This document shows positions 1 through 64,000 of a stretch of DNA of 64,000 nucleotides, one piece after another (the stretch's first letter is position 1; each line of letters starts with the position of its first letter). Location: the NCBI RefSeq assembly GCF_022385335.1, contig NZ_CP092431.1, forward strand, positions 5,580,001 to 5,644,000, given 5' to 3'. The position numbers and the translations under genes were made by a program. Below the pieces are notes generated by a model. The model made no database searches, was not told the origin of the DNA, and saw only the letters and a list, made by a program, of their open reading frames with translations. Source of the DNA: Streptomyces deccanensis. Lineage in GTDB: Bacteria > Actinomycetota > Actinomycetes > Streptomycetales > Streptomycetaceae.

Positions 1-434
1 CAGTCGGTGCAGATGCGTACGCGGGCCAGTCGTTCCTCGTCGACGCCCGGCAAGGGGCGTGGGTAGAACGGCTTCTCCTTGTACGAGACCGAGAAGGAGA
101 CGCTGCCGCGGCGTGAAGCACCTTGGCCAAGGCGGCGAAAGGCTTTGTTGAAGCCTTGGGCCACGATCTGCATGCCGAGGTCCTTCACCGCACGCATCAT
201 GCGTTCGCGCTGCTGGGCGGTCATGAACTCGGAGTGGTCCCCGTGATGACCGCAGTAGACGCACCAGAGCTCGGGATTCTCAGGAAGGGCCTCGTAGTCC
301 TCGCCGTTCATCCGGAAGCTCAGCGAGCACTGCGGGCACTGGCGGCCGATATAGCCGTCCTCGTCCAAGGGCATGCTGATGCCGAGCCGGATCTCGTCGC
401 CCTGCCGACCGACGATCTTCGCGCCGTCAGCCAT
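1..434 (-). CDS. partial zinc-ribbon-like hypothetical protein, 3' end outside window
   Basis: An open minus-strand frame runs off the left edge; about 144 residues are visible. It contains two CxxC pairs, CPQC followed by CVYC about 28 residues later, and another CxxC-like CTD at the very edge, so it probably binds zinc. The rest (a stretch with AQQRERMMRAVKDLG) is unremarkable soluble protein. Start ATG at 434; an in-frame ATG at 458 (MWSEREFRMADG) is equally possible because neither has a strong ribosome site. I do not recognise the family and assign no function. It lies beside a decayed transposon, so it may mark the old insertion border. Confidence 0.7.
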   Translation of the reverse strand, partial: MADGAKIVGRQGDEIRLGISMPLDEDGYIGRQCPQCSLSFRMNGEDYEALPENPELWCVYCGHHGDHSEFMTAQQRERMMRAVKDLGMQIVAQGFNKAFRRLGQGASRRGSVSFSVSYKEKPFYPRPLPGVDEERLARVRICTD

Positions 435-609
435 CCTGAACTCACGCTCGCTCCACATGAGCCGATTGTGCCTTCTGGCACTGACAGCGCCGGGTTCCGC
501 ACACTGCCTCAGCCTGACTGGACGTCCGGCGTCGCGGCCGCCGGTGGAGCAGACACCAGCCCCACAGTTCGTCGCGCTGGTCGTGGCAGCCATGGCCGGT
601 TGACCGGCG

Positions 610-1760
610 CAGGCAGGCAGGTGGGGCTTCCCGTTCTTTGGGCCATGCGGGAAGACTCCGGCCGCGGCTGCTAACAGAGGGTGAGAGGCGTAGCGGATGT
701 CCCGGTTGTCCTCGAAGTCGGCGGGTAGGTGATCCTCCGGGTTGTGCCACCGGTTGGCGCCCACCTCCCGGATCTCCCGTCGGCGCAGGGCGTTCGCATC
801 GACGGTCTCGTTCGCCGCGGCCTCCGCCGCAGGGCCTTGAGCTTTTTCTCTCCGCCGACCACCGGGAAGACCCCCCCCGTACCGTCCCGGACGGCTCCGA
901 CAACGTCGCCTCCGCCACTCGCAGGAGCATCGCTTCTCCAAGCTGGACGAACAGGTCCACCATGGAGTCGGTGATGTCCGCCTGCCGGACACGGCACACC
1001 GTGGCCGGCAGCGACGGCTGCATCTGCTCCAGGTCCGCCGGGTAATCCTTTGACCCACGAGCCCCGCCAGGCGTGGACCAGCTTCTCCGACGCACCCGCT
1101 TCTGCTTGTTCACCTCGGCCAACAGGCGGTCCGGGCCAGGGGCGCCGGGATCCGTCTTCGACTCGGCGAAGTGTGACCGCCTGACCCCTGGCCACCGCGC
1201 CAGCGCTGTCCGAGCTGTGCTGGGTGCCATCGTCTGCGATCAGGTCCTTCAGCCAGGAGCGGGTGAGGTGGCTGAGCCAGACCGTCGTGCTACGACAGAA
1301 CCACTTCTCAGACTCCTTGACCGCCAGCCGACGTACCTGCCCCGGCTGCGGCACCGGGCCACCGCCGCCGCGAGACGATCCCGCGACAGCTACACCGGAC
1401 ATGGTTCGGCCGCCAGCCACGCTGTCAGCCGGTCCTGGTCCCTTTCGGTGTTCGTCCGGAACCGGACACCCGGATCTCGTCCCCGGTGCCGCTGGATCGC
1501 TTTGCTCTGCCGGTCGTAGTCCGCCCATGCCGCAGATACCTTCACCTGCTGCTCTACGTACTCCACTGCGAGGTCGGCACTTCCTTGGCCGAGCCCGGAA
1601 ACGGGGTTCTGTCGCCGTTCCTTCATCGCGAAAGGGATTTCAGCGGCAGCGTGAAGCCGAGCCTGGTCGTCCCGGACTCGTTCCCACCCGATTCATGGCG
1701 CCTTCGAGCAGCGTTACGACCTCGATCAGGTCCTCCTGCTCCCAGCCCTGCCGTGTCCGT
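610..1760 (-). pseudogene. decayed Tn3-family transposase (DUF4158 type)
   Basis: Reading the minus strand across all three frames recovers pieces of one Tn3-family transposase in the right order. They are RLGFTLPLKSL near 1650, VEQQVKVSAAW and RLTAWLAAEPCPV (1590-1390), RDRLAAAVAARCR, DPGAPGPDRLLAEVNKQKR near 1150, ITDSMVDLFVQL near 970, RVAEATLSEPSGTVR, FPVVGGEKKLKAL near 850, then ANRWHNPEDHLPADFEDNRD at 760-690. At least five frame changes and an internal deletion (between the KLKAL and DANALRRREI segments) separate them. The C-terminal catalytic part is missing. No terminal inverted repeats were recognised. A dead relic immediately upstream of the sulfur locus. Confidence 0.85.
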
Positions 1761-1933
1761 GCCCTTCTACCTCACTCGAAAACACTCGTGCAGCTTGATC
1801 GAGGCGCCCGGCGAGGGGGACTCGACGACTGCGGCGGTCACACGGCCCTACACGCCCGTTGGCCGTAGCTGTAAGCGAACAGGGATTGCCCGACCGAGGG
1901 AGGTGACGTCGGGGCGGGGTAGTTCCGCCTGGA

Positions 1934-1949
1934 ATACCCCCAGGGGTAT
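1934..1949. promoter_or_regulatory. CsoR/CstR-type operator 1
   Basis: ATACCCCCAGGGGTAT is a perfect palindrome (arms ATACCCC and GGGGTAT around CA). It has the TACCCC-GGGGTA form typical of CsoR/CstR operators and lies 61 bp before the dioxygenase start. A very similar site follows at 1971 and another sits beside the repressor gene at 4873. Confidence 0.8.
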
Positions 1950-1970
1950 AGCTGTTATGGTGAGTATCAG

Positions 1971-1986
1971 ATACCCCCCGGGGTAC
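1971..1986. promoter_or_regulatory. CsoR/CstR-type operator 2
   Basis: ATACCCCCCGGGGTAC repeats operator 1 with one mismatch in the outer pair, 37 bp downstream of it. It ends 23 bp before the start codon of the dioxygenase gene, overlapping the probable transcript start, which fits repression by a bound tetramer. Confidence 0.8.
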
Positions 1987-2009
1987 ACCTCTGGAGAGGA
2001 GTCGTAGTC

Positions 2010-3386
2010 GTGTTCTTTGTCGACACCCTGGAATTCGAGGGCCTGGGCAACCGCAGCTACCTGGCCGGCGGACCCAGTGCCGCAGTGGTCATCGATCCGC
2101 CGCGCGACATCGATCAGGTCATCGCCGCGGCGGCCCGGCGCGGCGTGCGCATCGCGTACGTCGCCGAGACGCACGTGCACAACGACTACGTCACCGGCGG
2201 CCTGGAGCTGGTCCGGGTCACCGGAGCCGAGTACCTGGTGCCTGCCGGGGCGCAGGTGTCCTTCGCCCGCACCGCGGTTGCCGACGGCGACACGGTGACG
2301 GTGGATGAGGGCCTGGTTCTGCGGGCGATCGCCACGCCCGGTCACACCCCGCACCACACCTCCTACGCTCTTGCAGCGGACGGGCGTGACGTGGCGGTGT
2401 TCACCGGCGGATCGCTGCTGATCGGCACCGTGGGCCGCCCGGATCTGGTCGAACCGAGGCTGACTGAGCAGTTGGCCCGAGCCCAGCACGCCTCCGCGCA
2501 TCGGCTGGCCGACGAGCTGGACGACGAGGTGCCGGTGCTGCCCACCCACGGGTTCGGCAGCTTCTGCTCCTCCTCGCAGGCCGAGGGGGACGCGACCACG
2601 ATGGGCAAGGAACGCGCTACCAACGAGGCGCTGAGCCTGGACGTGGACACCTTCGTCGCGCAGCTGCTCGCCGGGCTGGAGGACGTGCCCGCGTACTACG
2701 CGCACATGGGGCCGGCCAACGCCGCGGGGCCCGCGCCGGTCGACCTCACCCCTGCGAAGCGTGCGGAGGCCGCGGAGATCGCGTCCCGGCTGGCTGCGGG
2801 CGAGTGGGTGGTGGACCTGCGCAGCCGTATGGCCTTCGCCGAGGGGCACGTGGCTGGGTCGTTCAACTTCGAGGGCGAGGGCAAGCTCGCCACCTACCTG
2901 GCCTGGCTGATCCCGTGGGGCAAGCCCGTCACCCTGCTCGCCGACACTCCGGAGCAGATCACCGACGCCCAGCGGGAGCTGGCGCGGGTGGGTATCGACC
3001 GCCCGGCCGCCGCCGCCACCGGCGATCCCGCCGACTGGGTCCGCCCCGGCGAGCGGCTCGCCTCCTTTCCTCGCGCCCGTTTCGCCGACCTCGCCCAGGT
3101 GCGCGAGCGCGGCAACGACGTGGTCGTGCTGGACGTGCGCCGTGACGCAGAGCGCGCGGGCGGGCACATCGACGGTTCGGTCCACATCCCGATCCACGAG
3201 TTGCACGGCCGTATCGGCGAGGTGCCGGACGGGGTGGTGTGGGTGCACTGCGCCGGCGGGATGCGCGCGGCGATCGCCGCCTCCCTGCTCGATGCCGCCG
3301 GCCGTGACGTGGTCGCCGTCGACGACGGTTTCGACGCCGCCACCGAGGCCGGGCTGACCCTCACCCGCCCCGACGCCACCGGCTGA
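2010..3386 (+). CDS. persulfide dioxygenase-rhodanese fusion (MBL fold)
   Basis: A 458-residue CstB/ETHE1-like protein. Residues 1-230 are a metallo-beta-lactamase domain with the iron-site signature THVHNDYVTGG (last His of the common HxHxDH replaced by Tyr, as in many of these fusions), TPGHTPHHT, GGSLLIGTVGRPDL and THGFGSFC. Two rhodanese domains follow: the first (about 260-345) has no Cys in its loop and looks inactive; the second (about 355-455) has HCAGGMRA with the catalytic Cys. Proteins of this type oxidise glutathione or other persulfides to sulfite and transfer sulfur. GTG start at 2010, 9 nt after GGAGAGGA. First gene of a plus-strand operon with a rhodanese and a TauE exporter, preceded by two CstR-type operators. 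Confidence 0.9.
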   Translation: MFFVDTLEFEGLGNRSYLAGGPSAAVVIDPPRDIDQVIAAAARRGVRIAYVAETHVHNDYVTGGLELVRVTGAEYLVPAGAQVSFARTAVADGDTVTVDEGLVLRAIATPGHTPHHTSYALAADGRDVAVFTGGSLLIGTVGRPDLVEPRLTEQLARAQHASAHRLADELDDEVPVLPTHGFGSFCSSSQAEGDATTMGKERATNEALSLDVDTFVAQLLAGLEDVPAYYAHMGPANAAGPAPVDLTPAKRAEAAEIASRLAAGEWVVDLRSRMAFAEGHVAGSFNFEGEGKLATYLAWLIPWGKPVTLLADTPEQITDAQRELARVGIDRPAAAATGDPADWVRPGERLASFPRARFADLAQVRERGNDVVVLDVRRDAERAGGHIDGSVHIPIHELHGRIGEVPDGVVWVHCAGGMRAAIAASLLDAAGRDVVAVDDGFDAATEAGLTLTRPDATG

Positions 3387-3426
3387 CACGCCCTGCCCGC
3401 ACCACCTGCACGAAAAGGATCAGTCG

Positions 3427-3786
3427 ATGTTCTCGCTCTTTCGCCGCGGCCCCGGCCGCCTCACCCCGACCCAGGCCCACCGGCGCAGCAGCGACGGCCA
3501 AGCCGTGCTGCTGGACGTCCGCGAGACACCGGAATGGACAGCCGGGCACGATCCCGACGCGCTGCACCTGCCGCTGTCCCGCCTGATGGCCGGGGCATCG
3601 CTCCCGGCATCCGCGCGGAGCAAGCCGGTGGTGGCGATCTGCCGCTCCGGTCACCGCTCCCAGCAGGCCGCCAAGCTCCTGGCCGGTCGCGGCATCGAGG
3701 CCGGCGACGTCACCGGCGGCATGACCGCCTGGGCGCGCGAGGGCCTGCCGGTCACCGGCCGGGGCGGCGGCGGTGTCATAGCGTGA
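3427..3786 (+). CDS. single-domain rhodanese sulfurtransferase
   Basis: 119 residues forming one rhodanese domain: LLDVRETPEW, then the active loop ICRSGHRS carrying the catalytic Cys, then GGMTAWAREGLP at the end. Cytosolic, with no signal peptide. It probably carries persulfide sulfur for the neighbouring dioxygenase. Its stop overlaps the GTG of the next gene by 4 bp, so the two are likely translationally coupled. A short AAGGA lies before the ATG. The 40-bp gap to the upstream gene indicates one transcript. Confidence 0.88.
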   Translation: MFSLFRRGPGRLTPTQAHRRSSDGQAVLLDVRETPEWTAGHDPDALHLPLSRLMAGASLPASARSKPVVAICRSGHRSQQAAKLLAGRGIEAGDVTGGMTAWAREGLPVTGRGGGGVIA

Positions 3787-4532
3787 GCGCGCTGATCCTG
3801 GCCCTGCTCGCAGGAGCCCTGGTCGGACTCGCGCTCGGCGCGCTCGGTGGGGGCGGCAGTGTGCTGGCGGTGCCCGCGCTGATCTACCTCCTCGGCTTCA
3901 CCCCGGCCGCCGCCACCACCGCCGGCCTGATCATCGTCACCGCCACCTCCCTCACCGCCCTGTACGCCCACGCACGCACAGGCGACGTCCGCTGGAAAGC
4001 CGGCGCCCTGTTCGCCGCCGCCGGGCTCCTGCCCGCCGCCGCAACAGGAGCCGCCGCAGCCCGCCTGCCACAGCCCGTACTGACCGCCGCATTCGCAGCC
4101 ATCGCCGCCCTCGCCGCCGTGAAAATGCTGCGGCCCAGCGAGACGGGCACCGGTCAGACGCCTGTGGTGCAACCGGCGAAGGCCGCTGGCACCGGCGCGG
4201 GACTGGGGGCGCTGACCGGGCTGCTCGGGGTCGGCGGAGGCTTCCTTGCCGTCCCCGCCCTGGTCACCGTGCTGGCCTTCGAGATGCAGGCCGCCGTCGG
4301 CACCAGCCTGCTGGTCATCTCGGCGAACTCCATGGCCTCCCTGGCCACCCGCGGCGCCACCACCGCCGGCATCGACTGGGCGGTCATCGGTCCCTTCACC
4401 GGGGCCGCGATCCTCGGCGCCTGGGACGGCAAACGCCTGGCCGCCAAGGTCACCGGCACCCTGCTGCAACGTATCTTCGCCCTCGTGCTGCTGGCTGTGG
4501 CCGCCTTCATGCTCATCGACGTTCTCACGTGA
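3783..4532 (+). CDS. TauE/SafE-family sulfite or sulfonate exporter
   Basis: A 249-residue polytopic membrane protein with two homologous halves, each opening with a glycine-rich helix: GALGGGGSVLAVPALIYLLG near residue 20 and GLLGVGGGFLAVPALVTVL near 155. This is the TauE/SafE/DUF81 signature; about eight membrane segments are predicted by eye. In cst-type loci this protein is thought to export sulfite made by persulfide oxidation. I placed the start at GTG 3783, which overlaps the preceding stop (GTGA), rather than at a longer in-frame extension that would overlap the rhodanese gene. Confidence 0.87.
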   Translation: MSALILALLAGALVGLALGALGGGGSVLAVPALIYLLGFTPAAATTAGLIIVTATSLTALYAHARTGDVRWKAGALFAAAGLLPAAATGAAAARLPQPVLTAAFAAIAALAAVKMLRPSETGTGQTPVVQPAKAAGTGAGLGALTGLLGVGGGFLAVPALVTVLAFEMQAAVGTSLLVISANSMASLATRGATTAGIDWAVIGPFTGAAILGAWDGKRLAAKVTGTLLQRIFALVLLAVAAFMLIDVLT

Positions 4533-4573
4533 CACACCAGGCGGACGATCCGATACCGGCGGGCACCACGGCT

Positions 4574-4890
<317 letters not shown>

Positions 4891-4933
4891 TTATCGAAGG
4901 GGGTAACCCCAACCGAGCAAAGGAAAATCCCCC

Positions 4934-5500
4934 GTGGCATCCAGCACCGCCCTCACCGCCGACCAGGCCAACGCCCGCCTGCACGAGCTGACGGTCATCG
5001 ACGTCCGCACGCCCGGTGAATACGCCTCCGGCCACCTGCCCGGCGCCCACAACATCCCCCTCGACCACCTCGATGCCGCCCTGCCCGCCCTGAAGGCCGT
5101 CGCCGACCGCGGCGACCTCCTCGTCGTCTGTGCCTCCGGCGCCCGCTCCGCCACCGCCGGCCAGCGCCTGGCCGATCAGGGCATCAGCGCCGCCACCCTC
5201 AGTGGCGGCACCACCGCCTGGACCCAGCTCGGCCACGACACCCACCGCCCCGCCGGCACCCGCACCCCCTGGGCCATGGACCGCCAGGTCCGCCTCGCAG
5301 CCGGATCCCTCGTCCTGACCGGACTCCTTGCCGGACAGCGCTGGAGCGCGGCCCGCCGGCTGTCCGCGGGCGTCGCCGGCGGCCTGGTCTTCTCCGCCCT
5401 CACCAACACCTGCGGCATGGCCAAGATCCTCGCGAAACTCCCCCACAACCAGCCCAAATCCGCCGACCTGGACGCCACCCTCGCCGCCCTGACCGGCTGA
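4934..5500 (+). CDS. YgaP-like membrane-anchored rhodanese
   Basis: 188 residues. The N-terminal 105 are a rhodanese domain (VIDVRTPGEYASGHLPGA, active loop VCASGARS, GGTTAWTQLG). The C-terminal part (about 115-185) is a DUF2892-type hydrophobic region ending TNTCGMAKILAKLPHN, probably two membrane helices. This is the YgaP architecture, a membrane sulfurtransferase. GTG start at 4934 with AAAGGA about 9 nt upstream. Transcribed away from the repressor gene across operator 3, so it belongs to the same sulfur-stress regulon as the 2.0-4.5 kb operon. Confidence 0.88.
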   Translation: MASSTALTADQANARLHELTVIDVRTPGEYASGHLPGAHNIPLDHLDAALPALKAVADRGDLLVVCASGARSATAGQRLADQGISAATLSGGTTAWTQLGHDTHRPAGTRTPWAMDRQVRLAAGSLVLTGLLAGQRWSAARRLSAGVAGGLVFSALTNTCGMAKILAKLPHNQPKSADLDATLAALTG

Positions 5501-5788
5501 CACCACCAGGCCCCGGGGTGACCGGCCCGCAGTGCCACGTCGAGCCTTCGGTGGAGGCCGGCGGACGGCCGTCCCGGTGTTCGCGGTGATCCTCCTGGCG
5601 GGAGCTTCGTGTGCTTCGTGCGGCCTCGGGGAGTCGACGTGGGCCTGACACAGGACGGGAGGCGGGCCCACGGACTGCACGGTCCCGCTCTGAGGCGAGG
5701 CGACGGACCAACGCACGCTTCGCCCCCGTCGTGTTCCTCGCGGTCCTGGAAGAGGGCCGCCGGCCTGCGGGCCTGGCACGATGCCCTC

Positions 5789-6178
5789 ATGGAACCGCTG
5801 CCGATCCCGTGCCCCGCACACCTGATTCCCGATGTCACCGGCGCCGGCGGCTTCACTGCCGCGTACCGGCAGGCCAAAGCGGAGCATGCCGTGTTCGTGG
5901 CCATCGAGAACCAGGGCCAGTGGTGGACCGTGAAGGCGGACACGCTGACCGCAGGTCCGGGGTATGCCGTCGGCGACACCGTGAACGACGCCGCTCGCAG
6001 CGCTATCACGCGCCTGGTCCAGGCGGGGGAGGTCCGCTCGGACGCCCACGCGGGCCCTGTCTACTTCGTCCTGCACGGCGTGGACAGCGAAGAGCGGGCC
6101 CGTGAACTGGCCGCAACCCTGCACGCCGCCCTCTACGGGGACGCCGGCCCCCTGGCGAGCTGCCCGCGCAGCCCATAG
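5789..6178 (+). CDS. hypothetical protein, 129 aa
   Basis: A soluble 129-residue protein starting MEPLPIPCPAHLIPDV and carrying a regular alpha/beta-looking core (FVAIENQGQWWTVKADTLT, AARSAITRLVQAGEV, VYFVLHGV, ARELAATLHAALYG). Codon use has the expected high third-position GC. I do not recognise the family. The start ATG at 5789 was preferred to an upstream GTG because the extra N-terminal residues are low-complexity and Arg-rich. No clear ribosome site. The 288 bp upstream hold nothing I can identify. Confidence 0.6.
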   Translation: MEPLPIPCPAHLIPDVTGAGGFTAAYRQAKAEHAVFVAIENQGQWWTVKADTLTAGPGYAVGDTVNDAARSAITRLVQAGEVRSDAHAGPVYFVLHGVDSEERARELAATLHAALYGDAGPLASCPRSP

Positions 6179-6521
6179 AACGCGTACGGGGTCGCGATGC
6201 GGACGAGTTGCTCCAACAGGCGGTCGATACCGGCGTCGTCCCCGGCACGTGCCCCGGGTCGACGACGTCGGCGCTGGCTTCGGACACCCCGGTCGGCAAG
6301 GGCTCCTCGGTCACGGCTTGACTTGCCGCGTCCGGCTCGCCGATGAGGTGGCTGATGCGTCCTCGCGGTAGGGGCGCCGAGAAGGTCACCTACAGGGTGG
6401 TCAGCCTCGGTCGGTCGGGCGGCGGCAGACCCGTTTGGGTGACGGACCCTACGCTCTGGGACGGATCAGTCGGTCCGGGGAAGCCGGGTGGTGCTGCTTG
6501 TCGACGGCGGCGGAGGCCGCG
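6179..6521. other. intergenic, no supported gene
   Basis: 343 bp. A minus-strand open frame here (around GEPDAASQAVTEEPLP) is short and lacks a ribosome site. I see no promoter-like palindrome or terminator and assign nothing. Confidence 0.5.
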
Positions 6522-6926
6522 ATGGTGCGATCATCCGAACAAGACATGGAGTACGCGTCTCTGACCGGAGTCGGTCCTCAGCTGGCGCAGCGAGCGCGGG
6601 ATGTCACGCGCGGCTTCCTTCTGGCCCTCGCGCCGGACGGCGACGATGCTGAGACGGAGTCCGTGCTGCAGGTGGTGTCCGAGCTGGTCACCAACGCGGT
6701 GCGGCACGCCAGTGGAATGACCGGGTTCGCTCTGCGAGCCGGTCAGGGGACGGTCGAGGTCCTGGTGGAGGACGCCAGCAGCGTACCGCCGCAGCCCTGC
6801 CCGGCGGATCCGACGCAGCCGGGCGGGTTCGGCTGGCCCCTGGTGCGGAGCCTCGCGATAGATGTGCAGGTCATCAACCATCGGAGCGGTAAGACAGTAG
6901 CCGCGAGGCTGCCCTTCTCCCGATAG
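6522..6926 (+). CDS. RsbW-like histidine-kinase-type ATPase (putative anti-sigma factor)
   Basis: 134 residues with the GHKL ATPase fold of the small regulatory family HATPase_c_2. Visible are the N-box SELVTNAVRHA (Asn for Mg-ATP), a G1-like VEVLVEDASS and a G2-like GGFGWPLVRSLA. Streptomyces encodes many stand-alone proteins of this type, usually acting with STAS antagonists and SpoIIE phosphatases; two STAS genes and a SpoIIE phosphatase lie elsewhere in the window, but a functional link is only inference. Start ATG at 6522, five nt after GGAGG. Monocistronic. Confidence 0.82.
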   Translation: MVRSSEQDMEYASLTGVGPQLAQRARDVTRGFLLALAPDGDDAETESVLQVVSELVTNAVRHASGMTGFALRAGQGTVEVLVEDASSVPPQPCPADPTQPGGFGWPLVRSLAIDVQVINHRSGKTVAARLPFSR

Positions 6927-7061
6927 AGGGCCAGCTCGGGCGGGACGCAGCCGGCGATCGCCGGCTTCCGCACCTTAGGTGCCTTACCGTAACGCGCTCG
7001 GTTGCCTTGACGGACGAGAAAGGGCGAGGGAGCGCGCATCCTTCTCGGTCGTCCAGGCTCG

Positions 7062-7259
7062 TCATACGGCGACGCGGCTGTCCGTAGGCGATGTCGGCGT
7101 CCGGGCCGGGTACGTGTCGACCGGCACTTTGACTCGCCGCCCGCTTGCGCCGGGGCCCCAACAGTCGGTGAGACGGTGCTGGGTCGGTGACGTCTCACCG
7201 AGGATCCGGTCGCACAGGTCGACCACGTACGCCTCGTCACTGTCGTCTCCCGCTGCCAA
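7062..7259 (-). pseudogene. N-terminal remnant of a conserved hypothetical gene
   Basis: 65 residues from a TTG start (7259). The segment DEAYVVDLCDRILGE...TQHRL resembles the beginning of a longer family of Streptomyces hypothetical proteins in which VDLCD.VLG..QHRFDWL is followed by LPVDAYWP. Here VKVPVDTYPARTPTS partly matches, then the frame is lost and it stops. Likely a truncated relic. This family match is from memory of the pattern and is not verified. Confidence 0.4.
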
Positions 7260-7445
7260 GGCTGTGCATCAGGTCAGCCTCCACCGACTAGACACCAGGC
7301 CGGGGCGCGCGAGACTCCGGGAGCCCGGACCGAGTGGACACAGACCTTCACACCGAAGTGCGACTCGTCCCACCTGGAGGGCCTGTGGGTGAGGTGACCG
7401 ATGTGTACCTCCATGACCGTGGGGCGTTGAGTCCGCCCTCGGGTT

Positions 7446-7476
7446 CTCCTCAGAGAAGCCTCAGAGTTCCACCAAG
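7446..7476 (+). promoter_or_regulatory. CTCAG direct-repeat element A
   Basis: Two CTCAG units at 7449 and 7460, exactly 11 bp apart, followed by TTCCACCAAG. About 32 of 33 bp match element B at 15890, and the core matches minus-strand element C at 12746. Head-to-tail repeats with 11-bp pitch are typical of sites for OmpR-type winged-helix proteins. It lies 230 bp before the acyl-CoA ligase gene in the sense orientation. Confidence 0.5.
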
Positions 7477-7574
7477 CCGCGATGCGGAGGTGGGCGTGAC
7501 GATCGAGCGGTCCCGGTCCGCCCAGCCCCGGGACCGAGTTGGAGCGACACGGGTCGGCAGAGGCACGGTCAGGT

Positions 7575-7605
7575 GATCTCCCCGTCCAGGAGGGGCGGGG
7601 AGATC
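7575..7605. terminator. strong hairpin upstream of the CoA-ligase gene
   Basis: GATCTCCCCG (7575-7584) and CGGGGAGATC (7596-7605) form a perfect 10-bp stem with an 11-nt loop. No U-tract follows, as is common in actinobacteria. It sits between repeat element A and the ligase start at 7708, so it is either an upstream terminator or an attenuator in the ligase leader. The remaining intergenic sequence 7260-7707 holds no gene I can support. Confidence 0.5.
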
Positions 7606-7707
7606 GGACTGAGCGCAGCTCTCTCGCTGATCCGTCGTCGCTCCGCTCAGTGCCAACGGCTGTACCCACCAGTCCAGCAAACCGAGGTACCGAGACAGGG
7701 AGCCGTC

Positions 7708-9288
7708 ATGATCTTCAGGAGCACATACCCGGATGTCGCCGCCGTCGATCGTCCCGTCCACGAGTGGGTGCTCGGTGATGCCTCGCGGCGCGGAACCCGG
7801 CCGGCCATGGTGGACGCGTCCAGTGAACAGACGGTGACGTACGCCGAACTGGTCACGCTGGTCCGTGGGCTCGCGGCGGGCCTTGCCGCTGAGGGCATCG
7901 GCAAGGGGGATGTGGTCGCGCTGCACTCGCCCAACACGGTCCTGTTTCCCGTGGTTCTCTACGCCACCACCACGGCGGGCGGGACGGTGACCACACTGTC
8001 GCCGCAGGCCACGCCCGGCGAGATCGCCAAGCAGCTGATCGACGCCGAAGCGCGCTTGATGGTGAGTGTGTCCGCGCTGGTCGAGACGGCGCGGACCGCG
8101 GTTGAGCTGGTCCGGCGGCAGACGGGCCGGGACATCGAGATCCTGGTCTGTGACAGTGCGGACGGTCATCGGTCGGTACTCGGGTTGCTGAACGACGGCG
8201 CCGTACCGGCCTTCTCGACCGATCCGGCCGTGGACATCGCCGTGCTGCCCTATTCGAGTGGCACCACAGGCGTGCCGAAGGGCGTGATGCTGACCCACCG
8301 CAACCTCTGCACCAATCTCGAACAACTGAGTGCCCTGCATCGGGTCGACGAGAACGATCGGGTCATCGCGATCCTGCCTTTCTTCCACATCTTCGGGCTG
8401 ACCGCGCTGGTCAACAACGCGCTGCGTCGTGGCGCGACCGTGTACGTGCACGCGCGGTTCGAACTCGACGCGTTCCTGACCAGCATGGAGCGCGACCGCA
8501 TCACCCACGCCTACGTCGCTCCGCCGGTGATGCTGGCGCTCGCCAAACACCCCGCGGTCGCCGGACTGGACCTGTCGCATCTGCGGCGCGTCATCTGCGC
8601 GGCGGCGCCGCTCGACGCCGGACTGCAGGCGGCCGTGGCCGACCGGCTGGGTGTGGAGGTCGGGCAGGCGTACGGCATGACCGAGCTGTCCCCCGCCTCG
8701 CACATCCACGCCGACGGCGACCGGGACGAGCCGGTCGCGTGCGTGGGCCAGCTGCTTCCGTCGACGCAGGCACGCCTGGTGGATCCCGACACCGGTCAGG
8801 ACGTGGCTGAGGGTGAACCGGGCGAGGTGTGGATCCGTGGACCACAGGTCATGAAGGGCTACTTCGGGCGACCGGAGGACACAGAGGCGACGGTCGACGC
8901 CGACGGCTGGCTGCACACCGGTGACATCGGCCGGGTCGACGAGGACGGAAACTGGTTCATCGTCGACCGGGTCAAGGAACTCATCAAGTACAAGGGCTAC
9001 CAGGTGGCGCCGGCCGAGCTCGAAGCCATCCTGGTGCGGCATCCCGGTATCGCCGACGCGGCCGTGATCGGAGTCGGGGACAAGGAGGCGGGCGAGATAC
9101 CCAAGGCGTTCGTGGTGCCCATGACCGGGGTGCCGATATCCGCCGCCGAGGTGAAGGCCCACGTCGAGGACCAGGTCGCCCCGTACAAGAGGATCCGCCG
9201 GGTCGAGTTCATCGAGGCCATACCGAAGGCGGCCTCCGGGAAGATCCTCCGACATCGACTGAGGGAGCGGGAGCAGGCACGCTCCTGA
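7708..9288 (+). CDS. AMP-binding acyl/aryl-CoA ligase, 4-coumarate-CoA ligase family
   Basis: 526 residues, the usual length for 4CL-type ligases. ANL-superfamily motifs are intact: P-loop YSSGTTGVPKGV (about residue 180), YGMTELSP near 330, HTGDIG and DRVKELIKYKGYQVAPAELE in the hinge region, and the catalytic Lys of PKAASGKILRHRLRE near the end. Such enzymes adenylate a carboxylate, then form its CoA thioester; the substrate (hydroxycinnamate, fatty acid or other) cannot be read from the sequence. ATG 7708 was chosen over a longer frame because homology begins at MIFRSTYPDV. No neighbouring pathway genes. Confidence 0.9.
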   Translation: MIFRSTYPDVAAVDRPVHEWVLGDASRRGTRPAMVDASSEQTVTYAELVTLVRGLAAGLAAEGIGKGDVVALHSPNTVLFPVVLYATTTAGGTVTTLSPQATPGEIAKQLIDAEARLMVSVSALVETARTAVELVRRQTGRDIEILVCDSADGHRSVLGLLNDGAVPAFSTDPAVDIAVLPYSSGTTGVPKGVMLTHRNLCTNLEQLSALHRVDENDRVIAILPFFHIFGLTALVNNALRRGATVYVHARFELDAFLTSMERDRITHAYVAPPVMLALAKHPAVAGLDLSHLRRVICAAAPLDAGLQAAVADRLGVEVGQAYGMTELSPASHIHADGDRDEPVACVGQLLPSTQARLVDPDTGQDVAEGEPGEVWIRGPQVMKGYFGRPEDTEATVDADGWLHTGDIGRVDEDGNWFIVDRVKELIKYKGYQVAPAELEAILVRHPGIADAAVIGVGDKEAGEIPKAFVVPMTGVPISAAEVKAHVEDQVAPYKRIRRVEFIEAIPKAASGKILRHRLREREQARS

Positions 9289-9368
9289 GCGGTGTCCTTG
9301 CTCGCGGGCCCGGCGCTCAGGGAGGAACCGCGGCGGGCACCCAACTCCCAGTAGACGAAAGCACGTTG

Positions 9369-9374
9369 TAGAGT
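9369..9374 (+). promoter_or_regulatory. -10 hexamer for a leaderless transcript
   Basis: TAGAGT, matching TANNNT, is followed by exactly six bases and then the GTG start at 9381, with no ribosome site. The paralogous gene at 14579 has the same geometry. Confidence 0.55.
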
Positions 9375-9380
9375 TTTCGT

Positions 9381-10619
9381 GTGGACAGCGCGGTGTACCG
9401 ATTCGGACAGTACGCGCTGGACGCGGGCCGCCGTCGACTCAGCCATGACGGACGACGGGTCGATGTCGAGCCCCAAGTCCTGGAACTCCTGTGCTACTTG
9501 GTCGAGCACCGTGGCCGCGTCGTGCCGGAAGAAGAGCTGCGCGACAGGATGGGGCGCGGAGAGAAGGCCATCGAGGTCAGCGCGGCCGCACTCGCGGCAT
9601 CGCTGCGCTCGGCCCGTCTCGCGATCGGTGACAGCGACACACGACAACAGTTGATCCGCACAATGCTCCCGCACGGCCATCGGTTCGTCGCGCGGACGAC
9701 GGTGGCTTCCGCCACTCCGGCCGCCACTCTTGCCGCCACGTCCTCGGCCCCCGGCATCCCGGCGGTGGTGGAGGCGGACCACGAGGTCATTCGGTTCTGC
9801 CGGTCCGCCGACGGCACCCGCATCGCCTACGCTCTCACCGGCGAGGGACCACCCCTGGTGAAGACCGCCAACTGGCTGACCCACCTCGACCTCGACCGGA
9901 CCAACCCGATGTGGGCGCACTGGTTCGACGGTCTCACCCGCGGCCGGCAGCTCGTCCGCTACGACGAGCGGGGCTGTGGCCTCTCCTCATGGGACATGGG
10001 CGGCTTCACGCTTGACGACCTGGTCGACGACCTCGACGCAGTGGCCGATGCCGTGGGCCTCGACCGCTTCCCCCTGCTCGGGGTGTCCCAGGGTGGCGCG
10101 GTGGCGGTCGCCTACGCCGCGCTTCGCCCCGAGCGGGTCAGCCACCTGATCCTCACCTCCGCCTATGCCCGGGGACAGCAGATCCGTGCGGGCAGTGCCG
10201 CCGAGCGCGACGCCGCCGAGGTCGACCTCGACATCGCCCGCGCCGGGTGGCGTTCGCAGGACAGCAGCAGCTTCGTGCGCTACTTCGCCTCCCAGTTCCT
10301 CGCCGACGCCACTCCTGCGGAGTGGGACGCGTTCGCCGCCTACCAGCGGCAGACGACCTCGGTCGCCAACGGCTTGCGCTTCCTGGAGGAGTTCACCCGC
10401 ATCGACGTCTCCGGTATCGCTCACGATGTGACCTGCCCGACGCTGATCATCCACTCACGTGACGACCCTCGCGTTCCCGTCGCACAGGCCCTGGAACTGG
10501 CCACGCTCATCCCCGACAGTCGACTGGTCCTGCTCGACAGCCGCAACCACCTGTTCACCGCGGACGACCCGGCCTGGCCGACCTTCCTCACCCATCTCCA
10601 CAACTTTCTCTCCGAGTAG
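9381..10619 (+). CDS. winged-helix/alpha-beta hydrolase fusion protein
   Basis: 412 residues. Residues 1-105 are an OmpR/CadC-type winged helix (YRFGQYALDAGRRRL, VEPQVLELLCYLVEH, LIRTMLPHGHRFVA). From about 130 on there is an alpha/beta hydrolase: nucleophile elbow GVSQGGAVAVAYA (Ser), acid in IHSRDDPRVP and His in DSRNHLF, so a full catalytic triad. A soluble DNA-binding protein whose effector-type domain is an apparently active hydrolase suggests a regulator that senses or cleaves an ester, lactone or epoxide; this is inference. A close paralog lies at 13347-14579 on the other strand. GTG start, no Shine-Dalgarno sequence, -10 six bases upstream. Confidence 0.87.
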   Translation: MDSAVYRFGQYALDAGRRRLSHDGRRVDVEPQVLELLCYLVEHRGRVVPEEELRDRMGRGEKAIEVSAAALAASLRSARLAIGDSDTRQQLIRTMLPHGHRFVARTTVASATPAATLAATSSAPGIPAVVEADHEVIRFCRSADGTRIAYALTGEGPPLVKTANWLTHLDLDRTNPMWAHWFDGLTRGRQLVRYDERGCGLSSWDMGGFTLDDLVDDLDAVADAVGLDRFPLLGVSQGGAVAVAYAALRPERVSHLILTSAYARGQQIRAGSAAERDAAEVDLDIARAGWRSQDSSSFVRYFASQFLADATPAEWDAFAAYQRQTTSVANGLRFLEEFTRIDVSGIAHDVTCPTLIIHSRDDPRVPVAQALELATLIPDSRLVLLDSRNHLFTADDPAWPTFLTHLHNFLSE

Positions 10620-10874
10620 TCCGGTTCATGGGACGCCCACGACGACGGGAGGCCCCGCAGGGCGTGGTGCACGGTTGTATCGGCTGTTTCGGCGACTGAC
10701 TGCGGATGTCGGTCCGCACTCCGGTAAGCGTGGCGGTCGTTCAGGCCGTCGCCATCCGGGGCAAGCGCTCGATGCTCTCGGGTATGTCGGCCAAGGTCCC
10801 CCGAAGCCGCCACGAGGTGATCTTGATGGACCAGCAGTGCGGCTCGATGTGGGGGCGCGCTCGTCTTCCTGAAC

Positions 10875-10915
10875 GCCCAGGAGTTGCGGTCGGCATCGAC
10901 GCGTGGCTCCTGGGC
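10875..10915. terminator. candidate terminator between convergent genes
   Basis: GCCCAGGAG (10875-10883) pairs with CTCCTGGGC (10907-10915) across a 23-nt loop, between the ends of the plus-strand fusion gene and the minus-strand GIY-YIG gene. The rest of 10620-10933 contains no gene I can support. Confidence 0.4.
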
Positions 10916-10933
10916 GGTACAGGGTGACCGGAC

Positions 10934-11467
10934 TCAGCCGATGTTGGTGTCCGCCTCCGGAGTCCTTCGCGCGTTGTTCCGGAGGTTGGCGAAAGGCAGA
11001 GCTCCTCCGTGGAGCTCTTTGAACTCGTCGATCAGATCCTGCTCGGCCTCACCCGCGTCGCCCTCGGTCATCGGCCGCCAGGCGACGAGCAGTGCGTCCG
11101 AGTCGGCCAGCTGCCAGATGTAGCGTCCGCCCCAGTGGCCGGCCAGCAGGCCGGTGCCGTGGCGGCGATAGTCGGCAAGCCTCTGATTCAGTCCGTCCTG
11201 GCCTGCGGCCTTGCCGATGTACACGACCGTCGCTCCGTCCACCCAGGCATCGCCGAGCTTGTCAGCGGTCACGGATGGGTCGCGGCCTTTGAGATGTCCG
11301 GCAGGGCTCACGGGTAGAAACGACGGGGGTGAGGTGTGCGTGCGGATCACCACGTAGATTCCGTGCCCGGTAGGAACGTTGCTGCTGGGCAGCTCACGGA
11401 ACGGCACGAAGCCGCGGAAACCGCGTACGGTCAGGGTTCTCTGCGTCAGCTCTGGTATCGGGCTCAT
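10934..11467 (-). CDS. GIY-YIG-like nuclease-domain protein
   Basis: About 177 residues. The GIY-YIG hallmark is visible as GHGIYVVIR near residue 35 and, after an insertion, [20 protein letters not shown] with the downstream Arg. A helix with Glu follows ([13 protein letters not shown]), then NLRNNARR. The 40 residues before GIY ([20 protein letters not shown]) look like a separate small domain. GIY-YIG proteins cut DNA in repair or mobile-element contexts; this one is stand-alone and its target is unknown. Start placed at ATG 11467; ATG 11476 is an alternative and no ribosome site decides. Confidence 0.72.
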
Positions 11468-11688
11468 GACAGGCATCGTGGCAGGGGCAACTGACAGTCC
11501 CAGCCCTGTTCTCGTACCGCTACGGCTAGCTGGCGTGTAGCTCTCTGCGAGCTCGGGACTTCCTGTCGACAGCAGAGCCGCCCACACCTCTGTCGTCGGC
11601 CTTGAGGGCCCCGCACCACGCCGCTCCGCAAAGCGCCACCCTTCACTGCGGCACCCTGCGAAGGGTCGTGCCGACCGCGCTGGCTACC

Positions 11689-11889
11689 GTGTCCACGGTG
11701 ACCTCGACGAAGAAGCCAAGCCCCACGAACGGTGACGACCGCGGTCGGTCCGCATGGTCCTTCGCCGTGATCATGCTCGCCGCCTTCGCCGTCCTGGCGG
11801 TATGCGCGCTGGTGGGAGGCTGGGCCGGCCTGATCGGCATCGTCGCGACCGCCATCATCCTCGTCGGCTTCGCGGCTACTCGCTTGTAG
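11689..11889 (+). CDS. small two-helix membrane protein
   Basis: 66 residues: a polar N-terminus (TSTKKPSPTNGDDRGRS) followed by two hydrophobic helices, SFAVIMLAAFAVLAVCALVG and GLIGIVATAIILVGFAA. Function unknown. GTG 11689 or GTG 11698 could be the start. The second has a TANNNT hexamer (TACCGT) seven bases upstream and might be leaderless. No obvious operon partner. Confidence 0.55.
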   Translation: MSTVTSTKKPSPTNGDDRGRSAWSFAVIMLAAFAVLAVCALVGGWAGLIGIVATAIILVGFAATRL

Positions 11890-12081
11890 AGCTCCGTTTC
11901 TCCCGGAGACCACCACCCGCCGGACCCGCAGCCGTGTCTCGGTCGGCGGCACACCTGCGACTCCTCGCGGGCGGCCGGCCCTCCGCATCCACAGACGGCG
12001 AACTGATCACTGCGATCGCCGCAACCATGGTGAGCGCGCTCGTCACGGGTTACGTGGGTTTCCCCATGGCGTTTCTGACAT

Positions 12082-12117
12082 GGCGTCCGTGAAGTCGCGG
12101 ACGACTTCACGGACGCC
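12082..12117. terminator. perfect 16-bp hairpin terminator
   Basis: GGCGTCCGTGAAGTCG (12082-12097), a four-base loop (CGGA), then the exact complement (12102-12117). It is one of the longest perfect stems seen in the window. It lies 40 bp beyond the stop of the minus-strand secreted-protein gene and 190 bp after the small membrane-protein gene, so it probably terminates both convergent transcripts. Confidence 0.75.
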
Positions 12118-12156
12118 GGTGTGCTTGTCGGGCCGGCCTGTGCGAACGGTGTGCGA

Positions 12157-12621
12157 CTAGCCGATGACGATGTCGCAGTCGGCCGTCCCGCGGGCGGCGA
12201 TGGTGGCGAAGTCCGCCTGGACGAAGGGGTCGTACGCCTGCGCGGTCAGGGTGCGGGTCGACTTGCGGGGCACCCACTTCGTGCCGGTCGAGTGCCTGAC
12301 GTCCGCCGCGTCCCACGACAGGTCACAGACCCAGTGGACGTTGCGTCCCGCGGGCCGCGGGTTGGTCGCGTCGGCGTCGATCTCCCAGTTGCCGTCCGCG
12401 TTCACGGTGAACGTGACGTCGCCCCGCACGTTCTTGCTGCTGTCGCTCGTCTTGAACTGGACCGACATGCCGTCCGCGGCAACGTGCTTGGTGGTGGCGT
12501 TGGCGTGCGCGGGAACCGTTCCCAGCAGCAGGGAGCCCAGCCCGGCACCCGTCGCGATCAGCAGCGCCAGCCCCCGTCGACCCCGGGCCTTGCCGGACGT
12601 CCTGGTGGTGTCGAGTCGCAT
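12157..12621 (-). CDS. secreted protein, 154 aa, function unknown
   Basis: A clear Sec signal peptide: Arg-rich n-region, LALLIATGAGLGSLLLG core and VPAHA cleavage site near residue 42. The mature part (about 112 residues) has two Cys (HWVCDLSW and TADCDIVIG), likely a disulfide, and beta-rich stretches (GDVTFTVNADGNWEIDADATN). No enzyme motif recognised. Start ATG 12621 preceded by GAAGGA at good spacing; a longer frame upstream is non-coding in character. The 125 bp upstream carry a multi-copy CTCAG repeat in sense orientation, a probable regulator site. Confidence 0.75.
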   Translation of the reverse strand: MRLDTTRTSGKARGRRGLALLIATGAGLGSLLLGTVPAHANATTKHVAADGMSVQFKTSDSSKNVRGDVTFTVNADGNWEIDADATNPRPAGRNVHWVCDLSWDAADVRHSTGTKWVPRKSTRTLTAQAYDPFVQADFATIAARGTADCDIVIG

Positions 12622-12745
12622 CTTCTGTCCTTCTCTCTCGTATGTGCCCCGTGTCTGAGGTGAGTGCCGGGCTGGGGGAGATGTCCTCACGACCGCTCTT
12701 CGGCCCGGCACCGCTCAAGCATCCGGTCTGCCGACGGGCCAAGGC

Positions 12746-12809
12746 TTGGTGGAGGTCTGAGGCTCGTCTGAGGGCATGTCTGAGGACGGGCTGAGGGCGT
12801 TTCCCTGAG
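12746..12809 (-). promoter_or_regulatory. CTCAG direct-repeat element C
   Basis: On the minus strand five CTCAG units follow one another with pitches of 14, 11, 12 and 11 bp, ending in CAGACCTCCACCAAG. On the plus strand these are CTGAG at 12757, 12768, 12780, 12791 and 12805. The same core occurs in elements A and B. It lies 125 bp upstream of the secreted-protein gene, in the position of an activator site. The rest of 12810-13346 shows no gene I can support. Confidence 0.6.
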
Positions 12810-13346
12810 TCGGCGAGCCGGGTTGATGAGGCGCGCGTGAGCACCAAGGCCGGCGGACTAAACGCGAACGGGGTGGGTGAGGCACGGGGGACGTCCCCTG
12901 TGCGCGGTGCCGGCAGCGACACCGAACACCGGCGAGCAGACAACCGGAGATCGCCCCATCTGTCCACGGTGCGGGTTGATCACTCACCCCCGCCATCGCC
13001 CAGCCCGTCACAGCTCACGGCACCTGCTACACGGGCGGGTCGCCGCTTGGCGCCGAGCCCGTCCGCAGGTCGGCGGGGGCCTGCCCGGAAGGCTCAGGTT
13101 GAGTGACTCCCGGCAGCCCGGGCACGGCGCGGGGAGACTCGGTGCCATCATCACCAGGGAAGATCGCGGTGGCTGACTTCTGCGCCCCGGGCGCACCAGA
13201 CCGACTGCGTAGGCCCGGAGTCTCTGGTGACGCGGTCACTGGCGTCCGGGTCCTGGCGGACGCCCGTCGGCCTATCGGCCCGCAAGCGCGGTGGCGTGCC
13301 CGGGGCCCGGCGGCTACCCGGCTGCCGGGTGCTCAGGCCACGCCGC

Positions 13347-14579
13347 TCACTCGGCCAGGAAGGCGTCGATGTGCGACAGGAACTCGTCCCAGGCCGGTTC
13401 GAACCCATTGAGCAGGTGGTTGCGGCTCTTGAGCAGGACCAGCCGACTGTCGGAAATGAGCGAGGCCAACTCATTGGCCTGGGAGGCCGGCACCCGCTCG
13501 TCGTCGCGGGAGTGCAGGATCAGCGTCGGACAGGCCACCCTGTGGGCGATGTCCGACACGTCGATCCTGGCGAACTCCTCAAGGAAACGGACCCCGTTGG
13601 CGGGCGAGGTCGTCTTCCGCTGGAAAGCGGTGAACTCGTCCCAGTCCTCGGGTGTGCCCTCGGGCAGGAACTGGGAGGCGAAGACCCGCAGGAACCTGGG
13701 GTCCTGGTGGATCCATCCCACCCGGGCCACATCCAGGTCGAGGGCCGCCTCGGCCCCCTCGGTCTCGCTTCGGGCCCGGACCCGTCGTCCTCGCGCGTAG
13801 GCCCCGGCGAGGACCAGCCGGCTGACCCGCTCAGGATGGCGTACGGCATACGCGACCGCCACCGCACCGCCCTGCGACACCCCGAGCAGAGGGAACCTGT
13901 CGAGCCCTGCGGCCTCGACCACGGTCTCCAGGTCGTCGACCCAGTCCTCGAACGTGAAGCTGGGCACCACCCAGTCGGAGAGGCCACACCCGCGCTCGTC
14001 GTAGCGGATCAGCCGACGGTCCCGGGCGAGCCCGCGCAGCCAGTGCGACCACACCGGAGTCGTCCACTCCAGGTCGAGATGGGACATCCAGTTGGCTGCC
14101 TTGAGCAGGGGCGGACCCGAGCCGACAGCGGCATAGGCGATGCGTGTGCCGTCACCGGACCGGCAGAACCGGATGGTCTGACGGTCGGCGCCGCTCGGTT
14201 TGCCGACCGGTGCCGACCGTTCATCGACCCCCTGGCCGGAGCCGCTGAACGGGCCGCCGCCGACGACCGTCGTCGCGGCCACGAACTGGTAACCACGCCG
14301 GTGCACGGTGCGGATCACCTGTTGTCGGCTGCCTGTGTCCTCCACAGCCAGCCGAGCGGTCCGTAGCGCCGTGGTGAGGGCGGCCTCGCTGACGAAGCGG
14401 TCACCCCACACCTCGTCCAGCAGTTCGGTCTTCGGGACCACACGGTCCCTGTGGACGACGAGGTGGCACAGCAGATCCAGGACCCGAGGCTCGACGTGGA
14501 CCGCTGCACCGGCTCGGTGGAGCTGGTGCCGAGCCGTGTCCAGCTCGTATTCCCCGAAGCGATGCTTGTCCCCCTGCAC
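13347..14579 (-). CDS. winged-helix/alpha-beta hydrolase fusion protein, paralog 2
   Basis: 410 residues with the same two-domain plan as the gene at 9381. The winged helix has FGEYELDTARHQL, VEPRVLDLLCHLV, VVPKTELLDEVWG and VIRTVHRRGYQFVA. The hydrolase has GVSQGGAVAVAYA (Ser), LHSRDDERVP (Asp) and KSRNHLL (His). Start set at GTG 14579 because it aligns with the paralog start and has TACGCT six bases upstream; an ATG at 14723 would add 48 residues of poor coding character. The winged helix here is more canonical than in paralog 1, which lacks the EVWGDRFV segment. The pair probably arose by duplication and now faces opposite ways 2.7 kb apart. Confidence 0.85.
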   Translation of the reverse strand: MQGDKHRFGEYELDTARHQLHRAGAAVHVEPRVLDLLCHLVVHRDRVVPKTELLDEVWGDRFVSEAALTTALRTARLAVEDTGSRQQVIRTVHRRGYQFVAATTVVGGGPFSGSGQGVDERSAPVGKPSGADRQTIRFCRSGDGTRIAYAAVGSGPPLLKAANWMSHLDLEWTTPVWSHWLRGLARDRRLIRYDERGCGLSDWVVPSFTFEDWVDDLETVVEAAGLDRFPLLGVSQGGAVAVAYAVRHPERVSRLVLAGAYARGRRVRARSETEGAEAALDLDVARVGWIHQDPRFLRVFASQFLPEGTPEDWDEFTAFQRKTTSPANGVRFLEEFARIDVSDIAHRVACPTLILHSRDDERVPASQANELASLISDSRLVLLKSRNHLLNGFEPAWDEFLSHIDAFLAE

Positions 14580-14585
14580 CTTTGC

Positions 14586-14591
14586 AGCGTA
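14586..14591 (-). promoter_or_regulatory. -10 hexamer for a leaderless transcript
   Basis: TACGCT on the minus strand (14591 to 14586), six bases (GCAAAG), then GTG at 14579. Same spacing as at 9381, and the preceding bases GTTGTA are shared with that promoter. Confidence 0.5.
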
Positions 14592-14803
14592 CAACTCCCC
14601 TGTGCCGGCGTACACATGAGCGAAACCCGGAGGTGTCGTCGTGGCGGCGGTGGCATGCGTCGCGTCGGCAGGAGGTCGGATCGGGGACACCCTGGCAGAC
14701 GCGAGCCGTAAGCGTTCTGCCATCTGCTCAAGGGTCCGAGACGGTCGACCCTTGCGTTGATTGGGGTGGTGGTGGGCGAGAGACTCTCCGAAAGAGGAAC
14801 GCG

Positions 14804-15394
14804 ATGGGGCGCGTACGGGCCGTGCTGGTCAGGCCGTGGGTGGTCGGGGTCTTGGTGGTGGCGGTTGCGGCCGTCGGCTTGGGGTCGTACTGGTTCCAGC
14901 CGTGGAAGCTGTGGCAGGACCAGACGGTGACAGAGGCTCTGCCGGGTGCCGTGGAACCCTCTGCGGCGCCTGAGGAGGATCGGCGTGAAGCGACCTCGCC
15001 GACCGATTCACCGACGCCCTTCGCGCCGACGCCCGCCGGGCCGTAGACGTTGGCCAGTGGTGAGCTGATCAGCCATGAACACACCACTTCCGGCACGGTG
15101 AAACTCGTGCGGCTCGCCGACGGCTCTCCCGTCGTACGGCTGGAGAACCTCGACACCAGCAACGGGCCCGACCTCTGTGTCTGGCTTACCGACGCGCCGG
15201 TGAAGGAGGGCCGTGCGGGGTGGCACGTCTTCGACGACGGCGAGTACGTCAGCCTCGGCAGGCTGAAGGGCAACAAGGGCAGTCAGAACTACCCACTGCC
15301 TGCGGATGTCGACCCGGCCCGGTTCAGCAGCGTCAGCATCTGGTGCGACCGGTTCGACGTCTCGTTCGGCGCCGCGGAGCTCGCCCGGGCATGA
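14804..15394 (+). pseudogene. DM13-domain membrane protein split by an in-frame amber stop
   Basis: Codons 1-80 encode a short cytoplasmic tail, one membrane helix (VGVLVVAVAAVGLGSYWF) and a Pro/Thr/Ser-rich linker. TAG at 15044-15046 then interrupts, and the same frame continues TLASGELISHEH into a complete DM13 domain (GTVKLVRLADGSPVVRLENL, GPDLCVWLTD, WCDRFDVSFGAAEL) to 15394. Intact homologs join these parts as one protein of about 190-200 residues. So this is a nonsense mutant, a readthrough gene, or two genes if TTG 15050 is used as a restart; the latter would give an unanchored DM13 domain. DM13 is proposed to act in redox or electron transfer. Ribosome site AAAGAGG before ATG 14804. 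Confidence 0.8.
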
Positions 15395-15694
15395 CGGACC
15401 GCGTCGGAGGCGATGAGTGCCATGTACCGTGAGCTGGCCTCCACCGTGCGCGACTGCATCTGACGGATCGGACACGTCGTGGTCGGCACGTCGACGCCGG
15501 TCACCTCATCCATGGCGGCTTCGGCATGGTGGTGGGGAGGGAGCTGTCCGCCCGGTGATATCGAACAGGCGGCCTGCAGGTGCCGGACGGCCGCTTGGCG
15601 ACCCGCCAGGAGTCCACGGTACTGGCCCGAGAGGGAGAAGGCGGTGCTCGTGGCGAGAGGGAGGCCGGTCGCCTGTCGCAAGGGGTCCGATCGG

Positions 15695-15725
15695 CGGGTT
15701 CACCGATCGGTCGGTGGGGGACCCG
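15695..15725 (+). promoter_or_regulatory. conserved hairpin, copy 1
   Basis: CGGGT, CACCGA, loop TCGG, TCGGTG, GGGG, ACCCG: two stacked stems of 5 and 6 bp. The same structure with a different tetraloop (CAGT) stands before the intact DUF2180 gene at 18785. Both stems are kept while the loop changes, suggesting selection on structure or on an operator dyad. Confidence 0.55.
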
Positions 15726-15759
15726 TGTCCCGAGAGGTGGACGGCGGAGTCGTCGGGGA

Positions 15760-15828
15760 GTGATCACCCAGTGCTACGACTGCCTCGTTGGCGATCACGC
15801 GACGACCGCGGTGGCGATGTGCGCTTCA
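15760..15828 (+). pseudogene. decayed duplicate of the DUF2180 gene start
   Basis: QCYDCLVGDHATTAVAMCAS closely matches the first residues of the intact DUF2180 protein at 18855 (QCYDCLADDQATTAVAVCAS), including upstream DNA with the hairpin. The ATG has become ACC, and similarity ends after about 20 codons. A truncated duplication. Confidence 0.7.
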
Positions 15829-15889
15829 TATCGGGCACCGGCCTGGCCCTCGACGAACCAACGTCACCCTGACGAGCCGAAGTCAGTAA

Positions 15890-15923
15890 CTCTCCTCAGA
15901 GAAGCCTCAGACTTCCACCAAGT
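15890..15923 (+). promoter_or_regulatory. CTCAG direct-repeat element B
   Basis: CTCAG at 15895 and 15906 (11-bp pitch) then ACTTCCACCAAG. Nearly identical to element A at 7446. No intact gene follows closely, so it may be an orphaned copy left by the rearrangement that made the DUF2180 duplicate. Confidence 0.45.
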
Positions 15924-17128
15924 GCCGGTCTGGCGATCGGTGGATGATCGGTACCCATGCGACCGAGCCCTGCGGGAAGGCCCATGGGCGAGTGCGATCA
16001 AATGATCACTCAACGTCGCGGCGGCGCGTGGATCGGCCGCCCCTGTTCGATCGTGTGACTCACTTCGGGGCGGAAACCGGGGGCCATCCGGTCGGCTCGC
16101 GAGGGAAGCTCGATGCGCTGGTCGAGATCAACGCGAACGGTCCGTCGACTGCCTGCGGGCGGGACGCTCCTCCCGCAGCGGACGTCTGTCCGTCGGTGGC
16201 CTTGGCCACCCAGGTGGAGGGCCAGGAGGCCAGGGCGGTGCGCTGGTTCGAGAGGACGTGCTCGGCGTGCGGCCCGGCCGGTCTGTTCGCCGAGGAGTGC
16301 GACGTCACCCAGCGCCCCAGCTGTGCGGGAACCTCCCGCAGGCGCTCGTGCACGCCCAACTGCTGGAGTGCTCGGCCCGCCTCGCGTCCTCGGCCGGAGC
16401 CGCGGTCACCCGGTCGTGAACTGGCCGGCGCGGTGCTTGGTGTCCTCGCCCGCCGACGGCAGCAGCTCCTCGTCACCGTCCCGCAGACGGGTCGAGCCGC
16501 TGACCGCCGTCGTCCTGGGGAGCGCGATGGCCCCGCGGGAGACGGACGCCGACGGCGCCGATCATTGCCCTCCACGTCACGCGCCTTCCGGAACAGCTCG
16601 CTGGACGGGCTGCCGCCTTTCCCATGCGCCCCGGCCCGACCGGACCTGCACCGCAGCGTTCACAGGGCTCCCGCCGCATCTGCGCGCCCAGGTGGCGCTT
16701 GACGCCGCCATGCTATTTTGCATCATGCAAAGCTGCTTGACGCGAGAGGGAGTAGGGGTGCCGGGAGCCAAAGGGGGCCGACCATGCACACGTTTCGCCA
16801 GTCCCTGAATGGGTGGCGGGATCGAGCATCGACTCCAAGCCCCCGCCAGACCCTCCCTCTCGAAATTCCGCTTTCCACCTCCCTCTCCGAAGGAGCTGGG
16901 CCGGCTGCCGGCCGTCTACTCGCCGACAACGGCGGCGGGATCTTCGCTTCTCTCGGCGTGAGTGTCCGGACGGTGCCCCGCATCCGACCTCGGCTCGGGT
17001 CGCGCGTGTGACGCGGGTCGCGCTTCTACCGGGGGTCTCGATGATCCTCAGGGAGACCCAGAGATTTTCGACGCTTTGATGTCCATGACGCCCGCCAGTG
17101 GGCACCAAATAGCCGGAGACTTCACCTC
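15924..17128. other. intergenic, gene relics only
   Basis: 1.2 kb without an intact gene. On the minus strand 16060-16575, stretches such as LGVHERLREVPAQLGRWVTS and AEHVLSNQRTALASW look like real protein, and upstream pieces (RLRDGDEELLPSAGEDTKH, SSELFRKARDVEGND) appear in other frames, so a frameshifted gene of unknown family probably decayed here. A perfect TTGCA-N3-TGCAA palindrome is at 16718. Confidence 0.45.
16718..16730. promoter_or_regulatory. MarR-type palindrome, distant copy
   Basis: TTGCATCATGCAA, perfect dyad extended by one T and one A. The same motif occurs at 32991, 35093, 36952 and 38743 around the MarR gene. Here it lies about 140 bp before the decayed minus-strand gene and 400 bp before rpoA. 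Confidence 0.5.
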
Positions 17129-18100
17129 ATGCTGATTGCCCAGCGTCCCTCGTTGACCGAAGAGGTCGTCGAGGAGTTCCGCTCCCGGTTCGTGATCGAG
17201 CCGCTGGAACCGGGCTTCGGTCACGCCCTCGGCAATTCCCTCCGCCGTACCCTCTTGTCGTCCGTCCCGGGTGCGGCGGTCACGTCCATCCGCATCGACG
17301 GCGTTCTGCATGAGTTCACCACCGTGCCCGGCGTCAGGGAGGACGTCACCGACCTGATCCTCAACATCAAGCAGGTGGTCTTCTCCTCGGAGGACGACGA
17401 GCCGGTCGTGATGTACCTGCGCAAGCAGGGTCCGGGTCTGGTCACCGCCGCCGACATCGCCCTGCGGGGCAGCGTCGAGGTGCACAACCCCGACCTGGTC
17501 CTGGCCACGCTCAACGGCAAGGGCAAGCTGGAGATGGAGCTGACGGTCGAGCGTGGCCGCGGTTACGTCTCCGCCGTGCAGAACAAGCAGGTCGGTCAGG
17601 AGATCGGCCGTATCCCGGTCGACTCCATCTACTCGCCGGTGCTGAAGGTCACGTACAAGGTCGAGGCCACGCGTGTCGAGCAGCGCACCGACTTCGACAA
17701 GCTGATCGTCGACGTCGAGACCAAGCAGGCGATGCGTCCGCGTGACGCCATGGCGTCGGCCGGCAAGACGCTGGTCGAGCTGTTCGGTCTGGCCCGCGAG
17801 CTGAACATCGACGCCGAGGGCATCGATATGGGCCCGTCCCCCACGGACGCCGCCCTGGCGCTGCCGATCGAGGAGCTGGAGCTCACCGTTCGGTCGTACA
17901 ACTGCCTCAAGCGTGAGGGCATCCACCTCGTGGAAGAGCTCGTCGCCCTGTCCGAGGCCGACCTCCACGACATTCGCAACTTCGGTGCGAAGTCCATCGA
18001 CGAGGTCAAGGCGAAGGTGGCCGGCCTGGGCCTGGCCCTCAAAGGCAGCCCCGAAGCCGAACCTCACGCCGCCTACGGAAGCGCGGGTGTGTCAACTTGA
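17129..18100 (+). CDS. rpoA: second (orphan) RNA polymerase alpha subunit
   Basis: 323 residues, near full length. The N-terminal domain is highly canonical for Streptomyces ([60 protein letters not shown]). The C-terminal domain keeps the residues equivalent to E. coli R265, N268, C269, K271, G296, K298, S299 and E302 ([17 protein letters not shown]), but others differ from the housekeeping protein as I remember it: the interdomain linker is about four residues shorter, SVGELVARSEADLL reads [14 protein letters not shown], and the acidic tail is replaced by a short one ending [10 protein letters not shown]. No ribosomal protein genes flank it, so this is not the usual rpsM-rpsK-rpsD-rpoA-rplQ operon. 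It may replace RpoA under particular conditions, or be transferred or redundant. ATG with CGGAGA upstream. Confidence 0.9.
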
Positions 18101-18784
18101 TGGCTTTGTCTCACATGCGGCGATGACGGAGAGCAGAGATGGTTGCCCGCCCGGAGGAAGGATGCAGCGGCACCGCTCTGCCACCGTGGTGATCGGCGAG
18201 CCCGGATCCGGCATCCTCCACCAGTGCCCCGACGCGGTCTGGCCGGCGGTGACCGCGGTGGCGTTCCGGCCCTGGCCGCGCGAGCGCCTGCCAGGCCGCC
18301 CGCTGCCGCAGGGCCGCTGCGGGCGGCGCCGTTGAGCGTTCCCTCGTTCCTTCCGCCCTGCCGGTGCTCGCTTCGGCCCGGGAACTGCGGCCGGTGTCCG
18401 AACGGCACGCCCAGCTTCTGCCGTGTCCGCCGGTGGCCGGGGCCGAGCTGCTGGTCGTCCGGCTGCCGGTCGCCGGAACACTCCACCCGGCAGTCGGCCC
18501 GCGCGCCCGGCTGGATCGAGGAAGCGGCACGACAGGCACCGGACGGCCGCTCGGTGACGGTGCCAGGACCCGACGGTTTCCCCTGCATCGCGCCGGAATG
18601 CACCACCGCTCTGGTTCTCCGGGCGGCGCACCTCCGGCGTCCGGCGGACCAGTGCACCGACCGCGGAGAGCGCGTGACGTGAGCGTCACGACCCGGCGAC
18701 GGCGTGAGAGCGGTCGGCGGCTGATGAGGAATCCGTGAGCGCGGCAGGAGAAGGCCGCTCGACTGAAGCCAGGGGGCCGATCGG
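18101..18784. other. intergenic, no supported gene
   Basis: About 0.7 kb after rpoA. Open frames exist on both strands, but all are Arg/Gly/Pro-rich with no recognisable motif or ribosome site. Possibly decayed coding DNA; nothing assigned. Confidence 0.4.
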
Positions 18785-18815
18785 CGGGTTCACCGACAGT
18801 TCGGTGGGGGACCCG
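18785..18815 (+). promoter_or_regulatory. conserved hairpin, copy 2, before the DUF2180 gene
   Basis: CGGGT, CACCGA, loop CAGT, TCGGTG, GGGG, ACCCG. It keeps both stems of copy 1 at 15695 but changes the loop. It ends 39 bp before the DUF2180 start, in the leader or promoter. Confidence 0.55.
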
Positions 18816-18854
18816 TTCCTCGACGGGGAGGGACGGCAGAACCAGGGAGTGATC

Positions 18855-19076
18855 ATGCAGTGCTACGACTGCCTCGCTGACGATCAGGCGACGACCGCGG
18901 TGGCGGTGTGCGCTTCCTGCGGTGCCGCCCTGTGCAGGGAGCATGTGCGCGCGGAGCACAGGGAGATCCGGCAGTTGGTCGGCGTGGGGAAGGCCACCCA
19001 TGAGCCCTCGGCGCGCAGGCTCGTGTGCGGTATCTGTTACGGCGCGGAGAGCCCGCCCTCCGCGTCGGAGAGCTGA
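18855..19076 (+). CDS. DUF2180-family zinc-finger-like protein
   Basis: 73 residues, MQCYDCLADDQATTAVAVCASCGAALC in outline: CxxC at the start, CASC, a further Cys-rich CREH, and later VCGICYG. The Cys and His pairs suggest two bound zincs, as expected for DUF2180, a small actinobacterial and archaeal family without known function. ATG 18855 is five nt after AGGGAG. A truncated copy of its first 20 codons and leader is at 15685-15828. Confidence 0.8.
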   Translation: MQCYDCLADDQATTAVAVCASCGAALCREHVRAEHREIRQLVGVGKATHEPSARRLVCGICYGAESPPSASES

Positions 19077-19189
19077 CACCCGGTCGCACATCACGGCGCG
19101 AACCGTCCGCGTACCCGCTGCGGCGGCGGTTCGGCGCGCTCTGCTGCGCGGATCAATAGGCGCGGTCGAACCCGGGCTCCAGGAGCCGC

Positions 19190-19414
19190 TCAGGGGCCGG
19201 TGTCGTCGGTGGCGCGGTGCGCCGTTCCGGCCGGCGGGCGTACGTATCGCTCGCAGAGCGGGTTGCGACAAGGGCCCTCCGCCCATACGGGGACGTAGAT
19301 GCCCATGGTCTTGTGTCGCTTCACCTCGGAGTGCACGGGATGTTCGCACGCGGGGCAGAGCCGCTTCGGCGGTCCGGGTGCCGGCGTGGATTCAGGCTGC
19401 CTTTCGCTTCCCAT
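19190..19414 (-). CDS. small zinc-ribbon protein
   Basis: About 74 residues with CPAC and, 26 residues later, CRNPLC, a treble-clef or ribbon-like arrangement; otherwise polar. Start at ATG 19414 (MGSERQPES), or ATG 19420 two codons earlier. A TAAAAT hexamer lies exactly six bases before ATG 19414, so a leaderless mRNA is plausible although the TerC gene ends only about 20 bp upstream on the same strand. Function unknown. Confidence 0.6.
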   Translation of the reverse strand: MGSERQPESTPAPGPPKRLCPACEHPVHSEVKRHKTMGIYVPVWAEGPCRNPLCERYVRPPAGTAHRATDDTGP

Positions 19415-19434
19415 GGTCATATTTTACGGCACAT

Positions 19435-20415
19435 TTAGTTCTCTTTGGGATTTTCTTGGTGTTCAGGCTTCGCGGAGGGTGTTGATGGAGGCCGCAGCAC
19501 ACTGAGCGCCACGGAAGTGGCCAGGACAGTGGCGATCACGGCCAGACTGAGCAAGGAGGGGACCTCGGGGACGGCGGTGCTGATCGTCTCGTGGGATGCC
19601 TGGAGGACCAGCTTGACGCCGATGAACGCGAGGATGAGCGCGAGTCCCTTGCTGAGGTAGTGGAACCGGTCGAGTAGACCGGCGAGCATGAAGTAGAGGG
19701 CGCGCAGACCGAGGATGGCGAAGGCGTTGCTGGTGTAGACGATGAAGACGTCGCTGCTGACTGCCAGCACGGCGGGGACGCTGTCGACGGCGAAGACGAG
19801 GTCGGCCGCCTCGATCGCTGCGACGACGGCGAGCAGCGGGGTGGCTACGCGTCGTCCTGCTTCCCTGACGAAGAACCGGTTGCCCGCGTAGTCGTCCCGG
19901 ACGGGGACGACCTTGCGCAGGAGACGGACGGCGAGGCTTCGGCCGGGGTCGAAGCTGTCCTCCTCCTCTCTGAGGATCTTGTACGTGCTGTAGAAGAGGA
20001 CGGCGGCGAACACGAACAGGACGACGGTGAAGCGGCTGACCACAGCGACACCGGCCGCGAGAAAGATCCCCCGGAAGACCAGCGCGCCGAGAACTCCGAG
20101 GAACAGCACTCGGTGCTGGTAGGCGCGCGGCACTTTGAAGTAGCCGAAGATCAGCGCGAAGACGAAGAGGTTGTCGACCGACAGGCTCTTCTCCAGCAGC
20201 CAAGCGGTCGTGTACTCGACACCGGCGGTCGTGCCGACCACGAGGAAGACGACGGCGCCGAACAGGATCGCCAGGCCCACCCAGACCCCGCTCCACGCGG
20301 TGGCCTCACGGAAGCCGATGACGTGCGCCTCCCGGTGCGCCAGCAGGTCGACCGCCAACGACACCAGTACGGTGACGGCGAACGCGATCCACAGCCAGAA
20401 CGGCACGTCATGCAC
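19435..20415 (-). CDS. TerC/Alx-family membrane protein (probable metal-ion exporter)
   Basis: 326 residues, about nine membrane helices. Family signatures are SVDNLFVFALIFGYFKVP near residue 80 and AADLVFAVDSVPAVLAVSSD near 205, with paired acidic residues in helices. TerC-family proteins such as Alx and MntP-linked homologs export manganese and are tied to tellurite or alkaline stress. GTG 20415 has an AGAGGGG ribosome site; an in-frame GTG at 20451 would add 12 residues. No ter cluster nearby. Confidence 0.88.
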   Translation of the reverse strand: MHDVPFWLWIAFAVTVLVSLAVDLLAHREAHVIGFREATAWSGVWVGLAILFGAVVFLVVGTTAGVEYTTAWLLEKSLSVDNLFVFALIFGYFKVPRAYQHRVLFLGVLGALVFRGIFLAAGVAVVSRFTVVLFVFAAVLFYSTYKILREEEDSFDPGRSLAVRLLRKVVPVRDDYAGNRFFVREAGRRVATPLLAVVAAIEAADLVFAVDSVPAVLAVSSDVFIVYTSNAFAILGLRALYFMLAGLLDRFHYLSKGLALILAFIGVKLVLQASHETISTAVPEVPSLLSLAVIATVLATSVALSVLRPPSTPSAKPEHQENPKEN

Positions 20416-20906
20416 GGATCCGCCCCTCTGCGCGATCAACCGGAAGACCACTTTCGAGTGTGGGTCACATGAGGGTGTTTGTCGCTTCGGCCTGGCCCGC
20501 GCGACTGCCTCGGCGGGCCGGGAGGGCCGCTCCCGGATCCGGTCCGTCGCTCAGGGGCGTCCGCCCGGTCATCGCCGCCCGCCCTGCCCGACGGTGGCCC
20601 GCTCTGTCTCGTCGAGTCCTGTCCGGCGTGCCGTTCGACTTCAGTCGGCGGGTAGCAGCGACCCGCGCGCCGCGCCTGCCCCGCGCCTTGGACCTCTGCC
20701 GGGAAACCTCGCCGACCGTCGGCTACGGTGTCCAGCCCTCGCCGCGACGCCGTGCAAGCCTTCCGCGGAGATGCGGACACATCTTGGCGCGACAACGGTG
20801 TGCGGGTGCCGACAAGGCTGTGCGGGACGAGCCCGAGGTCGTCACGATCGTCATGGCGAAGCCCTCGGCCACTGGTGTGGCGGTCGCGGGCTTCAGGGTG
20901 AGATGG
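20416..20906. other. intergenic, no supported gene
   Basis: 490 bp between the TerC gene start and the end of the next minus-strand gene. No recognisable protein, RNA or repeat. Confidence 0.4.
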
Positions 20907-21302
20907 TCACGGCCCAGCGGTCGGCGATGCTGGGAGGGGAGCCGTGCCCGGAGTGTCGGCAGAGGGCTGCGACGTCGAGCCTCCGGTGCTCGGAACGGGC
21001 GTGACATGCTTTTCATCCACTGTGGGGTGGCTTGTCGACCACAGCACGGCCACCAGACCGACGGCGCACGCACCGCCGACGAGCAGTGCGGGCAGACGTC
21101 GCGGGGAGCGCACCAGGCGTAGCCCCCACCAACCGGCGCTCGCCGCAGTGAAGACCGCGATCGTCGGGGTGAGGTCGCCGTTCTTGTAGGTGATCAGCAA
21201 GGCGTCGTGGTTGGTGGCCACCACCAAGAGCGTCGCGTAGAGCACCGCGATGACCGCGCACACTGCTTCCAGCAGGCGTAACGCGCGTCGGCTTCCCCTC
21301 AT
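20907..21302 (-). CDS. small integral membrane protein
   Basis: 131 residues with three hydrophobic helices (LEAVCAVIAVLYATLLVVAT, PTIAVFTAASAGWWGLRLV, LPALLVGGACAVGLVAVLWS), then a Ser/Thr/Pro-rich tail of about 45 residues, probably extracytoplasmic. Start ATG 21302 preceded by GGAGGGA. Unknown function. Confidence 0.65.
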   Translation of the reverse strand: MRGSRRALRLLEAVCAVIAVLYATLLVVATNHDALLITYKNGDLTPTIAVFTAASAGWWGLRLVRSPRRLPALLVGGACAVGLVAVLWSTSHPTVDEKHVTPVPSTGGSTSQPSADTPGTAPLPASPTAGP

Positions 21303-21521
21303 GCCGTACTTCCCTCCAGGCCGTCGACCAGTCCTCCAGTAAACCCGGCACCGACCCCACCGCGCGCCCTCGGTCATGCGGCGCACACAAGACGCCGAAT
21401 TCCTCACTCAGGCTTCCCGGACCTCTTGGCGGCTGCGCGAGGCAGAGCACGCGAACGTTTCCTGCTTCTCACATGGCTCTGTCGCGCGAGGGCCGCTGCA
21501 CCCGTGCCGTGGAGCAGCGGT

Positions 21522-21749
21522 TCATGGGTGCTCGTAGGCGCAGACGCCACTCCAGTCGACGGTTCCGTCACCGACCTGGCTGTATGCCTGCTCGCACTCC
21601 TCGCGGTCCGTCGGCGTGTCGGAACCCGTTTCGTCGGAGGCGTAACCGATGGAGCCGAGCACGGCGATGGTGACCACCGATGCCCACAGCACCATGGCTC
21701 GTTTGGGATTCTTCTCCGCCCATTGCTGAAGTGCTGTCTTACGCCGCAC
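21522..21749 (-). CDS. small single-helix membrane or exported protein
   Basis: 75 residues: basic N-terminus, helix AMVLWASVVTIAVLGSIGYA, then an acidic outside part with two Cys (EECEQAYSQVGDG and SGVCAYEHP). GTG 21749 follows a GAGGGGGG ribosome site. Unknown function. Confidence 0.6.
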   Translation of the reverse strand: MRRKTALQQWAEKNPKRAMVLWASVVTIAVLGSIGYASDETGSDTPTDREECEQAYSQVGDGTVDWSGVCAYEHP

Positions 21750-21889
21750 AATCCCCCCTCGGAATCGGATGGCCCGTGTAGACCGTCGAGCGCACCTTGT
21801 CGCCGACGGCAGGCAGATCCGGGCAGTGACAGGACATCCACCACCGTCCGCCTCGGAGTCGTTGTGCCGGCACCGGGGCAGGACAGCCG

Positions 21890-22510
21890 TCAGCCGCCGT
21901 CGGTGAGTCGGCCGTTGACGTCGAGCAGGTCTGCCGCTCGTCGTAGAACGTCCAGGATCTCCTGGCGGGCCGTAGGACGAGAAGCGAAAACCCGGGGGCT
22001 CGGGTGCCAGGTGGGCAGCGTGTGAACCGTCGGCGCGTATCGCTCCTGGTAAGCCGCCCAGCCGGCCTGCGCCTTGCGGCCCATCGGCACGACCACCTCC
22101 AGCCTGGGCAGCATGGAGATCACCTCGTGCAGGAAGGGTGCCGCGCGTTGCATCTCCGTCCGTCCGGGGGCGGCGATGCGGTCCGCGGTGCCCAGATACC
22201 AGGGCACGATGTTCCAGTGCAGGGACTCCTCGTACGGCAGACCCGCCTCGGTGCGCAGCGTCCAGCAGTTCTGCGCCGTCGGGTCGTCGTTGTCGACGGA
22301 GATGATTCCGCTGCCGGTGCGTCTCAGGGTCGCTTCGGCTCCCATGGATTTCTGGCCCGGAAGGAGAAAGAGGCTCCGGGCCTCGGTGCCGCCGGAAGCG
22401 GGGTCGAACCACGGCACGGACTCGCCGTCGCCGAGACGCTCGCGCAGTCTCTCCACCCAGTCGTTCAAGGGGCGTACCGCGGGCTCCGTCCTGACGGCGA
22501 GCAGCCGGGC
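21890..22510 (-). pseudogene. 5'-truncated uracil-DNA-glycosylase-family gene
   Basis: The minus-strand frame carries the UDG-superfamily pattern WNIVPWYLG after a motif-1-like region (ARSLFLLPGQKSMGAE, ISVDNDDPTAQN), and the second-loop His in LPTWHPSPRVF. In the family these proteins remove uracil or related lesions from DNA. The frame loses homology at about 22510, exactly where Rhs sequence on the other strand begins, and no start codon lies in the conserved part. The gene therefore seems to have lost its 5' end in a recombination with the Rhs gene. Confidence 0.65.
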
Positions 22511-22514
22511 ACCG

Positions 22515-25500
22515 CATGGTCCGCGACCCAGGCCCCGACCAAGGGGGCGGTGACCTGGACCGGCCGCGCCACGGGATACGGAACCACGGCGAGTACGGAT
22601 GGGCTGCGCGCAGCCTCGGGCTGGCAGAGGATCAAGGCCACCACGTACGACACCCTCGGCCGCCCCGTCGGCGTCACCGATGCCGCCGGCGAGACCACCA
22701 ACACCGCCTACACCCTGGTCTCCGCGGGCCCGCTGACGAAGACGATCGTCACCAATCCCATGACCCACAAGGTCACCAGCTTCCTGGACCACCGGCACGG
22801 CCAGCCCCTGCGGGCATACGACGCCAACCTGAAGAAGACCGAGACCACCTACGACGCCCTCGGCCGACTGACCGCTGTCTGGGAACCCAACTGCAACAAG
22901 CCGCCGGCTACAGCGCGAACACCACCTTCAAGTACCGGATCAGCAGCAGCGAACCGTCCTGGGTGTCCACGTCGAAGCTGAAGAAGGACGGCGAGACGTA
23001 CAACACGGGCTACGAGCTGTACGACTCGATGATGCGCCCGCTGCAGACCCAGACCCCCACCCAGCTCGGCGGCCAGGTGCTCACCGACACCCGCTACGAC
23101 ACCCGGGGCCTGGCCTACGAGACGTACGAGGACATCTTCGACAGCACCACGACTCCCAAGGGCACCTACACGCGCGAGGAGTACGGCGAGGCACCCAGGC
23201 AGATCGAGACGGTCTACGACGGCGCGGAACGGATCACGACCAACACCCTCTACTCATACGGGGTGAAGAAGTGGTCCACCACCACCAGCCACACCGGTGA
23301 CTCCATCGCCACCACCGCCGTCCAGGGCGGCTCGGCGAGCCGCACCATCGTCGACGCGCGCGAACGAACGGTCGAGACCCGCGAGTACGCGGGCAGCAGC
23401 CCGGCCGACCCGCAGTTCGGCGGCGGCTCGGGCACCGCCTCGTACAAGTCCACCAAGTTCCAGTACACGTTGGACGACCAGCAGTCCCAGGTCACCGGCC
23501 CCGACGGCGCCACATGGTCGTACAGCTACGACCTGTTCGGCCGCAAGACCAGCGCCGACGACCCGGACAAGGGTCTGACGGAGCTGGATTACGACAGTCT
23601 CGACCGGCTCACCAGGACCACCGATTCCTTCGGCCGCGCCGTCGTCTCCGGATACGACACGATCGGCCGTGTCACCGGCACCTGGGCCGGCTCGAAGACC
23701 GATGCGAACCAACTGACCGCCCTCACCTACGACTCCCTGCTCAAGGGCCTGCCGGACGCGAGTACCCGCTACGTCGGTGGCAAGACGGGCAAGGCGTACA
23801 CGAGGACGGTCACCGCCTACGACAGCCTGTCCCGGCCCACCGTCACCGAGCTGGCCCTGCCGGGTTCCGACCCGCTCGTCGCGGCGGGCGCACCGGCCAC
23901 CCTCGAATTCGAGAACAACTACAACATCGACGGCACGCTGCAGAACAGCAAGGAGCCCGCGCTCGGCGGACTGCCCTCCGAGATCGTCGACTACGGCTAC
24001 ACCGGCACCGGCCAGGTCAGCTCCATCGGCGGCAGCACCGGCTACCTCCTCGACGCCGACTACTCCGCCCTCGGCCAGGCCCGGCAGCTCGTGCTCGGCA
24101 CCGCGAACACCGAGGAACACAAGAAGGCGTACGTCAACAACACCTGGGAGGAGGGGACCGGGCGGCTCCTGGGCAGCCATGTCACGGACCAGACCCATCC
24201 GTACAAGCTGCAGAACCTGGCCTACACCTATGACCAGGCGGGCAACGTCACCTCCATCGCCGACACCAGCACACTGGGCGGTACCGCACCGGCCGAGACC
24301 CAGTGCTTCGCCCACGACGGGCACCGGCGCCTGACCGAGGCGTGGACACCTGCCTCGCAGAAGTGCTCCGACGCCCGCAGCGCGAGCAGCCTGGGCGGCC
24401 GGTCCGCGTACTGGACCAGCTACGGCTACAACGACGCCGGTCAGCGCACCGAGGAGACCGAACACACCTCCACCGGCGACACCACCACGACCTACTGCTA
24501 CGAAAAGGCGGACCAGCCCCACGCCCTGACCGGCACCAGCACGAAGGCCGACTGCACCGCCCCGGACCGGTCCTACGAGTTCGACAGCACCGGCAACACC
24601 ACCAGCCGGCCGGACGGCACCGCAACCCAGGACCTCGACTGGTCCGACGAGGGCAGGCTGGCGACCCTCACCGAGAGCGGCAAGACGACCGACTACCTGT
24701 ACGGGGTCGACGGCACACTCCTGATCCGCGCCACCGAGGGCGGTGAGCGGGTCCTGTACGTGGGGGCCACCGAACTCCACCTGAAAGCGGACGGCAGCAT
24801 CTGGGCCCAGCGCCACTACGGCTCGGGCAGCCTGACCGTCGCCGTCCGCTCCAACGAGAGCGGTGCCGACGAACTCAGCTACCTCGTCACCGACCAGCAC
24901 GGCACCGCCACCCTGGCCATCGACGCCACGAATCAGGCGTTCTCCCGCCGCTACACGACCCCCTTCGGTGCCCCAAGAGGCGAGACCACCGGAGCCGCTT
25001 GGCCCGACGACAAGGGGTTCCTCGGCAAGACCACCGACACCGGCACCGGTCTCACCCATGTCGACGCCCGCCAGTACGACCCCGAACTCGGCCAGTTCAT
25101 CAGCGTCGACCCGCTCCTGCAGACCGGTGTGGGGCAGACCCTCAACGGCTACAGCTACGCCGTCCAGAACCCGTCGACGCTCGCCGACCCGTCCGGCCTC
25201 GGCGTGCCCGAGTGCAGAGAGCCGCAGAAGTACGGCATCACGTGCCGCGGTGGCATCCCGGTCAGCAGCGGCAAGAAGAAGACCAGCAGTGGCGGCGGTG
25301 AGGGTCCCGTCCGGGCTTGCCGCTGTGGAGGATGGCCCACGCTGGTGAAGGGCATGAAGCCCACCGGCCTCGGCGGCATCCCGGGCCGCCGCAACATCAC
25401 CCTGCCGTCGACACCGCCGCCCACGGGCTGGCTCAAGGTCGTACCTCCGCCCAACCCCGGCCCCGCGCCGAAGGCCGAAGCCAACAAGAACTGGTTCCAG

Positions 25501-25983
25501 CGGGCGGTCGACTCGTTCAACTCGACGCAGGGCGGCCTGAAGCAGAAGCTGATGGGCGCGGCGTTCGGTGCGATGGGAATGGACAACTCACGCGGGGCCT
25601 GTGCCAGTTTGGGTGGGGGACTCTTCGTCAGTGTGGAGGGTTCTGCCTGCATCGTGATGACGAAGAAGCCAGACGGAGCCGTGGACTTCGGATGGACGAG
25701 GTCCGTCAGTGTCGGCGGTGCCGGTTTCGGCTTCAGCGGTGACGTCTCCATGCTCCGCAGCAACGCCGATGACATCGGTCAGTTCGCCGGATACGGGCGC
25801 GACGTCGGGGCGTCCTTCTTCAGCGGGTTCGGCGGTACGATCAATCACGAGCACGCGATCGGTACGTACAACTCGAAGGGCGAGCAGGTGCGCAGCTTCG
25901 AGATGGGCTTCGGCGCGGGCCTCGAGTACGAGGGGTATGCCGGCGTGAACAAGACGTGGAGCGGAACATGGTTCACTCGGTGA
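22515..25983 (+). pseudogene. 5'-truncated, frameshifted Rhs/YD-repeat protein with unknown C-terminal domain
   Basis: Many YD repeats (TTYDTLGRPVGVT, TTYDALGRLTAVW, WSYSYDLFGRKTS), then the Rhs core end VDARQYDPELGQFISVDPLL and NPSTLADPSGLG near 25200. The gene lacks its N-terminal half at the 22510 junction. It also shifts frame near 22900: AVWEPNCNK and GYSANTTFKY are joined if one G is restored. Downstream of the core is a variable tail of about 260 residues, with a linker of Pro and Gly and then a glycine-rich, probably beta-stranded domain (ACASLGGGLFVSVEGSACIV, VGGAGFGFSGDVS, GFGAGLEYEGY). In the family such tails are toxins or effectors; this one is not a type I recognise. Two small membrane-protein genes follow. 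Confidence 0.85.
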
Positions 25984-26002
25984 GGCTCGGGCAGGTCTGG
26001 AT

Positions 26003-26209
26003 ATGTTCAGTCTGATCATCGGAATCCTCCTGATCATCTTCGGCGTCTGTCTCGTCGGGGACTTCGGGAGGATCGCGACCCGCCTCTACACCTTCTTCGC
26101 CGATTTCATGAATCCTGGACGCGCCACCGCCGGGACCTTCCGGCTGGTGGGGTTGTTCGCGATCCTGTTGGGGATCGGCTGGGTCGCGACGTCATTCCCG
26201 CTCGGATAG
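26003..26209 (+). CDS. small membrane protein after the Rhs tail (possible immunity protein)
   Basis: 68 residues with two hydrophobic helices (FSLIIGILLIIFGVCLVGDF and LVGLFAILLGIGWVATSFPL) joined by a basic/aromatic loop. It starts 20 bp after the Rhs stop, the usual place for an Rhs immunity gene, and shares its plan with the next small gene. The immunity role is inference from position. Base composition is less GC-rich than its neighbours. Ribosome site weak (CAGG). Confidence 0.6.
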   Translation: MFSLIIGILLIIFGVCLVGDFGRIATRLYTFFADFMNPGRATAGTFRLVGLFAILLGIGWVATSFPLG

Positions 26210-26285
26210 CAATCGAATGAGGGGCGAGGCGTGCCGCGACATTCTGCGGCACGTCTCGATGACCTCAAGTCACCCTTGAGAGGAT

Positions 26286-26504
26286 ATGGATTCCCTGTAT
26301 CTGGCGTGGAAGGGAATTCTGGGAATTGTCGGATTCTGTCTTGCCCTCAACATCCGCGACGCTTCCTATCGAACCTATGAGTTCCTCACGGGTCGCGGGC
26401 CATTCGCCCCTGGCCCGGGCTTCAGCCCCCTCGTCATCAGGATCGTCGGGGCACTCATAGGTGCCGTTTCGACTTGGTCATTTGTGAGCGGTCTGACTTC
26501 CTAG
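26286..26504 (+). CDS. second small membrane protein after the Rhs tail
   Basis: 72 residues with two hydrophobic stretches (WKGILGIVGFCLALNIRDA and VIRIVGALIGAVSTWSFVSG) and a loop with aromatic residues (YRTYEFLTGRG), echoing the preceding gene (RLYTFFADFM). The two may be diverged duplicates. Good ribosome site GAGAGGA. Noticeably AT-richer than the surrounding DNA, which suggests acquisition with the Rhs tail. Confidence 0.6.
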   Translation: MDSLYLAWKGILGIVGFCLALNIRDASYRTYEFLTGRGPFAPGPGFSPLVIRIVGALIGAVSTWSFVSGLTS

Positions 26505-26512
26505 GCCAAGCG

Positions 26513-26555
26513 CGCTTGAGCCCGGTCCGGTTGTCTGCCGGGCCGGGCTCAAGCG
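26513..26555. terminator. bidirectional terminator
   Basis: CGCTTGAGCCCGG (26513-26525) and its exact complement (26543-26555) form a 13-bp stem, with an inner CCGG/CCGG pairing in the loop. It lies between the convergent Rhs-linked genes and the copper operon. Confidence 0.75.
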
Positions 26556-26570
26556 ATGCGTAGCGCTTTG

Positions 26571-27173
26571 TCAGCTGTTCGTCCGTGTTCCGCGAAGTGC
26601 GCGCACGGCCAGGAAGCCCGCGCCCGCGATCACGACGACCGCCCCCGCGAGGAGGGCCAGGGCCGTGGTGCGGCCGAGTCCGAGGAACGCCTCGTCCTCG
26701 ACCGTGTCCGCACCCGTGCCCGTGTCCGAACCCGTGTCGGGTGGCTGAAGGCTCAGCTGTTGGCAGGCTGTCGCGGCCTTGGCGGTCGCGGCGCCCTTCG
26801 CGACCTCGAACTGGAAGGCGCTGCTCTGGGTGTCACCGTCGGCGGAGTTGATGGTGTACGTGAGGGTGTTGACGCCGGTGGGCAGGCCCGCGACCGCGGC
26901 GCAGGTGACGGAGCCGTCGGCCACGACCGGCCTGCCGACGGGCACGGTGGCACCGTCGGGGCCGACCAGGCCGATCTTCGGCGTGGTGCCGGACTTCAGC
27001 CGGCCGAAGGTCAGCGAGACGACCGCGGCACCAGGGCCGACCGTGTCCCCCGGCCCAGGTGACGCGTCCTCCAGTGCGGTGTGGGCGCGGGCGGGCGTGC
27101 CACCGAGGAACAGCAGCACGCCCAGGCAGCCCGACAGGACCGTCGTCGCCCTCAGAACTCGAAGTCCGCGCAT
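26571..27173 (-). CDS. CopC-domain exported protein with C-terminal membrane anchor
   Basis: 200 residues. Signal peptide (VLSGCLGVLLFLGGTPARA) then HTALEDASPGPGDTVGPG, giving an N-terminal His after cleavage, as in CopC where it binds copper. The 100-residue beta-sandwich (VVSLTFGRLK, TCAAVAGLPTGVNTLTYTIN, FQFEVAKG) is followed by a Thr/Asp-rich linker and one membrane helix (ALALLAGAVVVIAGAGFLAV). The ATG overlaps the end of the SodC-like gene by 22 bp. Last gene of a seven-gene minus-strand copper operon. Confidence 0.75.
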   Translation of the reverse strand: MRGLRVLRATTVLSGCLGVLLFLGGTPARAHTALEDASPGPGDTVGPGAAVVSLTFGRLKSGTTPKIGLVGPDGATVPVGRPVVADGSVTCAAVAGLPTGVNTLTYTINSADGDTQSSAFQFEVAKGAATAKAATACQQLSLQPPDTGSDTGTGADTVEDEAFLGLGRTTALALLAGAVVVIAGAGFLAVRALRGTRTNS

Positions 27174-27805
27174 GCGATCCGGTTGTCCTGTGCCTCGGAG
27201 GGGTGGACGACGATCGCCTTGGCGTCCTCGCCTGTCCTCCTGTCGTTGTTCACCGTCGTCATTCCCATGCCCGACTTGTCGGCGGTGAACATCAGATGCA
27301 CCTCGTTCGGTGGCGTCGTCGCACCGCCCTTCTCGAACTGGAAGTGGTCGCCGCCGTTCTTCGCCGAGCACGACTGGGCGTGCAGGTGCGACATGTAGGT
27401 GGCCCCCGGCTGCAGACCGCTCAGGGACACCGTGACCGTGGTGCCCTTCGGGCCCTGCGCCAGCCACGCGGAGCCCCTGACGTCGTCCATGCCCGGCGGG
27501 CGGGTGTCGAGCAGCTCGAAGGCGCCCTTCACCACGTCGGCGTCGGGGATCTTGTCGGCGGGGGTGGCCGACGGGTCACCCATCGCCATGTCCTTCATGT
27601 CATCCATGCCGGACATCTCGTCCGTGCTCTTGGACGGGGACGCGGACGCCGTCGCGCCAGCTGCGGTGTTCGATGTCTTCTCGGAGGATTCGCCGCCGCA
27701 ACCCGACAGCAGGGCGGCTGTGCAGGTGACGGTGAGGCAGGTGACGGCGAGACGGGTGCGTGGGCGGCGGCGTGTAGCGGCCGAGGGCGTTGTGCGGTGG
27801 CTCAT
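27152..27805 (-). CDS. Cu/Zn superoxide dismutase-like lipoprotein with Met/Asp-rich segment
   Basis: 217 residues. Lipobox LLSGCGGES near residue 38 marks a lipoprotein. A Met/Asp-rich stretch (DEMSGMDDMKDMAMG) is a likely copper-binding tail. The C-terminal 120 residues resemble the SodC/SOD_Cu fold: SGLQPGATYMSHLHAQSC, HFQFEKGG, and AIVVHPSEAQ...ACADF, with Cys pairing plausible. The complete set of active-site His residues is not obvious, so it may bind copper rather than dismutate superoxide. Start ATG 27805 with CCGGGAG upstream. Within the copper operon. Confidence 0.7.
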   Translation of the reverse strand: MSHRTTPSAATRRRPRTRLAVTCLTVTCTAALLSGCGGESSEKTSNTAAGATASASPSKSTDEMSGMDDMKDMAMGDPSATPADKIPDADVVKGAFELLDTRPPGMDDVRGSAWLAQGPKGTTVTVSLSGLQPGATYMSHLHAQSCSAKNGGDHFQFEKGGATTPPNEVHLMFTADKSGMGMTTVNNDRRTGEDAKAIVVHPSEAQDNRIACADFEF

Positions 27806-27915
27806 GGGGTGAACTCCCGGTTGTGGAGCGTGGACGGGACGGGCCGACGCGCGTAGGGGCACGCCGACCGCTCGCCTGTCTCCGACCACGACCGAATGTC
27901 ACCGGATCGGGCGTT

Positions 27916-28731
27916 TCAGGGCCCTGCGGCGAGTGGTCGGGCGGGAGACGGGCGACTGGATGGCACGAGCTCCTGCGGTGGTCCCCTGCGGACGACGGCG
28001 TGTCTCAGGGCGGCGGTGACGGGCCGACGGCTCTCCTCGTCGCCGACGAGGGCCCCGCGAGACGGAACCTCGTGCCGGGCCGCCGTACGGAAGAGCACCC
28101 GGCAGATCCGGCGCAGCGGCGCGAACACGACGGCGGCCAGAGCCCTGGCGATCCGATGGACGGCGGCCTCACCCCGCCACAGCCATACTCCGCACGCGAC
28201 GGCGGCCACCAGATGCGCCAGCAGCATCCCGAGGGAGCCGCCATGCGTCGCGGCGGACCACAGTGACTCGTCCGCGGGCGTCCCCATCGCCTCGGAATGC
28301 GCTCCGGCGTGGTGCATGGCCATGCCGGAGGGGGAGATCTGCATCCCGTGGCTCGTGCCGGAGCGGACGCCCACCACTCCCGGTCCACCCACCGCTGCGT
28401 TCGACGTCGGTGTGAGCTTGGGGGACAGGCTGAACAGCAGGTGCAGCAGGCCCTGCGCCACGACGGTGGCGCCCACGACCGTCGCGGCACCGCGTTCCCG
28501 GCCGGTCAGCCACCACGCGCACGAGGCGGTTCCGGTGAACGCGACACCCATCGCCCACCAAGGCAGAGTGTCGCCGGAGATCAGCGCATGCCCGAGTGCG
28601 GTGGCCACGACGCACACGGCCGCGAACACGGCTGCCTCTACCGGGCGCAGGACGCCGACGCTTCCTTCGACGCCGCGTGTCACGCGGCACTCCCGACCCG
28701 CTCCACCGCCGAGGTGGTGCATCCGGGGCAT
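27916..28731 (-). CDS. integral membrane protein of the copper operon (paralog 1)
   Basis: 271 residues, about five helices (VEAAVFAAVCVVATALGHAL, WAMGVAFTGTASCAWWLTG, GATVVAQGLLHLLFSL, GMLLAHLVAAVACGVWLW). An outside His/Met-rich stretch (MQISPSGMAMHHAGAHSEAMG) suggests copper handling. It is similar in order and spacing to the protein at 31213-32196 (ALLH motif after a Gly-rich helix; RGPP near the end). ATG 28731 has AAGGAG eight nt upstream. Family unnamed to me. Confidence 0.68.
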   Translation of the reverse strand: MPRMHHLGGGAGRECRVTRGVEGSVGVLRPVEAAVFAAVCVVATALGHALISGDTLPWWAMGVAFTGTASCAWWLTGRERGAATVVGATVVAQGLLHLLFSLSPKLTPTSNAAVGGPGVVGVRSGTSHGMQISPSGMAMHHAGAHSEAMGTPADESLWSAATHGGSLGMLLAHLVAAVACGVWLWRGEAAVHRIARALAAVVFAPLRRICRVLFRTAARHEVPSRGALVGDEESRRPVTAALRHAVVRRGPPQELVPSSRPSPARPLAAGP

Positions 28732-28846
28732 CGGGCAACTCCTTGGTGCTGGCTGGCTTCCCGTCTCTTACGGGCCGTCGGACGCGAGCGTTCAGGTGGG
28801 GTGCGCTTCGGGTACCGCGCTCCGGTCCGGTGGCCCCCGCCCGGTC

Positions 28847-30718
28847 TCACGGGGCGATGGTCACCTTCTTCTCGACGGTGACCTGGTCGATGTCGGAGAC
28901 ACGGACGGTGGCTCGCATCGTCCAGGTCCCGGGGAACGGGAGCGCGAGGGTGTCACTGCCCCAGTAGCCGCTTTGGTCGACGAGTTCGGCGTCGAGCGGG
29001 CCGACGTGGCGCGCGGACTGGGTGAAGGTGAGGCGCAGTTCGGGGATGGCGATCAGACCGCCGTCGGCACCGAAGACCACGGCCTCGACGACGTTCCGGC
29101 CGACCCGGCCCGGCTCCAGGGTGATCTGCACCCGGCCGCGTCCGGCGGGAGCCCCGGTGTCGAACGGGACCACGCTCAGGTTCACCACCGGCTGCCCGGA
29201 GGCAGCGGCGGCCTCGGTGGCGGCCCGCCCCGGCCGGCTGCCCGTCAGCACGGTCGTGAGCGCGAGGACGACGACGCCGATCGCCACCTCCGCGAGCACG
29301 GACCTGCGCAGGCCGCGCCGCCGGGACTCAGGGTCGGTGCCGGTCTCGTCGGTTCCGCTGGCGTCGTCCGGTCCGGGGCCGACGCCGGGTCCGGGGTCCG
29401 CCCCGGTCGCCGGCACCGACAGCGGGGCCCGGTCGTCGCCACCCACCGCGACCGGCACCGGTTCCCGCCGGGGCAGCCGCGTCAGCCGCTCGGTCCAGCT
29501 CCGGGAGTACGACGCCGCCAGCAGCATGAGGATCACGGCCCCGGTCTTCAGGGCGAGCGTCCTGCCGTATGGCGTGGTGAACGCCTCCCACGAGCCGAGC
29601 CCGCGCCAGGACTGGTAGACGCCGGTGGCCGCCAGCACGGCCACCGCACCGAGAGCGAGCCGCGAGAACCGGCCTACGGCGGCGGACGGGAGCGAGTCGC
29701 CGGCGGGCGCGCGGTAGAGCGTGAGCAGCAGCGCGGCCAGCCCGCCGAGCCATACGCTCATGGCGAGCAGGTGCAGCACGGAGGAGGGCATCGCCACCGG
29801 CACCTGGATCCCCGTGGAGGCGTGCTCGGCCGCCGCCCAGGTCGCGGCCAGAGCGACGGCGAGGGCGGTGCCCACGACGGCCGTACGGCGGTCGGCCCGC
29901 CCCTCGGACCGGCCGCGTGTCAGGAGCAGGGCCACCAGGAGCAGCAAGGCCAGGCGGACCAGTAGCGCGACGCCGGGGCGGCTGCCCGCAGTGCTCCACA
30001 GCAGCCGGGGGTCGAACACAGCGGCCGGTCCGTCCCCGCTCCCGTACGGTCCGCGCACGAGCAGCAGCGCGGCCGTCGACAGCGCCAGCGCCCACCATCC
30101 GGCCAGAAACGGCCCCCGCACGACCCGCGCGGCCGTGGCCCCGGGCCGACAGACGAGGACGAACACGGCGGTGCCGATCAGCAGGGCCAGGCCGCCGTAG
30201 GCGACGTACCGGCCGATGTCGTACAGCACCTCGACGGACGGGTCGACAGCCGTCTCCGCGGAGGTCTCGGCGCGTGTCTGCGAGGGTGCGCCGACGGCGA
30301 AGGTGAAGGCACCGGAGATGGCGTGGCCGTCCTCGGAGAGCACCCGCCAGGAGACGGTGTACGTGCCCTCCTCCAGGCCGTCGGTCAGTGGCACACGCGC
30401 GGTGTTCGCTGCGCCGTCCGCGTGTTCGGGATCGCCCGCGGTCACCGGGCGGCTCTCGGGGTCGAGGACGCGGACGGAGTCCTCTCTGAGGGCGACGGAT
30501 TCGTTGAAGGAGACCGTGATCTGTTCGGGCGCCGTCTTCAGCACCGAGCCCTCGCGCGGATCGCTGTCGGTCAGTACCGCGTGCGCCGAGGCGGGCGCAG
30601 CGCTGCCCAGCAGGACACCGGCGAGTACGGCGATCACCAGCAGCAGCGCCCTGCCCCCACGCCCGCCTTGCTGCGTCAGCCGTCGTTCCGGCAGTCGTCG
30701 TTCCACGTCATGCCTCAC
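28847..30718 (-). CDS. CopC-CopD fusion copper-transport protein
   Basis: 623 residues. Signal peptide ending APASA, then HAVLTDSDPREGSVLKTAP: a CopC domain with the N-terminal copper-ligand His and a second His site in SEDGHAISGAFTF. CopD follows, with about eight helices including VAMPSSVLHLLAMSVWLGGLA with conserved His, and a C-terminal YtkA-like beta domain (residues about 510-623, VQITLEPGRVGRNVVEAVVF). In the family it brings copper across the membrane or loads cuproenzymes. GTG 30718 overlaps the YcnI stop by 11 bp, so coupled translation is likely. Confidence 0.88.
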   Translation of the reverse strand: MRHDVERRLPERRLTQQGGRGGRALLLVIAVLAGVLLGSAAPASAHAVLTDSDPREGSVLKTAPEQITVSFNESVALREDSVRVLDPESRPVTAGDPEHADGAANTARVPLTDGLEEGTYTVSWRVLSEDGHAISGAFTFAVGAPSQTRAETSAETAVDPSVEVLYDIGRYVAYGGLALLIGTAVFVLVCRPGATAARVVRGPFLAGWWALALSTAALLLVRGPYGSGDGPAAVFDPRLLWSTAGSRPGVALLVRLALLLLVALLLTRGRSEGRADRRTAVVGTALAVALAATWAAAEHASTGIQVPVAMPSSVLHLLAMSVWLGGLAALLLTLYRAPAGDSLPSAAVGRFSRLALGAVAVLAATGVYQSWRGLGSWEAFTTPYGRTLALKTGAVILMLLAASYSRSWTERLTRLPRREPVPVAVGGDDRAPLSVPATGADPGPGVGPGPDDASGTDETGTDPESRRRGLRRSVLAEVAIGVVVLALTTVLTGSRPGRAATEAAAASGQPVVNLSVVPFDTGAPAGRGRVQITLEPGRVGRNVVEAVVFGADGGLIAIPELRLTFTQSARHVGPLDAELVDQSGYWGSDTLALPFPGTWTMRATVRVSDIDQVTVEKKVTIAP

Positions 30719-31448
30719 GGACGGCTCGGTCCGCGTCGCGGGACGTTCCGCGCGTGACCAACCACCATGCGCCGCCGCCCAGGGCGAGCAGGACGGCGAC
30801 AGCGGAGCCGGCGAACAGGCCGAGGGGTCGGGAGTCATCCTGCCCGGCGGCCGTCCTCTCGGTTCCGGCGGGCGCGTCGTCTGCCGGGGCCGTGGACGTC
30901 GGCGTGGGTGCGGTGCTGGTGGACGGGCCGGAGGCGGAGGAAGACGTGTCCGAGGAGGCTGGCCGCAACTTCAGTAAAGGGGCGGGCTGTTCGGGCTCCA
31001 CGTCGCCGCTCGGCAGTTCGATCCAGCGGGAGGTCTTGCCGTCGCCGTAGGTCTCGACGGTCTTGAACACGAGTTGTTCGGCATCGGGCAGCCGACGGAC
31101 CCTGACGCTGTGTTCGGCGTCGACGCCGGTGTCCAGGGCGGGCCCCGCGACGGTGTAGCCGTCGGTGGCGCGCTTCAGTTTCCAGCCCTCGGGTGCGTCG
31201 GCGAGCGTGATGTCACCGGGTGCGATGCCGACCGGGAGGACGACTCGCAGTCGGACGAATCCCGAGGTGTCGGACTCGGCCTCGGAGGTGAAGGCGATGG
31301 TGACGTTCTCGGCCAGGGCACGAGCGGTTTCCGACTCGACCTCCGCGTGGGCGGACGCGGGAGTGGTCGGTATGAGGGCGGTGGTCAGCGCGGCGGCAAC
31401 GGCCAGGGCGGGGCGGTGTGCCGTACGGATGGGTCGGTGCGGGGGCAC
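30708..31448 (-). CDS. YcnI-family (DUF1775) copper-binding protein
   Basis: 246 residues. Signal peptide ending TPASA followed by HAEVESETARALAENVTIAF: the N-terminal His-containing copper site of DUF1775. The immunoglobulin-like domain (VRLRVVLPVGIAPGDITLAD, WKLKRATDGY) ends near residue 165, then a Ser/Thr/Ala/Pro linker and a C-terminal helix (LGLFAGSAVAVLLALGGGAW). GTG 31448 was chosen because AAGGAG precedes it and the signal peptide begins there. Copper chaperone role by family. Confidence 0.85.
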   Translation of the reverse strand: MPPHRPIRTAHRPALAVAAALTTALIPTTPASAHAEVESETARALAENVTIAFTSEAESDTSGFVRLRVVLPVGIAPGDITLADAPEGWKLKRATDGYTVAGPALDTGVDAEHSVRVRRLPDAEQLVFKTVETYGDGKTSRWIELPSGDVEPEQPAPLLKLRPASSDTSSSASGPSTSTAPTPTSTAPADDAPAGTERTAAGQDDSRPLGLFAGSAVAVLLALGGGAWWLVTRGTSRDADRAVREA

Positions 31449-32196
31449 GGGAGGCTCCTTGCGGGTGGGGCCGGGCAGGCTGGTGCCTTGGCCCGGGGGA
31501 GTGACGAACCGGGACAGCCGTGTGTCCCGGCGGCCCTCTGCGCACCAGCGGGTGTTCCAGAGCCCGTGTCCGTGGAGCCCCGACAAGAGCGAGGTGCTCG
31601 ATCGGTTCGAGGTGGGGGAGGGGGCGCGGCCCGATGCCGGTCAGGCTGGCCGACAGCAGGGAGCCGAGGGAGCCCGCGACGCCGCGCACGGCTCGCGCGA
31701 ACCGTACGGCGATCGCGAGAGTGGCGTCGGCCCGGTGCAGCAACCAGGCCACCGCCAGCGCGGTGAGCACATGGGCGGCCGTCATGGTGGCGGACACCTG
31801 ATGCCAGCCGGATGCACTCTCCGGGGTGACCATGGCGTGCCGATGGGCGCCCTGAGCGAGATGACCCGCTCCGGTCGGGCTGTCCGCCGGCGCCGGGGAC
31901 ACATGCAGCAGTGCCTGGACCCCGAGCGTGCAGCCGAGCGTCGCCACAGGGGCGAAACGACGCCGGGCGGCGGGCCAGGCGACGGCGAACTGCGCGAGGA
32001 CGAGCACTGCGGTCGGCCGCCATGGAGTGACTCCGTCGGCCACGGCGTAGTGGCCCGACACCGCCAGCACGCTGCCGACCACGGCGAACACCGCGGCTCG
32101 CACGCAGGTACCCGCCCGATCCGTCAGATCCATCCGGTCCGCCCGATACGGAGAAGCGTGGTGCTCACCGGGTGGCGGCACGGCCTCGCCTGCCAC
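31213..32196 (-). CDS. integral membrane protein of the copper operon (paralog 2)
   Basis: Up to 327 residues. The first about 220 hold some five helices (VRAAVFAVVGSVLAVSGHYA, TAVLVLAQFAVAWPAA, LGCTLGVQALLHVSP, MTAAHVLTALAVAWLL) and a His-rich AHRHAM segment. The frame then runs 236 bp into the YcnI gene; the last about 80 residues are Pro/Arg/His-rich and look like out-of-frame YcnI. The natural end is probably near RRGPPGHTAVPVRHS, so a small deletion may have removed the true stop. GTG 32196 was preferred to ATG 32202, which is too close to AAGGAGG. Confidence 0.65.
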   Translation of the reverse strand: MAGEAVPPPGEHHASPYRADRMDLTDRAGTCVRAAVFAVVGSVLAVSGHYAVADGVTPWRPTAVLVLAQFAVAWPAARRRFAPVATLGCTLGVQALLHVSPAPADSPTGAGHLAQGAHRHAMVTPESASGWHQVSATMTAAHVLTALAVAWLLHRADATLAIAVRFARAVRGVAGSLGSLLSASLTGIGPRPLPHLEPIEHLALVGAPRTRALEHPLVRRGPPGHTAVPVRHSPGPRHQPARPHPQGASRAPAPTHPYGTPPRPGRCRRADHRPHTDHSRVRPRGGRVGNRSCPGRERHHRLHLRGRVRHLGIRPTASRPPGRHRTR

Positions 32197-32306
32197 ACTC
32201 ATGCCTCCTTCCCCGGCGATCGGCCTGGGCCGTATGTGACCAGTACGGTGCTGTGGGGCCCTCCTGTTCACCCCGAGGCCGGACCGGGCGGCGGCGAGTC
32301 GAGGTG

Positions 32307-32834
32307 TCATCCGGGCGGCGTGATCGTGGCGTTGGGAGTCGCGGCAGTGGTGGGCCACCTGGTGGGGGCCTGCTCGGACTGCTGCGAGATGGAGTCGCCC
32401 TGCTCGTCGTACGAGCTGCCTGAGGCCGTCAGGAGGGCGAAGAGGCCGAGGACCACGGTGATCGCGGCGGCCGTGCCGAGCACGCGACCCGCACGGTGGC
32501 GCCTCGCCCGGCCGTCCAGGTCGCGCCAGGGCGGGCCGGGCCACGGGTCTGCCGACTGCCAGAGTTCCCCCACTGCCTCGGCCTCGTACGGCGAGACCGA
32601 TTCGCCGTGGACGGGGGATGGTTCCGCCTTGCGCGCCGGCCACTCGCGCGGATCGAGGAAGTGCCGGGGCCGCGCTGGGGCCGTGCGCTCCCGGGCGGAG
32701 AGCTCCCTGGGCGAGGTCCGCCGTATCGCGGGTTCGCTGTCGGTGAGGAACCGCTGCCACACCTCGTCGGGAACGGGCGGCGTGCGGTCTTCCCCGTCCG
32801 GTGTCCCGCCGCCGTAAGGCGGTTGAGCGGCCAC
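32307..32834 (-). CDS. single-pass membrane protein, first gene of the copper operon
   Basis: 175 residues: a long polar cytoplasmic part (PDEVWQRFLTDSEPAIRR, PRHFLDPREWPARK, VGELWQSADPWPGPPWRDLD), one helix (AAAITVVLGLFALLTASGSS) and a short outside tail. GTG 32834 with GGGAAG upstream. Function unknown; possibly an interaction partner or regulator of the copper proteins behind it. A MarR-type palindrome lies 157 bp upstream. Confidence 0.6.
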   Translation of the reverse strand: MAAQPPYGGGTPDGEDRTPPVPDEVWQRFLTDSEPAIRRTSPRELSARERTAPARPRHFLDPREWPARKAEPSPVHGESVSPYEAEAVGELWQSADPWPGPPWRDLDGRARRHRAGRVLGTAAAITVVLGLFALLTASGSSYDEQGDSISQQSEQAPTRWPTTAATPNATITPPG

Positions 32835-32990
32835 TGTCCCACTTCCCGTTCTTCGGCTGTGCCCAGCACGGCGGCGGATCCGCTGGCGGGGGCGTCCGGC
32901 TGCCGACGCGCTGACCCCCCACCGGGTTTCTGCCGTCGTCACTCCTGGTACCGGGTGGCAGCCGGCTGCCGGACGGCCCCCGCTCGATCA

Positions 32991-33003
32991 TTGCACAGTA
33001 CAA
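32991..33003. promoter_or_regulatory. MarR-type palindrome
   Basis: TTGCACAGTACAA, one mismatch from TTGCA-N3-TGCAA. Located between the divergent copper operon and the secreted beta-propeller gene, so it could control both. Confidence 0.6.
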
Positions 33004-33139
33004 AATGAGATCGCCACCGGTGGTTCTTACAAGACCCTGACGTGGAAGCCGAACCCCTTCAGCCACCCCTGTCCCGCCGGTAACTCTGGCTTCGCCCGCC
33101 ACCGTTCCGGGGTGGCGGATGGGCAGGAGGAGCACAGAG

Positions 33140-34357
33140 ATGAGCAGGCACACCAGGCGCAGGTCCTCGTTACAGGTTCGACTGACGGTCGCCGGAGCCG
33201 GTGTCCTCGCCACCGTCGCGGCCGTGGCCACCGTGACCGTCGCGTCGGCGGGGGAGACCGGGCGCAGGTACACGGGTTCACCGGCGTCGGCCGGGGCCGA
33301 CCACGCGGTGTTCGTTCAGGGCAACGAACTCGCCGGCAACACCATCCACGCCTTCCAGCGCGGCGAGGACGGCAAACTGACCACGGCCGGCCATTACGCC
33401 ACCGGCGGCGAGGGCGGCGACCAGGTCGACGCGCCCACCGACTCCCTCGCCTCCCAGGGCTCCCTCGTCTACGACGACGCCTCCGGGCTGCTGCTGGCGG
33501 TCAACGCGGGCAGCGGCACGGTGACCTCGTTCCGCGTCCAGGGGCAGAAGCTGACGAATCGTCGTGTGGTGGACTCGGGTGGCGAGTTCCCTGCCTCCGT
33601 CGCGGTGCACGGTTCGGTGGCCTACGTCATGAACGCCGGCGGTGAGGGCAGTGTCCAGGGCTTCCGGATCACCGCCAAGGGGCTCAAGCCACTGCGTGGC
33701 TCGCAGCGTTCCCTGGGGCTGGACAACGACACGGTGCCGTTGTTCAGCAGCTCGCCGGGGCAGGTCGCGTTCACCCCTGGCGGCCGTGAACTCGTCGTCA
33801 CCACCAAGTCCGCGAACACCATCGAGGTCTTCCCGATGCGGCGTGACGGACGCCCGGCCGAGCGGGCTGTCGTCAACCGGTCCGCCGGGGAGGTGCCGTT
33901 CGCTGTCACCTTCGACAGGGCCGGGCGGATGTTGGTGGCCGAGGCCGCGAAGTCGACGGTCAGTGCGTACAAGGTGCGCTCCGACGGCCGCCTCGAACTG
34001 GTGCAGAAGCCGCTGCCGAACGGCCAGGACACGCTGTGCTGGCTGGAGCGTGCGGGCGACTTCTTCTACGGAGGCAACACCGGCAACTCCACCGTCACCG
34101 GCTACCGCATGGACCGCCAGGGCCGTCTCGCCCTCACCAATGACGTCGGCATCGCCACGCCGCCCTCGGCCAAGTCCCAGGGGGTGATCGATCTGGCGGT
34201 GACCGAGGACGAGAGGTTCCTGTACGTCCAGAACGCCGTCTCCGGCACGGTCGACGGCTTCCGTATCGGCCGGAACGGTTCGCTCACCAAGGTCACCACC
34301 GCCACCGGTCTGCCCGCCTTCGCCGAGTCCGGCATGGAGGGCATCACCGCGGTGTAG
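33140..34357 (+). CDS. secreted beta-propeller (lactonase-like) protein
   Basis: 405 residues. Signal peptide (LTVAGAGVLATVAAVATVTVA) followed by repeated propeller blades of the 3-carboxymuconate cyclase/YkgB type: VTSFRVQGQKLTNRRVVD, VQGFRITAKGLKPL, IEVFPMRRDGRPAERAVV, VSAYKVRSDGRLELV, VTGYRMDRQGRLALT, VDGFRIGRNGSLTKV. These sit about 45-55 residues apart. Streptomyces secretes several such proteins; substrate unknown. ATG 33140 has AGGAGGAG upstream. It ends 23 bp before a strong hairpin and diverges from the copper operon over a MarR-type site. Confidence 0.82.
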   Translation: MSRHTRRRSSLQVRLTVAGAGVLATVAAVATVTVASAGETGRRYTGSPASAGADHAVFVQGNELAGNTIHAFQRGEDGKLTTAGHYATGGEGGDQVDAPTDSLASQGSLVYDDASGLLLAVNAGSGTVTSFRVQGQKLTNRRVVDSGGEFPASVAVHGSVAYVMNAGGEGSVQGFRITAKGLKPLRGSQRSLGLDNDTVPLFSSSPGQVAFTPGGRELVVTTKSANTIEVFPMRRDGRPAERAVVNRSAGEVPFAVTFDRAGRMLVAEAAKSTVSAYKVRSDGRLELVQKPLPNGQDTLCWLERAGDFFYGGNTGNSTVTGYRMDRQGRLALTNDVGIATPPSAKSQGVIDLAVTEDERFLYVQNAVSGTVDGFRIGRNGSLTKVTTATGLPAFAESGMEGITAV

Positions 34358-34380
34358 GGAAAGCGGCCACCGCGGTGGGC

Positions 34381-34409
34381 GGCGCCCCCGGAACGACTCC
34401 GGGGGCGCC
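34381..34409. terminator. hairpin terminator
   Basis: GGCGCCCCCGGA (34381-34392), five-base loop, exact complement 34398-34409. It separates the convergent beta-propeller and reductase genes. Confidence 0.8.
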
Positions 34410-34480
34410 GGCCGGCCGGACCGCGCGGTGGTCGACGGCCGGTCCGCCCCGCCGTCACCGGCGTGCGGTGGCTTCTCGCC

Positions 34481-34999
34481 TCAGGGGACAGGAACTTGGC
34501 GGTAGCCGTCCGAGGCATCGAGACGTACGAACGGGATGGTGCTGCCGGCCGTCAGGAAGGCGGTCTCGCTTCCGTCGGAGGGCAGACCCATGAACGCGCA
34601 CAGCCGGCGGGCCGTACGCGGATGCCGACGGGAGTACTTCGCCATGATCTCCGCCCCGGCCTCCGCCGGGAGGAAGTGCGCGGTGACGGTGTGGTGGCGG
34701 TTGCCGAACTGGACGACCGTCTGCGGCCGTCGGCGGAGGTTCTGGTACCAGTCCGACGCGGGGCCGAACCCGGCCGCGACGGTCCAGCTGCCGCATTCGC
34801 TGTCGTATGCCACCACCTCCAGGACCGTGCGGCGGTCGAGCCCGCTGACCCGGCCGGTGTGGTGCAGCAGGAGCAGCCGCTTACCGAAGAGGGGAGCGAG
34901 CCCCGCCTTGAAGAGAAGGATCGGCAGCCGCAGCGGCACCCGCCGCCATCCGGCAAGACGGCGAGGGCGGCGCGGGGCGGAGTCCTGGTGCGTCGTCAT
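34481..34999 (-). CDS. deazaflavin (F420)-dependent nitroreductase-family protein
   Basis: 172 residues of the DDN split-barrel family: LLLLHHTGRVSGLDRRTVLEVV, then WTVAAGFGPASDWYQNLRRRPQ with the conserved FG...DWYxNL, and the end of the family near PFVRLDASDGYRQVPVP. In the family these use F420H2 to reduce quinones, nitro compounds and similar substrates. ATG 34999 with CGGAGAA upstream. Divergent from the SpoIIE phosphatase, with a MarR-type palindrome between. Confidence 0.85.
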   Translation of the reverse strand: MTTHQDSAPRRPRRLAGWRRVPLRLPILLFKAGLAPLFGKRLLLLHHTGRVSGLDRRTVLEVVAYDSECGSWTVAAGFGPASDWYQNLRRRPQTVVQFGNRHHTVTAHFLPAEAGAEIMAKYSRRHPRTARRLCAFMGLPSDGSETAFLTAGSTIPFVRLDASDGYRQVPVP

Positions 35000-35092
35000 C
35001 AGCGTTCTCCGTCGGTCACGGTTGGTCCGGTGTCGCCTCCGGGCCTCGATTGGGTAAAGGCTCGTGGTGAGGGCCGGTCCACGACCGGACTC

Positions 35093-35105
35093 TTGCATAG
35101 TCTAA
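35093..35105. promoter_or_regulatory. MarR-type palindrome (weak)
   Basis: TTGCATAGTCTAA, two mismatches from the TTGCA-N3-TGCAA dyad but in the same position type: between the divergent starts of the reductase (34999) and phosphatase (35166) genes. Confidence 0.45.
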
Positions 35106-35165
35106 AGGTGAGAGGGTGCCGGGTCGAGCGGCTCTCTGGGGTCCGCCACACCGCTGGAGTACGCC

Positions 35166-36257
35166 ATGACTGGGAAGAAGCCGCCGCAGAGCGCCACGTT
35201 GCTGTCGTGGATGCCGGGCGGGGTCATGGCGGTGGTGACCGTCGTGGACGTCGTGGTCGGGCCGGGGGTCGGACTGTTGCCGTTGGTGTCCCTGGGGCCC
35301 GCGTTCGCCGGACTGGTCGGCGGTTGGCGCCGCACCGCGCTGACGGGTGCGGCGGCGCTCGTACTGTGCGTCGGGCTCGGAATCTACGACGGGCTGTTCG
35401 TGGAACGCCGGGGATTCGCCGCGCTGGGATCGGTCGTGGGCGTCACCGGCGCGGGGATCGCGGCGGCCGTGACGCGCTCCCGGCGGGAGGCGGAGCTGGC
35501 CGGCATGCGCTCGATCGCGGAGGTGGCGCAGCGCGTGCTGCTGCGGCCGGTGCCGCTGACGGCCGGACCGCTGCAGGCGGCGGTGTCGTACACCTCGGCC
35601 GTGGCGGAGGCACGGATCGGGGGCGATCTGTACGAGGTGGTCGCCTCGCCGCACGGGATCCGGGTGATCGTGGGGGACGTGCAGGGCAAGGGGCTGGCCG
35701 CCGTGGAGACGGCCGCGGTGGTACTTGGCGCGTTCCGTGAGGCGGCGCACGACGAGCCGGACCTGGTGGGGCTGGGGGAACGGCTGGAGCGGAGCGTGGA
35801 ACGGGAGTTGGAGGGTGAGAAGTTCGTCACCGCGATCCTCGCCGAGATCGGCTCCGACCACGAGGCGATCCTTCTCAATTACGGCCATCCGGCCCCGATG
35901 CTGGTACGGGACGACGGCACCGCGGACTTCCCCGAGCCGCCCGCTTACACGCTGCCGCTGGGGCTGGGAGCGCACGGCGACGCCGGGCCGCGGCCGTACA
36001 GGGTGGGGTTCGCCCCAGGCGAGCAGTTATTGCTGTACACCGACGGTGTCACCGAGGCGCGGGATGAGGGCGGGCACTTCTATCCGCTCGCCGAACGGGC
36101 CTCTCTGCTCAAGGAGCCCGACGCGCATGCCGCGCTCGACGCGCTTCGCCGCGATGTGCAGGGCCACGCCGAGGGACCGCCCCACGACGACGCCGCCATG
36201 CTACTGCTCCGCTACCGCGGGCATGGGAGCGGCCGGGGAACCCGGGTACCGAGATGA
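35166..36257 (+). CDS. membrane-bound SpoIIE/PP2C-type serine phosphatase
   Basis: 363 residues. Three or four N-terminal helices (GGVMAVVTVVDVVVGPGVG, FAGLVGGW, TGAAALVLCVGLGIYDGLF, GVTGAGIAAAV) without a PAS or GAF sensor, then a SpoIIE PP2C domain: ARIGGDLYEVV, IVGDVQGKGLAAVETAA, LLNYGHPAPMLV, LLLYTDGVTEARDEGG, HDDAAMLLLRY with the metal-binding aspartates intact. In the family it dephosphorylates STAS-type antagonists in partner-switching control of sigma factors or other targets. ATG 35166, GGAG nine nt upstream. Next gene is the MarR regulator. Confidence 0.88.
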   Translation: MTGKKPPQSATLLSWMPGGVMAVVTVVDVVVGPGVGLLPLVSLGPAFAGLVGGWRRTALTGAAALVLCVGLGIYDGLFVERRGFAALGSVVGVTGAGIAAAVTRSRREAELAGMRSIAEVAQRVLLRPVPLTAGPLQAAVSYTSAVAEARIGGDLYEVVASPHGIRVIVGDVQGKGLAAVETAAVVLGAFREAAHDEPDLVGLGERLERSVERELEGEKFVTAILAEIGSDHEAILLNYGHPAPMLVRDDGTADFPEPPAYTLPLGLGAHGDAGPRPYRVGFAPGEQLLLYTDGVTEARDEGGHFYPLAERASLLKEPDAHAALDALRRDVQGHAEGPPHDDAAMLLLRYRGHGSGRGTRVPR

Positions 36258-36337
36258 ACCATGGAAGGGTCATGGGAGTGGAAAATCTGTTCCTATGAGC
36301 TGAGCGGACGGCGCCCGCGGCGAGGTACAAAGGTCGC

Positions 36338-36874
36338 ATGGTGCAACGTGAGGCCCCGGCCGGGGATATGGACGATGTCGACGTGGTGACCCGTGCCGTG
36401 CTCACCGCGTCGAGACTCTTGGTCGCCGTCTCCGCCCGGTCGCTCGCCGAGGTGGAGGAGCGGGTGACGCTGCCCCAGTTCCGCATGCTCGTGGTGCTCT
36501 CCACGCACGGGGCCACCAAGCTGGTGACCCTCGCCGACCTCCTCCAGGTCGCGCCGTCCACCGCCATGCGCATGGTCGACCGGCTCATCGCCGCCGGGCT
36601 CGCCGACCGGCAGACCAATCCCAGCAACCGCCGTGAGACTGTCCTTCAGCTCACGGAGGAGGGGCGACGCACCGTCGAGGACGTCACCGGCCGCCGTAGG
36701 ACGGAGATCGCCGGGATCGTCGAGCGCCTGTCACCGGACCAGCGGTCCGCCCTCGTGGACGCGCTCACCGCCTTCAACGAGGCGGGCGACGAACCGCTCG
36801 CACCGACGGCGGGGGGCGGCGCGGAGCTGTATCCCCTGGGCTGGGTGGACTCCGTCGTGCCCAGGGGAGCCTGA
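36338..36874 (+). CDS. MarR-family transcriptional regulator
   Basis: 178 residues. The winged helix is clear: LPQFRMLVVLSTHGATKLVTLADLLQVAPSTAMRMVDRLIAAGL (helix-turn-helix), then DRQTNPSNRRETVLQLTEEGRRTV (wing). The C-terminal helix (LSPDQRSALVDALTAFNEAG) dimerises in this family. It probably binds the TTGCA-N3-TGCAA palindromes found at 32991, 35093, 36952 and 38743, though no such site stands directly before its own gene. Start ATG 36338; ATG 36368 is an alternative. Confidence 0.88.
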   Translation: MVQREAPAGDMDDVDVVTRAVLTASRLLVAVSARSLAEVEERVTLPQFRMLVVLSTHGATKLVTLADLLQVAPSTAMRMVDRLIAAGLADRQTNPSNRRETVLQLTEEGRRTVEDVTGRRRTEIAGIVERLSPDQRSALVDALTAFNEAGDEPLAPTAGGGAELYPLGWVDSVVPRGA

Positions 36875-36951
36875 CCGCACCCGCGGCCACGGCCCCAGCT
36901 CCTTCGGTCGGTTCCGGCCTTTGATCGTACTGTTCTTCCCTCTTGGCTCTT

Positions 36952-36964
36952 TTGCATAATGCAA
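36952..36964. promoter_or_regulatory. MarR-type palindrome (perfect)
   Basis: TTGCATAATGCAA, a perfect dyad, 78 bp after the MarR gene and 89 bp before the next membrane-protein gene. Matches 16718 except for the central base. Confidence 0.65.
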
Positions 36965-37052
36965 GGGGGCTGTGGGGATGTCGTGACGTCCTGGATCGTC
37001 ACACCGGTGGCGCGGCTCCGAACATCGGGAGACGACCGGGGAGGAGCGGCGG

Positions 37053-37733
37053 GTGCGGCGACCCCCTCGACCGCGGCCGGACAGCCGTACGGGCCTGGCG
37101 GCCCATGTGACGGCCTTTGTGTGGGGACCCGCGGAGTTCGTCGGTCCGCCGCCGCGTTGGCTGCTCGCCGAAGGGATTTTCGTCGGTGCCCTCGCGGCGA
37201 GCACCATCACCGGAGTCGGGATCGCCGGGGTCTGGACCGGACATCCGGCGCTGGCGGCCGGCGAGGGCGGACTGGTGATCGCAGGCGCGCTCGCCCTTTA
37301 CCTCGTGATAACCGGCGCGGGCCGCGCGCTCGTCTGCGTCGCCGCCATGCTCGGGCTGAGCCTGGCGCTGCTCACGCCCCAGGTGGCCGGCTGGCTGGTG
37401 CTGACCCAGCGGGGTGAGGTGCGGCCTGCGGTGGTGACCCTGGTCGAGGGCGGGCCGGGAACCGGCACCGCGGGCGGACGGTACCTGTGCTCCGTGGCTG
37501 ACCGGGCCGGGGCGCCCCTCTCGACACGGATCTGGCGAGGATGCGAAGGCTCGACCCGGCCGGGGGATGCCCTGACGGTGGTGTTCGATCCGAAGGGGGC
37601 GGTGCCACCGCGGGGTGTGGCGCCGGGTGCGGACCGTGGCCGGCTGCTGCGGGTGGCGGCGGTGGCGCTCGCGCTTGTCGCCGGGTGCGCGCTTGCCGTC
37701 GTACGGTCCTTCCGGCTTGATCCGCCTTCCTGA
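37053..37733 (+). CDS. four-helix membrane protein, function unknown
   Basis: 226 residues. Helices at about 40-60 (LLAEGIFVGALAASTITGVG), 70-90 (GGLVIAGALALYLVITGAG), 95-115 (LVCVAAMLGLSLALLTP) and at the end (LLRVAAVALALVAGCALAVV). An outside domain of about 80 residues between them contains two Cys (RYLCSVADRAG and RGCEGSTRPGD) and resembles a small beta fold (DALTVVFDPKGAVPP). GTG 37053 with GGGAGGAG. Preceded by the perfect MarR-type palindrome. Confidence 0.65.
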   Translation: MRRPPRPRPDSRTGLAAHVTAFVWGPAEFVGPPPRWLLAEGIFVGALAASTITGVGIAGVWTGHPALAAGEGGLVIAGALALYLVITGAGRALVCVAAMLGLSLALLTPQVAGWLVLTQRGEVRPAVVTLVEGGPGTGTAGGRYLCSVADRAGAPLSTRIWRGCEGSTRPGDALTVVFDPKGAVPPRGVAPGADRGRLLRVAAVALALVAGCALAVVRSFRLDPPS

Positions 37734-37870
37734 GGCTTTTGAGGCTCCTGACGTTTGAGGGGCCCTTCGTCGAACGCGAGCCTCCTGGCCGGGTGTCGCT
37801 CGGCCCCGGCCGCCCGCCTGTTCGGTGCCGGGCGCGGGGCCGAGGCGACCCGGCACGGTGGGCTCCGGCG

Positions 37871-38632
37871 TCATTCCGCGTCGGCCGAAGCCGACGGCGA
37901 AGGGCTGGGGGGAGCGGTCGGGGCGGCGGTGTTGACGTCCAGGTCCGGTCGCGGGGTCAGGACCACCATGGGGGCGCCGGGCTGGGGCACGGGCGGGGTG
38001 GCCTGGTCCTTGGGCAGTTTCGGAGGGTTGGTCTGCTGGTAGTTGACGTTCTCGTGGTTGACCAGGCCGGTCTTCTCCAGCACGGTGATGTGATCGAGCA
38101 CCGTGTCGTTGGCTAGGTCGGCCAGCTGGCGCACCAGGGTGTTGCGGGTGCTGGCGCGGATCTTGGCGATGGCCGGGAAGATCTGGCCGTGCGTGACGCG
38201 CATGATCTGCACGGCGGTGGAGTCGAACTCCTTGCCCTGGGCCGCGTCTACGGTGGCCACGAACTGCTGCTGTTGCGGACTCGCCTGGTTGTTGAGCGTG
38301 ATGCCCAGTTCCGGGGCGATCTTGCGGCACATCTCGTCGAGACCGGCGTGCCCGACGACCAGATGCTCGCCGGCCTCCTTCATCTCAGGAGTCGTGCCCC
38401 GCTCCATGGCCATCTCGCCCAGCGGGTACTCCCACAGCCCCGCCGAACGCACCTTGATCACGAAGTCCCGGTCCGCCTCCGTCAGCGGACCGAACGGAGT
38501 GTTGGCGATGATGCGCTCGGTCGAGGTGGCCGTCTTCTCGACGCCCAGGATGGCGGGGTAGGCGAGCGCGACGACGGTCATCAGCAGGCCGCCGCTCATG
38601 AAGATGGCTCCTGCGGTACGAGGGATGCGCAT
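37871..38632 (-). CDS. DUF4142-family exported protein
   Basis: 253 residues. One N-terminal helix (GAIFMSGGLLMTVVALAYPAI), then a four-helix ferritin-like DUF4142 domain: LTEADRDFVIKVRSAGLWEYPLGEMAMERGT in outline, VVGHAGLDEMCRKIAPELGI, VQIMRVTHGQIFPAIAKIRA, LANDTVLDHITVLEKTGLV. The tail is Pro/Ser/Ala-rich. Conserved His and Glu could bind metal; the role is unknown. ATG 38632 with AGGAGG. A MarR-type palindrome lies 111 bp upstream. Confidence 0.82.
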   Translation of the reverse strand: MRIPRTAGAIFMSGGLLMTVVALAYPAILGVEKTATSTERIIANTPFGPLTEADRDFVIKVRSAGLWEYPLGEMAMERGTTPEMKEAGEHLVVGHAGLDEMCRKIAPELGITLNNQASPQQQQFVATVDAAQGKEFDSTAVQIMRVTHGQIFPAIAKIRASTRNTLVRQLADLANDTVLDHITVLEKTGLVNHENVNYQQTNPPKLPKDQATPPVPQPGAPMVVLTPRPDLDVNTAAPTAPPSPSPSASADAE

Positions 38633-38742
38633 GGTTCCTCCTGGCGTGCGGGCTCTGGCCCGGGTCGGGGCGCGAGCGCGGGCATCCGCCGGGGAGCGGA
38701 TTCGGTCGCCAGGAGGTACGGACGCCGGCCACGGATGAATCA

Positions 38743-38755
38743 TTGCGCTGAGCAA
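38743..38755. promoter_or_regulatory. MarR-type palindrome
   Basis: TTGCGCTGAGCAA: arms TTGC and GCAA, same 13-bp length as the other sites, followed at once by AAATTGCAT. It lies upstream of the DUF4142 gene. A separate dyad GTGATGTGTATCAC follows near 38770. Confidence 0.55.
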
Positions 38756-38939
38756 AAATTGCATGAGGGTGATGTGATGTGTATCACATGTGGATGGAAG
38801 GTTGAGCAGTCGCGGGGGCCTGGCCGTCCGACGCTCGCACGGACGCCGAGCGATCAGGAGCGAGGGGCTCCCACGCCTGTTCCGCCCGGCGTTCCGCCAG
38901 GTAACTTGGTAAAGAAGGCCCCTGAAGGAGGGCGATGCG

Positions 38940-39377
38940 ATGCCATGGTTCCTCTGGCTGCTCGCCGCCGCGGCGCTGGGGGCTGCGGAGTTCTTCACCC
39001 TGACCCTGGTCTTCGGGCTGCTGGCGGGTGCCGCGTTGGTCGCCGCCGTGGTCGCGGGTGTGGGCATCGGTGTTCTCGGTCAGCTCGTGGCCTTCGCGCT
39101 GGCGGCGGCAGCGGGTGTCGTCATCGTCCGGCCCATCGCGCTGCGCCACATGGAACAGCAGCCCCTCACTCGAGACGGCAGTGATGCCCTGATCGGCAAG
39201 CGGGCCGAGGTCTTGCAGGAGGTCACCGCGACCCGTGGCCTGATCAAACTCTCCGGTGAGGAATGGTCCGCCCGCGCCCTCGACGAGAGCCTTGTCATTC
39301 CGGTGGGAGCGGTGGTGGACGTCATGGAGATCGAGGGTGCCACCGCCATCGTCTACCCCCGCGAACTCCTTCCGTGA
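38940..39377 (+). CDS. NfeD-like membrane protein
   Basis: 145 residues: two or three helices at the N-terminus (LWLLAAAALGAAEFFTLTLV, GLLAGAALVAAVVAGVGIGV, LVAFALAAAAGVVIV), then a soluble OB-fold-like NfeD domain (ALIGKRAEVLQEVTATRGLIKLSGEEWSA in outline; VVDVMEIEGATAIVYP). NfeD proteins pair with SPFH proteins; here the SPFH gene starts 29 bp downstream. ATG 38940 with GAAGGAGG. Confidence 0.88.
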   Translation: MPWFLWLLAAAALGAAEFFTLTLVFGLLAGAALVAAVVAGVGIGVLGQLVAFALAAAAGVVIVRPIALRHMEQQPLTRDGSDALIGKRAEVLQEVTATRGLIKLSGEEWSARALDESLVIPVGAVVDVMEIEGATAIVYPRELLP

Positions 39378-39406
39378 ACGGCTGAACCAACAGCAACGGA
39401 GGCACT

Positions 39407-40516
39407 GTGGATCCCGTCGTCATCCCCATCCTCGTGGCGGCCCTCGTCGTCGTCTTCCTCGTGGCCTCCACGGTGCGGATCGTCCCGCAGGCGCGTCGCT
39501 ACAACATCGAGCGGTTCGGCCGATACCGCCGGACGCTGCAGCCCGGACTGAACCTGGTCCTGCCGGTGGCGGACCGCATCAACACCAAACTCGACGTACG
39601 CGAGCAGGTCTATTCGTCCGACCCCAGGCCGGTGATCACCGAGGACAACCTCGTGGTCAACATCGACACCGTGCTCTACTACCAGATCACCGACCCGCGG
39701 GCGGCAGCCTACGAGGTCGCCGACTACCTCCAGGCGATCGACCAGCTCACCGTGACCACGCTGCGCAATGTCATCGGCAGCATGGACCTGGAGGAGACGC
39801 TCACCTCGCGCGAGGAGATCAACTCCCGGCTCCGCGCCGTCCTCGACGACGCCACCGGGAAGTGGGGCATCCGGGTCAACCGCGTGGAGATCAAGGCCAT
39901 CGACCCGCCGGCCACCATCAAAGAGGCGATGGAGAAGCAGATGCGGGCCGAGCGGGACAAGCGCGCGGCCATCCTGCACGCCGAAGGCGAGCGACAGGCC
40001 AAGATCCTCACAGCGGAAGGCACGAAGCAGAAGGACATCCTGGAGGCCCAGGGCGCGCAGCAAGCCATGATCCTGCGGGCGGACGGCGAGGCCAAGGCGG
40101 TGGAACTCGTCTTCCAGGCCGTCCATCGCAACAACGCCGACCCGAAAGTCCTGGCCTACAAGTACCTGGAGACGCTCCCGCACCTGGCGAGCAGCGACAA
40201 CAACACGTTCTGGGTGATCCCGGGGGAGCTCACCGAGGCGGTCCGGACCGTCACCCGAGCCTTCGGTGATCAGGCGTCGGAGAGCCCTCCCACGCCCGGA
40301 CAACCCGAGGAAGCAGCCACTGCCGACGATCACGACACGTCGGACGGAAGCCGGGTTCCGCAGCTGGAGGCGGGCTCGACGGTTTCCCTCGACGCCGCCG
40401 CGGCTGCGGACGAGGCAGGAAAGCAGGCCGCCGCGGCGGTGAGCGACGCCAAGGCGGAGGCCGAGGCCGCGAAGTCGGCCCAGCTGCCGCGCCGCACGCG
40501 GACGTCCGACGATTGA
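39407..40516 (+). CDS. SPFH/band-7 (stomatin-type) membrane protein
   Basis: 369 residues. One N-terminal helix (IPILVAALVVVFLVASTV), then the band-7 domain (RIVPQARRYNIERFGRYRRTLQPGLNLVLP; SSDPRPVITEDNLVVNIDTV; YYQITDPRAAAYEV; ATGKWGIRVNRVEIKAID), here quoted in pieces. A coiled-coil follows (RAERDKRAAILHAEGER...ILRADGEAKAV). The tail is Ala/Glu/Asp-rich and disordered. Stomatin-like, forming membrane microdomain scaffolds with NfeD. GTG 39407, ACGGAGG upstream. Confidence 0.9.
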   Translation: MDPVVIPILVAALVVVFLVASTVRIVPQARRYNIERFGRYRRTLQPGLNLVLPVADRINTKLDVREQVYSSDPRPVITEDNLVVNIDTVLYYQITDPRAAAYEVADYLQAIDQLTVTTLRNVIGSMDLEETLTSREEINSRLRAVLDDATGKWGIRVNRVEIKAIDPPATIKEAMEKQMRAERDKRAAILHAEGERQAKILTAEGTKQKDILEAQGAQQAMILRADGEAKAVELVFQAVHRNNADPKVLAYKYLETLPHLASSDNNTFWVIPGELTEAVRTVTRAFGDQASESPPTPGQPEEAATADDHDTSDGSRVPQLEAGSTVSLDAAAAADEAGKQAAAAVSDAKAEAEAAKSAQLPRRTRTSDD

Positions 40517-40750
40517 GCCCTCCTTTCGGCGAGCATCTCCACCCCGAGGCCCTTTCCCGAGTAGTCGTGCGAGTCGGTTCGCGCCGCCGCGTCCGCAACA
40601 TCGGGAACGTCGGGAACGAGCGCGGCGGTGAGGCCCGGACGCAGGCAACACCGGGGTCAAGATGGAGGAGTCCCGAGGGAGGTCTGATGCCGGGCAGCGG
40701 CAGGTGCCCGGCCCGACGGCCGCGGGCGGTTGGTGTCGTGCCGGTGCCGG

Positions 40751-40966
40751 CTAGCGCCGCTTGGTGAGCCGGTCGGCCCTTCGGCGTCGCCGCAGCCAGT
40801 CGCCGGTTTCCCCGACCGCGGCGAGGAACGCGGCCGAGGCGATGCACTGGGTGAGCGTGGCGGGCTGGTCGAGCGCCTTGCCCACAAGCCAGAGGACGAG
40901 AGCGATCAGCGCCCACCAGACGGTGAGGGAAACCGCGAGGCGCCATACGCGCCGTCGACTGGTCAC
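40751..40966 (-). CDS. small membrane protein, last gene of a four-gene operon
   Basis: 71 residues with a helix WRLAVSLTVWWALIALVLWL, a second weaker one (LTQCIASAAFLAAV) and a very basic C-terminus (RRRRRADRLTKRR). GTG 40966 overlaps the stop of the preceding gene (GTGA, 4 bp), with GGGAAGG upstream. Function unknown. Confidence 0.65.
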   Translation of the reverse strand: MTSRRRVWRLAVSLTVWWALIALVLWLVGKALDQPATLTQCIASAAFLAAVGETGDWLRRRRRADRLTKRR

Positions 40967-41259
40967 GGGGTGGCCTTCCCGACTCTGCGTGGCGCAAGGG
41001 CTGCGTATGTGCAGCCCACTGCGGCCACGATGGCTGCGGTGGCTGTAGCCACCAGGGTGATCACGGGCGGCGCCTCGGCCAGGCGCGGCACCGTGTTGAG
41101 GGGCGCGACGGCGTAGAGAGCGAGCAGGGCCAGGCCGCGGGGGCGCATGGGCGCGAACCGGTGCCTCAGTCGGCGCGGTATCCGACCGCTGACCAGGGCC
41201 AGTCCGGCCGGGAGCAGGGTGAGGGAGAAGAAGACGAGGCCGATCCAGTGCCAGATCAT
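40963..41259 (-). CDS. small membrane protein, third gene of the operon
   Basis: 98 residues with three helices (WIGLVFFSLTLLPAGLALVS, GLALLALYAVAPLNTVP, VITLVATATAAIVAAVGCTY). Start ATG 41259, AGGAG 12 nt upstream. Coupled to the next gene by a 4-bp overlap. Unknown function. Confidence 0.65.
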   Translation of the reverse strand: MIWHWIGLVFFSLTLLPAGLALVSGRIPRRLRHRFAPMRPRGLALLALYAVAPLNTVPRLAEAPPVITLVATATAAIVAAVGCTYAALAPRRVGKATP

Positions 41260-41446
41260 GCGTGTGAGGACTCCTGTGGTGAGCGGCGGGCCGACGGAGG
41301 CATGGGACCGGCTTCCGCCACGATGGAGTCGGCGGTCGGCTGCGTCCGGCTGGGGAGCGTGAGGCACGGGTGGAGTGGGCCGACCGGCGTAGGCCGACGG
41401 AGCGCGTGACCGCCGGGTCGATCCGGAAGTACCTGATGACGACCGA

Positions 41447-41716
41447 TCACGGTCTGTCCCCATCCCGGTGGACGAGGTGGGCGGTGAGCGCACCGATGAG
41501 CAGGGCCCAGGCCGGAGCTGCGGGGCCTGCCTGGCACCAGCCCAGCAGGGTGGTGGCCCCTGCTGTTGTCACTCCGGCGGCTACAGCGCGACGGTCGGTG
41601 GCAAACGCCCACTGCTCACGGGCGGTTCCTTGCTGCCGGAGTTCACCGACTGCCGTTCTGACCACCAAGGTGGCGATGATGATTGCGGGGGCCAGCAGCG
41701 AGGCGTCCGTGGCCAT
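41447..41716 (-). CDS. small membrane protein, second gene of the operon
   Basis: 89 residues: helices LLAPAIIIATLVVRTAVG, AVAAGVTTAGATTLLGW and APAWALLIGALTAHLV. Its ATG shares one base with the TGA of the preceding small gene (TGATG), indicating coupled translation. Unknown function. The 187 bp to the next gene are non-coding. Confidence 0.62.
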   Translation of the reverse strand: MATDASLLAPAIIIATLVVRTAVGELRQQGTAREQWAFATDRRAVAAGVTTAGATTLLGWCQAGPAAPAWALLIGALTAHLVHRDGDRP

Positions 41717-41865
41717 CAGCCGGACGTCCCGTCAGGTCGGTCCGTCATCACGGCACCCACCGGGCCGTCGGCCGCTTCTACATGAGGAGCGTGAGCGACG
41801 GCCTGCCACGCCGCAAGAGGGAACACTCCGGTGAACGATGAGCGGAATCGTGGGCGTGTGGCCAT
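41716..41865 (-). CDS. 49-aa peptide gene, first gene behind leader element
   Basis: MATRPRFRSSFTGVFP then LAAWQAVAHAPHVEAADG and a polar end. CGGAGG stands nine nt before the ATG, and the stop overlaps the next start (TGATG). It is the first reading frame after the GCCGGGAAG leader element. It could be a small protein or a leader peptide that couples translation to the membrane genes behind it. Confidence 0.5.
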   Translation of the reverse strand: MATRPRFRSSFTGVFPLAAWQAVAHAPHVEAADGPVGAVMTDRPDGTSG

Positions 41866-41896
41866 GACGGCACACCTCCGGGCAAGGGCGACGGGC

Positions 41897-41966
41897 ACAA
41901 GGCCCCTTCACGCCGACCAGACTTCCCGGCACACCCCACGTCCCTTGACGTGTTCTTTGCACTCTA
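41897..41966 (-). ncRNA. structured 5' leader element, copy 1 (long form)
   Basis: Reading the minus strand: -10 TAGAGT (41966-41961), hairpin CACGTC-AAGG-GACGTG (41952-41937), then the core GCCGGGAAGTCTGGTCGGC (41930-41912), then a GGGC/GCCC pair. Thirty bases separate -10 and core, exactly as in copy 2. Forty-six bases later the 49-aa gene starts. See copies at 50751, 52248, 52748 and 61159. Confidence 0.6.
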
Positions 41967-42329
41967 TCTGCTGCCGGCGCCCCCAAACAGCCCAGCAGGA
42001 ACGGTGTGGGCCATGGCCCCGTATGCATGCTCGCCCCCGGCCGGTCCGCCTGGCGATCATGCGCGACAGCCCGCGACGCCGTGTGCGATCACAGCAAGGC
42101 CGCTACCCGCAGCGACTCCATCCGCCCGGACGCTTATGCGGCCATGCCCCCGTCCCCCACGGGGCGAGAGGTACACCGGCTGCGTGTCGGCGGCGCGGCA
42201 GCGGACTACACAGCGGTCGGCCCGGTGCGCGTCCGATACTCGCTTGTCGGCCCACGGTAGTGCTCCGGCTGATCGATACGGCCGCCGCGGGCCGACCCAG
42301 ACCAAGAAGCGGCTGTGCCCGCGAGTGCG
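41967..42329. other. intergenic, no supported gene
   Basis: About 360 bp between the leader promoter and the end of the SulP gene. No protein or RNA recognised. Confidence 0.4.
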
Positions 42330-43835
42330 TCAGTGGCTGGCTGACAGCTCGCCGCTGAGCTTGCCGTGCAGGTGGGCGCTGGGTTCGTTCAGGCCGGTGA
42401 TCTCGACCTGCTTGCCGCGCTGGGCGTACTTGGCCTCGATGGCGTCCAGGGCGGCGACCGAGGAGGCGTCCCAGACGTGGGCCGAGGACAGGTCGATGAC
42501 GACCCTCTTGGGGTCGGTGGCGTAGTCGAACTGGCCGACGAGGTCGTTGGAGGAGGCGAAGAACAGCTCGCCGGTGACCCGGTAAACGACCGTGCTGCCG
42601 TCCGGGTCGATGACGGAGGTGACCTCGGCGAGGTGCGCGACGCGCTTGGCGAAGACGACCATGGCGGTGACCGAGCCGACCACGACGCCGATGGCGAGGT
42701 TGTGTGTGGCGACCACGCACGCGACGGTGGTCACCATGACGGTGATCTCCCCGGCCGGCATCCGGCGAAGGGTCTTCGGGGCGATGGAGTGCCAGTCGAA
42801 CGTCGCGAACGACACCATGACCATGACCGCGACCAGGGCGGCCATGGGGATGTCCGAGACGACCGGGCCGAAGACGACGCACAGCACCATCAGGAACGCC
42901 CCGGCCAGGAACGTGGACAGTCGGGTGCGGGCGCCGGACACCTTCACGTTGATCATTGTCTGGCCGATCATGGCGCATCCGCCCATGCCGCCGAAGAAGC
43001 CGGTGACGATGTTGGCGATGCCCTGGCCGATGGACTCGCGCGTCTTGCTGGAGTGGGTGTCGGTGATGTCGTCGACCAGCTTGGCCGTCATCAGCGACTC
43101 CATCAGGCCCACCAGCGCCATCGCGAAGGCGTACGGGGCGATGGTGGTCAGCGTGTCCAGGGTGAAGGGCACGTCGGGCAGGCCGGGGACCGGCAGGGAG
43201 GATGGCAGGGCGCCCTTGTCGCCGACGGTCGGCACCGCGACGGCCGCGCCGACGGTGATCACGGTCAGGATGACGATGGAGACCAGCGGTGCCGGGATGA
43301 CCGTGGTGACCTTCGGAAAGAGCACCATCAGTGCCAGGCCGGCCGCGATCAGCGGGTAGACCGGCCACGGCACGCTCGTCATCTCCGGGACCTGGGCCAT
43401 GAAGATCAGGATGGCGAGGGAGTTGACGAATCCGACCATCACGCTGCGGGGGATGAACCGCATCAGCTTGGCCACCCCGAGTGCCCCGAGGATCACCTGG
43501 AAGACCCCGGCGAGGATGACCGCTGCGACGAGGTAGCCCAGGCCGTGCTCGCGGTTCAGAGGTGCGATCACGAGGGCGACGGCGCCGGTGGCGGCGGAGA
43601 TCATGGCCCGGCGCCCGCCGACGACGGCGATGGTGACGGCCATGGTGAAGGAGGCGAACAGGCCGATGGCCGGGTCGACACCAGCGATGATGGAAAAGGA
43701 GATCGCCTCGGGGATCAGCGCGAGCGCGACTACCAGGCCGGCCAGTACCTCGGTGCGCCAGACCTTCGGATCACGCAGCCAGTCCGGTTTGAGGCCGTTC
43801 AGCCGCGCGGCGGGAGACAGTACGGAAGAAGACAA
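42330..43835 (-). CDS. SulP-family anion transporter with C-terminal STAS domain
   Basis: About 501 residues. SulP membrane domain starting WRTEVLAGLVVALALIPEAI and FSIIAGVDPAIGLFASF, with some 12 helices, then a STAS domain (VVYRVTGELFFASSNDLVGQ, VIDLSSAHVWDASSVAALDAIE). Family members carry sulfate, bicarbonate, chloride or other anions; residues deciding substrate cannot be judged here. The frame is open to a GTG at 43979, but homology begins near residue 50 of that form, so I use TTG 43835; neither has a strong ribosome site. Divergent from a MerR gene, with a long palindrome between. Confidence 0.87.
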   Translation of the reverse strand: MSSSVLSPAARLNGLKPDWLRDPKVWRTEVLAGLVVALALIPEAISFSIIAGVDPAIGLFASFTMAVTIAVVGGRRAMISAATGAVALVIAPLNREHGLGYLVAAVILAGVFQVILGALGVAKLMRFIPRSVMVGFVNSLAILIFMAQVPEMTSVPWPVYPLIAAGLALMVLFPKVTTVIPAPLVSIVILTVITVGAAVAVPTVGDKGALPSSLPVPGLPDVPFTLDTLTTIAPYAFAMALVGLMESLMTAKLVDDITDTHSSKTRESIGQGIANIVTGFFGGMGGCAMIGQTMINVKVSGARTRLSTFLAGAFLMVLCVVFGPVVSDIPMAALVAVMVMVSFATFDWHSIAPKTLRRMPAGEITVMVTTVACVVATHNLAIGVVVGSVTAMVVFAKRVAHLAEVTSVIDPDGSTVVYRVTGELFFASSNDLVGQFDYATDPKRVVIDLSSAHVWDASSVAALDAIEAKYAQRGKQVEITGLNEPSAHLHGKLSGELSASH

Positions 43836-44182
43836 CGAAGCAGTTACCTGTCGTGCTCGGGCACATCCCTGGGACAAGCCGGGGCGCGCGGAAGACGGCG
43901 AGGAAGGCCGGGGCCGGCGTTCCGGGGTCGGCCCGTTTTCGGGCCGGAAGTCGAGGAGAGCCGACGGCGTCGCGATCACGTGCGTCAGGCTCTGGTCAGG
44001 GGCGAAGGGTCACGGCGGACAGGCGGCGGCGCCAGGCACCACGGACTCGCGCACGCGTTTCTCCTGCAAGACTCGGATTCTTCACCGGGGGCGGCATCGG
44101 CCCCGACACGGAGACGGCCGGGCTGGAAACCCGCACCGCAGACGAGGAAGTGACGGCGCTCAGGTCGAGCCTCCGACGGAGA

Positions 44183-44206
44183 CTCTACCCTAACGTTAGA
44201 GTAGAG
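44183..44206. promoter_or_regulatory. MerR-type operator
   Basis: A 24-bp palindrome with one mismatched pair: outer arms CTCTAC and GTAGAG around the perfect centre CTAACGTTAG (44190-44199). Located between SulP and the MerR gene, in the size range of MerR operators that span a long promoter spacer. Probably controls one or both genes. Confidence 0.7.
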
Positions 44207-44263
44207 ATCGGCGGCTGGATGGGACGCAGCGCCGTCGACAACGAGAGAGGCCAGGTCGGGGAC

Positions 44264-44680
44264 GTGGACGGCAAGCACATGCAGATCGGTGAGGTCGCCG
44301 CGCGAACCGAGCTGTCCCTGCGCACCATCCGACACTACGAGGAGACCGGCCTCGTCGCCCCCTCGGCCCGCTCCCAGGGCGGCTTCCGCCTCTACACCGA
44401 GGCCGACGTCGCCCGCCTGATGGTCATCCGCCGCATGAAGCCCCTCGGCTTCACCCTCGACGAGATGCGCGCCCTGCTGGAGGCCACCGACCGCCTCGAC
44501 TCCGGCAAGGAACTGCGACCCGAAGAGCGCGAAGAACTCCTGGACCGGCTGCGGGGCTTCGAAGAGGCCGCGCAGCAGCGCGTGGCCGACCTGCGCACCC
44601 AGCTGGCCCGGGCGGAGGAGTTCGCGGCCACGCTGCGCCGGCGCCTCCCGCGGACCGCCGCGCCGGTCCAGACCCCGTAA
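44264..44680 (+). CDS. MerR-family transcriptional regulator
   Basis: 138 residues. HMQIGEVAARTELSLRTIRHYEETGLV is the MerR helix-turn-helix (given in outline), followed by GGFRLYTEADVARLMVIRRM and LGFTLDEMRALLEATDRL, then a coiled-coil (EERE...DLRTQLARAEEFAATLRRR). No Cys pair near the C-terminus, so it is not a classic metal sensor. GTG 44264 or ATG 44279 can be the start. Adjacent palindrome and divergent SulP suggest it controls the transporter. Confidence 0.85.
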   Translation: MDGKHMQIGEVAARTELSLRTIRHYEETGLVAPSARSQGGFRLYTEADVARLMVIRRMKPLGFTLDEMRALLEATDRLDSGKELRPEEREELLDRLRGFEEAAQQRVADLRTQLARAEEFAATLRRRLPRTAAPVQTP

Positions 44681-45139
44681 CCGATCGGAATCGAGCAGGG
44701 CTCGGCTATCACCCCCCGCCACTCGCCATCCTCGTCATCAGTTCGTCGCCCCGCCCCCCACGGAACGTGGTCGAGAAGCTGGGCGAGCTTGGCTCACAGG
44801 ATGGAGATGGCCGTTCGGCGGACCGTCGGCCCACCAGGAGACCGGTGCCCAAACCCGTGGCTGAGGACCGGGCAGCCGGGCCGCCACCGGATCCCGCCAC
44901 GTTCAGCGCGCGGTCTCGCTGAGCGTGAGAACACACGGAACGGCAAAGGAGCCAGGTCCGCTGCGGCCATCGTTGATGGCTCAGCAGCTCCGGCAGCTCC
45001 AGCCGCTCCGGGGCGCCGTCCGCCTGCGGATCATAAGATGAGCCTCACAATCCGGATCTGATCTGGGCGCTCGTCCGGGCGGCCCCCGCACGCGAGCCAC
45101 AGAGACCAACGCTCACGCCGACAGAGGAGGGGGACAGCC
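44681..45139. other. intergenic, no supported gene
   Basis: 460 bp upstream of the RCK_C/antiporter pair. I looked for a ydaO-type c-di-AMP riboswitch because of the downstream genes and did not see its conserved core. No gene recognised. Confidence 0.4.
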
Positions 45140-45625
45140 ATGGGCGCGCCACGCCTGAGCAGCACACCGTTGCCGGGAATCGGTGTCCGCTACGACCTGA
45201 CAACACGGGAGCACCGCCGTCTCTCCGTGGTCGCCCATCGGGACGGGCCGCGCACGATCAGCGCGTACCGGGAAGACGACCCCGACGCGTGTGCCCTGTC
45301 CGTACGGCTGACCGCCGAGGAGGCGGCCACCCTCATCGACGCGCTGATGCCCGCCCACCACAACCCCAACCTGCTGTCCACCACCGGCCTGGGGCTTGTG
45401 GCCGAGCGCATCGAACTGACCGCCACATCGCGCTGGAACGGGCGCCTGCTGGGCGAGACCCGGATGCGCACGGAGACCGGCGCCTCGATCGTGGCCGTGC
45501 TGCGCCGGGCCGAGGCCATTCCCTCCCCCACCCCCGACTTCCGGCTCGCCGGCGGTGACACCCTCATCGTCATCGGTACCCGCGAAGGCGTGGAGATCGC
45601 CGCCGCGGTACTCGGGCGGGAGTAA
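45140..45625 (+). CDS. RCK_C (TrkA-C) regulatory subunit, CpeA-like
   Basis: 161 residues. The N-terminal 80 form a small domain (IGVRYDLTTREHRRLSVVAHRDG, CALSVRLTAEEAATLIDAL) and the C-terminal 75 an RCK_C domain (TSRWNGRLLGETRMRTETGAS, IVAVLRRAEAIPSPTPDF, GDTLIVIGTREGVE), here quoted in parts. In Streptomyces, RCK_C proteins of this plan (CpeA) bind c-di-AMP and act on a partner cation/proton antiporter. That partner type is the next gene, 6 bp away. ATG 45140, GGAGGGGG upstream. Confidence 0.85.
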   Translation: MGAPRLSSTPLPGIGVRYDLTTREHRRLSVVAHRDGPRTISAYREDDPDACALSVRLTAEEAATLIDALMPAHHNPNLLSTTGLGLVAERIELTATSRWNGRLLGETRMRTETGASIVAVLRRAEAIPSPTPDFRLAGGDTLIVIGTREGVEIAAAVLGRE

Positions 45626-45631
45626 CCCGTC

Positions 45632-46885
45632 ATGCACTCCTCCGCTGTCTTCCTGATCGAGTTCGGCTGCATCATCCTGGTTCTCGGACTGCTCGGCCGG
45701 TTCGCCGGGCGTTTCCGGTTCTCCCCGATTCCGCTGTACCTGCTGGCCGGACTCGCCTTCGGCAACGGTGGGCTGCTGCCGCTGGGTTCCAGCGAGGAGT
45801 TCGTGGCCATCGGCGCCGAGATCGGCGTCATCCTGCTGCTGCTCATGCTGGGCCTGGAGTACACGGCCAGCGACCTGGTCACCAACCTCAAGACCCACTA
45901 CCCCGCCGGTCTCGTCGACGCCCTCCTCAACGCCCTGCCCGGCGCGGCACTCGCGCTCCTGCTGGGCTGGGGACCGGTCGCCGCCGTCGTCCTGGCCGGC
46001 GTCACCTGGGTCTCCTCCTCCGGCGTCATCGCCAAGGTCCTCGGCGACCTGGGCCGCCTGGGCAACCGCGAAACCCCGACCGTCCTGAGCATCCTCGTCC
46101 TCGAAGACCTCTCCATGGCGGTCTACCTGCCGATCCTCACGGCCCTGCTGGCCGGGACCGGCCTGGCGTCAGGCAGCGTCACCCTCGCCATCGCCCTCGG
46201 CGCAGCCGCCCTCGTTCTGGTCCTCGCGGTCCGCTACGGCCGCCACATCTCCCGCTTCGTCTCCAGCGACGACCCCGAGAAGCTACTCCTCGTGGTCCTG
46301 GGCCTGACCCTGCTGATCGCCGGGCTCGCCCAGCAGCTGAATGTGTCCGCCGCCGTGGGTGCCTTCCTCGTCGGCATCGCGCTGTCCGGCGAGGTCGCCG
46401 ACGGCGCGCACAGTCTTCTTGCCCCGCTGCGGGACCTGTTCGCCGCCGTGTTCTTCGTCTTCTTCGGCCTGAACACCGACCCCGCCAGCATCCCGCCCGT
46501 CCTCCTGCCCGCCCTCGCCCTGGCCGCCGTCACCGCCTGCACGAAGATCGCCACCGGCTACTGGGCCGCCAAGCGGGCCGGCATCGCCACCAAGGGCCGC
46601 TGGCGAGCCGGCGGCGCCCTCGTCGCGCGCGGCGAGTTCTCCATCGTGATCGCCGGACTCGCCGTCGCCGCCGGCGTCGAACCCTCCCTCGGCCCGCTGG
46701 CCACCGCCTACGTCCTGATCCTCGTCCTCCTCGGACCCCTCACCGCCCGCTACACCGAGCCCCTGGCCACCCGCCTGCTCAGGCATCACCGCCCGCAACC
46801 CGCCCCGAAGCCCAACGACACCACACCGCCGCCGGCGGACGCATACGAGACCATCAGCGATCAGGACGCCGTCGGCCACGCATAA
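45632..46885 (+). CDS. CPA2-family cation/proton antiporter, CpeB-like
   Basis: 417 residues, about 12 helices, Kef/KhtU type. LLLLLMLGLEYTASDL is the family's helix-4 region, ILVLEDLSMAVYLPIL carries the acidic pair for transport, and VFFVFFGLNTDPASIPP and GALVARGEFSIVIAGLAVAAG are conserved. No RCK domain within the protein; the separate RCK_C protein upstream supplies it. Likely exports K+ or Na+ in exchange for protons under nucleotide control. A hydrophilic tail of 35 residues ends it. Confidence 0.9.
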   Translation: MHSSAVFLIEFGCIILVLGLLGRFAGRFRFSPIPLYLLAGLAFGNGGLLPLGSSEEFVAIGAEIGVILLLLMLGLEYTASDLVTNLKTHYPAGLVDALLNALPGAALALLLGWGPVAAVVLAGVTWVSSSGVIAKVLGDLGRLGNRETPTVLSILVLEDLSMAVYLPILTALLAGTGLASGSVTLAIALGAAALVLVLAVRYGRHISRFVSSDDPEKLLLVVLGLTLLIAGLAQQLNVSAAVGAFLVGIALSGEVADGAHSLLAPLRDLFAAVFFVFFGLNTDPASIPPVLLPALALAAVTACTKIATGYWAAKRAGIATKGRWRAGGALVARGEFSIVIAGLAVAAGVEPSLGPLATAYVLILVLLGPLTARYTEPLATRLLRHHRPQPAPKPNDTTPPPADAYETISDQDAVGHA

Positions 46886-47024
46886 CTGATCGCGCGGGAC
46901 CTGGACCCAGGGCCAGGAGCGAATGGTCCTCGACTCGTGAGGAGCTCGTAGACCGGATAAGCGGCGTCGCGAATGTTGAGGCGAGGAAAAATCCGCCACC
47001 CCGACCCGTACCGCTCAGCGGGGC

Positions 47025-47030
47025 TACCCT
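47025..47030 (+). promoter_or_regulatory. -10 hexamer for a leaderless transcript
   Basis: TACCCT, six bases (GCCGAC), then the GTG start at 47037; no ribosome site. Same geometry as at 9381, 14579 and 19414. Confidence 0.5.
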
Positions 47031-47036
47031 GCCGAC

Positions 47037-47918
47037 GTGCCCTCCGTCTATCGCAACGCCAAGAGTCGCCAGCGGGTGCGGGATTGGTGTCTCGAACGGC
47101 TCGGTGAGTGGGGTGTGCCGCACCAGCGCCATGAGATCCCCACGACCGCCGGGGTCACCAGCGTCATCACCATGGGCCCTGCGCCTGCGCCCGCCGCGCC
47201 GACCGTGGTGCTGGTTCCCGGCACGAACACCAACGGTGCCCTCTACCGGCACGTCTCCGAGGCGCTGGCGGCATGCTGGTCCACCGTGGTTCTCGACGTG
47301 CCAGGGCAGCCGGGTCTGAGCGCCGATGTGCGTCCGCGGCGCGGTCGGTCCGCCTGGTACGGGCAGTGGCTCACCGAGGCGCTGGAACAAGTGGTGCCGG
47401 GACCGGCCGTCGTCGTCGGGCACTCGCTGGGCGGTGCCATCGTGCTCGCCTCCGACTCTCCGCACATCACCGGGCGGGTGCTGCTGTCCAGCGCCGGACT
47501 GGTGCGGCTGCTGGTCCCTCCGACCGTGGTGGCGGCCACCGTGCCGTGGCTGGCTCGGCCGACAACACCGCGGGCGGCCCGGGTACTGCGCCGGATGGTG
47601 GCGCCCGGCGGACGGGTGCCGGACGACCTCGCGGAGTGGATGACCGTGGTCGCCCGTTGCTGCCATAGTAGTCTCGCCCCGGCCCCGCTCCCCCCACGGC
47701 TGCTGGCCGAGCGCAGGTCGGTGCCGTGCGTAGTGGCCACCGGCCGGCATGACGTCTTCCTGCCGCCGCAACGCGTGGCATCGGCCGCGCAGCGGCACCT
47801 GGGCGCCAGACTGCACGTCCTTGAGCGCTCGGGGCACCTGTTGCTGGACGAGTCGCGTGAGGAGATCATCACGCTGGTGGCCCAAGCCCTGGGCACGACA
47901 CCGCGGGACACCGCATAG
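47037..47918 (+). CDS. alpha/beta hydrolase
   Basis: 293 residues. Oxyanion region VVLVPGTNTNGALY, nucleophile elbow VVVGHSLGGAIVLA (Ser), acid in VVATGRHDVFLPP and His in LERSGHLLLDES: complete triad. Soluble, no signal peptide, no DNA-binding domain, so distinct from the two fusions at 9 and 14 kb. Substrate unknown. GTG 47037 as start, apparently leaderless. The 327 bp that follow contain no supported gene. Confidence 0.82.
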   Translation: MPSVYRNAKSRQRVRDWCLERLGEWGVPHQRHEIPTTAGVTSVITMGPAPAPAAPTVVLVPGTNTNGALYRHVSEALAACWSTVVLDVPGQPGLSADVRPRRGRSAWYGQWLTEALEQVVPGPAVVVGHSLGGAIVLASDSPHITGRVLLSSAGLVRLLVPPTVVAATVPWLARPTTPRAARVLRRMVAPGGRVPDDLAEWMTVVARCCHSSLAPAPLPPRLLAERRSVPCVVATGRHDVFLPPQRVASAAQRHLGARLHVLERSGHLLLDESREEIITLVAQALGTTPRDTA

Positions 47919-48245
47919 GTGGTGTAGCCAGCCGTATACGCACGTACCCCGTAGATGGAGTACGAGTGTGAGCGTAGTGTCGCCGTCGGCGATGGAATCC
48001 GCTGGTAGGGCGCGTGCGCCAGCTCTCACTCGGGCTGCGAGAACCAGAATTCCTGTGCCGTCCAGGCTGCAGCGCTCGCGGACTGCGACGTCGCGCGTTC
48101 GGCGGATGGGCAGGAGTCGACGCAGGCCCGGCGCTGCCGGGAGCGTGAGGGCCATGATGAAGTCGCCGCCAGGGTGCCCTCGGCGTTCAGTACCTGCTTT
48201 GCAGTCTGGTGGCTTGATCGCGCCGGATCGGGGCAGGCGGGCTCT

Positions 48246-48560
48246 GTGTCATCTGCGCCGTCCGACCTGCTCGTGCGGGTTCGGCATGCCTTGATCCAAG
48301 CAGGGTTTTATCTGGTAGGGGAGGGTGCGGATGGCGGGAGGCCGGGGCTTGTGGTGACGGAGGTGCCGGCCGGGGTGCTGGTGAGGTGGACGGCCTCGGA
48401 CGGATTCGCTTCGCTGGCGAAGGACCAGCGCGGAGCATCTGGCGACAGCATGCAGTCGGTCGTGCAGGCTGCGGTTTCTGGCCTGCTCGTTCAGCTGGGA
48501 CACACCGTCACGGAACCGTCAGGCGGCGGTGACCTGCTGGTTTTGGCCACCGCCGAGTGA
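48246..48560 (+). CDS. hypothetical protein, 104 aa
   Basis: Begins SSAPSDLLVRVRHALIQAGFYLVGEG and continues with a plausible alpha/beta pattern (GLVVTEVPAGVLVRWTASD, SVVQAAVSGLLVQLGHTVTE, DLLVLATAE). Looks like a small soluble protein; family unknown to me. GTG 48246 chosen because sequence upstream in frame is not protein-like. Confidence 0.55.
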   Translation: MSSAPSDLLVRVRHALIQAGFYLVGEGADGGRPGLVVTEVPAGVLVRWTASDGFASLAKDQRGASGDSMQSVVQAAVSGLLVQLGHTVTEPSGGGDLLVLATAE

Positions 48561-48639
48561 TGAAACCACTGACAGCTTGTGCGGGACGGTGGCAGAGTGG
48601 TGCCCACCGCGACGGTGGGTCCGGGACCGAGGTGGTGAC

Positions 48640-48960
48640 CCTCCCCTTGAGAATGATCAGTCCCGGTCGCTTCGTGGGATGCCGCTTGGCCGCTTTTGCG
48701 GGAACCTCTGCGGGTAATCCGCCTGGCCATCAGCGTGATCGCGGCCCAGGTGATCAGTGAATCCGAATGCTGGATCAGCCATTCGTAGTCCCCGCGCGTG
48801 CCAGCGGTCGTGCATGATCCAGGCCAGGGAACGCTCGACCATCCAGCGCTGGGGCAGGATGACGAATCCAGGGGATGTTCTTCGGTCGGCTGACCGTTTT
48901 CGACGTCAGCCCGAGGCGCTTCCTTGCCAGGCGATTCCGGGATGAAACATCTGGCGAAAC
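48640..48960 (-). pseudogene. C-terminal relic of an IS5-family transposase
   Basis: Minus-strand pieces in three frames give the end of a DDE transposase: RLGLTSKTVSRPKNIP, then VILPQRWMVERSLAWIMHDR, then DYEWLIQHSDSLITWAAITL and MARRITRRGS. The RW.VER..AW and ITWAAI signatures are those of IS5-group enzymes. Two frameshifts and no N-terminal half, so it is dead. No inverted repeats identified. Confidence 0.8.
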
Positions 48961-49128
48961 AACCTCCCAGGGGCCGCCCGTGGCCTCGGTGAAGCCGCGG
49001 GGGGCGACGGCAAGACGCATCTGACGGGCCGGACACCTGCTCGTTTCGGAGAGAAGACGTGCGACGGCTTTTGCCCGTGGCCGACTGGCCCCGCGATCGG
49101 AGCGTCACGACGAGTCGGCAAGGGATAC

Positions 49129-49338
49129 TCACGGCCTGGTCTGGGGACTGTCCCGGCGGATCCGATACAGGCGATGCAGGCTGAGTGCGACCAGCGCGCC
49201 CGCGATCATCGACCACGTAGGCGAAGCGCCATGTCTCGTTAGCGCTATTACCTTCACCAGCAAAGACGTCGAAGCCAGTACACCGAGCCATCCCATCGCG
49301 ATGTCGACCGCACCGCCTCGACTGAACAGATTCTGCAT
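49129..49338 (-). CDS. small two-helix membrane protein
   Basis: 69 residues: AVDIAMGWLGVLASTSLLVK and SPTWSMIAGALVALSLHRLY, then a basic tail. It lies downstream of nhaA on the same strand, with 66 bp between. Unknown function. Confidence 0.5.
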   Translation of the reverse strand: MQNLFSRGGAVDIAMGWLGVLASTSLLVKVIALTRHGASPTWSMIAGALVALSLHRLYRIRRDSPQTRP

Positions 49339-49404
49339 CCTTGGCCCCCTTTTTCCTGCAACTCATGTCATCAAAAGCGTCGGCGAGTGCGAGAGGTAGG
49401 CAGT

Positions 49405-50721
49405 TCAGCTCGTGCCCTCGGCACCATCGCGGCCGGAGGCGGTGCGCTGGTAGATGTCGGGGATACCGTCGGCGTCCTCGTCCCGGGTTTCGGCCTCCCA
49501 CAGGCGGCGGTAGATCCCGTTGCGGCGTTTGATCAGCAGTGCCGCGACGGCCGCGGCGAGCAGCGAGCCGAGCAGGACGGCGGCCTTGATGTGCTCGACG
49601 TCGGCCGGTTCGGTGAAGGCGAGTTCACCGATCAGTAGGGCGACGGTGAAGCCGATCCCGGCCAGGACCGCCAGGGCGAACACATCCGCCCACGCCAGGT
49701 CCGGGTTGAGGCGGGCCCGGGTGAAGCGGGCCGCCAGATAGGTGCCCGCGAAGATTCCCACCGTCTTGCCCACGACCAGGCCCAGAACCACTCCCAGTGG
49801 CTCCGGGCGCGTGAATACCTCTCCCAGCCCTCCGACCGACACGCTCACCCCGGCGGCGAAGAGCGCGAACAGCGGTACCGCCCCACCGGCCGACACCGGT
49901 CGCAGCAGATGCTCGGTCCGTTCCCCGGGGGAGGCGTCCTCGTCGTCGTCGCGGACGGTCCGCAGGATCAGGCCCATCGCCACACCGGCGACCGTGGCGT
50001 GCACTCCGCCGTTGTACATCAGCGCCCAGATCACCACTCCCAGCGGCACGTACCACCACCAGCCGCGCACCCGGAACCGCTGCAGCAGGTAGAACACGAC
50101 CAGTCCGGCCACGGCGCCGGCGAGGGCGGCGGGGTTCAGGTCGCTGGTGAAGAAGACGGCGATCACCAGGATCGCGCCGAGATCGTCGACCACCGCCAGG
50201 GTTAGCAGGAAGGCCCGCAGGGCGGAGGGCAGATGGGTGGAGAGAACCGCGAGGACGGCGAGCGCGAAGGCGATGTCGGTGGCCATGGGCACCGCCCACC
50301 CCTGTGCGCTGCCCCCGCCGAGTCCGACGGTGGCCAGGTAGACGCCGGCGGGGACCACCATGCCGCACACAGCGGCGACCACGGGCAGGGCCGCCGTGGC
50401 AGGGGTCCGCAGCTCGCCGACGACCAGTTCGCGTTTCAGCTCGATTCCGGCGACCAGGAAGAAGATGGTCAGCAGCCCGTCCGCGGTCCAGTGCCCCACC
50501 GACAGGTCCAGGCCGAGCGCGGGTATCCCGAAATGGAAATCGCGTACGTGCTCATACGCGCCGCTCCACGGGGTGTTCGCCCACACCAGCGCCACCACGG
50601 CCGCCGCCAGCAGCACCAGCCCGCCGACCGTCTCCGTGCGAAGGGCCCGGGCCACCCGCACCCGCTCCGGCCAGGGCAGCAGGCCGAGAAACACAGAACG
50701 CTCACGCTGGCCGTCACGCAT
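49405..50721 (-). CDS. nhaA: Na+/H+ antiporter NhaA
   Basis: 438 residues. NhaA signatures are intact: FFLVAGIELKRELVVGEL, PMATDIAFALAVLAVL, the transport aspartates in LTLAVVDDLGAILVIAVFF, and GIGFTVALLIGELAF. About 12 helices and a hydrophilic tail rich in Asp and Glu. It exchanges Na+ for protons at the cytoplasmic membrane. ATG 50721, nine nt after GGAGG; homology also begins near here. The transcript carries the long form of the GCCGGGAAG leader, whose core ends 50 bp before the start. Confidence 0.93.
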   Translation of the reverse strand: MRDGQRERSVFLGLLPWPERVRVARALRTETVGGLVLLAAAVVALVWANTPWSGAYEHVRDFHFGIPALGLDLSVGHWTADGLLTIFFLVAGIELKRELVVGELRTPATAALPVVAAVCGMVVPAGVYLATVGLGGGSAQGWAVPMATDIAFALAVLAVLSTHLPSALRAFLLTLAVVDDLGAILVIAVFFTSDLNPAALAGAVAGLVVFYLLQRFRVRGWWWYVPLGVVIWALMYNGGVHATVAGVAMGLILRTVRDDDEDASPGERTEHLLRPVSAGGAVPLFALFAAGVSVSVGGLGEVFTRPEPLGVVLGLVVGKTVGIFAGTYLAARFTRARLNPDLAWADVFALAVLAGIGFTVALLIGELAFTEPADVEHIKAAVLLGSLLAAAVAALLIKRRNGIYRRLWEAETRDEDADGIPDIYQRTASGRDGAEGTS

Positions 50722-50750
50722 CCGGGAGAACCTCCACAGCATCGGATTGT

Positions 50751-50826
50751 GGGCACACGTGCCCGTTCGACGCCGACCAGACTTCCCGGCACACCGCGCG
50801 TCGATTGACGCGTTCTTTACACAGTA
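50751..50826 (-). ncRNA. structured 5' leader element, copy 2 (long form), before nhaA
   Basis: Minus strand: -10 TACTGT (50826-50821), hairpin CGCGTC-AATC-GACGCG (50812-50797), core GCCGGGAAGTCTGGTCGGC (50790-50772), then hairpin GGGCAC-GT-GTGCCC (50764-50751). Compared with copy 1, the first hairpin has changed bases on both arms while keeping pairing (ACG versus GCG arms), so it covaries. Spacing from -10 to core is again 30. Confidence 0.65.
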
Positions 50827-50948
50827 TCCGGGGCTGCCGCGTGTATGCGCCTTGAGCACTGCGGCCCACGGAGACCTGCTGTGATGGTCGTCACGGCCAG
50901 CGGGCGGAGATCGCTGCCCTACACCTTGCGGCGAGCAGAGCCGGGAGC

Positions 50949-52031
50949 CTATTTGCGAACCTGCGATGGCTTCGACGGCCAGTCCAACAATCGGGCGCCG
51001 ATCACGGCGGTCTGGAGGGTGTAGCGGTGCACCGGTTCGGACGGGTCCGCGCCGGTGAGCTTGTGGATGCGTTCCAGGCGGTAGGTGAAGGCGCGCACGC
51101 TCAGTGACAGCCGCCGCGCCGCCTCCGCGGACACGCAGCCGGAGTCGAAATAGGCGGTGAGGGTGTCGAGGAGCGGCTGGGGGCCACCGCGGGCTCCGCG
51201 CAGCGGGCCGAGCGCGCTTTCGACCAGGTCGGCCATGGCCTGCCGGTCGCGGGTGAGGACGGGGTAGACAAGCAGGTCGGCGGCGTGCAGCACGGGTTCG
51301 TCGAGTTCGAGGCGCTCGCCCAGGTCGAGGGCGTTGAGGGCCTCCTCGTAGGACTGGACGACGCCGGCCGCGCCCGGCTGCGGGCGGCCGATTCCCACCT
51401 GGCCGCCGCCGGTGGCGGCGAACGCCTGCTTGGCGAAGTGGGCGAGCACCTCGCTCTGGTCACCCGGGGCGATGCACACCAGTCGGCCGTCCTTGGTGGT
51501 GAGCAGGATGCTGCGGTCGCCGAACCGGCCAATCAGCGCGTGCTCCACCTCCCGGAGCACGGTGTCTCCCTCTTCGTACGCGACCGTGCCACGTGCCACG
51601 GCGACCGCGTGCTCGTACGACAGCCGCAGCCCGTAGCGTTCGGCGCGCTGGGCCAGTCGGCCCAGGTCGCTGCGGCCGTACAGCAGGTCGTCGATGAACT
51701 CGCGGCGAGCGGCTTCCTCCTGGCGTACGGCGAGCCGCTGCGCCCTCTCATAGCCTTCGGCGAACGCGTCCACGGCCTGCGCCGCGGCCCCCAGCGCGTC
51801 GTCCACGGAAACACTGTCCCCGGTCGGCCAGTGCGCCCGGGTGGCTGCCATGTGGGCGCCGACCAGGGCGCGCAGTCCGAGGCCGGCCTCCGCGGCCTGC
51901 TCGCCCAGCGCACGGCGGGAGTCGAGTTCGTCCCGGGTCAGTCGGCGACCGGTCGCCGAGGCGTCCGCGAGGATGCGGGCGTACCCCTCCAGGTACTCCT
52001 CGTAGCCCTCGGACACGTCCCGCCCCGCCAT
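50949..52031 (-). CDS. PucR-family (CdaR-type) transcriptional regulator
   Basis: 360 residues. N-terminal helical region (YEEYLEGYARILADASATGRRL, LGLRALVGAHMAATRAHW), a central GGDEF-like CdaR domain (VAVARGTVAYEEGD, LTTKDGRLVCIAPGDQ, GIGRPQPGAAGVVQSYEEAL) and a C-terminal PucR helix-turn-helix (LLDTLTAYFDSGCVSAEAARRLSLSVRAFTYRLERI region). No membrane part. ATG 52031 follows GGGGGGAC. A palindrome TTGCC-N7-GGCAA lies about 80 bp upstream and recurs before the NfeD-flotillin operon, a candidate for its operator. Confidence 0.85.
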   Translation of the reverse strand: MAGRDVSEGYEEYLEGYARILADASATGRRLTRDELDSRRALGEQAAEAGLGLRALVGAHMAATRAHWPTGDSVSVDDALGAAAQAVDAFAEGYERAQRLAVRQEEAARREFIDDLLYGRSDLGRLAQRAERYGLRLSYEHAVAVARGTVAYEEGDTVLREVEHALIGRFGDRSILLTTKDGRLVCIAPGDQSEVLAHFAKQAFAATGGGQVGIGRPQPGAAGVVQSYEEALNALDLGERLELDEPVLHAADLLVYPVLTRDRQAMADLVESALGPLRGARGGPQPLLDTLTAYFDSGCVSAEAARRLSLSVRAFTYRLERIHKLTGADPSEPVHRYTLQTAVIGARLLDWPSKPSQVRK

Positions 52032-52111
52032 GTGGGTCCCCCCGACGTTGATGCGTTGTTGACGTCTTTCTAGCGCATGGCCGCGAGCATGGCCCGGTGC
52101 GAGCCGGGTTG

Positions 52112-52128
52112 TTGCCTTTCTCCGGCAA
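52112..52128. promoter_or_regulatory. TTGCC-N7-GGCAA palindrome before the PucR gene
   Basis: TTGCCTTTCTCCGGCAA: perfect 5-bp arms, 7-bp centre. A copy with one arm mismatch (CTGCC) is at 58080, upstream of nfeD-flotillin. May be an autoregulatory site. Confidence 0.5.
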
Positions 52129-52247
52129 TTTTCAAAGGTGGGGCCGTGCCGACTACGGGCAAGGTGCCTCCGCCGCACCGAGGCACAGGGGCGCCAGCCT
52201 GGTCAGCACACGGACGCGCGCGACGGGCGGGCGATGGTCATCACCCG

Positions 52248-52297
52248 TACGCTGCCCCTAGGTGTGCCGGGAAGTCTGGTCGGCGGACATATCCGCC
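52248..52297 (+). ncRNA. structured 5' leader element, copy 3 (short form), before STAS gene
   Basis: -10 TACGCT (52248-52253), 12 bases, core GCCGGGAAGTCTGGTCGGC (52266-52284), then GGCGGA-CATA-TCCGCC (52282-52297), a perfect hairpin that uses the 3' end of the core, so it competes with pairing inside the core. GGAGG of the STAS gene follows directly. Confidence 0.6.
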
Positions 52298-52313
52298 TGC
52301 CCTGGAGGCTTCG

Positions 52314-52652
52314 ATGCCCCTCTTCCGCCACCGCCGCCGCTCCGGTCCAGTCCCACCATCGGGCCGTGAGGTGGTCCGGCTGCGGGGCGATCTCGACGCC
52401 CGCAGTGCCGAACGGACGGGCCGGCACCTTCTGCGGGTGATCGAAGCAGGACCGGATGTCCTGGAGGTGGACCTCACCGAGTTGCGGCACCTCAGCCCGG
52501 CCGGCTGCGCGGCGTTCTTCGCCGCCGTCCGAGCCGCGCGGGCACGTGGCACACGGCTGATCATCACCCACCCCAGCGACCAGGCGCGGGCAGCCATGCG
52601 GCAGATCGGCCTGACCTACGCTCTGACGCACTGGGACACGGGAACCCGCTGA
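52314..52652 (+). CDS. STAS-domain protein (anti-sigma-factor antagonist-like)
   Basis: 112 residues, one STAS domain: VVRLRGDLDARSAERTGRHL, VLEVDLTELRHLSPAGCAAF, ARARGTRLIITHPSD. The residue aligned with the phosphorylated Ser of classic antagonists (DSAG) appears to be Pro (LSPAG) with Ser one position earlier, so its switching may differ or be lost. ATG 52314 with GGAGG nine nt upstream. Behind a GCCGGGAAG leader, next to two antiporter genes with the same leader. Confidence 0.78.
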   Translation: MPLFRHRRRSGPVPPSGREVVRLRGDLDARSAERTGRHLLRVIEAGPDVLEVDLTELRHLSPAGCAAFFAAVRAARARGTRLIITHPSDQARAAMRQIGLTYALTHWDTGTR

Positions 52653-52747
52653 AGCGTGTCCCGCGCAGCGCACCATGCCGGATCGCGGCAATGTCGGACG
52701 GCCGTCAGTGCGCGGAAAGAGCCTGTCAGCTCGGCGTAAAGAGCGTG

Positions 52748-52784
52748 TAGGGTTCCCCGCAGTGTGCCGGGAAGTCTGGTCGGC
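52748..52784 (+). ncRNA. structured 5' leader element, copy 4 (short form), before CPA1 antiporter
   Basis: -10 TAGGGT (52748-52753), 12 bases, core GCCGGGAAGTCTGGTCGGC (52766-52784). Same spacing as copy 3. The antiporter start codon is 41 bp beyond the core. Confidence 0.6.
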
Positions 52785-52825
52785 GGTTGTGGGAGAACTC
52801 TCTTCGCCGATCGGGGGTCGTGGTC

Positions 52826-54067
52826 ATGCTGCTCGTCGTGGTCTTCGGGGTGGCGCTGCTCATCGCGGTGTTGCTGTCGGGTCTTGCGGCCCGGACCGTG
52901 CTGTCGACCTCGCTTCTCTTCCTGGTCGGCGGCGCGCTCGTCAGCAACGGTTTCCTGGGCTGGATCCACATCACTCCGGACAGCGAGATCGTGTCCGTGA
53001 CGGCCGATCTGGCTTTGTTCGCGGTGCTGTTCACCGACGGCATGCACGTCTCCTTCCCCAAGCTGCGGGAGAACTGGCGCAACCCGGCCCGCGCTCTCGG
53101 CCTCGGCATGCCCCTGGCGTTCGTCGGCATGGCGCTGATCACGCACTACCTGGTGGGCCTGGACTGGACGACCTCCTTCCTCGTCGGTGCCGTGCTGGCG
53201 CCCACCGACCCGGTGTTCGCCTCCGCGATCGTCGGCCGCAAGGAAGTCCCCTCCAAGCTGCGGCAGTTGCTGAACGTGGAGAGCGGCATCAACGACGGGC
53301 TCGCGCTGCCCGTCGTGCTCATCCTGATCGCCGCTGCCGGGCCGACCTCCGGGCAGGCTGAAGCGTCCTTGGGGACGATCGCGCTGGAGCTGGTCCTGGG
53401 ACTGGTCTTCGGTGTCGTCCTGCCGTTCGTGGTGATCGAGCTCGTACGCTTCCGGCTGCTGGGCGCCGAGCCGAAGCTGCAGCCACTGCTGCCACTGGCG
53501 ATCGGCGTGATCCTGTACGCGCTCTGCCACCTCACGCACGCCAACCCCTACCTCGCCGCGTTCGCCGCGGGGGCCGTGCTCACCGCCCGGTCGCTGGAGG
53601 CGAAGGAGGCGTTCGAGCCGCTCGGGGAGGCGCTGGCGGAGCTGGCCAAGTTCGCGGCCCTACTGGTGTTCGGCGCGCTGCTGACGCCCTCGCTCTTCGG
53701 TGACCTGTCCTTCGGCGGGTACGTCGCCGTGGTCCTCGCCATCGTGCTGATCCGGCCGGCCTCCCTGCTGCTCTCCTTGCTCGGCACGCGGTTCACCCGC
53801 CGGGAGAAGCTGGTCGCGGCGTGGTTCGGGCCGAAGGGCTTCGCATCGGTGGTGTACGGGCTGCTCGTGCTGCAGGCCGGTATCCCGCAGGGCGAGGAGG
53901 CGTTCACCCTCATCGCCGTGTGCATCGCCTTCTCGATCATCGCGCACAGCTCCACCGACGTGCCGATCGCCCGTCTCTTCCAGGTCGACGACCTTGCCGG
54001 AATCCCGGCCGGACGCAAGGACGCCGACACGCAGTCCAAGGAGACCACCGCAGATGCGCGCGCGTGA
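52826..54067 (+). CDS. CPA1-family Na+(K+)/H+ antiporter (NhaP type)
   Basis: 413 residues, about 12 helices. Family motifs: FAVLFTDGMHVSFPKL, FLVGAVLAPTDPVFASAIVG, and the Asn-Asp transport site in LLNVESGINDGLALPVVLIL. The end is a short acidic tail. It exchanges monovalent cations for protons. ATG 52826 is 8 nt after GGGGG; a GTG at 52787 lies within the leader only two bases past the element core and is unlikely. The STAS gene directly upstream has its own leader and promoter. Confidence 0.9.
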   Translation: MLLVVVFGVALLIAVLLSGLAARTVLSTSLLFLVGGALVSNGFLGWIHITPDSEIVSVTADLALFAVLFTDGMHVSFPKLRENWRNPARALGLGMPLAFVGMALITHYLVGLDWTTSFLVGAVLAPTDPVFASAIVGRKEVPSKLRQLLNVESGINDGLALPVVLILIAAAGPTSGQAEASLGTIALELVLGLVFGVVLPFVVIELVRFRLLGAEPKLQPLLPLAIGVILYALCHLTHANPYLAAFAAGAVLTARSLEAKEAFEPLGEALAELAKFAALLVFGALLTPSLFGDLSFGGYVAVVLAIVLIRPASLLLSLLGTRFTRREKLVAAWFGPKGFASVVYGLLVLQAGIPQGEEAFTLIAVCIAFSIIAHSSTDVPIARLFQVDDLAGIPAGRKDADTQSKETTADARA

Positions 54068-54217
54068 ACGCGGTCGTGTCGGCCACTCGTGGAAACGCCG
54101 TACCGCGTGTTACGGCGTCGGAGGAGCCGGGAGACCGGCACGGAGGCGTCAGGAGGGTGACGCCGGAGCCTGACCAGACCTGCTCAGCCGACGGATACAG
54201 CAGGAGGTCCACTCTCG

Positions 54218-54631
54218 ATGACCGGATTCTGGAACGTCGACGCCCCTGACGGTCAGCCGGTACGACTCTCCTTCGTCTCCACCGCTGCTCTGGGTGGTAC
54301 GGCCGAGTTCATCGTGCATGGCCCGTGCGGCCGTGTTGTCGGCCGACTTCGTTTCCGTGCCTGCGGAGCGTGCCGTACGGGGCGCATCCTGGACCTCTGG
54401 ATCTGCGATACGTGGCAGCGCCAGGGACTGGGGCGAGAACTGGTGTGTTCCCTGTTCGCCCACCGTCGCGGCTACCGGTGGAATACCACCCTGCAGAGCC
54501 GCCAGGGGCGGTCCTTCTTTGCGGCGATGACGCGGGAGACCGCACTGAGCCTGCCCCACGGCGGCCCGTTATGTCCCCATCTCATGGGATGGTTCCGGCG
54601 TATCTGGCGCCGCCTGCTGCACGCCTGCTGA
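54218..54631 (+). CDS. GNAT-like N-acetyltransferase
   Basis: 137 residues. The GNAT core is seen in VVGRLRFRACGACRTGRILDLWI, then the acetyl-CoA loop WQRQGLGRELVCSLFAHRRG. The region before it (VRLSFVSTAALGGTAEFIVHG) fits the first strands. Substrate unknown. ATG 54218 with AGGAGG. Monocistronic. Confidence 0.7.
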   Translation: MTGFWNVDAPDGQPVRLSFVSTAALGGTAEFIVHGPCGRVVGRLRFRACGACRTGRILDLWICDTWQRQGLGRELVCSLFAHRRGYRWNTTLQSRQGRSFFAAMTRETALSLPHGGPLCPHLMGWFRRIWRRLLHAC

Positions 54632-54866
54632 AAGCGGGGTTCAGCGCGGCCGGGGGCACGTCATCACGTCTTCGTGGCCGGGATGTCGGCCAATTCCTGA
54701 CAGCAACCGGCAGGCGGACCGTAGTGAACACTGCCGGAACCTGGCAGTGCGACCGCTATAGCTGTGCGCGCACCATGAAAGATGGGGAGCTGGTCTGGGC
54801 AGTGGGCCCATCTCTCCCCAGCAGGCTGGAAGCGAGTTGCCGGTGCTCACGAAGGGGTGTCGGCCG

Positions 54867-55448
54867 ATGGCGACGGCGCGGTGTGCCAGGGTGCGGTGGT
54901 GGCGGTGGCGGCGTAATCCGCTGCTGCGGCGCAGCGACGTCATCGAAGCCTGGGTCATCCTCGCTGGATGGGTGCTGGCCCTGGTGGGCGGCCTGTTCGC
55001 GGGGCTGGCGGCGGCAGACGCGGTCGAGCGGTCCGCGGACCGGCAGCGGGCGGAGCGCCGCACGGTGTCGGCCGTACTCGTCGAGGACGCCGCGGGCAAG
55101 GTGCCCGCCAGGGCAGCGGGCGATCCGCGGGTGTGGGCGACGGTCCGCTGGACCGCGCCGGACGGTTCGACTCGCACCGGCGAGGCCAGGGTCTCGGCGA
55201 CGAGTCCCGCCGGCAACCGGGTCGCGATATGGATCGACAAGGACGGTCACCTCACTGCCGAACCCCTGACCGACGAGCAGGCACGATCCCATGCGGCTGC
55301 CGCAGGATTGCTGGTCGCGGCAGGTGCGGGCGGCATCGCCCTGGCCGCTGTCTCCGTTATACGCATGTACCTGAGCCAGCGGCGTTTGGAGCAGTGGGCC
55401 GTGGAGTGGGAGCGGATCGACACGCGGTGGGGGAGAAAGGCCGGCTGA
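54867..55448 (+). CDS. Rv1733c-like two-helix membrane protein
   Basis: 193 residues. The signature RRNPLLRRSDVIEAWVILAG near residue 20 begins helix 1 (VLALVGGLFAGLAAADAV); an outside domain of about 100 residues (RTVSAVLVEDAAG, WATVRWTAPDGSTRTGEARV, GNRVAIWIDKDGHLT) follows, then helix 2 (AAAAGLLVAAGAGGIALAAV) and a short cytoplasmic end. This is the Rv1733c family common in Streptomyces and mycobacteria, function unknown, often induced in dormancy. ATG 54867 with AAGGGG. Confidence 0.82.
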   Translation: MATARCARVRWWRWRRNPLLRRSDVIEAWVILAGWVLALVGGLFAGLAAADAVERSADRQRAERRTVSAVLVEDAAGKVPARAAGDPRVWATVRWTAPDGSTRTGEARVSATSPAGNRVAIWIDKDGHLTAEPLTDEQARSHAAAAGLLVAAGAGGIALAAVSVIRMYLSQRRLEQWAVEWERIDTRWGRKAG

Positions 55449-55513
55449 CCCGACCAGTTGATCAGCGAGACCCAGGGGCGACGAAGTCCGACCCCCCGTC
55501 CGGCTGGCAAGGG

Positions 55514-55870
55514 TCATTGCCGACCGCTGATGCCCTGTGCCTGATCAACAGCCTGTGCTCGCATTGCCCGCCGGTAGAACCACTCGCCCAGCTGCGATCC
55601 GGCCACGAGCCCTCCCGCGAACATCAGCAGCCCACCCTGCACCACGGAAGCGAAAAAACTGGCGTCCTCGGTGGCGGCCAGGTCGCTCCACCGTAGAAGC
55701 GGGCCGGTCAGCCCGCCGAGCCAGATCACCAGCAGGGCGACGCCCCGGACGCGGATGGCCCATGGGGTCGTACGGCTGCGGATTCGTTTCGGTGCCCAGC
55801 CCCGCAGCGAGGCGATGGCCACGGGCAGCGCGAAGGCTGACCAGCCGACCAGCCAGAGCCACAGAAACAC
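55514..55870 (-). CDS. small integral membrane protein downstream of flotillin
   Basis: 118 residues with three helices (FLWLWLVGWSAFALPVAIAS, VRGVALLVIWLGGLTGPLL, FASVVQGGLLMFAGGLVAG). GTG 55870, AGGAGG nine nt upstream. It follows the flotillin gene by 75 bp on the same strand and may be the third gene of that operon. Unknown function. Confidence 0.65.
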   Translation of the reverse strand: MFLWLWLVGWSAFALPVAIASLRGWAPKRIRSRTTPWAIRVRGVALLVIWLGGLTGPLLRWSDLAATEDASFFASVVQGGLLMFAGGLVAGSQLGEWFYRRAMRAQAVDQAQGISGRQ

Positions 55871-55945
55871 CCCTCGTACCTCCTCGCGTACGAGCCCGGG
55901 GGGTTCCAGGACCGCCCGGGCTCGCTTCTCCGGTCGATGCCGGCG

Positions 55946-57379
55946 TCAGCCGGTGATCTCGACCTTCCCGTTGGCCCCGGCGGGTGCCGTCGTCGCGGGC
56001 TGCGCGCCGCCGACCCGGCCGGTGATGCCCTTCAGCAGCTCGGCGAGGTCGACTCCGGTGGTGGAACCGAGCAGTTCGAGGCCCTGGGCGACGTTGTCGG
56101 CGACCGTGCGCGAGAGCTGACTGGCGCCGTCGGTGGAGATGACCGTCATCTTGTCGATCGCGCTGAGCGGCTCGGACGCCTTGGCGACGACCTGCGGCAG
56201 CACCTCCACCAGCATCTGCAGGACGGCGGCGTCGCCGTACTGGGCGAAGGCGTCGGCCTTCTTCTGCATGGCGTCGGCCTCGGCGGCACCCTTGGCGCCG
56301 ATGGCGGCGGCCTCCGCCTCGCCCTCGAGGCGGACGGCGTCGGCGAGCGCGGCGCGCTGCGCCTTCTCGCCCTCACCGGTCAGCCTGGCCCGCTCGGCGG
56401 TTGCCTCGGCCTCCTTGACCAGCGCGATCCGGCGGGCCTCGGCTTCCTGCTCGGCCTGGTAGCGGGCGGCGTCGGCGGGCTTGCGGACCTTGGTGTCCAG
56501 CTCCCGGTCGGTCAGCGCGGCCTGGCGTTCGGCGACCTTCTCCTGCTCGCTGAGCACTTCCTGCTGCCGGGCTGCCTCGGCGAGTGGTCCGGCTGCGGCG
56601 GCGCGGGCGGCGGCCTCGTCGGTCTCGGCCTTGATCTCGGCCTGCTTCAGCGCGAAGGTCCGCTGGGCGATGGCTATTTCCTCCTCCGCCTTCAGCCGGG
56701 CCTGCTCGGCGGCGCGCCGCGCGACGGCCTCGGCGATGTCGGCCTCCTGCTTGGCTCGGGCGGCCTCCGGGCGGCCGAGGTCCTCCAGGTAGGAGCCCTC
56801 GGTGGTGATGTCCTGGATCTGGAAGGCGTCCAACACCAGGCCCTGCCCGGACAGGCTCGCCTCGGCCTCCTCGGCGACCTGACTGGCGAACGCGGCCCGG
56901 TCACGAATGATGTCCTCCACCGACATCCGACCGACGATGGCCCGCAGTGCGCCGGAGAGAACTTCCTGGGTGAAGCCGACGATGCCGTCCTGCTGCATCA
57001 GGAACCGCTGGGCCGCGGCGCGGATCGAGTCCTCGGTGCCGCCGACCTTGACGATGGCGACGCCTTCGAGGTTCGCCTTGACACCGCGCAAGGTGACCGC
57101 GCCGCGTACCGCGATCGGGATGTGCCGCGAGGACAGGTCGAGGGTGAACTTCTGCTGCACGAACGGCACGACGAACACTCCGCCGCCGACCACGACCTTC
57201 TGCCCGCTGTTGTCGGTGAACACCCGCCCGGTCTCCGGGTCGGTGGCCTGCTTGCCGCGCCGGCCGGTGACGATGAACGCCTCGCTCGGGCCCGCCACCT
57301 TGTAGCGGGTGACCACGACGAGGCCGAGCAGGACAAGGAGTACGACGACTCCTATCACGGCGAAGACGACTGGACTCAT
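55946..57379 (-). CDS. flotillin (SPFH) family protein
   Basis: 477 residues. N-terminal helix (VVFAVIGVVVLLVLLGLVVV), SPFH domain (PSEAFIVTGRRGKQATDPETG, PFVQQKFTLDLSSRHIPIAV, GVKANLEGVAIVKVGGTEDS), then a long Ala/Glu coiled-coil with repeated EAEA motifs (about 190-380) and a conserved C-terminal end (AVLQMLVEVLPQVVAKASEPL). It is a true flotillin/YuaG type, different from the stomatin-type SPFH at 39.4 kb. Forms membrane microdomains. ATG 57379 with GAGGGG upstream. The NfeD partner precedes it in the same operon. Confidence 0.92.
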   Translation of the reverse strand: MSPVVFAVIGVVVLLVLLGLVVVTRYKVAGPSEAFIVTGRRGKQATDPETGRVFTDNSGQKVVVGGGVFVVPFVQQKFTLDLSSRHIPIAVRGAVTLRGVKANLEGVAIVKVGGTEDSIRAAAQRFLMQQDGIVGFTQEVLSGALRAIVGRMSVEDIIRDRAAFASQVAEEAEASLSGQGLVLDAFQIQDITTEGSYLEDLGRPEAARAKQEADIAEAVARRAAEQARLKAEEEIAIAQRTFALKQAEIKAETDEAAARAAAAGPLAEAARQQEVLSEQEKVAERQAALTDRELDTKVRKPADAARYQAEQEAEARRIALVKEAEATAERARLTGEGEKAQRAALADAVRLEGEAEAAAIGAKGAAEADAMQKKADAFAQYGDAAVLQMLVEVLPQVVAKASEPLSAIDKMTVISTDGASQLSRTVADNVAQGLELLGSTTGVDLAELLKGITGRVGGAQPATTAPAGANGKVEITG

Positions 57380-57488
57380 GATGTCTTTCCCCTCAGCCCT
57401 CCCAGGGGACGGCAGATCGATACGGCTCAAGTAGATGAAAGGGCGGCGCCGGTGCAACGGCGCCCGATGTGAAGAGCGGCGCCGCGGG

Positions 57489-58004
57489 TCAGCGTTCGAC
57501 CGGGCGTACGGAGACCGCTGTCTGCGACAGCGCCTCCTCCACCCAGATCTCGGCGCCTCGCGGCACCGGGCTTGGGCTCTTCGCCGCGAGCTTCACCGGT
57601 TGCCCGGCCAGGTGGACCAGCACCTCGCCGTAGCCGCCGACCGGAATGGCCGTCACCACGGAACCCGCGGCGCCGATCAGGTCGTCGCCGCGCGGGGCAG
57701 CGCTTGACCGGTCGTTCAACAGGGCCCGGCTGAGGCGGTAGGCGAGCCAGCCCGTGGCAGCTCCGGCGGGCACGCCGACCGCGCTGGCGCCGACCGCGCC
57801 GAGCCCGGTGGTGCCCAAGACGATCGCGCCGGAGAAGCCGAGCATGGACACGAACCCGGCGATGACCGGAAGCGACAGCCAGCCGTCGAAAAGACCGTCG
57901 AGCGCGTCAACCCCGCCGAAGAGGCCCTCGAGAACACCGTCGAAGACGAGGGACAGAGCGAGGAGTACGACTCCTGCGATGCCGAGACCCAGAAACCAGG
58001 TCAT
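57489..58004 (-). CDS. NfeD-like (YuaF-type) membrane protein
   Basis: 171 residues. Helices at 1-20 (TWFLGLGIAGVVLLALSLVF), 45-90 (LPVIAGFVSMLGFSGAIVLG, GLGAVGASAVGVPAGAATGW), then an OB-fold domain (DDLIGAAGSVVTAIPVGGYG, VLVHLAGQPVKLAAKS, GAEIWVEEALSQTAVSV). Upstream gene of the flotillin pair, as yuaF is of yuaG. ATG 58004. A palindrome similar to the one before the PucR gene lies about 75 bp upstream. Confidence 0.85.
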   Translation of the reverse strand: MTWFLGLGIAGVVLLALSLVFDGVLEGLFGGVDALDGLFDGWLSLPVIAGFVSMLGFSGAIVLGTTGLGAVGASAVGVPAGAATGWLAYRLSRALLNDRSSAAPRGDDLIGAAGSVVTAIPVGGYGEVLVHLAGQPVKLAAKSPSPVPRGAEIWVEEALSQTAVSVRPVER

Positions 58005-58079
58005 CCGCGTTCACCGCCCCTCTCCCACAGTCCCCCCGCTGGTGACCGCCATACTCACACGTAGACCCCGCCGAAAACA

Positions 58080-58096
58080 CTGCCTGGTTCCGGCAA
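58080..58096. promoter_or_regulatory. TTGCC-N7-GGCAA-like palindrome before nfeD-flotillin
   Basis: CTGCCTGGTTCCGGCAA, one arm mismatch from the palindrome at 52112 upstream of PucR. On the operon strand it overlaps a -10-like TAGAGA. Candidate PucR site. Confidence 0.45.
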
Positions 58097-58269
58097 TCTC
58101 TACGCTCTCTTGATGTCGACCTCCCCGCAGCCTGGCCGGAGTGCGGTGGGGACCCGGCCGACGGCGGCCCCTGAGGACAGCCGTGTCCAGACCAGTTGCT
58201 CGCGTACCACCGCCCCTGTTCATCCGAGCAGCCGCACCGACCGAGTCGGGAAGCGCCACGGGGCCAGGT

Positions 58270-60211
58270 CTACGGCGTGGCGGGGTCGGCCGGCCTGGGA
58301 TGGCGGCCGAGGAGTTCGGCGAGCCCTTGCCGGGTCGTCGCCAGCACGACCCGGTCCTCGGGCCGCAGGACGTATCCGGGGTGCAGTTCCCAGAGCAGCC
58401 CGGGAGGCCGGTCGTCGCCGTCGCCCGGATGAGCCGCGGCGAGGTCGGGGCGCCGGTCGGCGGGCGCGGCGGCATCCAGGGCCAGAACGCGCCAGGCCCC
58501 GGGGCGGAAGGCTTCGGCGACCGTGCGGCCTTCCAATTGCGGGTGGCCTGCGACGACGAGGGCCGCGACGAGGAGCACCTTGCGTTCGACGGGAATGGCG
58601 CCGAGGATCTGGCGGCCCATCATCGCGCCGGCGAACGCGGGGGCCGCGAGGCTGGAGACACTGCGGCTGCGGGTGAGGGCCTGCGGGTGGGCGGCGCGCA
58701 GGGTGCGGTAGACGGCGGTGGCGAAGCCGTCGTCGTACAGGCGCAGCGCGACACGCAGGTCGGGTTTGACGGAGCGTGCGTACAGGGCGGCTTCGAGGTT
58801 GGTGGTGTCGGAGCTGGTCAGGGCGAGGAGGGCGTGCGCGCGGTGGATCTTGGCGGACTCCAGGACGCCCTCCTCGACGACGTCCTCGATGACGGTGGGG
58901 ATGCGCAGGCGGCGTGCCAGCGGGATGCTGCGTGCCTCGGGGTCGGACTCCACACAGACGACGGGGATGTCGAGTTCCTTCAGCCGGGCCAGTACGCGGT
59001 TCCGATCTTGCCGAGACCGAGGAGGACGACGTGCCCGGACAGGCCGCGTGGTGGGCGGCGCAGGGCGGTGGAGCTGCGGAATGCGCCCAGGCCCTCCAGT
59101 ACGGCCGCGGTCATCACCGCCAGCAGCAGCAACCCGGCCAGCCCGGAGAGGAGTTGCATGATCTGACGGCTCAGCGGCTCGCCGAGCGCCGGGTCGTCGA
59201 TGGCGAACAGGTCGAGCAGAGTGAGGTGCGTGGCGTGCAGCAGGCTGTCGTCGGTGGTCAGCCAGTAGGCGACGGCGAGGCCGAAGACGCAGGCGAGCAG
59301 GCCGAACAGCGAACCGCGCAGTCGACGCGAGAACAACTGTCCGAGCAGTGAGCCCCGGTTGGCCAGCCGCCCGCTGGGCAGGAGCGGCCCGCTGTACGAG
59401 ACGGCCTCCAGTACAACCGTGCCGTGTCCGGTCGCCGCGGCAACCGCCTCCTCGCTGGGCAGAAGCTGGGGCGCCTCCGTCCCGCTGCGGTCCGAACCCT
59501 CAGCCCCCGCAGGATCGTTGGCCGTCGCCGAGAGCAGTGCCAGGGTGCACAGGCCAGGGTCGAAAGCCTCACCGCGACGCGTCGGAGTGCGTTCGACCGC
59601 TCGCAGCAGCAGCCCATCCGCCTGTACCACCTTGCTGGTGCCCGCGACGGCCGTGGCGGCCAGCGCCGGTGCGGCGGTGTCCGCGTCGGACAGGACGGTA
59701 GTGGAGGTGTCCAGAGCCACCGGGTCCAGCCCCGGTGAGGCGACAATGGCGGCCTGGTCCAGCAGCTCCTCCAACTGCTGGCCGAGCTTGCGGTTGTACA
59801 GCCGGATCACCAGCCGCACCTGTGGGTTGAGGCGCCGGGCGATCAATGCGGCGCGGATGTTCACCTCGTCGTCCTCATGCACCAGAGCGACCGCGGTGGC
59901 CCGAGCGACACCGGCTGCGGCTAATACCTCGTCGGTGAGCTCCGACGCTTCCAGCACATGCCCGTTGTCGGCGGCGTCCGGTGCGGTGCCCGTGGCCCGC
60001 GTCATCACCGAGGACACGCGTCCGAAGAGTGCCGTCGCCCGGCGCCGGGCGACGTGCCCGTCGCGACACCGCTCCGGGTGGGAGCGACGAGCGTGACCTG
60101 CTCGCGGTAGACGTCGCGCAGTTCGTCGGACAGCCGGTGGGCCAGCCCGTCATCACCGCAGACGATCATGTGCCCGCTGCGTGGCGGCAGCTGGCGTGGG
60201 AGGGACGACAT
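58270..60211 (-). pseudogene. CASTOR/POLLUX-like ion-channel protein with two frameshifts
   Basis: Three minus-strand frames give one protein of about 640 residues. 60211-60050: SGHMIVCGDDGLAHRLSDEL, a Rossmann NAD-binding start. 60017-58980: VLEASELTDEVLAAAGV, NIRAALIARRLNPQVRLVIR, two helices (SLFGLLACVFGLAVAYWLTT; LLSGLAGLLLLAVMTAAVLE), then GHVVLLGLGKIGT. 58953-58270: VESDPEARSIPLARRLRIPT, LLALTSSDTTNLEAALYARS and the RCK_C end. Restoring one C near 59000 rejoins LGKIGTRVLARLKEL with VVCVESD; another shift lies near 60040-60075. In the family, TrkA-N proteins of this type are putative cation channels. Either recently inactivated or affected by base-calling errors. Confidence 0.8.
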
Positions 60212-60477
60212 GGAAGATCACTTTGCCGCAGTTCGACAGCTGCTTCCATGCCTACGCAACAGATGCCGCAGGTGGGGGCCGCGAGGCGGAGAGTGGATCG
60301 GCAGTTCCGCATGATGGCTCTGCCTCCGCGCAGCGGGTGGTGCGGCGGACCGTTGTTTCGACCCGGCCGGCTGCGCCGCTTCGCACGCCGACGCCTGCGG
60401 CGCATCAGCACGAGCCGCCGTTGAGCCCCGGTCATGGGCAACCCCGACCGCAAGGCCGACCGCAATGACGCCGCCGC

Positions 60478-60825
60478 TCAGACGCCGAAGCCGGCTTCCG
60501 CGTCGACGACGGTGTCATGTATCCGAAGGACTTGATCAGCCCCCGTCATCTGAAGGACCCGCTGGAGGGGACCGGGGACACTCGCCAGTACCAGCACGGC
60601 GCCGCTCGCCGCCGCCTGCCGCCACGCTCCGAGCAGCACGCTCAGTCCGGCCGAGTCGCAGAACGAGACGTCGGACAGGTCCAGGACGATGAAGCGATCG
60701 CCCCGCCCCAACAGCTCCCTGAACTGTGCGCGGAACGCCGAGTCGGTCACATAGTCCATGTCGCCGCTGACCCTCGCTACCAGGCAGCGACCCGAGGTGG
60801 TCATCTCGACCGAAGGGTCAGTCAC
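60478..60825 (-). CDS. anti-sigma-factor antagonist (STAS domain)
   Basis: 115 residues. Canonical STAS: CLVARVSGDMDYVTDSAFRA, FIVLDLSDVSFCDSAGLSVLL with the phosphorylatable Ser of DSAGL, and AVLVLASVPGPLQRVLQMTG. In the family it binds RsbW-like kinases and releases a sigma factor when dephosphorylated. Possible partners in the window are the ATPase at 6.5 kb and the phosphatase at 35 kb; unproven. GTG 60825, AGGAGAG upstream. Confidence 0.88.
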   Translation of the reverse strand: MTDPSVEMTTSGRCLVARVSGDMDYVTDSAFRAQFRELLGRGDRFIVLDLSDVSFCDSAGLSVLLGAWRQAAASGAVLVLASVPGPLQRVLQMTGADQVLRIHDTVVDAEAGFGV

Positions 60826-60936
60826 AAGCGCTCTCCTAGCCGTTCTGGTAGGGAGAAGACGGCGGAATCGTGAGGGGAGCCCATGCTTCGCGGCTGAGGA
60901 GAACAGCGACTTCCGCGGGCATCGCCGAAGGATGTG

Positions 60937-61128
60937 TCACGGACCGCCTCGATTCCACCGGCCGGCCAGCAGTGCGATCCCAGCAGCCGCCAGGCTCAGG
61001 ATGCCGAACAGCAGAACCGGAAGCCCGGGTCCCGGCAGCACCCACATCACCGCACCGCAGAGAGTGAGCAACGCGCCGATGACCGTGAGTACACCTACGA
61101 GGGGGCGTCCCGTGTGAGGTCTGGACAT
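60937..61128 (-). CDS. small membrane protein behind leader element
   Basis: 63 residues: VGVLTVIGALLTLCGAVMWV and GLPVLLFGILSLAAAGIALL, with a PGPG turn between them, resembling the small PGPGxP two-helix proteins (DUF/PGPGW type) of actinobacteria. ATG 61128 with CTGGAG upstream. Preceded by the short form of the GCCGGGAAG leader. Confidence 0.65.
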   Translation of the reverse strand: MSRPHTGRPLVGVLTVIGALLTLCGAVMWVLPGPGLPVLLFGILSLAAAGIALLAGRWNRGGP

Positions 61129-61158
61129 TTGGCGGCTCCAGGGAAGGGGGCAGTCAAT

Positions 61159-61196
61159 GCCGACCAGGCTTCCCGGCTCACCTGTGGCGCATTGTA
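61159..61196 (-). ncRNA. structured 5' leader element, copy 5 (short form)
   Basis: Minus strand: -10 TACAAT (61196-61191), 13 bases, core GCCGGGAAGCCTGGTCGGC (61177-61159), start codon 30 bp further on. One base differs in the loop (T to C) and one just upstream (GTGTGCC to GTGAGCC); all positions proposed to pair are kept. Confidence 0.55.
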
Positions 61197-61197
61197 G

Positions 61198-61323
61198 TCA
61201 CTTCAGATAGAAGCGCGGGGCCAGGGCCACGAGAAAGGGGCGGGTCCGACGCCGACAGCAGTGGGCAACTCGACGTAACTGCTCCCGCGCGCCGGCGCGG
61301 ATCGACTGGACGGTACGCGTCAC
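61198..61323 (-). CDS. possible 41-aa basic peptide
   Basis: GTG 61323 follows the ATPase stop within a few bases and has AAGGAG (in the ATPase end) just upstream. The peptide is basic (GAREQLRRVAHCCRRRTRPF). It may be a small gene coupled to the ATPase gene or chance; it also runs over the promoter of leader copy 5. Confidence 0.25.
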   Translation of the reverse strand: MTRTVQSIRAGAREQLRRVAHCCRRRTRPFLVALAPRFYLK

Positions 61324-61324
61324 C

Positions 61325-64000
61325 TCACTCCTTCTCCGGCCCCGGGGCCGGGCGGGCCGAGTGGCGGGCAGTGGGGTTGGCGATGAGGTGGCGTGGGTCG
61401 GCGGCTCGGTTGATCGCCGACTCGACGGCGGCGATCCGGTCGGCGAGGAGGCCCAGGGCGGCGACCGCGCGGGTGAGCTGGTCGTCTTCAGAGCCGCCGA
61501 GCGCCTGCGCACGGACGTACGCGGTCTTCAACTCGGTCCAGCGGGCGGCCTGTTCGGGCGTGAGTGTGCCGCGCAGCTCAGCGAGTCGCAGCAGGTTGGC
61601 CTCGGCGCCGGTAGTGAGGGTCTGGGCCTCGGCGGTGTAGTGGTCGTCGATCAGCGCCGCCAACTCGGTGCCGTTCATGACGGGCTGGACGCGCTGGGCG
61701 ATCTTGTTCATGTTGCGGTAGGAGCCCTGGAGCTGGAAGGGCGGCTCGACGCGGGTGGAGTCGGTCTGCGCGGCGGAGGCGATGTATGCGGCGTTCACCG
61801 CGAGGACGGTCGCGCGGGCCGTGAGCAGGTGGCGCAGGACGGCCAGGATGCGCGCCAGTTCGGCGGGCTCGTAGGTGTGGGTGAGCCGGTCGGCGTGGGC
61901 CGTTGCGTTGCCCTGGGCAAGGCGGATGAGCAGGTCGAGGTCGGCGCGGTCGCGTCCGGCGAGCGGGGCGAGGACCGGGTTGGCGGTGAGGGCGTTCTCG
62001 ATGAAGCTGAGCGCGAAGGTGTCCTCCTTGCCGGTCAGGACGTCGCCGAGGTTCCAGACGTCGGCGCGGTTGGTGAGCATGTCGGGGATGCGGAAGCGGC
62101 TGCCGGACTCGGTGTAGGGGTTGCCTGCCATGCAGACCGCGAAGCGCTTGCCTCGCAGGTCGTAGGTGTGCGGTTCGCCGTCCTTTACGCCCTCGATGCG
62201 GCGGGTGGCGTCGCAGAGCGGGATGAACTTCTGCAGCAGTTCGGGCGAGGTGTGCTGGATGTCGTCCAGGTACAGGAGGGTGTTGTTGCCCGCCTGCAGC
62301 GCGAAGTTGATCTTCTCGACTTCCTGGCGGGCGGTGGCGTTCGGGGCTTCGGCCGGGTCGAGGGAGGTCACGGCGTTGCCGAGGGCGGGGCCGTTGACCT
62401 TGACGAGGATCATCCCGAGCCGGTCGGCGACGTACTCCATGAGGGTCGTCTTGCCGTAGCCGGGCGGGGAGATGAGCAGCAGCAGGCCGCCTGTGTCGGT
62501 GCGCTTGGACTCGCCGGTGGTGCCGAGTTGCTTGGCGAGGCTGTCCCCGATGAGCGGGAGGTAGACCTCGTCGATGAGCCGGTTGCGGACGAACGCGGAC
62601 ATGATCCGCGGGCGGTACTCGTCGAGGCGGAGGCGGGTGCGCTCGGCGGCCACCAGCGTCGTACGCAGGCGCTGGTACGCGCGGTGAGCGGGCACTTCGT
62701 GGGCGCGGAACTCCTTGGTGCGGGCCAGGAGTTCGTCGACGCGGATGGTGAGCGTGCGTCCGGTGATACGCGGGTGGGTGCCGAGCAGGCCCTCGACGGT
62801 CTTTGTCAGGGGTGCGTCTGACTCGTAGCGCGGCAGGTCCGGGCAGAGCTCCGCGGCCGCCGCCTCGGCCAGATCGCCGGGGGCGGTGTCCGTTCCGGTG
62901 GCGGTGGTGTATGACGTCAGCCATGCCTCGACGAGTTGCCGGCGGGCGGCCGGATCGGCGAGGGCGGCGAGGTCGTCGTCGTAGGCCGACGTGCCCACGG
63001 TGCGGCGGAACTTGTCGAGCAGGGTGCGGCTGCCGGTGCTGATGACGAAGCCGGCGGGGCCGGTCGTCAGCTCCTCGAAGAGGTAGGTGGCCGCCGCTGG
63101 TGTGCCGATCACCTGCGAGAGTTCGGCCACGAGGTCGTCGATGGCGGGCGCGAGACCGAAGGTGTCACGGGCGCGGGCCAGGGACACTGCGCGCCGGGTC
63201 CAGTTGTCGCGGTCCTCGGCCGTCGTGTCGTGCGCCCAGAAGAGGTGTGCGGCGGCGCGGGCGGCGGGCTCGTGACGCAGGAGCCCGGCGCTCTCGTGCA
63301 GGCGCAGGAGCGCGGTGAGGATCAGGGTCGCGTCGTGGTCGTGGACACCGCGTTCGTAGCCCTCGTCGTAGGCGTTCTGCGCCGCCTGCCGGACCAGTGC
63401 GGGCAGGTCGTCGGCCTCGGCGAGGGCGGCCGGGCCGTGTTCGTCAAGGAGGCGGGCGGCCAGGTGTTCGGCCCGGTAGACCTCGGGCGACTCCGAGGGC
63501 AGAGGGCGGTCCCAGAACGGACGGGTGGCCGCGAAGTCGGGGTCCGTGACCGGGGAGCGGTAGTCGGTGCCGGTCAGCGCGAAGGCCAGGCCCTCGCCGT
63601 GGGGGACGAGGGTGAGGTCGAGGGGCTGGGTGTTGACGGCGAAGCGGTGGGTGCCCAGGCGAAGGGTACGGCCGTCGTCGGCGTAGAGGTCGGTGCGGTC
63701 GCGCAGGGCCCGCAGGGCCTCCTGGCGGGCGGACTTCAGGCGGCCGTCCAGCTCCTCCGCCCTGACCTGGTCGCCGAGGTCGCGCAGTTCGGCGGCGACG
63801 CGGCGGACCTTGGCGGGCATGGGGTCGGAGGTGAAGTACGTGGCGACGGCGTCCGCGTCGGCGAGCGTGGCGGCGCGGCGGGTGATCGTCTTCAGGACGC
63901 GGTGCGCCGAGTCGGTGAGGCGTTTGGCGCGGCGGGCGCGGGTGTCGGCGAGGGTCTGCTTGCGCGCGGCGAACGTCTCGTGGATCTCGTCACTTCTGTC
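61325..64000 (-). CDS. large AAA-type 'DNA repair ATPase', 5' end outside window
   Basis: 891 residues are visible; the frame stays open to the right edge, so ATG 63820 is not the real start. N-terminal part is helical (FAARKQTLADTRARRAKRLT), then a beta-rich region (LRLGTHRFAVNTQPLDLTLV) and long helices. The AAA module is in the middle: Walker A LLISPPGYGKTTLMEYVADR, a Walker-B-like NTLLYLDDIQHTSPELLQKF, and FAVCMAGNPYTESG as sensor region. It ends with helical bundles. Streptomyces proteins of this family, usually far longer than 1,000 residues, are annotated as DNA repair ATPases, but the role is unproven. Confidence 0.85.
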   Translation of the reverse strand, partial: DRSDEIHETFAARKQTLADTRARRAKRLTDSAHRVLKTITRRAATLADADAVATYFTSDPMPAKVRRVAAELRDLGDQVRAEELDGRLKSARQEALRALRDRTDLYADDGRTLRLGTHRFAVNTQPLDLTLVPHGEGLAFALTGTDYRSPVTDPDFAATRPFWDRPLPSESPEVYRAEHLAARLLDEHGPAALAEADDLPALVRQAAQNAYDEGYERGVHDHDATLILTALLRLHESAGLLRHEPAARAAAHLFWAHDTTAEDRDNWTRRAVSLARARDTFGLAPAIDDLVAELSQVIGTPAAATYLFEELTTGPAGFVISTGSRTLLDKFRRTVGTSAYDDDLAALADPAARRQLVEAWLTSYTTATGTDTAPGDLAEAAAAELCPDLPRYESDAPLTKTVEGLLGTHPRITGRTLTIRVDELLARTKEFRAHEVPAHRAYQRLRTTLVAAERTRLRLDEYRPRIMSAFVRNRLIDEVYLPLIGDSLAKQLGTTGESKRTDTGGLLLLISPPGYGKTTLMEYVADRLGMILVKVNGPALGNAVTSLDPAEAPNATARQEVEKINFALQAGNNTLLYLDDIQHTSPELLQKFIPLCDATRRIEGVKDGEPHTYDLRGKRFAVCMAGNPYTESGSRFRIPDMLTNRADVWNLGDVLTGKEDTFALSFIENALTANPVLAPLAGRDRADLDLLIRLAQGNATAHADRLTHTYEPAELARILAVLRHLLTARATVLAVNAAYIASAAQTDSTRVEPPFQLQGSYRNMNKIAQRVQPVMNGTELAALIDDHYTAEAQTLTTGAEANLLRLAELRGTLTPEQAARWTELKTAYVRAQALGGSEDDQLTRAVAALGLLADRIAAVESAINRAADPRHLIANPTARHSARPAPGPEKE

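Follow-up and report, generated by a model that had tools for sequence, protein, structure and literature searches.

A putative cis-regulatory RNA in the leaders of cation antiporter genes of Actinomycetota

Results

A repeated element precedes ion transport genes in Streptomyces deccanensis

The window analysed here, a 64-kb stretch of the S. deccanensis genome, contains five exact copies of a 19-mer on both strands, in leaders that include those of nhaA, a STAS-domain gene and a CPA1-type antiporter (Table 1). The first-pass annotation had reported these copies, and a letter search of the window found all five exactly at the coordinates and on the strands it gave. Allowing up to three mismatches returned the same five copies and no more, while shuffled sequences averaged 0.26. 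The distances to the start codon were as annotated (46 nt for copy A, 29 or 50 for B, 29 for C, 35 or 41 for D and 30 for E), as was the spacing from a TANNNT hexamer to the 19-mer (30 nt in A and B, 12 in C and D, 13 in E). The extra 18 nt in A and B are a hairpin, with one compensatory change between the two copies (CGCGTC/GACGCG in B, CACGTC/GACGTG in A). Describing the element as a local, five-copy feature was an underestimate, as it is spread through the phylum and a sixth exact copy lies in the same genome upstream of a second nhaA (G000:C1:5846265-5846283, minus strand). A strict-filter covariance search of this genome gave six matches, which were these same six copies.

Table 1. Features of the element and its leaders in the window (positions are those of the window)
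Feature	Position	Strand	Sequence or pairing	Context
Copy A, nt 1-25	41911..41935	-	GGTGT-GCCG-GGAAGTCTGGT-CGGC-G; U5.G25	Leader of two short ORFs, start codon 41865
Hairpin 5' of copy A	41937..41952	-	CACGTC-aagg-GACGTG (from sequence and fold)	Between copy A and TANNNT 41961-41966
Copy B, nt 1-25	50771..50795	-	U5.G25	nhaA leader; start 50742, or 50721 (GGAGG ahead)
Hairpin 5' of copy B	50797..50812	-	CGCGTC-aatc-GACGCG (from sequence and fold)	Between copy B and TANNNT 50821-50826
Copy C, nt 1-25	52261..52285	+	U5.G25	STAS-domain gene leader (Pfam STAS), ATG 52314; TANNNT 52248-52253
Copy D, nt 1-25	52761..52785	+	Begins AGTGT; U5.G25	CPA1-type antiporter leader, start 52820 or 52826; TANNNT 52748-52753
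Alternative helix, copy D	52775..52817	+	Core 3' half UCUGGUCGGCG with downstream CGCCGAUCGGGGG	Covers G-rich stretch before start
Copy E, nt 1-25	61158..61182	-	GGTGA...CGGC-A; A5.A25; C at variable nt 15	TANNNT 61191-61196
Gene after copy E	ATG 61128	-		63-aa PGPG-type membrane protein

The conserved unit was larger than the 19-mer, and reads GGNGN-GCCG-GGAAGNCUGGU-CGGC followed at nt 25 by what is mostly a purine; copy D, ahead of the CPA1 gene, departs from it at the 5' end, with AGTGT in place of GGTGT. Nucleotides 6-9 and 21-24 can form a 4-bp stem (S1) around a nearly invariant 11-nt loop, GGAAGNCUGGU.

The element is widespread and lies in sense-strand leaders

A 24-nt version of the element (up to three mismatches) was found in 233 of 345 Actinomycetes genomes, among them all 33 Streptomyces sampled, while the reversed control was found in 5. 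At up to two mismatches 149 of 150 Streptomyces were positive, a figure inflated by chance, since the reversed control also matches many of the same genomes. Copies with unrelated flanks were present across families of Actinomycetes and, beyond that class, elsewhere in the phylum in further classes. The element is widespread through Actinomycetota and not confined to one genome.

Removal of two end-truncated repeats from 218 gathered loci left 216 distinct copies. About 169 of these precede cation antiporters, pumps or channels, nhaA in 131 cases. The downstream genes encode NhaA, CPA, Mrp, CitMHS, H-PPase, P-type ATPase, Trk, Na/Ca exchanger and NhaD proteins, with K+-linked TrkH and TrkA_N also represented. 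ABC genes follow two copies (L060, by Pfam; L177, by eye), and some others are poorly explained by Na+ (PPDK_N, hydrolases, DUF2254 and a glycosyltransferase). For 160 of the 216 copies the sense side carried a gene from the first reference set, whose ABC reference was a wrong-frame ORF; on the opposite side, a gene of a larger reference set was found for 5.

In 120 of 213 copies a TANNNT box is followed 7-8 nt later by the start of the core (L087, with 2 of 4 stem pairs, was excluded from the distance profiles), and within the window the distance from TANNNT to GGNGN is 7, 8 or 25 nt. The element therefore occupies a sense-strand leader position between a TANNNT promoter box and a start codon. 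The peak at 7-8 nt suggests a position of the core close to the 5' end of the mRNA, apparently either on that end or slightly inside it, as first proposed.

Compensatory changes and a covarying wobble indicate an RNA

Because most loci were fetched with patterns favouring an exact stem, free variation of S1 was judged only from searches in which the stem was left free. Searches that left all or part of the stem free gathered 151 copies, and S1 was fully paired in 150 of them, in four by two-sided changes. An alignment of 57 of 62 selected sequences (L158, L219, L226, L227 and L229 excluded) kept every stem variant and is thus variant-enriched; in it 99.6% of cells are paired and 10 two-sided changes occur, over three pairs. 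One of these ten, L221, is doubtful, as it lacks a TANNNT box and lies inside an open frame. The pairing, the two-sided changes and the covariation score of S1 in this set were each matched by 0 of 500 shuffles, and the two remaining S1 measures were reached by 1 and 35 of 500. The exceptions to pairing were a C.A mismatch in L234 and L235, both apparently real leaders. The free-stem search also contained some chance matches. Among 14 variants chosen by the 5' half, blind to the 3' half, four pair fully (L216, L217, L218 and L221) and ten do not. None of these ten has TANNNT 6-8 nt ahead and nine lie inside open frames 150 codons or longer, so we read them as chance matches.

The strongest covariation among the column pairs examined was between nt 5 and nt 25, directly flanking S1 (mutual information 0.473, maximum of 2000 shuffles 0.087; L219, L226, L227 and L229 excluded here also). 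U.G or C.A occupied these positions in 207 of 273 copies, U.G being the commonest pair (125) and C-G occurring in 2. These and the following nt 5/25 figures, like those for RCC below, were obtained on copies with at least three stem pairs, a filter that could bias S1 counts but not nt 5/25. In 50 further copies A25 accompanied C5 in 17 of 17 and G25 accompanied U5 in 32 of 33. U.G and C.A are isosteric wobbles.

The compensatory changes in S1 are those expected of a structured cis-regulatory RNA. Together with the nt 5/25 wobbles and the hairpins inserted beside the core, they argue that the element behaves as an RNA, not as a DNA operator. The first-pass annotation had proposed a cis-acting RNA common to ion-homeostasis genes, and had named an absence of covariation in homologs as grounds for rejecting it. 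Covariation is present at both S1 and nt 5/25, and Na+/H+ antiporters dominate the downstream genes. It had also proposed two exclusive folds of the core, of which the outer GCCG/CGGC stem has comparative support and the inner CCGG/CUGG stem has none. Both the U6-A24 variants (L091, L095 and L218) and the U17-to-G (CGGG) loop variant (L232 and L233) break the inner fold and keep the outer stem.

Downstream pairing partners and predicted folding of the leaders

RCCC occurs at +13 to +16 after the core in 81 of 223 copies (18.2 expected) and in 21 of 50 further copies (3.7 expected). Loop nucleotides GGU (nt 18-20) could pair with this RCC, 13-16 nt after the core, as a pseudoknot. The RCC element is not in place in about half of copies, and by eye is missing from its place in three of the five window copies. 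Among the matches listed, which came from searches that kept GGU fixed or allowed few mismatches, no convincing variant of GGU was seen. Inserted hairpins (stem of at least 6), of unrelated sequence, were found beside the core. Where RCC was not in place they occurred in 27 of 99 leaders (4.5 in shuffles), and where it was, in 12 of 114 (5.5 in shuffles).

Core nt 14-24 are predicted to pair with the leader up to the Shine-Dalgarno (SD) sequence at 0.58, versus 0.34 and 0.30 in two shuffles, and the SD to pair with the core at 0.24, versus 0.13 and 0.09. Predicted pairing between the 3' half of the core and the ribosome-binding region thus exceeds that in shuffled sequences. A complement scan also gave such pairing above shuffles, with a background of its own: in control regions z was high for other core segments, reaching 5.2 downstream of position 70 and 6.1 upstream, though not for nt 18-22. 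The whole-leader fold of copy D had a z-score of -3.79, and a pairing partner similar to that in its alternative helix was seen by eye in five of the seven relatives aligned; in this alignment of CPA1 leaders L136 and L231 fit poorly. The other four window leaders folded no better than shuffles or slightly so (z -1.50 to 0.23). Vienna gave S1 a probability near zero in the free RNA. When S1 was locked, mean predicted SD accessibility fell from 0.41 to 0.34 (130 leaders), and with RCC also held it fell from 0.40 to 0.34 (96 leaders). Simple folding therefore does not reproduce a freeing of the SD, which speaks against the switch mechanism proposed below.

Comparison with known RNA families

In agreement with the first-pass annotation, which could name no family, the whole Rfam library gave no gathering-score match to the window, a negative that covers Li+-II/nhaA-II if the library includes that family. 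At E of 5 or less, six weak matches came from ten loci; every one scored under the gathering cutoff, and the element itself was not overlapped by any. Covariance models of Na+-I (RF03071) and Li+-I/nhaA-I (RF03057) each had 0 matches in the S. deccanensis genome and matched their positive controls (Lactococcus lactis and Caulobacter vibrioides, respectively), and the nhaA leader did not match Na+-I at E up to 10. No account of the element was met with in the literature, and none of the papers available to the analysis gives its sequence.

Discussion

We propose a structured cis-regulatory RNA, close to the 5' end of mRNAs for Na+/H+ antiporters and other cation-homeostasis proteins, acting as a translational riboswitch with Na+ as the best-guess ligand, a reading to which we give a probability of about 0.45. 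Its anatomy would comprise a 5' GGNG, a wobble N5.N25 (U.G or C.A+) closing S1, S1 presenting the loop GGAAGNCUGGU, and an optional hairpin directly 3' of S1. Without Na+, the core 3' half, UCUGGUCGG, would pair with a segment just before or over the SD (CCGACCGGA in Streptomyces nhaA, CGCCGAUCGGGGG in CPA1 and CGACC elsewhere), and translation would be held down. Na+ would stabilise S1 and the loop, the ribosome site would be freed and the exporter made. We infer the start site, the pseudoknot, the ligand, the direction of control and its translational level alike. On this sequence evidence the element looks like a switch adjusting sodium and pH balance.

The same RNA could be a riboswitch for another signal linked to antiporters, such as protons or alkaline pH (perhaps via C.A+), Li+, K+ or a second messenger, which we regard as unlikely, though less so than the other alternatives. 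C.A+ wobbles are protonated, and NhaA, Mrp and CPA antiporters serve pH besides Na+. However, U.G is the commonest nt 5/25 pair and needs no proton, so this pair alone cannot be the pH sensor. K+ would be in keeping with the TrkH and TrkA_N genes, and Li+ with the riboswitches that precede nhaA (see below). Against c-di-AMP as the second messenger, its ydaO class is in Rfam and the window gave no Rfam match at gathering score. Slightly less likely again is a hairpin whose loop is recognised by an RNA-binding regulator, or a 5' structure shielding the mRNA from nucleases. The compact, nearly invariant loop near the probable 5' end would suit such a role, and the weak predicted stability of S1 alone would fit a need for a partner; but we know of no candidate protein, and the conserved 5' nucleotides, the wobble and the spaced downstream element exceed what a simple hairpin needs.

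The position of the element just after a TANNNT box and the inverted repeat GCCG/CGGC would also be expected of a transcription factor operator overlapping the transcription start. We consider this very improbable and reject it, since U.G/C.A covariation makes no palindrome in DNA, unrelated hairpins are inserted on either side, the motif is asymmetric with its genes on the sense side, and its distance from TANNNT varies. Five copies inside 20 kb, and an nhaA-STAS-CPA1 group present twice in a relative (G067), might instead suggest chance, or that a promoter-proximal repeat was recently duplicated within a single genome. The occurrence across families and classes with unrelated flanks, the near-empty controls of the 345-genome search and the covariance search refute this, and we assign it a negligible probability.

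The preferred reading, a Na+-responsive translational riboswitch, has partial parallels. If GGU and RCC pair, the layout would resemble the small H-type pseudoknots before the SD of the SAM-II/preQ1-II type, although sequence and gene set are unrelated and the present pseudoknot is putative. Na+-I (the DUF1646 motif, 'Sodium' in Rfam) is likewise a leader RNA of alkali-cation antiporters and related pumps; its genes, in the available part of one account, include kefB/napA-like antiporters and ATPase genes (PMC9337991), overlapping in kind with those listed here. It differs in having a 55-position model, described with two stems, P1 and P2, that matches neither the genome nor the window. Li+-I/nhaA-I, its Na+-II variants and Li+-II/nhaA-II share the placement before nhaA, where the Li+ classes commonly occur, expression being activated by Li+, or by Na+ for Na+-II variants, according to the part of the source available (PMC9646797). 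The present element, for whose genome nhaA-I gave no match, has a 4-bp stem and an 11-nt loop at the probable 5' end. The dauA motif is also a Streptomyces leader RNA before a STAS gene; as described in the accessible part of its source (PMC11109978), it is a three-stem junction of Streptomyces species, unlike the single short stem found here before many cation transporters.

It is possible, and we suggest it tentatively, that the element represents an undescribed class of ion-responsive riboswitch, among the smallest and perhaps also among the most widespread. It would be a 25-nt module, placed exactly at the 5' end of the mRNA and built around an isosteric wobble (U.G or A+.C) that it cannot do without, and would provide common Na+/pH control of several unrelated antiporter families throughout Actinomycetota. 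Na+-selective gene control in bacteria has been little explored, with one validated protein and one relatively rare riboswitch class, in the available text of PMC9337991. If our reading is true, the element would be the general control of Na+/pH homeostasis that has so far been missing in this phylum of antibiotic producers, and its list of genes might help to give functions to unnamed membrane proteins downstream of it. Other controls also act on such genes: in the one, indirect, expression result found in the literature, nitrogen state acts through GlnR on the S. venezuelae orthologue of SCO3564 (PMC3087709).

Occurrence of the leader element

We conclude, with a probability of roughly 0.9, that the 25-nt element (GGNGN at nt 1-5, stem S1 at nt 6-9/21-24, an 11-nt loop and nt 25) is a real, phylum-wide cis-regulatory RNA, apparently undescribed in the literature searched. 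The first-pass annotation reported five copies of the 19-mer GCCGGGAAGYCTGGTCGGC in the window, and all five were exact and correctly placed. Allowing up to three mismatches added no matches in the window (0.26 expected). Across the 10.1-Mb genome we detected a sixth exact copy, about 205 kb past copy E and ahead of a second nhaA, and one 2-mismatch match, while a reversed control pattern gave two matches at up to two mismatches. The covariance-model search proposed in that annotation returned six matches in the host genome, the six exact copies, and matched 100 of 148 genomes of the class, under stringent filters, at which weak matches may be lost.

Genes following the five copies of the element in the window
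Copy	Downstream gene	Position	Strand	Basis
A	two short ORFs	from window 41865	-	
A	the same two ORFs: the second, preceded by the 49-codon ORF	L001 1039-1305 (locus coordinates)	-	
B	nhaA			
C	STAS-domain gene			Pfam
D	CPA1-type antiporter			
E	63-aa membrane protein			

Neither the 89-aa ORF after copy A nor the protein after copy E had a Pfam match; the small proteins under the copy A leader might be ion-transport subunits.

Extended by GGTGY and searched at up to three mismatches, the pattern matched 233 of 345 class genomes, including all 33 of the genus Streptomyces, and its reversed control 5 of 345. A stem-free pattern matched 102 of 396 phylum genomes, some by chance (control, 4 of 396). 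Scanning a named collection gave at least 119 loci; among the matches listed were Streptomyces, Agromyces, Arthrobacter, Amycolatopsis, Nocardia, Mycolicibacterium, Frankia, Micromonospora, Glycomyces, Acidimicrobiaceae and Solirubrobacterales and, outside the phylum, two Chloroflexi bins and one Mesorhizobium. The Mesorhizobium match is probably due to chance, since long open frames cover it on either strand. Chloroflexi copy L172 precedes a protein related to CPA antiporters, and copy L104 is doubtful as a genuine copy. One Streptomyces genome (G067; L266, L268), with nine matches in total, carries the nhaA, STAS and CPA1 group twice, each gene with its own copy. In another genome (G272; L270) a single contig carries three copies in a stretch of about 9 kb: two precede ORFs that look, by eye, hydrolase-like and TrkH-like, and the third precedes an ABC ATPase gene.

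Genes downstream of the element

Our census of 218 entries represented 216 distinct copies. The sense-side gene was similar to a reference protein in 160 (NhaA 131, CPA antiporter 14, CBS-domain protein 7, MrpA 5, ABC 2, NhaD 1); opposite-side genes resembled a larger reference set at only 5 of the 216. A CitMHS-type transporter gene followed the CBS-domain gene in six of seven loci (L040, L111, L126, L189, L198 and L212), a recurrent two-gene order after the element. For 44 of the remaining 56 copies, downstream genes were scanned with Pfam. Cation-transport families accounted for 11 (Na_H_Exchanger 3, CitMHS 2, P-type cation ATPase 2, and H_PPase, TrkH, TrkA_N and Na_Ca_ex 1 each). Others were ABC (3), PPDK_N (3), alpha/beta hydrolase (3), STAS (2), DUF2254 (2), amino-acid permease (2 loci, one below cut-off) and six single-occurrence families (one below cut-off); 12 of the 44 had no Pfam match. 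Reference matches and Pfam assignments together place cation-transport genes downstream of about 169 of 216 copies. In a later set of 59 copies, overlapping the earlier genomes and copies in part, 43 downstream genes were of NhaA, CPA or CBS type and 11 lacked assignment. PEP-utiliser/PPDK_N proteins follow the element at L137, L165 and L177, and alpha/beta hydrolases at L150, L159 and L196; these genes fit simple Na+ export poorly and may indicate another role for the element.

Conserved pairing and promoter position

Among 151 copies collected with the stem wholly free (21) or with nt 7, 8, 22 and 23 free (130), S1 was fully paired in all except L087, and four of the 150 paired copies had two-sided changes (TCCG/CGGA twice, GTCG/CGAC twice). 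Two-sided variants were also seen in L049 and L060 (GCTG/CAGC and GTCG/CGAC) and in L216-L218 (GTCG/CGAC twice, TCCG/CGGA); that in L221 (GGCG/CGCC) is doubtful. Compensatory change among homologs, whose absence was to count against the first-pass annotation, was found: a variant-enriched alignment of 57 copies had 99.6% of S1 cells paired and 10 two-sided changes. None of 500 shuffles equalled its S1 pairing, two-sided changes or covariation score, and two other measures were matched by 1 and 35 of 500, in statistics that ignore kinship among sequences. A C.A mismatch in S1, the same kind of wobble as is favoured at nt 5/25, occurs in L234 (nt 8/22) and in L235 (nt 7/23); each of these two copies has a TANNNT box.

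The strongest covarying pair among the columns examined was nt 5 with nt 25, flanking S1. Of 273 copies, 125 had U.G, 82 C.A, 18 A.A, 16 U.A and 32 other combinations; G never occurred at nt 5, and C-G at nt 5/25 only twice. U.G and C.A+ wobbles are isosteric, so this preference is not one that a DNA-binding protein would select.

The TANNNT box ended 7 nt (92 copies) or 8 nt (28) ahead of GGNGN among 213 copies (shuffles, 1.3 per position), and lay at 7-8 nt in 34 of 50 further copies. From this spacing we infer that GGNGN would lie at or within a few nucleotides of the transcription start. Many Streptomyces nhaA leaders, and copies A and B, have extra sequence or a hairpin between box and core. 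GCGTCA/GTAAAG-like words recur there, or farther upstream, in many Streptomyces nhaA copies. They may be binding sites for a transcription factor, for instance GlnR, in view of PMC3087709, where the S. venezuelae orthologue of SCO3564 was 7.3-fold up on nitrogen starvation, 4.6-fold down after ammonium and listed as non-responsive in a glnR mutant.

Candidate mechanism and relation to known families

The element is probably a riboswitch; Na+ as its ligand is a tentative proposal, at slightly below even chances. Of 180 copies, 79 are followed within 60 nt by CGACC, which is complementary to core nt 18-22 (38.5 expected), in a scan with background, as other core segments also score in control regions. 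The ribosome-binding region is nearly fixed in 12 aligned Streptomyces nhaA leaders, nine of which read CCGACCGGAGGT; within this, CCGACCGGA can pair along its full length with core UCUGGUCGG, with one G.U. In copy D the core is predicted to be paired over a G-rich stretch ahead of the start (fold z -3.79; the other four window leaders, -1.50, 0.05, -0.63 and 0.23). For the 130 leaders that have both an assigned gene and an identifiable Shine-Dalgarno (SD) sequence, modelled pairing of core nt 14-24 with the leader was 0.58, versus 0.34 with the core shuffled and 0.30 with the linker shuffled, and SD-to-core pairing was 0.24, versus 0.13 and 0.09. This excess suggests an off state in which the 3' part of the core would pair with the ribosome-binding region. 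However, locking S1 in the folding model did not free the SD (accessibility fell from 0.41 to 0.34 in the 130 leaders, and from 0.40 to 0.34 in 96 leaders with RCC constrained as well), which counts against such an off state.

The window had no match in Rfam 15 at gathering score, the nhaA leader none at E up to 10, and ten loci weak matches only, none over the element. Neither the nhaA-I nor the Sodium model, families named earlier for comparison, matched the host genome, and the positive controls of both were detected. Among the titles listed from the open PMC literature, a body that mostly excludes subscription papers, none on riboswitch, nhaA, sodium and antiporter themes describes the element, and the motif letters brought up one unrelated mouse paper.

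A hairpin with 6 bp or more, beginning no farther than 5 nt from the core, was present in 27 of 99 leaders without RCC at +13..+16 (shuffles, 4.5) and in 12 of 114 with it (shuffles, 5.5). RCCC occupied +13..+16 in 81 of 223 copies (18.2 expected) and 21 of 50 new ones (3.7 expected). It could form a pseudoknot with loop G18-G19-U20, a pairing without covariation support because the loop GGU is invariant in the sample. In the window, RCC is in place in copies A and C only (by eye).
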